A stretch of DNA of 64,000 bases from a bacterium (lineage in GTDB: Bacteria > UBA9089 > CG2-30-40-21 > SBAY01). Shown here in pieces: positions 1 to 64,000 of this stretch. Position numbers and translations under genes: made by a program. The DNA lies in the NCBI GenBank assembly GCA_040757115.1, contig JBFLYA010000001.1:1-64000 (forward strand), in the 5' to 3' direction. How positions within the stretch are numbered: the first letter of the stretch is position 1; every line of letters starts with the position of its first letter. Below the pieces are notes generated by a model. The model was given only the letters and a program-made list of their open reading frames with translations. It did no database searches and was not told where the DNA came from.

Positions 1-3000
1 GGTGCAGATTGTGGAATAACCGCAAAGAGGTTAGCTAATATAGTAACACTACCTATATCACTAATGACATTGGTATCCTCATGGGCAATAAGTGTTGTTG
101 TGCCATAAGGCTGGGTATCTATTGTCCAGGTAGTAGTGAAACTACCTTCGGCATAGGTTGAAACAATATGAATAGTCCGTGTTGTGCCAAATTCCAGGCG
201 AATAGTGCTTGATGCAGGATAACCATTACCTCTAACCGTAATTACCTTGCCTACCGAACCTTGCGTTGGGGTAATCAGGATAATCTTCGGCGTAATAAAT
301 ACAGTCAGATTATCTGCGAAGTCATCTGTTCTAACAACCACACCTTTAACCGTAGTTGTAGCATAAGGCTGCGTATCAATAGTAAAGGTAGTTTCAAAGA
401 ATCCATCTATATCTACCGTCACTGTAGTTATAGTTCTGGTCGTTCCAAATTCTATCCTCACCAATTCATTCTGTAAATAACCATCACCCTTTAATGAGAC
501 GACTGTCCCTACTGAACCAATAGTTGGAGTTACCGCAGTTAGATGTGGAATTATTCGGAAGCGATATGTAAGGACGCTTTGACCTGTATTTACTCCCCTC
601 ACAATAATAGTCGTTGTCCCTAATGTTTGCCTATCTACGGTAAAGGTAAATGTAAATGAACCTACTGGTTGCGTTGTCTCAATACTACGAGTAGGTGCAG
701 TTCCAAAGACAAGTTCTACTATTTCCTGTGCTCCATAACCATTACCTCTGATGGTAACCGTTGTTCCGATAGTGCCTTTTTCTGGCTGAATCAGAATTAT
801 TTCTGGTTTAATAGTCACACTACTGGTTGCCGCTATCACATTGTCATCATCATGGGCTGTAACCGTAGTCCTACCGTAGGGTTGAGTATCAACAGTAAAT
901 GTCGTTGAAAAACTCCCTTCCGCATAGGTAGAGGTCAATTGAATTGTCTGAGTCGTTCCAAATTCTATCCTGATAGTCTTTGATGCCCCAAATCCATTAC
1001 CCGCCACAGTAATTACCGTTCCCACTGTAGCCGCATCTGGAGTTACAAGTATAATATTTGGCAGAATAGTAAATGTTCCTGATGCCTCTTCACTACCATA
1101 AGCCTTAATTGTGGTAATGCCATAAGGTTGTGTATTAATGGTAAATGTCGTAGTCCAACTGCCATGAGCATAAGTCGATGTTGTTTGAATAGTCGTTGTT
1201 ATACCAAAATCAAGTTTAATGGTATGAGAGGCAACAAATCCATTACCAGCAACCGTAATTATCGTTCCTACTGTCCCCTCTTTTGGACTTATCAAGATAA
1301 TATTAGATTCAATAGCAAATGTCCCATACGCCTTAAGCCGTGGGGTAGTATCCTGATGAGCAATAATCGTCGTTACACCATAAGGTTGGGTATTAATAGT
1401 GAATGTTGTTTCAAACATACCTGCCGCATAGGTCGATGCCATAACAATGGTGGGTGTCGTGCCAAATTCTATTCGGATAGCTCGAGTGGCACTATAACCA
1501 TTACCTTTGACAGTAATCACCAGTCCTACTGTCCCTGAATTTGGCGAAATAAGGATGATATTAGGTAAGATACGCAGTGTTGCGGTCGCCTTAATTGAGA
1601 TATCATCTTGATGTGCAAATATAGTTGTTGTTCCATACGGCTGGGTATCAATCGTAAATGTTGTCGTGAAACTTCCTTCTATATCACTAATAACATTTCT
1701 TATATTATTAGTAGTGCCAAATTCTATCCTCAAGGTCTTAGTTATACCATAACCATTTCCACGAATAGTGATTATTGTCCCTACTGTTCCTTCCGTAGGT
1801 GTAACTGAAACAATGTTAGGTTGAATACTTAATGTGCCATAAGCCTCAATAGAAATATCATCTTCATGGGCAACAATGGTTGTCTTGCCATAAGGTTGGG
1901 TGTCAAGGGTAAAGGTAGTTGTCCAGCTACCCTCTGCATAAGTAGAAGTCAACTGTATAGTTGGGGTAGTCCCAAATTCTATCCGAATTGTCTTTGAGGC
2001 ACCATAACCATTACCTCTAACGGTTATCAAGGTACCAACTGTAGCCTGAGCTGGTGTAACTAAAACTACATTTGGTAAGATAAAGAAGGTTAAATTATCC
2101 GCTTTTTCTCCACTGACTATACCTGTTGCTTTAATAGTAGTTGCTCCATAAGGCTGAGTATCAATAATAAATCTGGTGGTGAAACTACCTCTACTATCTG
2201 TTGTTGGCTGTGGTGATGGTACTATATCCAGAAATGTCCCGAAATCAATCTGAACAAATTCTGTTGGGTTATAACCATTTCCTTTCACCGTAATTTGAGT
2301 TCCTACGGTTCCTGTATTCGGTGTTACCAGATATAGATTAGGTATTATTCTAAATTGTCTGGTATCAGAAACTCCCGATGTTTGTCCTTCAACAATTACA
2401 TTCTTTGTTCCAATATACTGGGTATCAACTGTAAAGTAGATAGTCCATGTCCCATCTATACTTGTTGGTCCTTGATTTATTAGAAGAGGTGCCGATATAC
2501 CAAAATCAATTCTCAAATTCTCTTGAGAACCATAGCCATTACCACTTAAGGTTACCTGTGTCCCTACTGTCCCAATTGTCGGTGAGACAGATATAATTCT
2601 TTGGATAACCGTGAAGGTAATAGTTCCTCTTTGTTCACTCATCAGCCCGATAGCAACAATTGTCTTTACTCCATAATGTTGTGAATCAATAGTAAATGTC
2701 GTGCCAAAGGTGCCATTAACATTAGTCGATACCGTAACAATAGTCACTGTATTACCAAAGTCAATCTGAATCAATTCATTGTCATCAAAACCATCTCCAT
2801 AAATAGTAACTATTGTGCCAACAGAACCCGTATTCGGAGTAACCTGAGTTATATTGCCAGTAATAAAGAATGTATCATAAGCAGGTGCTCCACCATTTAA
2901 GCCAGTGGCAGTAATCGTTGTTCTACCTGTTGGTTGGGTATCGATGGTAAAGGTAACGGTAAATGAACCTTTATCATCCGTCACGGTAACTGTAATTGTT

Positions 3001-3050
3001 TGCGTTGAACCAAAGTCGATTCTAATTCCCTCTATTTGTTGATACCCACC
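1..3050 (-). repeat. C-terminal-side block, units 1 to 12, rich in the AEG-turn subtype
   Basis: Loops lie at 228, 486, 744, 999, 1245, 1503, 1758, 2013, 2280, 2541, 2796 and about 3051. Several of the first eight units carry a Tyr-Ala-Glu or similar turn after FGTT; on the plus strand this shows as gcataggt or gcataagt, for example near 150, 928, 1165, 1422 and 1941. The unit with loop 2280 has a linker starting near 2079 that resembles the linkers near 20424, 33413, 40619, 46412 and 51835. This suggests the run occupies the same place in a higher-order block as those units do. The loop at 3051 reads GGGY instead of GNGY. Confidence 0.6.
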
Positions 3051-6000
3051 ACCTTGAATGGTAACTATTGTCCCAACAGACCCACTACGCGGTGCAACAC
3101 CGGTAATAACTGCCTTGATAGTGAATGTTCCATCAGCCTTTGGTGCATTACCATCACCGATAGCAACTATTGTTGTTACACCTGCTGGTTGAGTATCAAC
3201 ATTAAAGAAGGCAGTAAATGTCCCATCAGGTGAAGTGTGTATGACTGAAGGCTCAGTTGAAATTGGAGCAGTCTGACCAAATCTAACCTCTATCTCTTCG
3301 TTTGCATCATAACCTGTCCCGCGTATCTCTACTTGAGCCCCCACCGTTCCTTCAGTTGGTGAAACAAGAATAATATCGGCAAGAATATTAAAGGTAGATG
3401 TGCCTATTTGTTGTGAACTATGTCCGCTGGCAACTATAGATTTTGCACCATAAACTTGCGTATCCACCGTAAAGGTAATAGTAAATGTCCCCACCTCATT
3501 AGTGGTTACAGTAGTTATAGTTGTATATTTGCCAAAATCAATTTGGATAAGTTCTGTAGCACTAAATCCATCTCCATTTACCTCTACTATCGTTCCCACT
3601 GTCCCAGAAACAGGGGTAATTGACCAGATACGGGATTTTAGTTTGAAGGTAACTTCATCCTTTAAGTGATAAATAGTTCCTTCTGCGGTAATCGTCTTGG
3701 TGCTATAGGTCTGAGTATCAACTGTAAAGGTAACATTCAACTGGCCATCTGAAGCTGCCTCTTTAGTAGTAATTGATTGTGTCGTCCCAAAATCTATTCG
3801 GACTAATTCATTTGCTCCATAGCCTGTTCCGTCTAGTGTAACCATTGTTCCAATAGTTCCTTCAAGAGGTGCATACTGCCAGATATGAGGTATGATGTAG
3901 AATATGTCTATGGCTGATTGTAATTCCCCAGAAAGTCCCACTGCTTTTATAGTAGTAGTGGCTATTGGCTGAATAGTAATAGCAAAGATAGTAGTAAATG
4001 TCCCATCACTTGAAGTCGGATTACCAGAGGTATGAACTAAAGTCTCTCTCTGATAAATACCAATATATTCAGTCGCATCATAACCATTCCCATCTACGGT
4101 CACCGAAATTCCTACTGTGCCAATAGTAGGTGTAATAATAATCTTTGGCGTAATACAGAATATAACCGTATCCCTTGTCGGGGTAGTCCGTCCACTGGCA
4201 GATACTGTCTTATTGCAATAAACCTGTGTATCAACGGTAAAGGTAGTTGTGAATGAACCGTATGCATCTGTTGTCGTGAACATAATACTGCTTGTTTTTC
4301 CAAAGTCAATCTGAATTCCTTCTGTAGCACCATAACCATTACCTGCCACAGTAATTATACTTCCCACAGTTCCTGAAACAGGGGTTATGAGAATTATCTC
4401 TTCAGTAATTCGGAAGCTACTTTGAGCTCTTTCACCAGAAGAAATACCTGCCGCCACTATGGTAGTTATGCCATAAGGTTGGGTATCAATTGTAAATTTA
4501 ATCGAGAATGTTCCCGCAGTTGAACTACTAACAAAGATAATCGTTGGCGTAGTCCCAAAGTTAATCTCTATCCGCTCCCTATTGCCATATCCATCACCCT
4601 TAACCGTCACAAAACTACCGACAGTCCCTGATGTAGGCGTAACTTGAATAATATTAGCAATGATAACAAAGGTAGATGTAGCTTTCTCAGCGGTATTCAG
4701 ACCTTTTGCCTCAATTGTCTTAGAACCGTTTATCTGAGTAATGATAGTAATGGTGCCTACAAAACTACCATCTATCAGAGTATTAGTCTGACTTAATGGT
4801 ATACCTTCTTGCTTGAACGAAATCGTTTCAGATGACCCATAACCATTACCTTTTACCACGACATTACTACCTATAGTCCCAATTGAAGGACTAACTGAAA
4901 TAATATTTCCTCTTATCTTGAAGATAAATTTATCTGATAAACCAGATAAAACTCCGGTTGCTAAAATAGTTGTTGACCCATAAGGTTGAGTATCAACGGT
5001 AAATGTCCCCACAAAAACGCCCTTATCATTAGTCGTAGCATAAGTAATCGTTCCATTTGTCCCAAATTGAATACCTATCTGTTCTGTTGCCTGATAACCT
5101 CTACCTTCTACCAATACCTCTGTCCCTACAGTTCCAAAGGTAGGTGAAACAATAGCAATACCGGCTTTAATCGTAAATGTCCCGGTATCAACCTGTTGAG
5201 TAGTTATACCCGTAGCTTTAATAGTCGTAATGCCACAAGGTTGAGTATCAACAGTAAAGGTAACATTAAATGTCCCACTGTTATTAGATACCGTTGAAGT
5301 TATAGTGTAGGTTGTGCCAAAATCAATTTGAATTACCTCACTTGCCCCATAACCATTACCTTTAACAGTTACTTCTGCCCCTATCACACCATCTAACGGA
5401 TAAATATAAACTATCCTGCCGGTAATAAAGTAATAGGCATAAGCCTGTTTTGGACCATCTGATTCTGTTGCTCTAATAGTCGTAGTCCCTGCTGGCTGTG
5501 TATTTATGGTAAAGGTGCCGGTAAATCTCCCACCTGCATCCGTCTTGTAAGAAGCTATATTATCTTTAGTTCCAAACTTAATATATATATCATCTGTGGC
5601 ATCAAATCCATTACCGATAATTGTTACTATTGTCCCTACAGAACCTTGTGTAGGCGTAATTGATTCAATTACCTCCGTAATCAAGAAATTCATTGTATTT
5701 GACAACTTAGTCTCCTCACCCTTAACGACAATAGTTGTCAAACCATAAGGTTGAGTATTGATAGTAAATGTCGTGGTAAATGTTCCCCATCTATTTGTTT
5801 CGGCGGTAACAATAGTAGGTGTTGTGCCAAAGTGAACAGTGATTGGTTCAGTAATACCATAACCTGTCCCTTCCAGGGTAACAATTGTGCCTACGGTTCC
5901 TTGAGTAGGTGTAAATATGATAATATCTGAAATGATATTAAATAGACTTAAATCCATTCTATCAATGGTTGTGCCGGTAAGTGTAATAGTGGTAGTGCCT

Positions 6001-9000
6001 GCTGGTTGAGTATCAATAGTAAAGGTAACCGAGAAAGACCCTTCGGTATTAGCATTGGTCGTATGAATAGTAATATTTTCACCAAAGGTAATTCTAACGA
6101 GTTCTGAATCGCCATATCCTGTTGCCTCTAATGTAACAATCGTTCCTACCGTGCCAATCGTTGGAGTAGAAAGGATAATATCCGGGATAATATCAAATTT
6201 ATTAATGGCAAAATTACCTTTGGCATCTGTTGCTTTTATGGTAGTAGAGCCATTGGGTTGAGTATTAATCGTAAATGTTATCGAGAATGTTCCAACGCCA
6301 GTAGTAGTAACAGTAGTAATAGTATTGCGTCTGCCAAAGTCAACTTGAATCTTTGAAGTTGGGCTATAGCCATCACCAAAGATAGTAATAATTGTGCCCA
6401 CCGTCCCAATATTTGGTGTAACTGTATGGATTTGTGGAATAATCGTAAATGTTCGTGTGAAAATTAAGTTAGAAGTCATACCTGTAGATTTAATCGTAGT
6501 TACTCCCACAATCTGAGTATTGATAGTAAAGGTAGTAATGAATTTACCATTTGGTTCTGTCGTTACTTTAGTAATAGTCCTGGTAGTCCCAAAGTCAATC
6601 TGGATAAGTTCAGTCGCATAAAATCCTGTGCCAATAATACTAACAATAGTCCCTACTGTCCCCCTATCTGGACTTACCACAGCAATTTCCTGGAAGATAA
6701 AGATATATCTTGTATCCTGTTTGCCTGAATCAAGTCCCATAGGTGTAACCGAAGTTGTCCCATAAACCTGGGTATCAATGGTAAATGTAGTATAGAATCT
6801 TCCCTGTGCATCTGTTGAAATTGTAGTAATAGTTAATGTCCTACCAAAATCAATTTGAATAAGTTCTGGTTGTGCAGGATTACTTTCTGGATTATATCCT
6901 TTCCCTTCTATAGTAATGATTGTTCCCACTGTTCCTTCAGTTGGAGCAAGTAGAGAGATACCAGGTCTGATAAGGAAAGAGGTATAGGCACATTCTTCTG
7001 AAGGAATACCTCTAACAGTTACGGTAATCCTACCCGATTGTTCATCAACGGTGAAATTAGCAATAAATTCACCAATGCCATTGGAGGTAGAAGTAGTAAT
7101 AGTAAGTGTCGTACCAAACTGGACAAATATATCCTCAGTCGCACCATAACCATTACCCCTTAGAGTAACAACAGTTCCCACTGGACCACTATCATACCAG
7201 ATACTGGTTACATTACCTCTAACTGCAAAGAAGTTTGCGGCGGAAGTATTCTTATCTCTCGCCACAACCGTCTTTGTAGCGGCAATCTGAGTATCGATAG
7301 TAAATGTGGTTCTAAATTGACCATTCCAATCAGATGAGGTAATAGTAATGGTAGAATGTGTACCAAAATCTATACCAATTAACTCACTGACACCATACCC
7401 CGTGCCTTCTATAGTAACTATACTACCAACCGACCCTTGTGAAGGTGAAACAACCGTTACCCGACCTGTAATCGTAAATGACCCTAATGCGACTAAAGTG
7501 GTCTCAGAACCTGTAGCCTTAATTGTTGTTCGACCATAAGGCTGAGTATCTACGGTAAATGTAGTTGAGAATGTTCCCAAACTATTAGTCAAACCAATTC
7601 CTACAGTTCTACTGGTTCCAAAATCAATATAAATCGTCTCCGTCCTGCCAAATCCATCGCCTACAACGGTAACAATAGTTCCCAATGAACCCGAAGTAGG
7701 TGTAACCTTAATAATATTTCCATAAATGAACAATGTCTTTTCATTCACCAGCCCCATTCTTAATCCAGTTGCCCGAACAGTAGTGCTTCCGGCAGGTTGT
7801 GTATCAATGGTAAATGTCGTGGTAAAAGTCCCTCTGATATTTGTTGTCACCGTAGTTATGGTTAGGAATGTTCCAAAATCAATCTGGATAAGCTCACTGG
7901 CATCAAAACCATTACCTCTCACGATAATCTTTGTTCCCACAGAACCTCTATCTGGTGAAACTAAACTAATCTCGCCAACAATGAAGAAATTCTCCACAAA
8001 AATGTATCCTGCATTCCCTGTAGTATTTCCACGATCAGTAATAGTCTTGGTTCCTGCAGGTTGTGTATTAACCGTAAATGTAACCGCATAGGTTCCAAAA
8101 TTACTACAGTTAGTTTTGACAATATAATTGCTATAAGGTGACTGATATGCATGATCAAAAATACCAAAGAAAAGTTTTACCTCTTCATTCTCCTTCCAGT
8201 GACCATTTCCAACCACCGTAACGATGCAGCCAACAGAACCACGATTAGGTGTTACTAAAACAATTCTTGGGGTAACAAAGAACAGTCCTTGTTTAACACT
8301 TGCCTGCCCGGTGAAGATACCTGTAGCGACAATAGTGTTGAGATAATAAAGTTGCGTATCCACGCTAAATGTAGTCTCAAATTCACCACGATAATTAGAA
8401 GAAGTAAGAGCAATCGTCACCGTTGTCCCAAAACTTATTCTCACAAGTTCTGACTTTCCATATCCATTTCCTTTTACGGTAACAACTGTCCATGCAGGAC
8501 CTTTTGTCGGTGTAATAAAGGTAATTTCTGGAATAATCACAAATGGGTCCTCGGCAATTTGACCCGAACCTTCACCAGTAGCAATGATACTTGTCGTGCC
8601 ATAAATCTGGGTATCAATACTAAACACCACCGTAAACGAACCAATCGTATCCGTAGTAGTTATTGTCATTGTCTTAGTTGTGCCAAAATCGATAAATATT
8701 CGCTCCTGCACACCATAGCCATTACCTGCAACAGTAACAAACGACCCTACTGTTCCAGAAGGCGGTGAAATCAGAGTAATATTTCCTGTAATAACCATGA
8801 AATTCAAAGTCTCTTGAAGTGATGCACCAGCACCTTTGGCAAAAATCGTTGTTGTGCCAAAAGGTTGAGTGGTAACGGTAAATGTGGTGGAGAAAGTCCC
8901 ACCCAGCTGAGTTGGGGTAGCAGTAGTCGTCCCCACAAAATATTGCGTGGAAGTTCCTTTACCAAAATAAACACCTACATTCTCATTAGCACTATAACCA

Positions 9001-12000
9001 TCACCCCAAATAATAACAATTGTTCCTACACTACCACTCGTAGGTGAGACTTGGTAAATTCGACCAACTATTCTGAAGTAATTGAACTTCTGTTGAGAAA
9101 AACTCGAAGCACATATAGTTGTAAAACCATAAATTTGGGTGTTGACTGTAAATGCAGTTGAAAATGTCCCTGTAGGTGTAGTCCATGTTTTCACAATTGC
9201 TGATATCTCTCCAAAATGAATCATTACTTCTTCTGATGCTTTATACCCATCACCTTTGACCGTGACAATTGTTCCAATTGTTCCTGATTCTGGACTAACT
9301 AAAATGATATTACCTACGAGAGTAAAATCAGGACTAAGTGTTATCGTTCCTGAAGAAATATACCCAAATATACTTATTGTCTTTGCACCATACACCTGGG
9401 TATCAACCGTAAAGGTCACCCGGAAAGAACCATCATTTGAAGAAGTTGTCGTTGCAATTGGTAATGTAGTTCCAAATTTAACTTCAATCGTCTCTGAACC
9501 ACTAAATCCACAACCTTCTATAGTTACTATTGTTCCTACACTACCATAGGTAGGTGAATATAATGTTATGCCACGATTAATCACAAAATAGACTGTATCT
9601 TTATTTTGCGTCGTCAATCCTGTTACCATAACAGTAGTCGTTCCTGAAGGTTGAGTATCGACAGTAAAAGTTAAACTAAATGTCCCTAATGTACTTGAAG
9701 TTACTGTAGTTATAGTCTTATTTATCCCAAAATCAACTCTGACAGATTCTCTCTCTCCAAAACCATTACCTTCTATAGTCACCGTTTCCCCGACTAACCC
9801 TGATGTTGGATAGAAGTAAATAATTTTACCATCTATATAGAAGGTATTCTTATAATAAGGATTATTCAGTGTTGTGGAACCCATATTTCTTCCAACTACA
9901 GTAATCGTTACCGTCCCACCTATCTGGGTATTAACCGTAAATGAATAAGCGAATGTTCCTCCTACTGATATTTGGAACGGATTATTTTGAATGGGCTTAA
10001 AAGTACCAAACATAACAAGGACAGATTGACCGTTTCCCATATGTGAACAATACCCATCTCCAAAGACAGTAATTAGCGTCCCAACAATCCCATGCGATGG
10101 AGAAACAAGAGATACCCTACTCAAAATTCTGAATGTTACCGAATATGACCCGGTTGAATTTACTCCTGATGCGGTCACAGTTTTAGAACCCCAGGTACCT
10201 TCCACTAAGGTTGCTGGTTGAGTATCAACCGTGAAATAAGTAGAGAATGTCCCGTAGGCATTTGTGGTTGCAAAGGCTATACTTACCGTACTACCAAAAC
10301 TAATCCTTACCTGCTCTGTCGCACCATATCCATCACCGACCACCGTTACTCGAGTCCATTCTATCGGTCCTGACTTAGGCGTTAAGGTAATAATCTTGGA
10401 AAGGATAAAGAAGGTATCACACGCCTCCCGCGTTCGAGAAGGATCATCACCCTCACTCTTCCATACATTCCACGCAAGTATTGTCGTTAGACCATAAGGT
10501 TGTGTATCTATAATAAAGTTAAATGTAAAGACACCTTTACTATCTACTTGCACTTCTTTATATTCTATCTGAGGAACAGTACCAAAATCAACCTTTACAT
10601 ACTCAGAGGCGATAAATCCATCACCCATAACCGTAATGTATGTTCCTACAGTGCCTATATTAGGTGAAACTAAAATAATATGTGGGGTTATCTTAAATTT
10701 CAAGTAGTCATATCCAGGACTATATGAATTAATTACCTGACCTGAATTCAAACCTCGGACTTCCATCGTCTTTGTCCCATAAGGTTGAACATTTATCGTA
10801 AATATAGTTGTCCATGAACCATACGCATTAGTGGTAACTAAATTAATCGTCGGCGTATTTCCTAAACTTATACGGATAGTTTCAGTTGCTCCAAATCCTG
10901 TCCCTTCAATCGTTACATAAGTTCCTACACTACCTATTCTTGGAGTATATAAGGTAATCTCGGGAATTATCTTAAAGGTAGTCTCTCTTACTTGCTGTGT
11001 CTTTATCCCGATAACTTTAATAGTCGTAGTGCCATAGATTTGTGTATCAACCGTAAATTCAGCACTAAACTCACCACTAACATTTGTTGTCGTAGAAACA
11101 ATAGTAACCGTCGTGCCAAAATCAATTTGAATTACTTCACTCAAACCATAACCATTACCTGTTACCATAACTCGAGTATTTACTATTCCTTGAGCAGGAT
11201 TAACCTGGGTAATATTAGGTCTAATATGGAAGAAATTAATACTATATTCCCTATGAGTATTTCCTGTAACTGTAATAGTTGTCGTCCCATACGGCTGAGG
11301 GATATTTGGATTAAATTCAATATCACTCCGTTCACCTATCACTGAAACCTCATATGGAGAACCCCCAACACTAATTAAAGTTCCAAAATCAACTTGCACC
11401 TGCTCTTCTATCCCATAACCGGTTACAGCTATTCGTATCTTATAATTACCAATTGTTCCATACATAGGAGTAACAGATGGAATAGATGGTATGATACGGA
11501 AATAGTCGTGCTGGTCTTCCCCTGAAATGATACCAAAAACTCTAACTGTCTTTGTTCCTAAATACTGCGTATCCACCGTAAATGTTGCTGCGAACACTCC
11601 ATCATTATTTGAGCTAACTAAGGTAATACTTCTGGTTGTCCCAAAATCAATCTGGATAGTTTCACTTATGCCATAACCATTACCGGATATGCTTATCATC
11701 GTACTTACCGAACCTATTCTCGGTGCAAGATAGGTCAATGATTTATAAATCACAACTGTAGTTATTGTGCTGGCAAAGCTATTTAACCCAATACCAGTAA
11801 CCGTAGTTGTTCCAGCAGGTTGGGTATCAATCGTAAATGATACGGTAAATGTCCCGATTTCATTACTTGTAGTCCTCGTAATAGTCGAAGTCCTACCAAA
11901 ATTAATCACTACTGGTTCCAACTTATCATACCCTGTCCCAAATACTGTAACTATCGTACCTACACTTCCCTCTACAGGCTGAACAAATATCTTTGGCATA

Positions 12001-15000
12001 ATCATAAATGAAACCTCTCTCTCGAACTGACCACCCCTGGCTATGACAGTCTTTGAACCATATATTTGAGTATCAACCGTCCATACTGTCCAGAATGTTC
12101 CTAATTCATTAGTTTTAGTTCCAGCTTCGGTATATGGTTTTCTATCTCCAAACCAAATATCAATACTTTCTGTTACTCTATACCCTGTCCCATGCAGGCT
12201 AACAAGGCTACCTACCGTCCCGGCAACTGGTGAAATAACAATATTAGGTAAAACACGATAAGATGTATCTTCTGCAAATTTATTGCTTTCATCACTTGCC
12301 GTTATCTTTACTGAACCATAAGGCACATCTTGTGAAGTAAATGTAGTGGTAAAGGAACCTGTATTATCCGCCGAAGTCTGTGTAATCGTTAGATAATGTC
12401 CAAAATCTATCCTTATGGTATGATTGGGACCAAAACCGGTTCCTTTAACCATAATAATCGTCCCAATTGTGCCTTCACCTGGCGAAACTAAAGTAATACC
12501 TTGAACTATCTCAAAGAAATTAATCGCACAGACACCTGATGGTGTGCCCTTAGCTGTAATAGTATTCGTGCCGTTCGACTGTGGTTGAATCTCAAATGAT
12601 GTATTAAATTCACCATCAAAATTAGAAGTAGTTGTTGCCATTGGTATAAGATTCTGTGGCCAATAAACCTCAACTAATTCTGATGACCCATAACCATTAC
12701 CTTGAACACTAACTATTGTCCCTACAGGTCCTTGAACAGGTGAAACAATGGTTATCTTTGGACCAATAGTGAAATAATTAACGGCTTCCTGTTTTGGAGC
12801 ATTCACCTCATAAGCCAATACCGTTGCTGTTCCAGCAGGTTGTGTATCAATAGTAAATGTTACTGTAATAGTCCCATTACCTGAAGACGTAGTATTAGCC
12901 TTATCCATAACCGTATTATGCGGGTCTATCTCTGTCCCAAATTGAATCTTGACCGGTTGATTATTTCTATAGCCACTACCATATACTGTTACTACTAATC
13001 CAACTGTACCAGAAGATGGTGAAATCCTATAGATATTAGCAATAATCTTAAATGATGCTGTGGCTACCTCTAAAGAAAGCGTCCCTGTCGCCATAACTAA
13101 TTTAGGAGAATGCGAACTATCCACAGGCTGTGTATCTACGGTAAAGATAGTATCAAATGACCCATTATGAATTGTCGAAACAGTCGTAATCGTTCGTGTC
13201 CATCCAAAACCTATGACTACTAACTCTGATGCACTGTAACCATTTCCTTTAATGGTTACAACAGTAGTTACTGGACCAGTAGTCGGTGTAATTAAATAAA
13301 TATTAGATTTAATAGTCAGTGTGCCATAAGGATTACTGCCTGAATCTATTCCCGTTGCCCGCACTGTTGTTATTCCAACGGGTTGGGTATCGATAGTAAA
13401 TGTCGTGTTAAAGTAACCTGCCGCATCGGTACTGGTAACATTTATACTCTTTGTCGTCCCAAAATCTATCCGTATACACTCACTACCTCTAAATCCATCC
13501 CCTTGCACGATAATTATAGTTCCCACAGTGCCGGTCTTTGGCGAAATTACCTTTACGGTTGCCTGAACGGTAAAGGTTCCACTTGCCTCTTTACTGGTAT
13601 TTATTCCAACTGCTTTAATCGTAGTTATCCCTACTGATTGGAGATCAACCGTGAAAACTGCAGTGAACGAACCATAGGCAGTAGTTGTAATAAAGGTAAT
13701 CGTAGGTGTTGTGCCAAAGTGAATATGTATTGGCTCTGTTGCACCAAATCCATTCCCTCTTACCATGACAGGTATTCCTATTGTCCCATCTTTAGGCTGA
13801 ATCAGGATAATATTAGGCAAGATAGTGATCGTGCCTACTGCCTCTTCACTTCCCTTTGCCTTGACGGTAGTTACGCCATAAGGTTGGGTATTAATGGTAA
13901 AGGTAGTTGTCCAGCTTCCTTCTGCCACGCTGGATGCCAATCGAATATTAGAGTTAGTCCCAAAATCTATATGAATTGTCTTGGATGCCCCATAACCATT
14001 TCCACTTAGAGTTATGATTGTCCCTACTGTTCCTTCTTTTGGAGTAATGGAAATGATATTGGATGAAATACTAATTGTGCCTTTATCTGAAATCCCATCT
14101 CCAGAAGCAACAATCGTTGTTATACCATAAGGCTGGGTATCTATGGTAAAGGTAGTGGTAAATGAACCCTCGGCATAAGCAGATACAAATTGAATACTCC
14201 TTGTCGTCCCAAAGTCTATTTGAACCGTTTCAGATGCTCTATATCCATTACCTCGTAAAGTAATAATTGTCCCTATCGTTCCTTCGGTTGGCGAGATAAA
14301 GATAATCTTTGGTTCAATTCTAAATTTAACCTCGTAGGTAATCGTTCCTCCACACGCCCTAACTGTGGTCCAGCCATAAGGTTGGGTATTAATCGTAAAG
14401 GTAGTTGTAAAACTGCCACCTGCACTGGTAGAAACAGTGGTTATAGTTTGTGTCGTCCCAAAATTAACATAAACCGTATCATTCCCACAATAACCATCTC
14501 CAGATACGGTAACTATTATTCCTACTGTGCCGGAGGTTGGAGTAATATACACTAAGTTCTGTTTAATAAATGTATTATCAATGGCAAATATACCCAGGGC
14601 ATCATTATAGGCTATAATAGTCGTCCGTCCATAAGGTTGGGTATTAATGGTGAATGTGGTTGAGAAACTGCCGTAGGCATCTGTTGAGGTAAAGGTAATA
14701 CTTGGTGTCGTGCCAAATTTTATACGAATAGTTTGACTGGCTCCAAATCCATTACCGGTTATGGTTACGATTAACCCTACCGTTCCTTCTGTTGGTGTAA
14801 CTCCTGTAATAGCAGGTTCTATTCTGAAAGTAATATAAGCCGGATAATTCGAGTTCAATCCTGTTGCTTTAATCGTTGTCGTCCCATATTTCTGGGTATC
14901 GATAGTAAAGGTAACCGTAATTGACCCTGATTCTACGGCAGTAACTGTATTAATGGTCAGGGTAGTTCCAAAATCTATCTGCACTAATTCATTACTCAGA

Positions 15001-18000
15001 TAACCATTTCCATAGAGAGTAACTATCGTGCCTACAGTTCCCGCGGTGGGAGTAATCTGGACTAACTTCGGTGCTATCTTAAACAGTAACGAATATGCCG
15101 ATGTGCCGGTATTTATTCCCCAGACGGTAATAGTAGTCGTCCCAATTCGTTGAACATCTACGGTGAAGGTAGTTGAGAACGACCCACATCCTTCTGAAGT
15201 AATCATAGTAATAGTCTGATTAGTTCCAAATTGAATTTGCACTGACTCATTACCACCAAATCCATTACCTGCTACCGTAACCACACTACCAACTGTTCCT
15301 TCTGTTGGTGTAACTAAAATAATATTCGGTCCAATAAAATAGGTATTGCTTGCAGATACATCTCCCTCTTCCATATCAACGGCAACAACCGTTGTCGTTC
15401 CATAAGGTTGAGTATCAACTGTAAATGTCGTTGAGAAACTACCTTGTGCATAAGTTGAGGTCATAGTAATAGTCTTATTTGTCCCAAAGAGAATATGAAT
15501 GGTATGACTGGCGCCAAAACCATTACCGGTTACCGTCACTGTAGAACCAACGGTGCCATTAGGTGGTATAACTGTAGTAACCTTTGGTTTTATGGTAAAT
15601 GTCTCGATTGCAGAATTGAGTGGACAGGTCGCCTTGATTGTAGTAACCCCACTTTGTTGGGTATTAACCGTAAAGGTAATTGTCCATGTCCCTGAAGCGT
15701 TAGCAGAAACCGTTGTAATTGACCTGGTAGTTCCAAAATCAATCCGCACGGTTGAAGCAGAACCAAAACCATCACCTTCTAATGTTACTATTGTCCCCAC
15801 TGTGCCTTCTTTGGGTGTAGAGGTATAGATTTTTGCCATTACATAGAAGATATTTGATGCTCGCTTTTCGTATTCAAGCATTTGTGCATATTTATATGAA
15901 TTCCAGGCAGTAAATGTAGTTGTTCCTGCTGGCTGTTGAATATTAAAGTCATAGACCAAACTAAATGTCCCTGCCTGACTGGCATAAGTACCACCATAAG
16001 GAGGTGCTGGTGGTGTTACACTAGAATCCGTACCATATATTGTCCCAAAATCAACATAAATCCCTTGACTTGCCGCATAGCCTGTGCCAAAGAGGGTAAT
16101 TTGACTTCCCACCGTCCCTTTAGTCGGTGAAACCCAGACTAACTCTGGAATTATCTTGAATAAATCATCTACACCACCTGTATCATCATCTTCAAAACAA
16201 GAAGTTGTATCTGTGCCATAGATAGTCTTTGTTCCATAGGATTGGGTATCAACTGTCCATGTGCCATTAAATTCACCTCTATCCGTTGCCGTCGTAATCG
16301 CAATTGTTCGTGTCCAGCCAAATCCAATCAGCACCTCACCACCACCGGTATAACCATTACCCGAAACGGTAACTATAGTCCCTACCGTTCCCTTAATTGG
16401 AGTAATGCTAACAATATGTGGTACTATTCGTAAGGTATCTGTAGCTTGTTCACGACCTGTAGGTTCTTTCGGACCGATAGCCATCGCTGTCGTTGTTCCA
16501 AAGACTTGAATGTCAATGGTAAATGTTTTCGTAAATGTCCCTGAGGCATTAGTCGTAGCAATAGTAATGGTGGAATTATTACCAAAGGCAATACGGATAT
16601 TGCTATTTTCAGTATAACCTCTACCTTCAATCGTAATTGTTGTTCCTACGGTAGCAGACTTAGGTGTAAGTGTAGTAATTATCGGTAAGATAAAGAAGTA
16701 ATTGCGTGCCCATTGTGCTGTGCTCAGACCAATAACCTTAATAGTTGTCGTGGCAAAAGGCTGAGGTATAGAAACTACACTCTGATCGAATTTTGCAGTA
16801 AATGTCCCTTCTGGAGAGACTCTCGGGTGAGTATCTGGCTCAATAATCACAAATCCCGTATTAGCAACTAAACCATACTCTGTCCCATAATCAATTGTTA
16901 TATTTTCTCCATTTACACCATCTCTACCAAAACCTGTTCCCTTAATAGTAATTATAGTTCCTATTGTCCCTGTAGTTGGACTAACCACAGTAATTTCTGG
17001 AATAAGAACAAAATATCTATACTGGTCAGGTCCTTTATTCCAGTATTCACCCCACTTATCTACTTCCTGAGTGTTAAGTCCTGTAGCCACAATCGTCTTG
17101 GTGCCAAAGTATTGGGTATTAACCGTAAAGATAGTAGCAAATGTCCCGGCATTGTTAGTTGAAACTGTGGTTATAGTTAAGGTTGTGCCTAAATCTATCT
17201 GCACTACCTCATTAGCACCATAACCATCACCCTGAATAAGAATTGTATCTCCTACCTGTGCCTTCCATTTATCTGGCACATCAAAATGTGGCACTTCTAC
17301 TTGCCGACTGATTAGTGTAATATGTGAATTTATCTTAAATAAGTCATCACTGCGATGATTATCCAGATCAAAGACATCAGCCGCCACAATTGTATGTGTC
17401 CCTGCCGGCTGTGTATTTACCGTAAAGGTAATACTGAATGTTCCACAGGCATTTGTCTTTGTTTCGGTAATAGTGGTAGTCTGACCAAATGTTACCCGCA
17501 CGGTAGCCGTAGCCGCATAACCATCACCAGCTATAGTTACAATTGTTCCTACAGACTGTGCCCTTGGTGTAACCAACCAGATATGCGAAATTATCTTAAA
17601 GGAATCTACATCCCTATATTCATCTTTATCAAAGTCATTGTATCCCATCCCTCCTGGTATCATACGAAATGCCTTAATAGTTGTCGTCCCATAAGATTGT
17701 GAATTAACATTAAATGTAATTGAAAATGTCCCATTATAATTTGCAGTCTGTTGGATTATTGCCCAGCTAGTCCCAAACTCTATCGTTACTGTCCCCTGAC
17801 GATGATAACCATTTCCATAAACTGTAATTGGCAATCCTACCGTCCCCACAGTAGCGGTAACATAAACAATATTATGCGTAATCTTGAAATAAGTATGATA
17901 TTGTGTAGTAGTCCGTTCCCCGACTGCATTGACCGTATGTGTTCCATAGCATTGTTCATCAACCGTCCATTGTGTTATAAAACTACCATTGCCTGCTGCA

Positions 18001-21000
18001 GTTACCGTTGTAATACTCATATTTGTCCCAAATTCTATACGAATAAGTTCACTACCACCATAACCTGTTCCACTTACCTCTACTACAGTTCCCACTGTTC
18101 CGGTAAGAGGTGTAATACTAATTCCAGGGATAATTATAAAGTAATCATAATCCTTTGTAATCTGACCTGTGGCTGTAATAGTAGTTGTTCCCACAGGTTG
18201 AGTATCAACCACAAATGTGGCACTAAATGTTCCATTAGGTCCGGCAGTAGACATAGTAATACTTATATGTGTTCCAAAATCAATCTGGACAATTTCACTT
18301 GCCAGATAACCACTTCCTATGATAGTAACTTGAGTCCCTACTTGCCCTGAAGGAGGAATTACACTTATAATTTCTGCCTTTATAAAGAAGTTATTAAATG
18401 CCTCTTGTTTAGACATACCTTCAAGTGTTCCTCTACTTCTTACCGTAGTAGTTCCTGCTGGTTGAGTATTAATAGTGAATATATAAGTAAACTGTCCAAT
18501 ACCATTACATGTAGTTATTATATTAAATTCAACTGTAGTTCCAAACTTAATTTTTAGCTCATCCCCTGCATCATAACCATCACCATAAATTGTTACCCGA
18601 CTTCCTACTGTCCCTTGTGTTGGCGAAACGGTATGAATCCTGGCGATAATGGTGAAACTACCCATCAAAACTCGCCCTGATGTGAGTCCTGTTACCACAA
18701 CACTCTTTGTCCCAAAAGTCTGCACATCAACCGTAAATGTCAATGAGAAACTACCGTATGCATCTGAAGTGGTAATAGTTATAGTCGAATTAACCCCAAA
18801 CCTGACATGAATGGTCTCTGTTGCTTCAAATCCATCACCCGTAATAGTAACCACTGTCGTTACTGTCCCTATGGTTGGGGTAAATAGTGTAAATTGCGAT
18901 AAAATATTAAATGTCCCGCTTGCCTGCTGACCTGTATTTATGCCTCTTGCAGTAATCGTTGTCCAGCCATATCGTTGAGGATTGATAGTAAATGTAGTGC
19001 TAAATGAACCTGAATCAGTCGTCCTGGTAACAATGATACTCACCGTCGTTCCAAAATCAACCTGTATCTCTTCACTCGCTCCAAACCCACTACCGGCTAC
19101 TGTAACGATTGACCCAACAGTATTGGCTTGTGGCTCAACCTTGAATATCTCTGGCTTGATAACTATCAACCGATAATCTTGCACCAAATCAACCTCATTT
19201 ATATCTGTGGCAATAATGGTTGTCGTGCCGTAAGGTTGCGTATTGATTGTGAAGGTAATTGTCCATGAACCCTGCGGTTTAGAGATAACCGTTGTAATCG
19301 TCTTTGTCGTTCCAAAGTCAATCTGAATAGTATGAGTTGCACCAAATCCATTACCGCTTACCATAATAATCGTTCCTACTGTGCCTTCTATTGGACTGTA
19401 ATAAATAATTTGTGGCAAAATAGTAATGGTAGCAATTGCCTCCTCACTTCCTCTTGCCTTGATAGTCGTAATTCCATATCTCTGTGTATCGATAGTAAAT
19501 GTAGTTGTAAAGCTGCCTTCGGCATAAGTTGAGGTAACTTGAATACTTGGCGTTGTCCCAAAGTCAAGATGAACTATCTTGTATGCCCCATAACCATTGC
19601 CTTTAACCGTGATAATTGCACCGACAGTCCCTGATGTTGGTGTAAGAGAGATAACATTTGACTCGATACTTAAAGTCCCTTCTGCCTTTATTACTTTACT
19701 ATCGCTATGAGCAACAACAGTAGTAATTCCGTAGTGTTGGGTATCAATGGTAAAGGTAGTAGTGAAGCTACCTTCGGCATAAGTTGAGGTAGTTTGAATA
19801 GTTAGTGTTTTTCCAAACTCTATCCGAATGATGGTTGAGGCATCGTAACCATTACCTCTAATAGTAATTATCGTCCCTACAGTTCCAGAGGTAGGTGAAA
19901 TAAGAATGATATTCGGTAGAACAGTTACACTGCCATAGCGATGTAATCCCTGGTCATCTCCATGAGCACCTACTGTCGTTGTGCCATAAGGCTGCGTATC
20001 AATAGTAAATGTTGTGGAGAAACTTCCTTGTGCATAGGTTGAGGTAAGTTGAATAGTCGGTGTAGTTCCAAATTCTATCCTTATTGTCCTTGAGTTGCCA
20101 TAGCCATTACCACAAATAGTAATGATTGTTCCAACCGTGCCTTGCGTTGGTGACAGGTAGATGATATTGGGTAATATAGTAAGAGTCTTTTCTGCATTAA
20201 TACCATCGCCATGTCCCTTTACTGTAGTTGTCCCATAGGGTTGAGTATCAATAGTAAATGTGGTAGTGAAGCTACCTTCGTCATAAGTTGAAGTAAGTTT
20301 AATAGTTGGTGTTCTCCCAAACTCTATACGAATCCTTCTATAAGCCTCAAAACCATCACCCCTCACTATAACTACCGTTCCAACTGTCCCTGTATTTGCG
20401 GTAACATAAACGATATTTGGCAGGATAAAGAATGTCAGGTTATCGGCATCGGCACCGGTAGTCATACCTGTTGCTTTAATCGTTGTCACACCATAAGGTT
20501 GTGTATTGATGGTAAAGGTAGTAGTGAAGCTACCTTCTAACTCTGCTGTCACAGTGGTAATCGTCATTGTCGTGCCAAAATCTACCTGGATTAACTCACC
20601 TGCTTTATATCCACCACCGCGTAATGTAACTACTACACCGACAGTTCCTTGAGTTGCAGTTACTGACACTAATTGCGGCTTAATCACATACTCAAACTTC
20701 CAACTGCTCTTGCCAGTCATAACCCCAATTGCCTCAATAGTCGTCGTGCCTATCGGTTGAGTATCAACCGTAAAAGTAGTGGTGAAGCTACCGCAGTATT
20801 CTGCAGAAACTAAGGTAATTGTCTCTGTCGTTCCAAACTTAATTCTTACTAACTCACTTGAACCATAACCATTACCTCTAACTGTAACTACACTTCCTAC
20901 TATGCCTTCTTTTGGCGTAATTAGTATAATCTCTGGAATAATTCTGAGTCTATCATCATCTGAGGCAATATCTCCTGCAATAGCCTGGACATCCACTGCC

Positions 21001-24000
21001 ACAATGGTCGTCGTGCCATAAGGCTGTGTATCAATGGTGAAGGTGGTTGAGAAACTACCGTGTGCATAAGTAGAAGTCATAGTAATCGTTTGATTAGTTC
21101 CAAAGAGAATATGAATGGTATGACTGGCGCCAAAACCATTACCTGTAACCGTAACTATTGTCCCTACTGTAGCTACCGCAGGAGTAACTGAAGTAATAAC
21201 AGGTTTAATTCTAAATGATTCCGTAGCAAAGTTAAGTGGACAGGTAGCAGTAATTAAGGTATTACCACTCTGTTGCGTATTAACCGTAAAGGTAATGGTA
21301 AATGTTCCTGAGGCATTAGCAGAAACCGTAGTAATAGACCTGGTAGTTCCAAAATCAATCCGCACGGTTGTAGCAGACCCAAAACCATCACCTTCTAATG
21401 TTACTATCGTCCCCACTGTGCCTTGTTTCGGTGTAGATGTATAGATTTTTGCCATCACATAGAAGATATTCGATGCCTTCTTATCATCACCTTGTGGTAT
21501 CGCGTGAGTATATGAATTCCAGGCAGTAAATGTGGTAGTGCCTGCCGGTTGCTGAATTCTGAAATCATACACACTACTAAATGTTCCCGCCTCACTGGCT
21601 GTTCCATAAGCAGGCAGGAGATGATCTACCTCCCAGTCTTCATCCTTATCTGTTCCAAAATCAACATAAATTCCTTGACTTGCCGCATAGCCTGTGCCAA
21701 ATAATGTAATTTGTGTTCCTACAGTTCCCTTAGTCGGTGATACCCAGACTAACTCAGGAATTATCTTGAACAGGTCATCTACTCCACCCAGGTCATTATC
21801 TTCTACACCAGAAACAGTATCAGTAGCATAAATAGTCTTTGTCCCATAGAATTGAGTATCAACTGTCCATGTCCCATTAAATTCACCCGTTGGATTTGCC
21901 GTTGTAGTTGTAATCGTCCGTGTCCAGCCAAATCCAATCAGCACCTCGCCACCACCGGTATAACCATTACCATAAAGTGCAACTCTCGTTCCCACCGTCC
22001 CTTTAGTCGGTGTAATACTAACAATATGTGGCACTATTCGTAAGGTATTTGTAGCTTGTTCACGACCTGTAGGTTCTTTCGGACCAATACCCGTCGCTGT
22101 CGTTGTTCCAAAGACCTGAACATCAATGGTAAATGTCTTTGTCCATGTGCCTGAAGAATCTGTGCTCGCCATAGCAATCGTTTGATTATTACCAAAGGCA
22201 ATGCGAATGATAGCATTTTCTGAGTAACCTTTACCTTCGATCGTAATTGTTGTTCCTACAGTGGCGGATTTCGGTGTAAGTGTTGTAATCTTCGGCAGTA
22301 TAAAGAAATAATTTTGTGCAAACTGTTTGGTACTGCTACCATAAACGACAATAGTCGTTGTCCCAAATGGTTGGGGAATATCTACTATGTTTTGTAAAAA
22401 TGCTACAGTAAATGTTCCTTCTGATGAAACTCGAACTGGTTCATAAGGAGGTTCGATACCCTCTACTCCATATTCAATATGAATCAATGTCCCATAATTA
22501 ATCTCTAAATATTCACCATTTCCTAATTCATCTCGATGACCATAACCTGTTCCACACACAGTAATAATTCTTCCTACGGTTCCGGTAGTTGGAGTAACTA
22601 CAGTAATTTCCGGGATAATGACAAAGTATCTGTATTGGTCAATACATTTTTGCCAATATTCACCCCATTTATCGACTTCCGAAGTTGTAACTCCGGTAGC
22701 AACAATTGTTTTTGTTCCAAAGTATTGCGTATTTACCGTAAATGTGGTGCTAAATGTCCCTGCATAATTAGTGGTTACCGTTGTTATTGTCAATGTTGTT
22801 CCTAAATCTATTTGAACCATTTCTGTCGCACCATAACCATCTCCAGTAATGAGAATAACATCTCCAACTTGTGCCTTCCATTTATCTGTTACCACAAAAT
22901 GTGGTATCTCTGAAGTCCTACTAACTAAGGTGATATGTGAGGTTATTCTGAATTCATCGTTATCACAATGATTATCCAGATCAACTAAATCAGCCGCAGT
23001 TATGGTATGACTACCTGCTGGTTGTTCATTCACGGTAAAGGTAACACTAAATGTCCCGCAGACATTTGTTGAGACTTGAGTGATAGTAGTTGTCCAGCCA
23101 AAATTTATCCGAACTAAAGCCAAACTCGCATAACCATCACCAGCAACTGTAACAATTGTCCCCACTGACTGTGTCTTTGGTGTTACCATCCAGATATGTG
23201 AAATTATCTTAAAGCAATCAATATCACTATAATCTGGTGTATCCCATAAATCTTGTAATCCTGCTGGTCGGTCACGCTGAGCAATAATTGTCGTTGACCC
23301 ATAAGGTTGGTCATTAACCGTAAAGGAAATGCTAAATGTCCCATTAATATTTGCCAACCGTTGTATCATTATTGGCACAGTGCCAAATTTTATCGTAACG
23401 GTGCCATTTCGATGATAGCCATTACCATAAACCGTAATTGGTAATCCAACCGTGCCTACCGTAGCAGTTACATAAACGATATTATGTGTAATCCTAAATT
23501 CCTTATTGAATGAAGTGTTTGATGGTGCACCAACAGCAGTTACAGTATGTGTGCCATAACATTGTTCATCAACCGTCCATTGTGTGCTGAAATAACCTGA
23601 TGCCTGTGAAGTTATAGTCGTAATTGTTCGATTTGTGCCAAATTCTATGCGGATAAGTTCACTGCTACCATATCCAGTTCCACTTATCTGGACTATTGTT
23701 CCTACTGTTCCAGTTTCTGGGGTAATGATAATTCCAGGTGTAATGACAAAATATTGATATGCACCAGTAATCTGACCCGTTGCTTTCACCGTTGTCGTTC
23801 CCACCGGTTGAGTATCAACCGTAAATGTAGTACTAAATGTCCCATTTGGTCCTGAGGTAACCGTAGTAATCGTCAGATGCGTGCCAAAATCAATCGTGAT
23901 AAGTTCTGCTGCCTTATATCCAGTTCCTTGAACCGTGACGGGTGTTGACACGGGTCCAGAAGATGGCACAACTGATGTAACTTCGGCCATAATAAAGAAA

Positions 24001-27000
24001 TAATTATATGCTAACTCTTTAGACTTATTTGTCCCTCTACTCCTAACAGTTGTTGTTCCTGCTGGTTGAGTATTAACTACAAATGAATGGAGAAATTGTC
24101 CGTTAGAATTAGATGATTGAACCTCTGTAGATTCTTCATCCGTTCCAAATTTAAGGACTATATCTTCTATGGCAGAATATCCATCTCCTCTTATTGTAAC
24201 AACTGTCCCTACCGTCTGACGATATGGAGTAACCTCATATATTCGCGCAATAATCTTAAATTTACCATAATCTACAACACCACTGGTTAATCCTTTTGCA
24301 CTTATCGTCTTAGTTCCATAAACCTGGGTATCAACCGTAAATGTCATTGAGAAACTACCATAAGCATCTGTTGTTGTCATCGTAATAGTGCCAGTATTAC
24401 CAAATCCAATACAAATCCCCTCGGTTGCACCATAACCATTTCCAGTTACCGTCACGATGCTATATATCTTTTCACCAGTAGTTGCCACAATAAGAGCTTC
24501 TACTACCCCAGATGTAGGTGTAATAAGTGTAATCCTTGGTAAGATAGTAAATGTGGATGTAGCAATAACATTTTCCGCTGCTGATAATGTTGATGTTCCA
24601 CTTGCTTTAATTAATGTCGGTCCCTGTTGTTGAGTATCCACAGTAAAACTGATACTGAATGCCCCCAATTTATCAGTTCTGGTAATAATTCTGGGTCTTG
24701 TTGTCCCAAAATCAATTTGTATCCCTTCACTTATCCCAAAACCATTACCGGCTACTGTCACCTCACTACCAACAGTTCCTGATTGAGGACTAACTAAAAT
24801 AATATTCGGTAGTATCTTCACGGTAAATGTTGCATCTTGTGCGCCGCTATTCACACCAATAACTCTAATTGTTGTTGTGCCATAAGATTGCGTATCAATT
24901 GTAAATGAGTATTCAAATTCACCTTTATAATCACTATTATACCAGATAGTTCTGGTTGGATTATTCCCAAACTCTACTCGTATTGGTTCCACTCGACCGA
25001 AACCGCTACCTTTTACTGTCACGGCACTACCTACACTTCCCGCATAAGGTGCCACTGAATCAATATGTGACAAGATAGTAATAAATGTCGAAGTCCCATC
25101 TTGTGAACTCATACCGATAGCAAAAATAGTTGTTGTCCCATAAATTTGGGCATTAATCGTAAATGTCGTGCTAAATGACCCATTATTTTCTGCCTGGGCA
25201 ATAGTTGCTGTATTTGTAGTCCCAAATAATATATGGACTTGCTCATTAGAATAATAGCCATTACCTCGAACAGTAATTATTGTGCCAACTATCCCCTGGG
25301 TTGGAGTAACAAAGATAATCTCTGACCTTATCTTGTAAATATATCTTTCATAAGACTGCCCGGTGGATGACCCTACGGCTATAATACTTGTAGTTCCATA
25401 AGATTGAGTATTAACGGTAAATATGGCGGTAAAGCTACCCGAGGCAGTGCTGGTAACCGTAGTAATAGTCCGTTCCGTCCCAAAGATAATACTAATCATT
25501 TCAGTAGCACCAAACCCATTACCCGCAACTGTAACCCAACTACCAACAGTTCCTTCCGTAGGAACTATAGAGACAATATTAGACAGGATAACAAAAGTAG
25601 AAGTTGCTGTAGCTGGAGATGTTACTCCTGGAGTAGAATCAACATCCGTCGCTATAATCGTCGTTGTCCCATAAGGTTGAGTATTAATTGTAAATGTAAC
25701 GGTAAATGACCCACCGCTTTTCATATTCATCTGGGTAATATTAATTGTTGTTCCAAAATGAATACTGGCACCATTTGCCGGATAATTAAATCCATTACCA
25801 TAAACAGTAACTACTTTTCCAACCGTTCCAGAAGTTGGGGTAACATAAACTATCTTAGGTAAGATTTCGTAACCCAGAGAAACTTGTTTAGATACACTAC
25901 TTTCATCTTTTGCCCAAACCTCTCTTAGTGGATAATGCATCTGTTCTGGAACTGTAAATATGGTTGAGAAACTTCCATGTGAATAAGAAGATGTTAGAGT
26001 TATGGTTGCTAAATCAACTCCAGTTACACCAAATAATATCGCTATCGTCTTAGAGGCATTAAACCCATTTCCTGCGATTGTTACTTTACTTCCTACTATT
26101 CCGGATTGTGGTGTAAAGACAATGATATTGGGTTCTATCTTAAATTCATGCCTGGCAATAATTCCTTTAGAATCAATAGCAGTTATCGTTGTTGAGCCAT
26201 AAGGCTGGGTATCGATGGTAAAGATAACTGTGAATAAGCCATTTCCATCAGTTGATATACAAGTAATACTCAATGTCGTTCCAAAATCTACTCTTACATA
26301 ATCGGTCCCTGTAAAACCATCACCGCTCATTGTCACTATAGTTCCTACTGTGCCCTGATTAGGACTAACATCAATTATCCTTGATAATATCCTGAAGAAG
26401 ACGGTAGCAGTAGTTCCTGTATTCACACCTTTAGCTATAACTGTTGTTGTTCCTACAGGTTGCCCATTAACAGTAAATGTCGTACTGAATGAACCATAGT
26501 CCCCATCAATATTAACCAGTGGAACAATAGTTACTGTCGTCCCAAATGAAATCAGGATTTTCTCATTTGGAGCACCACCAAAACCATTACCCGCAATTGT
26601 CACCGTCGTACCTACAGTTCCATCACTCGGGTTAAATACCGTAATATTAGGTCTTATCTTAAACTTATCCTCTGCAGATATATTCTGTGCATCCTTAGCT
26701 TTAATCTTACAAGCATCACCACTTGCATAGTCTCCGTATGCATCAGCCCGCTGAGTATTGACCGTAAATGTAGTTGTCCAGCTACCATACGCTGTTGAGG
26801 TAACGGTTGTAATTGACGAATGCATACCAAATTGTATGACAATAGGACTTGTGGCATTAAATCCATTCCCACTCAAAGTAACTATCGTTCCGACTGACCC
26901 TGTTTGTGGGCTGACATAGATAATCTTTGGCAGTATCTTGTAGGTATTGCTCGCAGAGCCTAAACTACCGTAGCCAGTAATCGTTGTTGTGCCGTAAGGC

Positions 27001-30000
27001 TGGGTATTAATGGTAAATGAAACGCTAAATGTGCCATTGACATTAGCAGATACAGTCTGAATCGTCGGTGTCGTGCCAAAGCCAATCCACACCAACCCTT
27101 CTTTCGGATACCCATTGGCAGTAATCGTTACCACACTCCCAACCGTGCCTTCACTCAACTCTACCTTCCAAATAGCAGGTAGTATGGTGAATGTCCCATA
27201 ATCTGTCTCTTGTGATGATCCTGAATATCTTGCTTCTACTGTTGTTGTTCCACCTGGCTGAGCATCTACCGTAAATCTTACCGAGAATGTCCCATCTGTG
27301 CTTAGCTCTTTTTCAGCTATCCAACCTGGTCGTATTCCAAAGATTATCTTTATGAAATCACCTGGATTGTTATATGGATATCCATTCCCTTCTACGGTAA
27401 CAAAACTACCTACTGTCCCGGCTGGCGGACTAATCAATGTTATCTCTTGCGTCACCGTAAATGTAGCCTTTGCACTTGCTCCGGAGGTAGTTCCTGTCCC
27501 AACTATCCATTTCTCTCCATATTTCTGCGTATCTACGGTAAACACTGCCTGTAATACACCCAGTCTATTCACCTGACTAACTAATATCGTTGGTGTCTTA
27601 CCAAATCCTATCACTACTTGCTCTGATGCCCCATATCCATTACCACACACCGTTACCATACTCCCTACGGTCCCGTATAGCGGTGAAACGGAAACAATAT
27701 TGGGTATAATCCCAAACTCAGTCGAGGTCACTCTCTGTTCCAAATCTAAAACACTTATTCCTATTATAGTCGTTGTCCCATAAGGTTGAACATCTACCGT
27801 AAAGGTAGTGGTAAATGACCCCGTTACTTCTACTATCAAAGTCTTCCTTGTTGGTGTCTCGCCAAAGGCTATCCGTATATTCTCGCTCCTCCCATACCCT
27901 GTTCCTTGAACTGTCACTACACTACCTACCCTCCCTCTGGTCGGTGTTACTTTAAATATCTCTGGTATTATCTTAAAGAACTTATACGCACTCTGCTCTG
28001 CCTCCTGACTCAACCCAAATACCCTTATCGTCGTAGAACCATAAGGTTGTGTATTTACTACAAAATAAGTAGTAGTAATCGTAAATGTCCCATCTGCACT
28101 ACTGTTACCACCTCCAGAACAACTTTGCAAACTACCAAAATCATAATATATAGGTATTCCCTGACCATAACCATTAACATCTACCCTCACTGGTGTCCCG
28201 ACTGTCCCTATGGATGGTGTAACTAATATTATCTCCGGCATTACCTTGAAATACCTTATATCCTCTTGCTCTATACTCATCCCTCTGGCGATAACTGTCT
28301 TTGTCCCGTAAATCTGTGTATCTATAGTAAATGTCGTCCCAAATGTCCCTACTCCATTTGTAGATATAGTTGTAATGGTATTCTTATTCCCAAAACTTAT
28401 CCGAATCAATTCACTCGCTCCATACCCATCTCCGGTAATCGTCACAAAACTACCTACTGTCCCTTTTGTCGGCGTGCTTGCTGTTATATTTACCTCTATC
28501 CTGAATGACCGGCTATATTGATGGTTATCTCTGTCATATAGCCCATATCCGGTAACTGTCCTTGTCCCATAAAATTGAGTATCTACGGTAAAGGTAATAT
28601 TGAATGTCCCTCGTTCACTACTCCTACCCGTAGTTATCGTCTCTGTCGTCCCAAATTTTATCTGTATCTCCTCTGTTACAGCATATCCTGTCCCAATTAC
28701 CGTGACTATCTTCCCTACTGACCCGGCAGTTGGACTAATCAATATCTCTGATGTAATCACAAATATTTCATCATCTGTGGGAGATGGAGTGAAATCAACT
28801 CCTTTTACTATCACACTTGTTGTCCCATAGGCTTGTGAATTTACAGTAAAGTAAACGGTAAATGTCCCATCTGTTGATGCCTCTAAATAATCATTTATTG
28901 GTTTACCTTCATATTCATAATCTGGATCTAATCCAAACTGTATCCAGATATCATCATTTGCCCTATATCCATCTCCTGATACGGTTACCCGTGTTCCTAC
29001 TGTCCCTGTATCTGGTGTAATATCAAAGATATGTGGTAATATGTTGAACTCATCTGTATCCACTGCCCCTGAATTAATTCCATATGCCCGAATAGTATGT
29101 GTCCCATATCTCTGACTATTTACTGTAAATACAGCCGTAAATGAACCCATCGCATCTGAAGTAGCCGTAGTAATAGTTGATGTCGTCCCAAAGTCTATCT
29201 GAATTAATTCTGTGGCATTATACCCATTACCTCTAACGGTTACTACAGTCCCTACTGTCCCTTCCTTTGGTGTAACCTCGGTTATCCCTGTCTTAATACT
29301 AAATGTCCCGGTATCTTGTGTAGTTGAATTAATCCCATAAGCACGGATGGTGGTTATCCCTACTGGTTGGGTATTAACGGTAAATACCACACTAAATGTC
29401 CCGTTAATATTAGCACTAATGGTATTAATCGTCAAGGTCGTGCCAAAATCTATTTGCACTAATTCTGACTGCCCAAACCCATCACCGCTTACGGTTACCT
29501 GTGAATTTACTACCCCTTCTCTCGGATATATGCTGGTAATATGTCCGATTATCTTAAATTGTTTATATGCTTCTTCTAATTCATTACCTTTGCTGGGTAG
29601 TTGATATTTACCATAGGCTCGCACACTCGTAGAACCATAAGGTTGTGTATTAACTACAAATGAATGGGTAAATGTTCCACCAGGTCCTTGTATGTGCATC
29701 AAACTTACTATCTGGCTACTACTACCAAAATCTATCCAGACATACTGCTCACCACCTCCACTATATCCATCTCCTGATACCGATACTAATGTCCCTACAC
29801 TGCCAATTGTCGGTGTAATCAATATCCGAGGAATAACTTTGAATTTAGTCTCTACCTGCCGCCCAGAACTCATCCCACTTATTATCACTGACTTCGTCCC
29901 ATAATCCTGTATATCTACGGTAAATTTAGTTGAAAATGAACCATAGACATCGGTAGTAGTTATCGTCAGTGTCTTTGTCGTCCCAAATTCTATATGTATC

Positions 30001-33000
30001 GCCTCGGTCTGCCCAAATCCATTCCCGGCTATCGTTATTTCAGTTGTTACTACCCCTATAGTTGGTGTAAAGGTGATTAATTGTGAAAGTATATTAAATG
30101 TCCCTACTGATTCTTGTCCTGTATTTAATCCAGCTGCCTTAACTGTCGTTATCCCATACCTCTGGGTATCTATCGTAAATGTGGTTGAAAAACTACCTCG
30201 TTCAGATGTCCTTGTCGTAATAATCGTCTTTGTCGTCCCAAAGTCTATCCTTATTTCCTCGGTTGCTCCATATCCTGTCCCTAATACCGTAACTATCGTC
30301 CCTATTACACCCTCTGTTGGTGAAATCCACACGATGACCGATTTAATGGTAAATGTCGCATATAACTGCTCGGCTACATTCACATCGATTATTGTCATCG
30401 TTGTTGTCCCATAAACTTGCGTATCTACCGTAAATGTAGTTGAGAATGACCCATACGCCGTGCTACTTATCGTTGTTATCGTTGCCTCTAATCCAAAACT
30501 TATTCGTATCAGACTGCTCGCACTATACCCATTACCGGCTACACTTACTATCGTCCCTACTGTCCCCAAACTCGGTGTCCACTGGATAATGGCTGGCTTA
30601 ATATCAAATGTCTCCGTTTGCTTACCAGCATCTCCAGATGTTACACCTCTTATGACTATAGTGGTTGTTCCATAAGGTTGGGTATTGACGGTAAATGTAG
30701 TTGCAAATGACCCACTCTCATTTGCCCTTGTCGTGGTAATCGTATTAATCGTCCCAAATGATACCCTGATTACCTCTGAAGCTGAATAACCATTACCAGT
30801 TACCGTTACTATAGTCCCTACTATCCCTTGTTTTGGTGTAGTTATTATCTGCGTGGTAATCGTAAATGTATTTGCCGCCTCTGCCCGGGTTGTGCTTCCT
30901 ATAGCTACTATCGTCGTAATTCCTATCGGCTGAGTATTTATAGTAAATGTTGTTGAGAAACTACCCTGTGCATAACTTGAAGTTGTAGTTATCGTCCTTG
31001 TCGTCCCAAAATGGATATTGACTAATTCACTTGCCCCATATCCATTACCTGCTATGGTAACTATTGTCCCTACTGTCCCTGTCTTCGGTGTAACTAAGAA
31101 TATAACTGGATTTATCTTTATTGATTGAAAAGCTGATATAGTTATTCCTAATGTCCTATATGCCTTTATCGTAGTCGAACCATACGGTTGAGTATTGATA
31201 GTAAAGGTAGTGCTAAAACTACCTTCTGCAGATGCTCCAGGACAAACGATTATACTCGTTATCCCAAAATCTACTATCACATCTTCATTCCCAAAATATC
31301 CATTTCCTGCTATCGTTATTATCGTCCCTACTGTCCCCTCTGTTGGCGATACATACCAGATATGCGGCATTATCTTAAAGATATTATTCTTCTGTGCACT
31401 TGCACCTGCCTCAGTCTGTGACTGGGCTATAATGGTCGTCGTCCCATAAGGTTGAGTATCTACGGTGAATGTAGTAGTGAATGAACCATACATAGTGCTG
31501 GTGACTGACTGAATTGCCCCTGCCCGTGTCCCAAATTTAATATCTATCCCACTACTGGCTGGATAACCATTACCTCGAACCGTCACTAAACTACCGATAC
31601 TGCCAGAAGTAGGCGTTATCTCGATTATCTCGGAGAGGATAAATACCGTCAAATTCTCTGCTGAGCCTCTTGAAGTTATCCCTTCGGCAATAATCGTCGT
31701 TGAACCATACGGCTGTGTATCGATGGTAAAGGTAGTTGTGAAGCTTCCTTCCAGTGTCGCAAAAGTCGTAGTAATTGTCTGTGTTCTCCCAAATCCAATT
31801 CGCACTTCCTCATTGCTCAAATACCCACTACCCTGTAATGTTACTATTGTCCCGACTGTCCCTCTATCCGGCGTTACATACACTAATTTCGGAACTATCT
31901 TGTATTCCCACTTCAAGACTGGATAGTTTGAACTCATCCCTCTAGCAATAATGGTCGTCGTGCCCAAACTCTGTGTATTGACTGTAAATCTCGTGCTGAA
32001 ACTACCTATACCATCACTGCTCGTCATCGTTATCGTCCCACATGTCCCAAAAACAATATGCACTAATTCACTGGCACTATATCCATTACCTGCAACAGTA
32101 ACGATACTCCCTACTGTCCCTTCTTTAGGTGATATAACGATTATCTCTGCCAGGATACTCAATGTCCCACCCGCCTGAATACTATCTCCATAAGCCGTGA
32201 TACTGGTGGTGCCATAAGGTTGCGTATCTATTGTCCAGGTAGTCGTCCAACTCCCTTCTGCGTAGGTAGAGGTTAGTTGGATAGTCCGTGTCGTGCCAAA
32301 GGCCAGCCGCACCTGCTCTGAGGCATTAAATCCATTACCACGAATAGTGATTACCTTCCCTACTGTCCCTTCGGTTGGGCTAATCATAATGATATTTGCC
32401 AGAATCGTCAATGTCCCAAATGAACTTATTCCCTCTGTCCCATAAACCGTAATGGTGGTCATCCCATAAGGTTGGGTGTTAATCGTAAAGGTTGTGGTAA
32501 AGCTTCCCTGAACATCGCTCGATGTCATTTGAATCGTTCTGGTCGTCCCAAAGTTGAGCCGCAATCGCTCCTGACTATGATACCCCGTGCCTCTGATGGT
32601 AATCACCTCACCTACTGTCCCGGTTGCTGGAACAACTAAGATAATGACTGGTTTGATGGTAAATGTGCCACTGGCATTCACATTATCGCTATCTGTTGCC
32701 TTCACTGTGGTTATGCCATAAGGCTGCGTATCTACGGTAAATGTAGTGGTGAAACTCCCTTCGCCATAACTTGAGGTAATCTGAATTGTTCCTATTGTCC
32801 CAAAATCTATCCGAATCGTCTTTGATGCACCAAATCCATTCCCTCGCACAGTTACTATCGTCCCCAGTGTCCCTTCGCCTGGTGTTATCAGAATGATATT
32901 GGGTAGAATGGTGTATGTCCCGATGGCTGATTCATCTCCCCTTGCCTTGATAGTGGTGATACCGTAAGGTTGCGTATCGATGGTAAAGGTAGTCGTAAAT

Positions 33001-36000
33001 GACCCTTCTGCATAAGTTGAGCTAGTTTGAATGGTTAGCGTTGTGCCAAAGTCTATCTTCACTATCTTCCCTGCTCCATAACCATTTCCTCGCACCGTCA
33101 CCAGACTACCTACTGTCCCTTGTTTTGGCGTAATCAAGATAATATTGGGCAGGATACTTACTGTCCCTTCTGCAAATACCTCACTGCCTTCATGCCAGGC
33201 CTTAATCGTAGTTATGCCATAGGGCTGGGTATCGATAGTAAAGCTGGTGGTAAAGCTTCCTTGTGGATAACTTAAAGTCGTCTGAATTGTGCCAACTATA
33301 CCAAAGTTAATGCGGATGAGTTTGGTCGCTCCATACCCATTCCCACTGACTACTATGATTGTCCCTACTGTCGCCTGTTTGGGTGAGATGTAGATAATAT
33401 TTGGCTGGATAAAGACCGTTAGATTGGCAGAACTGTAGCCTGAATTTACACCTACTGCCTTAATTGTAGTTGTCCCATAAGGTTGTGTATCAATCGTCCA
33501 GGTGGTTGTCCAGCTACCTTCTTGAGCCGCTGAAACTACGGTAATTGTTTGGGTCGTGCCAAAATCTATCTGCACTAACTCCCCTGCTTTATACCCACCG
33601 CCTCGTAAGGTCACTACTGTGCCTACTGTGCCTTTGTCTGGTGTTACACTGACTAATTGCGGTCGTATCTGGTATGTGGCTGAAGCAAATTGTTGACCTG
33701 TTTGAATACCTACGGCGGTAATGGTCGTTATGCCTAAAGATTGCGTATCAACGGTAAACACTGTCGTCCACGAACCATAAGCCTCACTCGTGGTTATACT
33801 TATCGTCCGGGTATTCCCAAAATGAATATGTATTACCTCTGTCCTGCCATATCCATTACCACGCACCAGCACTTCACTCCCAACTGTCCCTTCTGGTGGC
33901 TGAATAAGAATGATATTTGGTGTAATGACAACGCTCTGAGTTGCCCGCACATCCTCTGTCAGACTCACATCTACAGCCGTAATTGTCGTTGTGCCATAAG
34001 GCTGAGTAGTGATAGTAAATGAGGTAGTCCATGAGCCAAAGGCAGTCGTAGAAACGGTAACTAATGTTGGTGTCGTGCCAAAATCTATCCGCACCGAAGT
34101 GGCACTACCATACCCATTCCCACTCACCGTAACTATTGTTCCTACTGTTCCTGTTTGTGGGCTGACATAGATAATGTTGGGCAATATCTTGTAGGTATTG
34201 GTAGCAAAGCCAAGTGCGCCGTAGCCAGTAATCGTGGTTGTGCCGTAAGGCTGAGTATTGATGGTAAATGAAACACTAAATGTGCCGTTAACATTTGTTG
34301 ATGTCGTCTGAATCGTCGGTGTCGTGCCAAAGCCAATCCGCACCAACCCTTCTTTCGGATACCCATCTGCCTTAATCGTTACCACACTCCCCACCGTGCC
34401 TTCAGTCAACTCTACCTTCCAGATAGCCGGCAGAATGTTGAAGCAACCAGTATCTGATTCGAGAGAAGAACTAACATTTTGTGCCTTCACCGTCCTTATC
34501 CCACCAGGTTGAGTATCTACGGTAAATGTAGTTGAAAATGTCCCATTTGTTGTAGTAACAATATCTTTCCGAACTTCTGATACTCCAAAGTATATCCTTA
34601 TATCCAAAGCCACTGATGCATATCCATTACCTTCTACAGTGACTATTGTTCCTACTGTTCCTTGAGGTGGTGAAATTACTGTAATCTTTGCGGTAATCTT
34701 AAATGTATTGGTAGCAGCGGATTCACCACAGATAGCACCTGTGCCTACGATAAGCTTACCATCATAACTCTGGGTATCTACCGTAAATACAGCAACAAGC
34801 AATCCTACCGCATCTGTAGTAGCAATCGTAATAGTTCTTGTTTTACCAAAACCTATTAGAACCTGTTCTGATACAGAATAACCGTTACCTGTTATTGTAA
34901 TTTGAGTTCCTACTGACCCACTTGTTGGAGATACACTTATAATATTAGGTTTGATTGAGAAGAAGAAAGTAGTGCTTGTTGCCCTTTGCTCAGGACGAGA
35001 TATACTTATACCTATAATCGTTGTTGTGCCATAAGGTTGGGTATCTACTGTAAATGTAGTTGTGAACGAACCACTTACTTCTGAAGTAAGAATAGTAATC
35101 GTTGAATTGATACCAAATGCAATTCTTAATGCCTCACTCTTACCAAATCCATTACCATAGACTGTAACTTGACTCCCTACTGTTCCCAAAGTAGGATAAA
35201 CATTGGTAATTTTAGGCAGAATCTTAAACCAACTAAATGCTGAATGTTGTGTTTGTTGCCCCTTTGCCTCTACAGTAGTAGAATCATACGGTTGAACATC
35301 GACATTAAACCTAGTAGTAAATGTTCCTATTAAAGAACTCCTATCTAAGCTCTGATTAATATTAACTCCTGTGTAACCAAAGTCAATCTGTATCAATTCT
35401 GTAGCACCAAAACCATTCCCTTCCACTGTAACATTAGTCCCTACAGTGCCCAAAGATGGTGTAACCAATATAATGTTAGGTATTATCTTATAGGATTTAG
35501 TTACCTGCTGGGATGTATTTTGACCTGTCATAGTAACTGTCTTTGTGCCATAGATTTGGGTATTAACGGTAAAGGTAGTAGCATAAGTTCCATCTACAGT
35601 AGTAGAAACAGTAGTAATACTTTCTGTATTACCAAAATCTATTCTGACTAATTCACTGGCGCCATATCCTGTTCCTTGGATAGTAACAAAACTCCCTACT
35701 GTGCCCTCTGTAGGTGTAAATATAGGTATATCTACCTCTATTCTGAACCACTCATCTGCCTTATGTTTTTGCATATCATTCAATCCATAACCAGTGATTG
35801 TCTTTGTCCCATAGTATTGTGTATCTATAGTAAAGATAGTGGTAAAGGTTCCATCTTGATTGGTAGAAGTCATAGTAATAGTTGTGGTTTTACCAAAGTC
35901 AATTCGGATTTGTTCATTAGCCGCATACCCTGTCCCTTGAACAGTTACTATGCTTCCCACCGAACCATTATTTGGTGTAATTACTATCTTAGAGGTAATC

Positions 36001-39000
36001 ACAAAAACAGTTTCATCTGCTATCATTGGAAGACTTTCTCCCTCAACTTTAACAGATGTAGAACCATAAGGTTGAGAATTAACCGTAAAGTAGATAGTAA
36101 ATGTCCCATTTGGAGATGCGTTTGAATATCCATCTATGGGTTGACCTTCGTATGGCCAGTTGGTTTCGTTTCCAAAATAAAGTCTAATCTGGTCTGATAC
36201 TTTATATCCATCACCCATAACAGTAACTCTTGTTCCCACTGTTCCTGCAGAAGGTGTGATATAGAATAAATGTGGTAAAATCTTGCAAGAATTATAAGCC
36301 TCTACGGTTGAAGTAATCCCATAAGCCCGAATGGTATGAGTTCCCCAGCGTTGTTTATCTATGGTAAAGATAGCGGTAAATGTTCCAAAACTATCAGGTG
36401 TTGCGGTAGTAATGGTTAAAGTATTACCAAAGTCTATCTGGACTGTCTCACTGGTCTGATAACCCATACCTCTTACGGTAATGGATGTCCCCACCGTTCC
36501 TTGCTGTGGTGAAACAAAGAAGATAGTAGGTTTAACCGTAAATGTTCCGGTATTTGAAGTTTGTGAGGTAACTCCATAAGCACGAATAGTGGTTATGCCT
36601 TGCGGTTGCGTATCTACAGTAAAGATAGCAGTAAATGTGCCTTTGACATTAGCAGTTACAGTAGTAATAGTCCTGGTAGTGCCAAAGTCAATTTGCACAA
36701 GTTCACTGCTTCCAAATCCATCCGCAGTGATAACTACTTGAGAACCTATCGTCCCAGCACTTGGCGCTACCGTAAGGATATGACCGATTATCTTAAAGTA
36801 ATTGTAGGCGGTAGGTATCCCAAAAGGTTTTACAGATGCTGAGTAATAGTTTTGGGCAGTTATTGTTGTGCTACCTGCAGGATCCTGGAGAATAATAAAT
36901 GTAGTAGTAAATGTCCCATATTGACCCACATTGTCAGAAAATTCCTTATATTGACTACCACACCAAAGTTTAATCGAATTACCTCCACCTTCATAACCAT
37001 CTCCCCATACCGTTACTAAAGTACCCACAGTACCATCTTGAGGAGAAACAATAAATATCCTTGGAATTAGAGTAAATGTTCCTATTACCTCTCGGTTAGA
37101 ATTACTGCCTTTAACCTTTATATCCTTTTCTCCATAATTTTGGGTATCGACCGTGAATATTGTAGAGAAGGAACCATAGGCATCTGTAGAAGTAATTGTT
37201 ATAGTTTTTGTCGTTCCAAAATCTATCACAATCTGTTCTGTCCTATCAAATCCATTACCAGTAATAGTAATAATCGTTGTGATAGGTGCTGTATTAGGAC
37301 TGATAAGGGTAATATTAGAAAGTATATCAAATAATCTTATGGCAGTCTGACCTGTAGTTAGCCCTTGAGCAGTAATAGTTGTAGTCCCATATCGCTGCGT
37401 ATCAATTGTAAATGTAGTTGAGAACGAACCATAGGCATCTGTAGAGGTATATGTAATCGTTTGGGTAGTGCCAAAATGGATATGGATTGCTTCGGTTCCA
37501 CCAAACCCATTACCGGCAACGGTAATAATCTTTCCTACTGTTCCTGTAGATGGTTCTACTTGCCAGATTGCCGGCAGGATAGTAAATGTAGCTTCATCTA
37601 TTACTGTAGGTTGCGTGGTATCAATTGCCTTGATAGTCGTTGTGCCATACTGTTGCGTATCAATAGTAAATGTCATTGTCCAGCTTCCTTCAGCATAAGT
37701 AGAGGTAATCTGAATAGTCTGTATTGTGCCAAAATTAATCTGGATTAATGCACTTGCCCCATATCCATTACCTCTAACAGTAACTATTGTTCCTACCGTC
37801 GCTTTATCTGGAGTAACTGATATAATATTAGGTAGAATGGTAAATGTGCCATAGGCAGGATAATCAGATATCTGTCCTGTTGCCTTGATAGTAGTTACAC
37901 CATAAGGTTGAGTATCTATGGTAAATGTAGTGGTAAATGAACCTACTGGACTTGCCGTTATACTCTTGATATTAAAAGTAGTCCCAAAGTCAATGTATAT
38001 ATTCTCATCTGCTTTAAACCCATCACCTTCTAATCTCACAATAGTACCCACTGTGCCTGTATTCGGACTGATTGATGTAATCACCGTAACTATCTTAAAC
38101 CAAGAAGTATCTGTCCCGACTGGAGAAATAGCAAGTATGGTAGTAGAACCTATTGGTTGGGTATCTACCGTAAAACTAACCGTAAATGTCCCATAGACAT
38201 CTGTAGAGGTAAGGACAATACTAACTGTGGTGCCAAAGTTAATTTGGATAGGTTGACTAGCTCCAAATCCATCACCTTTTACCGTTACAATAGTCCTCAC
38301 CGGACCTTCTGAAGGAGAAACAGAGAAGATATGTGATTGAATAAAGAAAGTATTATATGCAAAAATGTTGGGGTCGTTCTGTCCAATTGCGGTAATAGTT
38401 CTAATCCCATAAGGCTGTTTATTTATAGAGAAGACAGCGCTGAACGTCCCTGCTATCCCGTCAACCCGTGGATTAGGAACAACTATTCCCTCTTTAGTTC
38501 CAAAGTCAATCCTTACATACTCATTAGTCCGATACCCATTCCCCGCAATTGTAATCATTGTCCCCACTGTTCCTTCCGAAGGTGTTACTAACCAAACCGC
38601 CGGTTTTATCTTGAAGGTATAGGTAGCAAATAGGGCTGGATTATATGTATCGGTTACCTTTACTGTATGCGTACCATAAGGTTGAGTATTAGCTGTAAAT
38701 ACGGTTGAGATGGAACCATTAACCGCACTCTGGATAGTAACACTCAAAGTCTGCCCAAATTCTATGACTATATCCTTACTTGAACTAAAGCCATTACCCA
38801 TAACCGTAATCGGTGTGCCTACTGTTCCAGAGTTAGGTGTATATAAAAATACCTTATGGAGAATCTTGCACGAGATTGTAGCTGGACTGGAAGATATAAG
38901 TCCTGTTGCCATAACCGTAGTCGTGCCGTAGGCTTGCGCATCAATGGTAAAGGTAGTGCTGAATGAACCATAGGTATTGGCTGTAACTGTAGTTATCGTC

Positions 39001-42000
39001 TTGTTTGTGCCAAAGTCTATTCTTACCAGCTCACTGCCACTAAAACCATCAGCGGTAAGCATAACTACTGCCCCAACTGTTCCTTCGGTAGGAGTAATGC
39101 CGGTTAGTTTGGTTAATATTCGATACTCAAATCTTTCAGAAGAAACAAAAACATTCATCCCCACTGCCTTAATAGAGGTTGTGCCATAAGGTTGTGTATC
39201 AACGGTAAATGTTGTCGTCCAACTCCCGTGGGCATAAGTTGAAGTGGTAATAATTGTTGGTGAACTACCAAACAGAATATGGATTAAATCACTTGCCCCA
39301 AATCCATTACCTCGCACAGTCACAAAACTCCCTACTGTGCCTGAAGTTGGAGTAATGGAGATGACATACGCATTTATCGCTACCGTGCCTTTAGCGAATA
39401 CCCCTGTTAATCCAAAAGCCTGAATAGTAGTAATCCCACACGGCTGAGTATCTATGGTAAAGGTGGTGCTGAAACTACCTTCGGCATAGGTTGATGTCCG
39501 TTGAATCGTTGGAGTAGTCCCAAAGGCTATACGAACAAGTGTGCTGGCATTAAACCCATTGCCTCTGATAGTAATAATCGTCCCTACACTTCCATCGGTA
39601 GGGCTGATATAAATAATGTTTGGCAGGATAGTAAATGTGCCCTCTTTAATTGCATAACCACTTGAAGCCTTAATGGTAGTTATTCCCCATCTTTGTGTAT
39701 CTACCGTAAATGTAGTGGAGAAACTACCCTCTGCATAAGTAGATGTCAGACGAATATCCGTTTTGTTGCCAAAGTGGATACTAATAGTTGTCGAAGCCTC
39801 AAATCCATTGCCAGTAATGGTAATGGTTGTTCCCACCGTTCCTTCTGTCGGCGTAATCAAGGTAATATTAGGCAGGATAGTAAATGTGCCAGAAGCATCT
39901 TCACTACCGTGTGCCTTAATTGTCTTCACAGAGTATGATTGAGTATCTACCGTAAATGTGGTTGTCCAGCTACCTTCGGCATAAGTAGAAGTAGATTGAA
40001 TACTTGCAGTCCTTCCAAAATCTATCCAGATAGTCTTTGATGCCCCAAAACCATTACCTCTCAAGGTAACTATTGTTCCCACTGTCCCTGTCTTTGGACT
40101 AATCTGAATAATGTTTGGCGTAATTGCAATCGTGCCCCAATCAGACTCATCGCCATGAGCAACAACCGTAGTTATGCCAAAAGGCTGGGTATCAATGGTA
40201 AATGTGGTGGTAAAGCTACCTTCGGCATAAGCAGAGGCTAACTGAAGTGCAGGTGTAGTTCCAAAGGCAATAGTTATCGTCTTTGAAGCACCAAAACCAT
40301 TACCCCTGATAGTGATAATCGTTCCTACTGTCCCTGTAGTTGGTGATAAATAAATAATCCTTGATTTAATAAAGAATGTCTTTTCTGCCTGAGTGACAGT
40401 TCCATAGCCGGTAACAGTTGTGCTACCATAGGGCTGGGTATCAATAGTAAAGGTGGTGGTGAAACTACCCTCGATAGATGTCTGTGTAGTCTGGATAGTT
40501 GGGCTTCTACCAAATCCTATACGAATATCTTCATTTGCCTTAAACCCATCACCTCTAACCGTAACTACAAGCCCTACTGTGCCTTCAGATGGGGTAACAT
40601 AAACAATATTAGGTTTAATGAATACCTCAAAGTTCTCTGCCCCGAATCCTGATGAGCACCCGGTTGCTTTGACAGTCGTCGAACCATACGGTTGGGTATC
40701 AATGGTAAATGTTATGGTAAAGCTTCCTTGTGCCACGGCAGAGACTACCGTAATCGTTTGCCTTGTGCCAAAATCTATTCTCACTAATTCATTTGCCTGA
40801 TACCCACCACCGCGCAAGGTTACGATTGTCCCAACAGTGCCTTGCGTTGGAGTAACTGAAACCAATCTTGGCGTAATACGGAAGGTAACTGTAGCTACCT
40901 GTTGCCCTGTAGATATACCAACCGCAGTAATAGTTGTTGTCCCTAAACCTTGAGTATCAACGGTAAATGTAGTGGTAAATGACCCATAGGCTTCAGTTGA
41001 AATAATGGTAATAGTCTTTGTCGTGCCAAAGTGGATGTGTATCCCTTCAGATGCCCCAAAACCATTACCTCTAACCGTAACTCTACTTCCTACCGTCCCG
41101 GATAGTGGGGTAACCAATATAATATTTGGTTTAATGGTAAATCTATTTGTCGCACTTACTAACTCACCATCTATCGTCTCAAAACCAGTGATAGTTGTAG
41201 TTCCGTAAGGTTGTGTAGTAATAGTAAAGGTGGTAGTGAAGGAACCATAGGCAGTTGTAGAAACTGTTCTCAGCCCCAGCGTTGTGCCAAAGTCAATCCG
41301 CACCGTAGTTGCACTTCCGTAACCATTACCCCTAACCGTAACAATTGTCCCTACTATTCCTTCTGTAGGTGTAACTGAGAAGATAGCCGGCAGTATCTTG
41401 AATGTATTCGTCGCAAAATCTAATCTGCCATAGCCGGTAATGGTAGTTGAGCCGTAAGGTTGGGTATTGATGGTAAATGTGGTGCTGAAACTACCATTGA
41501 CATTGGCGGAAACCTGAGTAATAGTTGGTGTTGTGCCAAAGGCTATCCGCACCGTCTCTGATGAAGAGAATCCTGTTGCTTCTATGGTAATTACTGTGCC
41601 GACAGTCCCTATCTTTGGACTTACAAACCAGATTTGCGGGAGAATATAGAAACTACTATATGCATTTCTCTCACTATTATTTGGATATCCTCTTTCATAG
41701 GCTTGAATAGTTGTTGTCCCACCAAATTGAGTATCTACGGTAAAGTAATGTATAAATTCACCCGTTGCAGTTGTTGTCCCTTGTAAGAATGGGTCATTAA
41801 TCTTCTCTGTTCTATTACCAAAGAAAACAAGGATTTGGACACTTGCGGCATAACCATTACCTTTAATAGTTATGGGGGTACCAACCGTTCCTCTATCTGG
41901 ACTTACTGAATAGACATTTGGTAATATCTTAAATGAGCCTGTTCCTATCTCTTGAGAAGTAGTTCCTGTTGCAACGATAAGTTTGGTATCATAAGGTTGG

Positions 42001-45000
42001 GTATTCACAGTAAATGAGCCATTTAACTCACCTCTATCTAGGCTGGCTTTAATCGTAGCAATACTCTGGGTATTGCCAAAACTAATCTGGACATTCTCTC
42101 CTCTCACATAGCCATTCCCATAAAGTGTAATCTTACTTCCTACTGTTCCTTGGAAAGGAGTAACATAGACTAATTTAGCCTTAATACAGAAAGTAATGGT
42201 CGCTCGATGTAAATTCGGTGCCGCCAATCCAACACTTACTATCGTCGTTGTTCCGTAACCCTGGGTATCAACAGTAAATACTGCCTCAAATGAACCATTA
42301 TCTCCTGTTGAGACAACAGTAATACTTGTATGAAGGCCAAACTCTATTCTTACTAATTCACTTCTACCATAACCATTACCTGTTACCGTTATCTGGGAGC
42401 CAACTGTCCCTGAGATAGGGGTAACTTGAGTAAGGTTTGAGATAATATTGAATGTCCCAGTATCAGACATAGGAACATCATAACACCAGGCTACTATCGT
42501 GGTAATTCCATATGGCTGTAGATTAACATTAAAGTAAGAGGTAAAGGTACCATTCTGGCTTGTTTGTTCATCGCCACCACCTAATAACTGAATTGTTGGC
42601 GTAGTACCAAAACTAATCTCTATATGCTTTTGACTCCCATACCCTGTTCCACTAATAGTTACCGTTATTCCTACTGACCCAGAAGTTGGTGTAATTAAGA
42701 TAATATCAGGAATAATCTTGCACGAGTGAATATACCACTTACCAGAAGATAACCCTGTTGCAATAATAGTATGCGTGCCATAAACTTGCGTGTTAATAGT
42801 AAAGGTAGTGGAAAAAGTACCGGCTATACTGGTGCTAACTTTAGTAATCGTAGTAGTATTCCCAAAATCTATCTGCACTAACTCGTTTCCACCGTATCCA
42901 GTGCCTTCTACAGTAATCACACTACCTACTATGCCAAATGTTGGGCTAACTGATGTAATCTGCACATCTATCCAGAAGCGCCAATCATCCCCTACTGAGC
43001 GATGTCCTAAACTATCCTCTGCCTGAATAGTCTTTGTCCCAAAGTATTGAGTATCTACCATAAATATTGTTGTAAATGTACCCATAGCATTTGTAGTTAC
43101 TATGGTTATGGTTCGATTTTCACCAAATTCTATTCTTATCTGTGATGTTGCCGCATATCCATTACCGGTAATAGTCACCGGGCTACCAACTGTTCCTGAA
43201 GATGGACTAATTGAAGTAATCCTGGCAAGAATAGTAAATGTTCCATAATCAAATACCTGCTGATCAACTTTCCTCCCATCAGCACAAATTGTAGTAATTC
43301 CATAGGGTTGAATATTAACATCGAATTTACTCTCGAATGTCCCTTTATTGGTAGAAGACCCTGTAAAGATATAATAAGTATTCCCAAAATGAATATATAT
43401 ATCACCACTGGCATAATATCCATTACCATATACAGTTACCTCACTTCCTACTGTTCCTTCAGAAGGAGTCACCAGGGTAAATCTTTGGGTTATCTTAAAG
43501 GAAGATGTTGCCGAGGCACCTGATACTATACCTATGGCTAAAAGTGTCTTTGAACCATAAGCCTGTATATTAACCGTAAAGGTGGTAGTAAATGAACCGT
43601 AACCATCTGCCGTAGTAGTAGTAATAGTAGTAGTATCCCCAAAGGCTATCCGAATCGACTCTGATGTTTGATAACCAACACCCCTTATAGTTACCGTACT
43701 ACCTACCGTTCCGTCCGCTGGGGTTACCAAAACAATACTTGTCTTGATAAAGAATGAGTTTTGGGCAGAGGTAATTTGACCATGAACAGTAATTGTGGTT
43801 GAACCATAACCTTGGGTATCTACAGTAAATGTGCCATTAAAGTATCCTAATCCATTTGTGGTGATAGTAGAAATCGTTCGAGTTGTACCAAATTCTATTT
43901 GGAGAGGTTCTGACTCACCAAATCCATTACCTGTTATTGTAACCACACTACCTATTGTTCCCTCTGAAGGATTAACTGATATAACCTTCCCTATAATCCC
44001 AAATGTATTTGTGGCAAACTCACCAGATGAATCCCACTTAGACAAGGCACAAATCGTAGTTGTGCCTGCTGGTTGTAAATCAGTAATGGTAAATATGGCA
44101 CTAAATGTTCCTATGTTGGCAGTGGGAATTTGAACTGTGTCTTCTACAACACCACCCGGTTCACCATAAACGAGTGTAATCGTTCGAATTGTCCCAAAAT
44201 GAATTGCTATTCTATTCGGACTAGCGTAATAATTCGGAGCTTTATAATTGCGATATCCATCACCCCAAACAGTTACTACTGTTCCAATCGTTCCTGAAGT
44301 TGGACTCACCGTACGTATCCTCGGAATTATCCGGAAGAACCTATTATGCTTCATCGTAGAACTACCTGGAACAATACTAATGGTATGTGTCCCATAATAT
44401 TGTGTATCTACCGTAAAGGTCAATGAGAAACTTCCTACCGCATCAGTAGTAGAGGTAGTAATCGTTCGATAGGAAACACCAAATACAATGGTAATGGTTT
44501 CACTTATCCCAAATCCATTTCCTGTAATGGTAACCTCTGTAGAAACAACTCCACCTGCAGGCGAGCAAAGGGTAATGTTAGATTCAATGAAGAAAGTTGC
44601 AGTTGCAGCCATTCCACTTGTCTTACCTGTCGCCACAAAGGTTGTGCTGCCAAAGGCTTGAGTATTTACCGTAAAGGTAATTGTAAATGAACCCGCAGGT
44701 GTTGTCTTGACTACGGCAGAGGTTGGAACAGTCTGGGTTGTTCCAAACCTAAGATGTATCTCTTCAGAATTGCCATAACCTGTCCCAATGATAGAAATTA
44801 ATGTCCCCACCGAACCTTTTGATGGGGTTAATAAATGGATATTAGGCAGAAGAGTGAATGTAGCAGAGTTCGTAATCATTGATATATCTGTCGCCTTTAT
44901 GGTCTTAAGCCCATAGGTTTGGGTATCTACCGTAAATACCGCAGTGAACGAACCTGAATTGGCAGAGGTAGTAAGAGTAATACTTGCCCTTATCCCAAAA

Positions 45001-48000
45001 TCAATCTGGATGGAAGAACTTTGTGAGAATCCATTCCCGGCTACCGTCACATTCATCCCTACTGTCCCTTGTGATGGTATAATCAGCCAGATATTTGGCA
45101 AAATGATAATTTTCTCAATCTGGCTCTCTGTACTCGTCTTAATATCTTTGACTATAATCGTGGTCGTGCCATAGGGTTGGGTATCAATAGTAAATGTTGT
45201 GGTAAATGAACCAACTGAAGAGACACTAACAACAGTAATACTTCCCCTTGTTCCAAAATCTATCTTCACTCGCTCATTGGCTGTAAACCCTGAACCCTGG
45301 ATAGTAACTATCGTCCCTACTGAACCCCTCTTTGGTGTAATATCTACGATATACGGAATTATCTTAAAGAAGATTGTCTGGGTGCCATCCTGTAATAGTC
45401 CTATAGCCAGAATAGTTTTTGTACCCAATGGCTGGGTATCAACCGTAAATATAGCAGTTAAACTCCCTAAGTCATTTGTTGTTACCAGAGTGATACTCTG
45501 TGTGCTACCAAAATCAATCTGAATTCCTTTGCTCGCTTCATAACCATTACCCAATACCGTAATCTGGGTCCCTACCGAACCCTGCGCAGGTATAACCCAG
45601 GTATTTGGCTTGATAAAGAATGTCCCGGTAGCAATAGTATTCGTCTGCGTAGCTATAACCGTTACAGTTCCATAAGGTTGAACCTTAATTTTATCGGACC
45701 ACAGGCTCCCAAATTCACCTAAATTATTCGACACGACATAATTGTCTACTCCATACGAGGTAATACCAATCGTAATATAAATATCTCCACTTCCCTTAAA
45801 CCCATTCCCATTGATACTGATAGTTGTTCCAATTGTTCCCTCAGCTGGACTAATAAAGAATAGGTGTGGCAAAATGCCAAAACTACGGGTAGCATAAACA
45901 TTCGGGTTTCCTGTATCTGTAGCAGTAATGGTAAATGTCCCAAACGGCTGAATCGGTGCTGTAAATGTAGCAGAGAACGAACCATAGGCAGTTACCGAAT
46001 GTGTCCCTAATTCTATAGTTTGTGGATTATTGTTTATATCCACCCCTGCCCAGGTTAATTGCACATAACTCCCTGTCCCAAACCCATTGCCAGCAATCGT
46101 TACTATTGTCCCTACCGTGCCTTGTGCTGGAGTTATTTGATAGATATTGGGCAGGATAGTAAATGGCCTTGATGTTGAGATAGGATTGCCCTGATATGCT
46201 GTCACTGTCGTTGTCCCGTAAGGTTGGGTATCTACGGTAAAGGTAGTCGAGAAACTACCTTCGGCATAAGTCGAGGTCAGGGTCAAAGTCGGTGTTGTGC
46301 CAAAGATAATGCGGATGGATTGACTTGCACCATAGCCATTACCCGCAATAGTAACGATACTCCCTACTGTGCCTGATGTTGGTGTCAATACAATAATCCC
46401 CTGCAATATCCTCACCGTCAGGTTATCTGCCACCCCTTGTGAACTACAACCTGTTGCCCGAATAGTTGTCGTGCCATAAGGTTGGGTATCAATGGTAAAG
46501 GTGGTAGTCCAGCTACCTGCAGTATCTGCCGAAACCATAGTAATACTTATCGTCCTACCAAAGTCAACCCTGACTAATTCATTTTCTTTGTAACCAATAC
46601 CGCGTAAAGTAACAATTGTCCCTACCGTCCCTTCGGTGGGCGTAACTGAGTCTAACTGCGGGCTAATGACAAAGTAGGTTTGGGTAGCGGCTTGCGTCTG
46701 CATACCAACCGCTAAGACAGTGGTTGTCCCGAGTGGTTGAGTATTTACCGTGAATGTGGTTGAGAACGAACCAAAGACAGTTGAGGTAACTTTTGTAATC
46801 GTCCCCGTAGTGCCAAATAGTATATGTATTGACTCACTTGCCCCATAACCATTACCTGAAACCGTAACAGTCCGCCCTATTGTACCAGTCGATGGAATTA
46901 GAGTAAATATCTGAGGCAGTATCTTGAAGGTATTGGTAGCCGGGTCTAATCTGCCAATACCCGTAATCGTAGTTGTGCCATAAGGTTGGGTATTGATGGT
47001 AAAGGTTGTGCTGAAACTACCATTGATATTGGCAGAAATCTGAGTAATCGTTGGTGTTGTGCCAAATGCTATGCGCACCGTCTCTGATGATGAATATCCG
47101 GTTGCCTTAATAGTAATTACCGTGCCTACAGTTCCTTGCTGTGGACTTACAGACCAGATTTGAGGAAGGATATAGAAAGTGTTGTAGGCATCTTTCCCTT
47201 GACCTACATCTTCGTATGCCATTACTGTCGTTGTGCCTCCTGACTGGGTATCAACCGCAAACGAATAGATGAATACACCTGAGGTAGTAGTAACCGTACT
47301 TAATTGTGGTGGATTTACACCAAACCTCTTGCCAAAATTAACAATTATCCCCACAGAATTAAGGTAACCATTACCACAAACCGTGATTATTGTCCCTACT
47401 GTCCCTCTATCAGGCGTTACCAAATAAATATTTGGAATAATGGTAAATGTCCCTACACCTACTTGAGCAGAAATAGTTCCTGTGCCTCTAATAGATTTAG
47501 GATCCGGGTCTCGTGGTTGAGTATCTGGAGATATAGTGCCGTATAATTCACCACGATAATTGGTGGTAATTGTCCCTCTATTCTGGATTGTGCCAAAACT
47601 TATCTGAACTGCTTCTGTCTTTCTATAGCCATCTCCATAGATAGTAATCGCACATCCCACCGTGCCTTGAGTTGGTGAAATACGGTATATCCTCCCCAAG
47701 ATACAGAATTTGGTATTAGTGGCGCGATGATTTATCTCATCTTGTATCCCAATGGCTACAATTGTTGTTGAGCCATAACTCTGGATATCAACCGTGAATA
47801 CGGCACTGAATACACCATTATTCCCCGCAGAGACATAAGTAATACTTGCATTAGTGCCAAAGGCTATCCTTACCGTTTCACTACTACCATATCCATCACC
47901 ACTAACTGTAACCGCGCTACCTACTGTCCCAGACAATGGTGTTACCTCATAGATTCTTGAAGTAATATTAAATGTTCCCCAGTCATATTCTGGTGTCACA

Positions 48001-51000
48001 TCACCCCTTACTTTAATTGTAGTTATTCCATAGGGTTGCGGATTAACAGTAAAGCAGGCGGTAAATGTCCCATTAAGAGATGATAGGATAACATCTGGCT
48101 CAGTAGGAATTGTTCCTATTGTCCCAAAATCAATGCGGATTATCTCCGGGGGAGAGGCTTTATAGCCAGTTCCAGAAACAGTTACCCTTGTTCCCACTAC
48201 ACCTGTTGTAGGCGAAATAAGAATAATATCAGGAATAATCCTGAATTCGTCTATATCTGACCTGGCAATAGTCATACCTAACGCCTTGATAGTATGAGAA
48301 CCATAGACCCGGGTATTTACGGTAAATGTGGTGCTGAATGTCCCTTTCAGACTTGCGGTAATCGTAGTAATCGTAAAGGTATTACCAAAATCAATCTGAA
48401 TTAACTCACTCTCACCATAACCATCACCCGTTACTGTAACCATACTCCCTACCGTGCCAAATATGGGAGAAACTGAGGTAATATGCACCTCTATTCGGAA
48501 TTTCCACTTCTCTTCAGATGTATGTCCTATGGCATCTACCACATCTATTGTCTTTGTTCCAAAACACTGTGTATCTACAGTAAATAAGGTTGTAAATGTG
48601 CCATTTACATTTGCCGTAACCATAGTAATAGTGCGATTCTCACCAAATTCAATCCTCACTAATTCACTTGAAGCATAACCATTACCCCAGATACTAATAA
48701 TTGTTCCTACTGTCCCTGCTGATGGGGTTAAATAATTTATCTTGGAAAGAATCCTGAATTCTGTAAAGTCGCTACCTGTTGGAGAAGTTTGCCCATAAAC
48801 TCTCACGGTAGTTGAACCATAAACCTGTTCATTTACCGTAAATAAAATAATAAATATCCCATCCTTATTTGCCTGTCTACCATCTGCAACCATATCCTGA
48901 ACATTCCCAAATTCTAATCTCAGCGTCTCAGAGGTAATATAGCCATTCCCATATACGGTTACCTGGCTACCTACAGTTCCTGCTGTGGGTGTCAGGTAGG
49001 TAAGGTTACGGAGAATATCAAAGTAGGCTCTTGCACTTGTAGCGGATAAAATACCTGTCGCTAAAATTGTCCTGGAACCAAAAGCCTGCTCATTTATAGT
49101 AAATATAGTGGTAAATGAACCACAATTTTCAGCCGTAACGGTGGTAATAGTCTGCGTTGTTCCAAAATCTATCTGAATAAGCTCACTGCCTTGATACCCT
49201 ACACCCCTTACCGTGACATAAGTCCCTACTGTCCCTGATAATGGTGAAATTAAAATAATACTTGTCTTTATCCTGAAGTAGGTAGTGGCGGTAGTAATAT
49301 TACCCCAGGCAATGATAGTTGTTGTGCCTACAGGTTGGGTATCGACAGTAAATGTCACCTCAAAACTACCATTACCAACTGTACTTATAGTCGTAATGGT
49401 CTTTGTCGTGCCAAAATCTATCTGCAATAACTCAGAAGCACTAAATCCGTTACCTTTAAGGGTAACTATGCTACCAACAGTCCCTTCTGTTGGTGTAATA
49501 TCATAAATTCTGCCTTTAATCACAAAATTTGTTGTCGTCGCTGAAGCATAATACCAATCTGTCGTTTCAGCTATAATGGTTGTTACCCCTGCAGGTTGAG
49601 TATCTACCGTAAAGGCAATGGCGAATGTTCCATAAATAGATGCCTTCTGCCCAGAAACTATATTTGGATTTGTTCCAAATTTAACCTGTATTTGTTGCTG
49701 CTGAGCCGGGTAAGTTTGATAATAACTATATCCATCACCCCAGATAGTAATTACAGTTCCCACTGTTCCTACTGCAGGGCTAACCTGCCATATCCGTGCC
49801 TTAACAAAGAAGAACAATATCTGCGTTTCTGAAGAAACAGACCATTTTACCGTAATCGTCCTTGTCCCATAAATCTGCGTATCAACAGTAAAGGAAAGTG
49901 TCCAGGAACCATTCACCTCTGAAGAGGTCGTAGCAATAGTCATAGTCGTCCCAAAATCTACAAAGATAGTCTCTGACCCTCCAAAACCATTACCCCGTAA
50001 GGTAACGATAGTGCTAATTATTCCCGTTTGTGGGGTATAGAGAATAATATTAGGCTTGATAAAGAAGATTTGTGTGATTGAGCCCGCAGTATTTACTCCT
50101 CTAACTACAACCGTAGTTGAACCATATCGTTGCGTATCTACAGTAAATGTAGTGGAAAAAGAACCATTATCAGTAGTCGTGGTTATGGCTATAGTCCCTG
50201 TGTTGCCAAAGAGAATATGAATTTGCTCACTGGCACCAAACCCTGTTCCCGTAATACTCACCCTTGTATTTACTGTTCCTACATTTGGCGTGAGAAGATG
50301 AATATTAGGTAGAATAGTAAATGTCCCTACTGCACTTACTACACTCCCTTCATGCCAGGCACAAATAGTAGTAATACCAGAAGCCTGGGTATTAATAGTA
50401 AAGGTAGTGGTAAATGAACCTTGAGCCACTGAACTAACTACTACAATACTTACAGTTTTACCGAAGTCAATCTGCACTAATCTACTCGCCCCAAACCCAT
50501 TACCTTGAATAGTAATTACCCTGCCTACTGTTCCTTCTGAAGGTGAGATAAGAATAATATTAGGTAAAATACAGAAATCTCGATATGCACTCGAGCAAGA
50601 ACTTACATCTACTGCCGTAACAGACTTTGTCCCATAGGATTGAGTATCCACAGTAAAGGAAACCGTAAATGACCCACTTTGGTCTGCTGTAATGGTAGTA
50701 ATAGATGTATTTACTCCAAACTGAATCCTGACTAATCCACTACTGGTATAACCATTACCACTTAAGGTAATCTTTGTACCTACTGTCCCCCTTGTCGGTG
50801 TCATTTCAACTATCTGTGGCACAATCACAAAATAAGAGGTTGAAGGACCGGCAATCAACCCGGTAGCGGTAATAGTAATCGAGCCTAATCTCTGGAGATT
50901 AACTGTAAATGTAGCACTAAATGTCCCTAACGAATTAGCACTAGCACAAACGATACTCATAGTCGTCCCAAAATCTATTTGAATATTATCTGTTCTACCA

Positions 51001-54000
51001 TAGCCATCGCCAAAAACCGTTACCCGTGTTCCTACTGTCCCACTTGAAGGTGAAACTTTATAAATTTGCGGTAAGATAGTGAATGTCCCATAAGCCTTAA
51101 CTGTAGCAGATTGACTTCCTATAATAGTCGTAGTCCCATAGGGTTGTTGTGTAACGGTAATTGTATAAGGATATTGGAATGTCCCCATTCCAGTTGCAAA
51201 AATCGTACCCTTACTTTCTATCCCAAATATGATTTCACAATCACCCACACTAAATCCATTCCCATTAATAACTACCTCTGTTCCTACTGTGCCTGATAGC
51301 GGGGTAATCGAGAATAGATTAGGAATAATGCCAAAACTTCTTGTAGCAAAGATATGATAGGTAGTATCTGTGGCCATAACGATATGTGGACCATATTGTT
51401 GCACCGGTGCGGTAAAGGTAGTGGAGAATGAACCAAAGGCAGTTGCCTGAGTTGTAGTTCGAAGGTCACCACCAAACTCTATCCGAATCAAACTTCCTGT
51501 CCCAAACCCATTGCCAGCAATAGTTACTATCGTCCCTACAGAACCCTGCGCTGGTGTTAATTCAATGAGGTTAGGCAGGATAGTAAATGTGGCTATTTGT
51601 GAGATGGGATTACCCTGATAAGCAATCACTGTTGTCACACCATAAGGTTGTGTATCTACTGTAAATGTGGTTGAGAAACTACCTTCGGCATAGGTTGAGG
51701 TCAGGGTCAAAGTCGGTGTTGCACCAAAGATAATGCAGATTGATTGTGTGGCACCATAACCATTACCCGCTATGGTAACTCTAGAACCTACTGTGCCTGA
51801 TGTAGGTGTAAATAAAACAATGTTGGGTAGTATCCTGACCGTTAGGTTATCTGCCCAGCCATCTGAGGCAATCCCTGTTGCCTTAATCGTGGTTGTTCCA
51901 TAAGCCTGGGTATCAATAGTAAAGGTAGTAGTCCAGCTACCTTCTGGACTGACTGAAACAGTAGTAATCGTTCGCGTAATTCCAAAATCTATCTGCACTA
52001 ATTCTGATGCCAGATACCCAACTCCACGCAAGGTGACTACCGTTCCTACCGTTCCTTCGGTTGGAGTGATTGAGTCAAGTTGTGGTTTAATCACAAATAA
52101 GTTAGAGGCAGATGCCCCTGTCCTTGTGCCTACCGCAATAATAGTTGTCGTCCCCAAAGATTGCGTATCTACTGTAAATGTAGTTGAGAACGACCCAAAA
52201 GCAGTAGAAAGTGTTCGGGCAATAGTGGGTGTTGTCCCAAATTGAATACAAATCCACTCGGTTGCTCCGTAGCCATTACCATAAACAGTAACCACCCTGC
52301 CTACTGTTCCACTCGTTGGAATTGGATCAAATATCTGAGGCAGTATCTTGAATGTATTAGTCGCTGGCTCTAATCTGCCATAACCGGTAATCGTAGTAGA
52401 ACCATACGGTTGTGTATCAACAGTAAATGAAACCGTAAATGTTCCATCAGCATAAGTTGAAATAAGAGTAATTGTTTCTGTAGTCCCGAAGGCTATCCTG
52501 ACTGACTCTGTCCCTCCAAACCCATCTGCTTTAATGGTTACTACTGTCCCTACTGTTCCTGAAGTTGGACTAACAGAATAAATATGTGACAGGATATAGA
52601 ATGTTGTTTCCTTCTTATTCACCTCAAGACTTTGCTTCGCAATAATAGTAGTACTTCCTTGTGGTTGACTATCAACCGTATAATTATAGACAAAGTTACC
52701 ACTCAAAGTAGTTATAGTAGCCGCATTGCCCCAATTTATCTGGACCCGACCAAAGGATATGAATATCTCAACTGAAGAATTATACCCTGTTCCAAGAATA
52801 CTTATTACTGTCCCTACACTACCTCGTGTTGGCGTAACCCAGAAATTAGGCATAATCACAAATTGGGTATTGGTGGCTTGTTGATTAATATTTAAATCAT
52901 TTATTGCCACAATAGTTGTCGTGCCATAACCTTGCGTATCTACGGTAAATGTTACGGTAAATGTTCCTGAAGAAGTAGTAGTAACTTGAGCTATCGTATT
53001 GGTAGTCCCAAACGCTATCCTCACCTTAACCGTAGCACCATAACCATTACCATATACCGTCACTATGTTACCTACTGTTCCTGTGGTAGGCGTAATTTGA
53101 GTAATATTTGAGGTGATATTGAATGTTCCGCTATGTGGTTCTTTTGAAGTATTGCCATAGGCAGTAATAGTTGTAATCCCGTAGGGTTGGGTATTAACGG
53201 TAAATGTTGTGGAAAAAGTGCCCTTACTACTCGCAGTTGAATAAGTAATCGTGGATAATTTACCAAATAGAATTTGCACACCTTCATTCATCCCATAGCC
53301 ATTACCATAGATAGTCACTATCGTTCCTACATTACCAAATTGCGGTGTAACTTGAGAAATATTGCCAATAACCTTGAAATATGCTAATGCAGATTCATTA
53401 GGTGGATATGGATTAGATGCCGTTATAGTAGTTGTCCCATAAGGTTCTTGATTAACGAGTGCAATTTGATCGCTAAAAGTTCCATCTATTGTAGTTGTTC
53501 CACTAATTGAAATTTGATAAGTAGAACCAAAATATATACTTATATATGCTCCTCCTGAATAACCATTACCGCTTATAGTTACCGTAGTCCCAATTGAACC
53601 TGAATTTGGGGTTAACTCAATAATATTAGGAGAGATAGTAAATGTGCCTTCATCATAACTTGAGTTTCTACCAGAGGCAACAATTGTCTTTTGCCCAACA
53701 CTTTGCGTATCAACTGTAAAGGTAAGGGTAAATGTCCCTTTATTACCCGCAGAGGTTGTAGTTATAGTATTTGATTTACCAAAGTCTATTTGGATATCAT
53801 CCAACGAGGCATAACCCGTTCCTTTAATCGTAACTATTGTGCCGACACTACCAGTAATTGGTGATAGATAGATAATATCAGGTATTATCTTAAACTCTGC
53901 CGTGCTTGAACCATTACTGCTAATTCCTGTGGCTAAAATAGTTTTAGAACCATAAGTTTGGGTATCAATGGTAAAGGTAACATTAAACTTAGCATAGACA

Positions 54001-57000
54001 TTATCCGTAGTAGCGGTAGTAATAGTATTTGTTACCCCAAAATCAATCCTGACCTCTTCACTGGCACCATAGCCATGCCCTTCTACCGTAACTATAAATC
54101 CAACCGTCCCATAAACAGCCGGGTTAACAATAATATTTGGTTTCAAAATAAAGAATTGGCTATCGGTTACTGCTGGAGATATACCTGGATTTATAGCAGT
54201 AATCGTTACCGAACCCATAGGATAATCTATCATAACCATATTAAGAGAAGAAATTGTAAAACTTCCTCCTCCACTACTCTCTACACTTCCTCTCCCCATC
54301 CCATCAAGCTGTCTATTACCAAAATCAATTCTTACATTCCAGGTGGCGACAAAACCATTCCCCATAACCGTTATTTTAGTTCCTACGGTTCCAGAAGATG
54401 GTGTAACTAAGGTTATATGAGGCAAAATCTTAAAGTTACCTTCAGCGGTAGTATTAGAATTACTACCTATTGCTTGAATCTGAGTATCTCCATACGGTTG
54501 AGTATCAACACTAAATATTACCGTAAATGAACCTGAATATTCTGAAGTAGTTGTAGTAATAGTTCGATTAGTTCCAAATAAGATGGATACTACCTCCGTA
54601 GGTGCATAACCATCTCCACGCACCGTAACAAGAGTTCCCACAGTTCCCTCTATAGGTGTAATCAAAGTAAGTTGTCCAACTATGCAGTAGAATGATATAT
54701 CCGTAGCACCTGTCGATGAGCCAATAGCAGTAATGGTGACACTACCGAATGTTTGTGCGATAACTGTGAACACCCCGGTAAATTGTCCTTTGTCATTGGT
54801 AGTAGTAGTAGTTACGGTTGTATCTTTGCCAAAAATAATATTTACCTCCTCAGAACTTCCATAACCATTTCCTGTCACGGTGACTATGTTTCCTACTGAA
54901 CCTTGTGATGGATTTACGGAAGTTATCTTCCCTAAAATAAAGAATGTCCATCTATTATCTTCCTTGTGATAAAATTGTCCTTCAACATAGACAGTTTTTG
55001 TTCCATAAGGTTGAGTATCAATTGCAAATGTAGTTGAAAATGTTCCATCACCAGTTGCATTAGTAGTTATTGTCAAACCAACCCCGAAAACAATCCTTAT
55101 CTGTTCACCATTTCCAAATCCATCACCTCGCACATTAACAGAACTTCCTACTATCCCTCTTGTTGGAGTTACCTCTACTACCTGCACTAATATCTTAAAT
55201 TCTTTACTCGCTGATTTATTCAAATCATTAAATTGAACGCCCGTAACTGTCTTGCTCCCATAATGTTGTGTATCAACAGTAAAGGTAAGGGTAAATGTGC
55301 CATCGCTATTAGTTGATATTTGGGTAATAGTGGGTGTTTTACCAAAGGCAATCCGAATACCAGTTGTGGCATCAAATCCAGTACCAATAACGGTAATCAT
55401 TGTCCCAACTGTTCCTGATATAGGTGTAATAATAATCTCAGGACTAATCTTAAAGGAGGTTAATAAACTTGAAGTTGCTCGTTCTTGTGACATTAGACCA
55501 ACAGCTATAATAGTGGTAGTGCCATAAGGTTGAGAATTTATCGTAAAGGTAACTGCAAATGTCCCTAAATCCGTAGAGGTAACAATAGCAATAGTCAATG
55601 TTGTCCCAAAATGTATATGAATACCTTCTGAGATACCAAATCCATTACCTTTTACTGTTACTGAAGAACCAACCGTTCCTGTCTGAGGATTAACATCTAT
55701 AAGTTGACCTTTAATATAGAAATAATTAACTATGGCACTCCCGCCTCCACCATTATCTGTTGCTTCAATAGTTCTACTCCCCGCCGGTTGAACATCAACA
55801 GTAAAGGTATAACTAAATGTCCCATTTAGATTTGGGATAGGTCTTGATTCTGTCGGGTGGTCTGTAATCCCAAATTTAATATTAACTGCTAGTGAAGCAC
55901 TAAAACCATTACCTTCTATTGTCACCCAGCTACCTACTGTGCCAGATGAAGGAGTAACTGAAATAACCTTTGGTAAAATCTTGAATAGTCGATATGAATA
56001 TGAACCATATTCCTGACTGGAGGTAGCACAACTTATAGCTACCTGTGATGTCTGAGTTCCTCTGGCAGTAATAGTGGTTACAAAGGTATAGGCTTGCGTA
56101 TCCACTGTAAATGCTACCTGGAATTTACCCTGATAATCAGTTGAACTAAAGGCAATAGTTGGATGAGTGCCAAAATTTACCTCAATATTTTCACTCTTGC
56201 CAAAACCATTGCCATAGACTGTAATCAAAGTGCCAACACTACCTTTGTTTGGCGAAACTCGATAAATAGCCGGGACAATGGTAAATATCTCCTGGCTACT
56301 AGCTCTTGTATTTACATCTCTGGCAACAATCGTAGTTGTCCCATAAGGTTGGGTATCTACGGTAAAGGTAACCGAGAAACTACCACCAAACTCACTGGCA
56401 GTAGTAGCCGTAATAGTCATCGTCGTGCCAAATTGTATTTCTACCCGACCATTAAGACTATAACCACTACCATTCACCGTGACCATAGTTCCAACACTGC
56501 CGGTAACGGGTGTAATTGAATCAATCACTGCTAAGACAGCAAAGTGATTGACCCCTTCTGTCCTACTTGTTTGACCAATAGCAGTAATAGTTCTCGTTCC
56601 AGACTGGGTATCAACCGTAAAGGTAGTAGTAAATGAACCATACCAATTTGAAGATGTCGTAGTAATAGTCTTTGTCGTCCCAAAATGAACATAAATTTCC
56701 TCTGAGACATAATATCCATTACCGTGAATAGTGATGATAGTTCCTACGGTTGCCTGTTGTGGCGTGACCCACTCTACCTGCGGGTTAATTCTAAACAGGA
56801 AGAAAGAATCTACATCACCAGCACCATGCGGCGCATCTCCATATCCAGTGGTAGTTGTTGTTCCCCACGGTTGAGTATCAATTGTAATTGTCACCGAGAA
56901 GGTACCTGATAAATTAGTTGATGTAACAATCGCGGTAGTAACTCTACCAAACTCTATCCGAATCGTCTCTGTCGCTTTATATCCTGTCCCTTTAACCGTA

Positions 57001-60000
57001 ACAACTTTACCTACTGTCCCCTCTCCTGGCTCTACCCAGAGATTTGAAGTAATACACATCGTATTGGTAGCAGAAAGGTCTGACGATTGACCACGAACTA
57101 CTATTGTTGTTGTCCCATGCGGTTGAGAATTAACCTCAAAGATAAGACTAATCTGTCCATCTGAATCTGCTGAATCACCTATTATAGGAACTGTAGGTAT
57201 AGTCCCAAAATTTAGGGTCAAATTTTCATTAGATTTATAACCATTTCCATATATTGTTATAGACGCTCCTACTGTCCCACGCGAAGGTACAACATTATAA
57301 ATTCTCGGTATAATAAAGAAACTCTTCCTGGCGGTAATTTGTTGTGGGTCATCAGTATAAACAACTACTGTCTTAGAACCAGCAGGTTGAACAGTTACAT
57401 TGTGTGTTATGGTAAAAGAGCCCTCAGGAGAAACTGCTACTCCTTTTGCCACGCTCGCATCTTCACCAAATTTAATCCATATATTATAATTGGCGGGATA
57501 ACCATTTCCATGAACAGTAAACATACTTCCTATTATCCCTTGTTGAGGTGTAACATATTCTACTTGTGGCAAAATCTTAAAGGTATGTGTTGCTCGTTCA
57601 GAAGAAATAAATCCTATAGCAATTATCGTTGTGCTACCATAAGGTTGAGTAGTAATAGTAAATGTCATAGTAAAAGAACCTTCTGCTACTGAAGTAATAG
57701 TATTAATAGTAGGATGAGTACCAAAATTGATATAAATTAATTCTGTGGCTTTATAGCCATTTCCATATACAGTAATAATATGCCCTACAGTGCCTTGTTG
57801 TGGTGTAACAAGAAAGATATTTGCCTTTATAGTAAATAATTCATCATCTACATTAGCTGTATTTTTATCTACCTCAGAAGCTTTAATCGTCGTTATTCCT
57901 GCTGGTTGGGTATCAATCGTAAAAGTAATCTGAAACACTCCATTAACATCTGTCGTGGCAACAGTGATACTCCGCGTCGAACCAAAATCAATTCTAATCT
58001 CTGCTGTTGGACTATATCCAGCACCATTTACTGTAATTATAATTCCTACTGTTCCCACCTTAGGATTAATCCACCTGATTCCTGCCTTGACATAAAACCC
58101 TATAGAAGCTACTGCCTGTGTTTGACTTCCAGTAGCGGTAATAGTTTGTGGACCAACAGGGTATCCTTCAGGAACAGTAAAAGCACTGGTAAATGTACCA
58201 AAATTTGTTGTAGTCACAATACCTGCCGTTATGACGGTAGCTCCAAAAACAATCTTTATCTGTTCAGTTACGCCATATCCAGTTCCTAATATCAATATAT
58301 CCGAACCTTCTGGTTTCTCCGGAATACTACTTAGAACCTGTTTTGTTTCTGGATCTAAATGCACAAGATGTGGCAATATCTTAAATTGATTAGTCTGTGT
58401 AGCATTAGTAATCAATCCTGCCGCCATAATTGTTGTTGTCCCATATTTTTGGGTATTAATGGTAAATATAACTGTAAATGAGCCGTATGCAGTCGAGGTA
58501 ATAAAGGCAATAGAAGAAGTTAATCCAAAATCAATCTTTATCTTTTCTGTCGCTCCATAACCATTACCCGATACAGTAACATTACTTCCTACTGTTCCTT
58601 CAGATGGAGTAACTGAAAATACCTTAGGTAATATAGAAAACTGGGTATTGCTTGCTGATTCACCTAAATTGCCTATAGCAATGATAGTAGTTGTCCCATA
58701 TTTCTGAGTATCTACGCTGAAACTAATGGTAAATGAACCATATTCAGTAGCGGTTGTAGTAATGATATTTACTGTAGTCCCAAAGTTAATCCTTACTTGT
58801 TTAGAGGCAGTAAAACCATTACCTATTACAGTAATTTCGCTTCCTACTGTCCCGGATGTTGGTGTAACAGAGGTAATGAAAGGTAGAATAGTAAATGTTC
58901 CTTTAGGAAAGTAAGCGTCACTGATACCACCTATTCCATGTGCTTGAATAGTAGTCACTCCATATCCCTGAGTATCAACGGTAAAGGTAGTGGTAAAAGA
59001 ACCAATCTCATCTGCCGAAATAACTGTAATAGTTCTAATAGTCCCAAAATGTATCTCTATCCCTTCTGTTACTCCATAACCATTGCCTTTAACAGTAACA
59101 ATTGTTCCTACTGTTCCTTCTTTTGGAGATATAGAGAAAATTTGAGGTCTTATCTTAATCGTCCCGTTTTTACCTGCAGAAGCTGCACCTGAATTAAAAC
59201 CATAACCGTTAACTATGGTATCACCGTAAGGTTGGGTATCAACAGTAAAGGTACTCGAGAAAGAACCAAACTCACTAGATAGAATAATAGTAATTGTTCT
59301 TGAATTACCAAACTGAATTCTTACATTTTCATTGGCTCCATAACCATTACCCCTTACCTCTACTACATCTCCTACATAATTCTCAATGCCACCAAGTGTA
59401 GGATAAATTATTTTTGCTTTCATATATGTATATGTTCCTGCATTAACACCTGTGGTTAATCCATAAACAGTAATTGTAGTTGTCCCATAGGGTTGAGTAT
59501 CAATAGTAAATTGCACCGTAAATGACCCAAAGGCGGTGGTCTTACGGTCTGTACTTATAGTTATACTTCCTACTGTTCCAAAATGTATCCTTATCGTTTC
59601 AGTAGCACCAAAACCATTACCACTTATCCCCGCGCCATATCCTTCCCAACAATAATTTTGGTTCCCATAAGTTATCAAATCTGCATCAAGCCAAATAATA
59701 TTTGGTTTAATCTCAAATGTAGTGGTTGCTGAGAAACCGTAGGCAACAGATGTAAGTCCAGTTGCTTTGATAGTCGTTGTGCCTGCTGGCTGAGTATTTA
59801 CCTTGTAACTAACACTAAATGTGCCGTTTATTGTCGTTGTGCCAATAGTAATGCTCTCAGTCGTCCCAAAATCTATCTGCACATATTCTGACGCCCCAAA
59901 CCCATCACCAAAGACCGTAATAAGCCTCCCTACCGTCCCTACTGTCGGCGTAACATAAACCGCCGGGAGGATGGTAAAGGCCTCTACATCTATAACATTA

Positions 60001-63000
60001 GGAAAACCACTCGTAGTAACTGTAATACTTGTTGTACCCACAGGTTGCGTATTTACTGTAAAAGAATAAGTAAAAGTACCATTACTACCCGCAGAATACC
60101 ACATTTGTTTCATCCCAAAATCAATTATTAATGCTTGTCCACCCACATAACCATTTCCTTCTAATGTTACCCACGAACCAACTGTCCCAGAAGAAGGTGA
60201 AACCGATGTAATATTCGCCGTTATAGTAAATGTCCCACTTGCTGATATATTAGTAACACTACCATAAGCATTAATAGTTTTTAAACCATAGTCCTGTGTA
60301 TCAATAGTAAATGTAGTTGTAAATGAACCTATATTATCTGTAGTTGTTCTTGTAATTGTAGGATGATTCCCAAATGCGATACGAATTCCCTCAACGCATC
60401 CAAAACCATTGCCTTTTAAAGTAATAATTGTCCCTACTGTTCCAGATGAAGGTGTAATTAAGATAATATTAGGACAAATCCTATAAAATTCCCACTTTAT
60501 TTGCCCACCACCATACACTTTAATCGTCTTTGTTCCATAGAATTGTGTATCTACGGTAAAGGTAGTTGTAAATGAACCATTGGCATCTGAACTAACCGTT
60601 GTAATACTTCCCTTTGTTCCAAAATCAATAAATATATCCACACTTGAATTAAATCCATCTCCTTGAACCATAACCAAACTACCGACTGTGCCACTGGTTG
60701 GTGTGATAGATATTCTACTGGTAATATTAAATGTGGCGTAAGAGAAATTGCTCGTACCGTTAGTGAAACCGTAAGCAACAATCGTAGTTATACCAATTGA
60801 CTGAACATTTACTGTAAAACTAACACTAAATGACCCGGCTGCTTTTGTCTGAACAGAAGTAATACTTGGAGTTGTCCCAAAATGTATATAAATAGTTTCC
60901 GTCGCCCCATAACCATCACCCCAAACTGTTACAATAGTTCCTACATTCCCTTCAGTAGGAGTAATCATAAGAATCTTCTGAATTATCTTAAATTCTATAT
61001 AATTCTCACCTTGGGTTGACAACCCTGTAGCCTTTATAGATGTAGTCCCAAATCGTTGGGTATCAATAGTAAAGATAGCTGAAAAAGTTCCATTAGCATT
61101 ACTACTGGCTATAGTTATTGTTCTATAATTACCAAAGTTAACTCTTATTTCTTCACTTGCCCCGTATCCATCACCAGTAATAGTAATAATAGTTCCTATG
61201 GTTCCAAAAGTAGGAGTAACAGAAGTAACCTTTGGTAAAATAGTAAAGAGTCTATCTCTTTCGAGACAAATCTTATGTCCATATACATTTGCAGTTCGTG
61301 TCCCTAATGGTTGAGAATCAATCGTAAAACTAGTAGTAAATGTTCCTCCAAGTTTCAAACTTGAATCAGTAATTCCAGTACTCATTATAACCATAATACT
61401 TGGTGTTGACCCAAAGTTAATTCTAATGGTTTCAGTAGTATCATATCCTGTTCCTGTAATAGAAACAATACTTCCTACTGTACCTCTATCAGGTGTAATA
61501 GTAACATCAGGCATAACTTTAAACCAACTATAGATATATTGCCCTGATGCAAAACCACGCGCAAGCAAGGTTTTAGTGCCGTATGGATACTCTTTTAATG
61601 TAAAACTTTGTTCAAAACTTCCATCATTACCATTACTCCCAAATACTCCAGTCTGTTGTATCAACTCATCATTAATTACAAAATAAATCCGCATTCCTTC
61701 TTCCCCAGAACTAGCACCTTCATTTCCAAAACCATTACCTCTTACCAAAATAGTATCTCCTACCGTCCCAAAACTTGGAGTAACTAATGTAATATTACCT
61801 ATTATTCTAAAAGAAGCAGTTCCTATTACCTGAGATGTAACTCCCGTAGCTTTAATTTCCTTATTTCCATAAAACTGTTGATTAGATGTAAAAGTAATTG
61901 TAAAAGATCCACCAGAAATAGTTTGAGCAATAACAATTGAAGGTCTATTACCAAAATCAATTTGAACCGACTCATTTGCTTTATATCCTGTCCCATCAAT
62001 AGTTATAGTAGTGCCTACACTCCCTATTGTAGGTGTAACTCTAATTACTGGTGTAATCGTAAAAGACCCTACACATAACATACTTATCTTTCCTTCAACT
62101 TCGATAGTAGTAGTTCCATAAGGTTGAGTATTGATAGTAAATGTAATTGAAAAAGTACCACTTGCACTTGTAGTAGTAGTCGTAATAGTTCGAGTATTAC
62201 CAAAACCTATTCTAATCTCATCAGCTGCCCCATATCCATTACCTTTTAGAGTAACGCAACTCCCTACACTACCAGAAATTGGCGTTATTTCAATAATATT
62301 AGCCAGTATCTTAAAACTTTGTGTCCCAAAATGTCCAGAACTAACACCTAAAGCTAAAACAGTAGTACTCCCATAAGGTTGTGGAATATTTATAACAAAT
62401 GATTTAGAAAATGTTCCATAACTATTAGATGTAAGATCCGAAGATTGAACTACATGCGGTTCTGTCCCAAAATCAATTTGAATTCCTTCACTTTTACCAA
62501 ATCCATTACCCCTAACTGTAATTGTAGTCCCTATTGTACCTAAGGTAGAAGTAATCATAATCTTCCCTATCACTATAAAAATCTCTGATGTAAATTCTGT
62601 TGGATCACTTACATTAGTCGCAGTTACCGTAGTAGTTGCAGGTTGTTCTTGAATAGTAAATGTAGTAGTAAAAGACCCCGTATTATCTGTAGTAGCCTGA
62701 GTGATTGTTCTAATATCTCCAAAATCAACTCGAACTAATGTATTTGTCGCATATCCAATTCCATTTATTGTTACTATAGTCCCTACTGTCCCATTATTAG
62801 GTTGAAGGCTAATCCTTGGTGCAACTATAAAATAACTTTCTCCATAAATATTATTTGTAAGTCCCCAGGCAACTATCGTTTTCCTCCCTGAAAATTGTCC
62901 TAATGGCACAGTAAAGGTAGTACTAAATGTACCTCCTAAACCATCAGCAAAATCTACAATTCCACTACTTGTAACAATAGCAATAGTTGAAATATCACCA

Positions 63001-64000
63001 AAATGAATATGAATAACCTCTTCTAATCCATAACCATTACCTTTTATAAGTACTCTTGTAATCCCAGGAGGACCAGATTGAGGAGATATTAAAATTATAT
63101 TTGGTAGAATTGTAAAATAATTAACTGCTAATTTCTCACCAGGATCCCAACCTTTTACTTCAACAGTCTTTGTCCCATATGGCTGAGAATCAACAGTAAA
63201 TATAATACTAAATGTACCATAAGCAGAAATTTCTTCATTCACTGTGCTCTTGTAAAAATTGTTTCCAAAATTTAATGTCATTGAATCATTGGAAGAATAC
63301 CCATCACCTTTTACAGTCACATATGTCCCTACTGTACCAGATGAAGGAGTTACTATTTTAACCCTTGGCGTAATAAAAAACCACTCCATTGTATGTGTCC
63401 CCAGCGGACCTGAAATCGCCGATGTCCCACACTGCATCCCATAGGCATTTAGTGTAGTCAAACCATAGGGTTGGGTATCGATACTAAATTGAACTGTAAA
63501 TGACCCCATGACATCGGTTGTTGTCAACGCTATCGTCTTATTTGTCCCAAAGATTATCCGAATTTGCTCATTAGCCATATAACCATTACCCTGCAAGATT
63601 ACCAGTGTATCTACGGTCCCGGTAGTTGGCGTGAACGAAATTATCCGCTGACGAATATGGAAATAATAAATAGCCGATGTCCCTGTCCTTATTCCAAACC
63701 CGGTAATCGTTGTCGTGCCATAAGGTTGGGTAGTAACTGTAAATGTGGTCGTGAATGAACCAAATTTAGTCGAAGTTATTGTCGTCACGGTCTTTGAAGT
63801 CCCAAAGAGGATATGCACCATCTCCGACGCCCCATAACCATTACCAGAAACCGTCACCATACTCCCTACCGTGCCTATGGTTGGGGTAACAAAGACAATC
63901 CGTGGCTGGATGGTTAATGTCTGGGTAGCAAAGACTGTTTCCTCAGGGATATTAACATCCGTTGCCTTAATCGTAGTCGTTCCAAAAGGCTGGGTGTCAA
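1..64000 (-). CDS. Giant TIG/IPT-like Ig-repeat protein, internal fragment of at least 21,332 codons
   Basis: One reading frame runs through the entire window on the minus strand, with full codons from 63998 down to 3. I found no stop in this phase; about a thousand would be expected in 21,332 random codons. The protein is a tandem array of roughly 87-residue beta-rich repeats, with motifs such as ITPTQGSVG, VTVRGNGYG, IRIDFGTT, GSFTTTF and VDTQPYGTTTI. I followed 244 successive units, all in the same phase. The pattern (P-T-x-G-x-x-G-x-x-V-T-V-x-G-x-G-[YF]) matches the TIG/IPT type of Ig-like fold. Thr, Val, Ile, Gly and Ser dominate, and cysteine is scarce in the units I translated. There is no start, stop, signal peptide, membrane anchor or enzyme domain in view, so both ends lie outside. 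By analogy with other giant Ig-repeat proteins it is probably a secreted or surface fibre or adhesin; that is inference. The fragment alone would weigh about 2 MDa. Confidence 0.95.
15..290 (-). repeat. Last fully visible repeat unit (unit 1), reference example
   Basis: This is the most C-terminal complete unit in the window and a clean example. It begins with PKIILITPTQGSVG, continues with the strand VITVRGNGYP, then IRLEFGTTRTI, the turn STYAEGSF, and TIDTQPYGTTTLIAHE. It ends in a linker rich in D, V and I. The residues that follow, LFAVIPQSA at positions 30 to 3, already belong to the start of the next unit, so the array continues past the left edge. The STYAEG turn marks a subtype that recurs in clusters elsewhere in the gene. 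Confidence 0.9.
3051..10334 (-). repeat. Putative higher-order block, 28 units (loops 3051 to 10335)
   Basis: Twenty-eight loop spacings fit between 3051 and 10335. Most units are 249 to 261 bp. Longer ones end at 8208 (294 bp from the previous loop), 9003 (279 bp), 10059 (291 bp) and 6903 (273 bp, where the region after FGTT carries an extra Pro/Ser/Asn-rich insertion). I place the right boundary at 10335 because the next linker, near 10400 to 10490, resembles the long linkers near 15850 and 21480. The left boundary is weaker. All units keep the TIG-like pattern and no other domain is inserted. Confidence 0.45.
10335..15773 (-). repeat. Higher-order block, 21 units (loops 10335 to 15774)
   Basis: Twenty-one spacings separate the loop codons at 10335 and 15774 (5439 bp). 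The C-terminal portion (10.3 to 12.9 kb) contains long linkers of 276 to 288 bp. The portion nearest 15774 runs through short units (246, 249, 249, 255, 255, 258, 258 and 249 bp), and this order repeats just below the next markers at 21390 and 34368. AEG-turn units sit near 14170 and 15440. This constant order of subtypes is what defines the block. Confidence 0.55.
15484..15527 (-). repeat. 44 bp exact repeat, copy 1
   Basis: These bases recur unchanged at 21100 to 21143, 5616 bp away. The segment encodes the loop and following strand of a repeat unit (GNGFGAS followed by HTIHILFG). Flanking sequence on both sides is also similar, so this is the best-preserved core of a larger block duplication and not an isolated match. 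Confidence 0.85.
16623..16940 (-). repeat. Long unit with insertion between FG strand and GTFTAKF
   Basis: The loop reads GTGFGRDG, followed by ENITIDYGTEYG. An extra stretch of about twenty residues with Asn, Pro, Asp and His (including FVIIEPDTHPRVS) then precedes GTFTAKF. The Ile-Pro-Gln-Pro-Phe turn corresponds to DTQPYG, with an extra insertion just before it. The spacing is 315 bp. A matching long unit occurs one block to the right (loops 22233 to 22551, 318 bp). The insertion lies in a loop of the predicted sandwich, so the fold is probably kept. Confidence 0.7.
21100..21143 (-). repeat. 44 bp exact repeat, copy 2
   Basis: Identical to 15484 to 15527. The unit immediately to the right in copy 1 (loop 15525) and copy 2 (loop 21141) has an AEG-like turn, and the next unit to the left in both copies shares the acctggtagttccaaaatc stretch. 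The correspondence therefore extends well beyond these 44 bases. Confidence 0.85.
21390..27116 (-). repeat. Higher-order block, 21 units; second copy of the duplication
   Basis: Twenty-one spacings separate loops 21390 and 27117 (5727 bp). The first eleven units parallel those of the preceding block, at an offset of 5616 bp where they are best matched. Beyond about 24.4 kb the two copies diverge: this one has a unit with an inserted segment (loop 24441) and different linkers. The block ends at a marker whose loop reads A-N-G-Y instead of G-N-G-Y. Confidence 0.7.
24441..24545 (-). repeat. Unit with about 12-residue insertion before the VTV strand
   Basis: The unit starts PRITLITPTSG as usual. 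It then has VVEALIVATTGEKIYS before VTVTGNGYG, where other units have only T-V-G-T. The inserted residues keep the frame. The equivalent unit in the preceding block (loop 18837) lacks the insertion, so it arose after that block was copied, or was lost from the other copy. Confidence 0.7.
27117..34367 (-). repeat. Higher-order block, 28 units (loops 27117 to 34368)
   Basis: Twenty-eight spacings separate the two markers (7251 bp). Both markers have an alanine in place of the first loop glycine (A-N-G-Y at 27117, A-D-G-Y at 34368). The DNA at 27071 to 27115 and 34322 to 34366 differs at one base in 45. A run of AEG-turn and related units fills about 32.2 to 33.4 kb (loops 32337, 32589, 32841, 33087 and 33342). 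The unit with loop 28176 has D-V-N-G-Y instead of GNGY. A Pro/Tyr-containing insertion lies near 28880 and has a clear counterpart near 36120. Confidence 0.7.
34368..41576 (-). repeat. Higher-order block, 28 units (loops 34368 to 41577)
   Basis: Twenty-eight spacings cover 7209 bp. The order of unit lengths follows the preceding block: spacings after the marker are 261, 258, 267, 264, 255, 261, 279, 255, 255 and 279 bp, against 270, 255, 261, 273, 255, 261, 282, 255, 255 and 288 bp there. Five AEG-turn units are clustered at loops 39309, 39561, 39810, 40056 and 40302. Alanine-type loops (A-D-G-F) also occur inside the block at 36723 and 39051. The marker at 41577 reads A-T-G-F. Confidence 0.65.
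41577..47102 (-). repeat. Higher-order block, 21 units (loops 41577 to 47103)
   Basis: Twenty-one spacings cover 5526 bp. Spacings from the marker are 282, 258, 261, 270, 255, 261, 261, 255, 249 and 333 bp, paralleling the next block (270, 261, 264, 273, 255, 258, 264, 255, 249 and 285 bp). The longest spacing of the window, 333 bp, lies here between loops 43929 and 44262. Only one clear AEG-turn unit remains (loop 46341), against five in the two blocks to the left. Confidence 0.6.
43929..44264 (-). repeat. Longest unit spacing (333 bp) with Tyr/Asn-rich insertion
   Basis: After the loop GDGY there is RNYKAPNYYASPNR before IAIHFGT, about ten residues more than normal and rich in Tyr, Asn and Pro. 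The next part also has a longer turn, with GEPGG-type residues near 44150. The unit otherwise follows the consensus. The paralogous unit in the next block (spacing 285 bp, loops 49452 to 49737) also carries a Tyr/Gln-rich stretch after its loop, so this position tolerates insertions in both copies. Confidence 0.65.
47103..52526 (-). repeat. Higher-order block, 21 units (loops 47103 to 52527)
   Basis: Twenty-one spacings cover 5424 bp, between marker loops A-T-G-Y (47103) and A-D-G-F (52527). The linkers just below the markers at 41577, 47103 and 52527 share a cagtatcttgaa..gtatt pattern (about 41391, 46918 and 52341). One AEG-turn unit has its loop at 51765. The linker near 50345 contains the catgccaggc element also seen near 33190. 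Confidence 0.6.
58284..58385 (-). repeat. Divergent unit start (loop 58284)
   Basis: The usual TPTSGTVGT is replaced by DPETKQVLSSIPEKPEG, leading into SDILILGTGYGVTE. The charged Lys, Glu and Asp content is unlike the Thr/Val/Gly-rich norm. The rest of the unit (FG strand, GSF-like and TTTI-like parts) follows the consensus and the phase is kept. Confidence 0.65.
59425..59705 (-). repeat. Aberrant unit with Trp/Tyr/Cys-containing N-terminal segment (loop 59619)
   Basis: The unit opens IKPNIIWLDADLITYG, then NQNYCWEGYGAGI, before SGNGFGATETIRI. The TPT-x-G-x-VG turn is missing. In its place is a segment with two Trp, three Tyr and one Cys, residues otherwise rare in this protein. The downstream half is normal. 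I see no stop or frame change. The next unit toward the C-terminus (loop 59349) is also unusual, with PTLGGIENYVGDVVEVRGNG. Confidence 0.7.
63845..63998 (-). repeat. Partial unit at the right window edge
   Basis: The first residues visible at the N-terminal edge are DTQPFGTTTIKATD, then VNIPEETVFATQ and LTIQP. This is the C-terminal half of a normal repeat leading into the unit with loop 63843. The array, and the gene, therefore continue beyond 64000. Confidence 0.9.

Follow-up and report, generated by a model that had tools for sequence, protein, structure and literature searches.

The 64,000-nt stretch of DNA that we analysed (the window) appears to be the middle of a single gene for a giant secreted surface protein of about 46,000-48,000 amino acids (aa), a tethered fibre that would be exported by a T9SS-like pathway; we put the probability of this reading at roughly 0.6. 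The window comprises bases 1-64,000 of the 85,129-bp contig C1 of the source genome (G000; 4.32 Mb in 462 contigs, rated 99.9% complete). The sequence-only reading had claimed that the minus-strand phase is open from 63998 to 3, over at least 21,332 codons. We re-translated the window and found no in-phase stop in this frame (0 stops in 21,332 codons), compared to 800-2,775 stops and open stretches of at most 56-208 codons in the remaining five frames. Minus-strand translation across the full contig gave a single open frame of 28,375 codons, with neither a start nor a stop on the contig. The features of the window are collected in Table 1.

Table 1. Coordinates and basis of the features located in the window
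Feature	Position	Strand	Basis and remarks
Middle of the giant gene, 21,332 codons with 245 TIG/IPT Ig-like units (~85 aa each) in tandem	3..63998	-	Frame scan and unit profile; start and stop lie outside the window
C-terminal edge of contig C1, not the gene end; the frame continues	1..300	-	Equals ~residue 25,970 of 44,562 in the same-genus genome G001; stop on contig C29
Tandem block duplication of ~20 units (13,696-18,785 and 19,294-24,389)	13696..24389	-	70% DNA identity over 5.1 kb
Collinearity shift of ~2,400 aa (~28 units) against the sister species (contig residues ~17,086-18,360)	30050..33872	-	Mapping of 255-residue pieces
Representative unit pair, modelled as two beta-sandwiches	40353..40859	-	AlphaFold2, mean pLDDT 91.3, pTM 0.81

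Repeat units, ends and length of the gene

A profile of the repeat unit located 306 units on contig C1, of which 245 start in the window (244 had been counted from the letters), with a median period of 86 aa and no gap of more than 60 aa. The array runs from residue ~1,748 to the contig end, and both window edges fall inside it, in agreement with the earlier claim. The units share a core pattern (tP..GtVGt.vT..GnGy...e.i.I.FG.t.tIt...GsF..tFTvdtQpyGttTi) and have a median pairwise identity of 43%. Pfam TIG (PF01833) gave 71 matches over the curated cut-off in the genome, most of them on C1, and many single units passed; a Pfam scan of one 666-aa piece of the array did not list TIG, though single units pass in the genome search. 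The modelled unit pair is all-beta, and the last strand of one unit (77-81) and the first strand of the next (84-89) are separated by only two residues. Fold matches included neocarzinostatin (Z 10.9, rmsd 2.2, 86 aligned), the Deinococcus HPI S-layer (Z 9.8, rmsd 2.3, 82 aligned), the extending region of a large adhesion protein (Z 9.8, rmsd 8.2, 156 aligned) and, for the second unit, the IPT/TIG domain of EBF3 (Z 9.3, rmsd 2.7, 83 aligned); many Ig-type folds score alike, and ties within Z 1 were left unranked. The TIG matches, the model and the fold matches agree with the earlier view of the units as TIG/Ig-like, and we assign them to the TIG/IPT family (PF01833) by the sequence cut-off, with a predicted Ig-like beta-sandwich fold. 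Beads so diverse in sequence and so uniform in structure would suit a mechanical spacer or tether better than an enzyme.

Both termini of the gene were found outside C1, a signal-sequence start on contig C25 and a stop on contig C29. On the minus strand of C25, a 463-aa frame begins with a Met and a hydrophobic signal sequence (IIKGLLSLFVIGTVVFCFNGVAQAA), Sec-type by eye and nearly alike in the sister species G001, a genome of the same genus assembled separately from G000. The frame leaves C25 within a ~249-bp tandem repeat. On its N side, C1 starts inside this repeat as well, and the two contigs are 96% identical there over 164 bp. In G001 the near-identical signal sequence lies on the array scaffold, across a 100-N gap in near-identical repeats, and in both genomes a beta-propeller gene lies upstream of the start. 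Contig C29 carries 8,268 aa that enter from the contig end and are terminated by a stop. Its first 7,334 residues match G001 residues 37,222-44,562 at 89% identity, which ties the array to the C-terminus, and its last part recurs on G001 contig C323 at 91% identity; the ~270 aa missing between the non-overlapping G001 contigs C2 and C323 are covered by C29. Each internal join is thus spanned without a break by a contig of one genome or both; the exception is the N-terminal join, for which the repeat overlap and the scaffold gap are the evidence.

The middle of the gene between C1 and C29 in G000, ~11,250 aa, was borrowed from G001 (~25,970-37,222) and could differ by tens of units. With this piece, the estimated full length in G000 is about 48,360 aa (463 + 28,375 + ~11,250 + 8,268, with no single spanning contig), and that in G001 is about 45,800 aa. 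At a mean residue mass of ~105.6, the protein would weigh ~5 MDa, and the gene would occupy ~3.4% of the genome. The size class given by the sequence-only reading, a giant single frame, therefore holds, and the actual estimate is larger (~46,000-48,000 aa, ~500 units). A search for the missing middle with one 852-aa piece gave C87 as the best new contig, which was rejected as a different protein with a peptidase-like N-terminus and TIG units. Contigs C122, C152, C177 and C274 were rejected as continuations because their units are more like those of other TIG proteins, cysteine-bearing or shorter ones, and because C29 matches the giant of G001 at 89%.

The claim that no domain other than the repeat is present stands for the window but not for the gene, which carries other beta-rich sequence at its ends. 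The first ~1,740 aa of C1 are beta-rich and outside the TIG array, the whole region after the signal is ~2,200 aa long, repetitive and beta-rich, with no Pfam or NCBIfam match worth counting, and at the C-terminal side the gene has ~1,800 aa of beta-rich sequence other than TIG. The sequences strongly support the predicted domain order of a Sec-type signal, the ~2,200-aa beta-rich region, ~500 TIG units, the ~1,800-aa beta tail and a terminal domain of the FlgD-Ig/CHU_C/PorU-tail kind. Pfam and NCBIfam scans of selected pieces showed no catalytic, enzymatic or carbohydrate-binding domain, in contrast to giant genes for which cell-wall degradation has been reported, and no recognised adhesive domain was found.

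Conservation, growth and distribution of the array

Contigs C1 and C2 of G001 have an identical stretch of 127 nt at their ends, of the kind that assemblers leave at a k-mer join, and together give 44,562 continuous residues in one frame with 487 units. We cut the translation of G000 C1 into 255-residue pieces and placed each on G001. Residues 1-17,085 mapped in order with almost no offset, residues 18,361-28,375 mapped with an offset of about -2,400 aa, and collinearity ran straight through the G001 C1/C2 join. The shift between the two stretches (Table 1) would represent a block either gained in G000 or lost in G001. An end-to-end BLAST comparison of the two genomes (57% identity) was set aside, as beyond residue ~17,000 it runs out of register at a paralogue-level identity of ~40%. 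Over 30,450 codons of the collinear pieces, dN/dS was 0.31 (piece median 0.25), and differences at codon positions 1, 2 and 3 numbered 4,514, 4,089 and 9,370. The low dN/dS and the third-position excess strongly support a translated frame under purifying selection.

Unit similarity within C1 peaks at a lag of 21 units. Together with the 70% identity of the two 5.1-kb blocks, this indicates that the array grows by multi-unit blocks. Further duplicate pairs ~5.4-5.5 kb apart were seen at 46,067/51,491 and 41,190/46,716, with a super-period of ~21 units. Identity between G000 and G001 alternates along the gene between ~95% and 50-60%, with dS ranging from 0.17 to 1.13 alongside. As dS moves with identity, the alternation suggests that blocks have been replaced in mosaic fashion, rather than that selection is uneven; the SprA-like protein described below is, by contrast, 98% identical between the two genomes.

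The lineage is Candidatus Desantisbacteria and relatives, a name that we give to the window's own genome by kinship; the Omnitrophota, which the sequence-only reading had brought in for comparison, are not the lineage. Candidatus Desantisbacteria bacterium CG2_30_40_21 corresponds, in its contig numbers and positions, to a genome of the same order (G007). A public record that agrees likewise with a genome in the same family, SBAY01000085.1 (G003), is labelled Nitrospira sp. Bin_21_1, and this label looks wrong. A search of the order's genomes found large arrays in G000, G001, G004 (JASEHA01, isolate Yes70-11) and G005 (JAHIZN01, Modern_marine.mb.176). The whole-contig arrays measured 19,075, 11,115, 3,240 and 1,435 aa in G004, and 18,588 and 3,274 aa in G005. 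Comparable arrays were not found in the other four genomes of the order, including G006 and G007, where fragmented assemblies make absence uncertain; so the array does not appear to be universal in the order.

Other TIG-array proteins of one to several thousand aa are encoded in G000 (on C87, C152, C122, C177 and C13). Their N-termini vary (peptidase-like, NHL-like), several share the C-terminal domain kind of the giant, and some have cysteine-bearing 'GCGTITVSAKG' units. Long TIG arrays also occur elsewhere, as in a genome outside the phylum (G046), where an open frame of 9,685 aa on contig C112 matches TIG strongly.

Export and the proposed fibre

The C-terminal domain of the giant on C29 gave weak matches below cut-off to CHU_C (20.5 bits, cut-off 27), FlgD_ig (19.7, cut-off 27) and TIGR04183 (16.3, cut-off 23), and a match to the PorU C-tail at 40.4 bits (E 7.7e-11), also below the family cut-off. 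Dozens of other G000 proteins end in a domain of this kind, and a profile scan of a 500-aa C-terminal piece found no RTX nonapeptide repeats. Directly downstream of the giant's stop, in the same orientation, lies a PorV-family gene in G000, G001 and G004, which represent two families. G000 encodes two PorV-family proteins, which scored 131.6 and 238.9 bits against NF033709 (cut-off 90), and the first adjoins the giant. The linked copies of G000 and G004 are 46% identical, versus about 30% to the second G000 copy (on C25). From these scores, we assign to the host a predicted PorV-family outer-membrane shuttle. The genome also encodes a 2,011-aa SprA-like protein with collinear partial matches to TIGR04189, below the 200-bit cut-off, and homologues of ~2,000 aa were present in all eight genomes of the order examined. 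For the motor protein GldM/PorM (TIGR03517), five of six genomes gave no match at E<=10, and G001 gave one at E 0.23. In Flavobacterium, the gene of an adhesin such as SprB is linked to that of a dedicated shuttle, SprF in the case of SprB (PMC12618676). In view of this precedent, the linked PorV gene and the SprA-like protein, we propose a route that would work like the T9SS with a cognate shuttle; as GldM was not found, we do not file it as a canonical T9SS.

We propose that the chain would leave the cytoplasm via Sec by its N-terminal signal, and that its C-terminal domain would then be recognised by a type-IX-like system made up of the SprA-like barrel and the linked PorV-family shuttle, the latter in a role like that of SprF for SprB in Flavobacterium. 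The protein would be held at the outer membrane by its C-terminus, and the Ig array could extend up to ~2 micrometres as a fibre by which the cell is attached to a surface, to a matrix or to another cell. The sequence-only reading had put the visible part at close to 1 micrometre, a span that is plausible but rests on inference. Four 104-aa Ig repeats of the adhesin MpAFP form a ~190-A rod (PMC4083281), and at ~4 nm per 85-aa unit the ~500 units could span ~2 micrometres, with compact or flexible packing also possible.

The strongest form of this proposal falls somewhat short of even odds: the ~48,000-aa chain would be translated whole and threaded through the SprA-like pore with its dedicated PorV-family shuttle, to serve as a single covalent tether of ~2 micrometres, longer than the cell. 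If true, no larger substrate of a T9SS-like pathway would be known, and perhaps no longer fibre made of one polypeptide; the giant is about as long as PKZILLA-1 (45,212 aa). Made whole, it would be a limit case for translation, export and folding, with ~1 h of translation, ~5 MDa to be moved through a pore in the outer membrane and a single fibre taking up about 3% of the genome. Most giant bacterial genes are hard to interpret, being poorly conserved and known as fragments without ends. In this case the two ends have been identified, together with an orthologue under purifying selection, a secretion-type C-terminal domain and a linked shuttle gene, which makes the reality and the role of the protein directly testable.

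Several other explanations were weighed against the tethered fibre. The exported chains might pack laterally or be released, forming a sheath, an S-layer-like coat or a matrix instead of single tethers. The fold matches include the Deinococcus HPI S-layer and another S-layer protein, the giant ORF of Velamenicoccus archaeovorus has been proposed as coat-forming (PMC10066038), and type A substrates, those served by PorV, may be released or statically anchored (PMC12618676). However, a dedicated linked shuttle gene is more in keeping with a product that stays on the cell and is present in few copies. As a rule, S-layer proteins are much shorter and assemble by themselves from identical subunits, whereas the units here differ (median 43% identity), and we consider a coat or matrix unlikely, though deserving of attention. 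We give less credence to the idea that the gene yields several shorter TIG-array proteins, through proteases or internal starts, with no 46,000-aa chain ever made. Some 48,000 codons take about an hour to translate at usual rates and the genome encodes several peptidases of the C25 family, both of which would suit such processing; but secretion signals were found nowhere except at the two ends, which would leave interior products with no way out, and there is no stop or long phase break in G000 or G001.

A predatory weapon, that is, a giant degradative surface protein, has been proposed for Omnitrophota and other giant-gene bacteria, and giant genes of other candidate phyla have been so interpreted (PMC12057145, citing West-Roberts 2023). 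The scanned pieces contain only Ig-like and other beta repeats, with no enzymatic or carbohydrate-binding domain, and we regard a weapon as highly improbable. The explanation to which we assign the least weight is an assembly artefact, in which shorter, separate TIG genes were chimerically joined. The relatives that have names were assembled from metagenomes, tandem repeats are known to be hazardous, and some array contigs do end inside near-identical repeats. Against this, the longest exact DNA repeat within C1 is 44 bp, which leaves the usual short-read assembly little to misjoin on; together with the divergence of the units and the collinearity of G001 over most of C1, this makes misassembly unlikely. 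In addition, whole-contig open arrays recur in contigs named in both SPAdes and MEGAHIT style, and the 57- and 33-kb array contigs of G004 have similar coverage (24x and 25x; other array contigs 16-20x).

Comparison with known systems

Titin also places hundreds of Ig/FnIII beads in series, and is a cytoplasmic, eukaryotic molecular spring; the giant is bacterial, predicted to be extracellular, about a third longer and built from one main bead type. A Chlorobium giant of ~36,800 aa is likewise a predicted surface protein, and SprB is far smaller than the giant described here. SprB of Flavobacterium johnsoniae, a type B T9SS substrate (PMC12618676), is a large surface adhesin that bears a Sec signal at one end and an export domain at the C-terminus, and its gene is linked to that of an outer-membrane shuttle; the giant resembles it in having such a linked gene and a putative form of each of the two signals. 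It differs in that its shuttle, SprF, is of the PorP/SprF kind, whereas that of the giant is PorV-family; GldM was not found here, and gliding is not implied. MpAFP of Marinomonas primoryensis is a 1.5-MDa RTX ice adhesin with ~120 repeats and a length of ~0.6 micrometre (PMC4083281). Both are secreted tandem Ig-like arrays, a rod projecting from the cell in MpAFP and a predicted fibre here. MpAFP has identical, calcium-rigidified 104-aa repeats, an ice-binding domain and RTX repeats, whereas the giant would have ~500 divergent units of ~85 aa, roughly threefold the mass, a C-terminus of T9SS-like type and no known ligand domain.

Single ORFs of the 10^4-10^5 aa class have been described from other uncultured bacteria, including one of 39,678 aa in Velamenicoccus archaeovorus of the Omnitrophota (PMC10066038) and one of ~85,800 aa (West-Roberts 2023, as cited in PMC12057145). 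Those giants carry transmembrane helices or degradative or mixed domains and are described as poorly conserved, whereas the giant here consists almost entirely of one kind of Ig-like domain, has an orthologue in another species and shows ends that can be recognised as secretion-type. Our literature search, mostly outside subscription journals and bioRxiv, returned no description of such a TIG array in this lineage. Giant ORFs as a class are already known, as are TIG stalks in fibrillar adhesins (PMC9210967); what is new is that a near-homopolymer of a single Ig-like domain reaches this size, is conserved, and has both identified ends and a linked shuttle.
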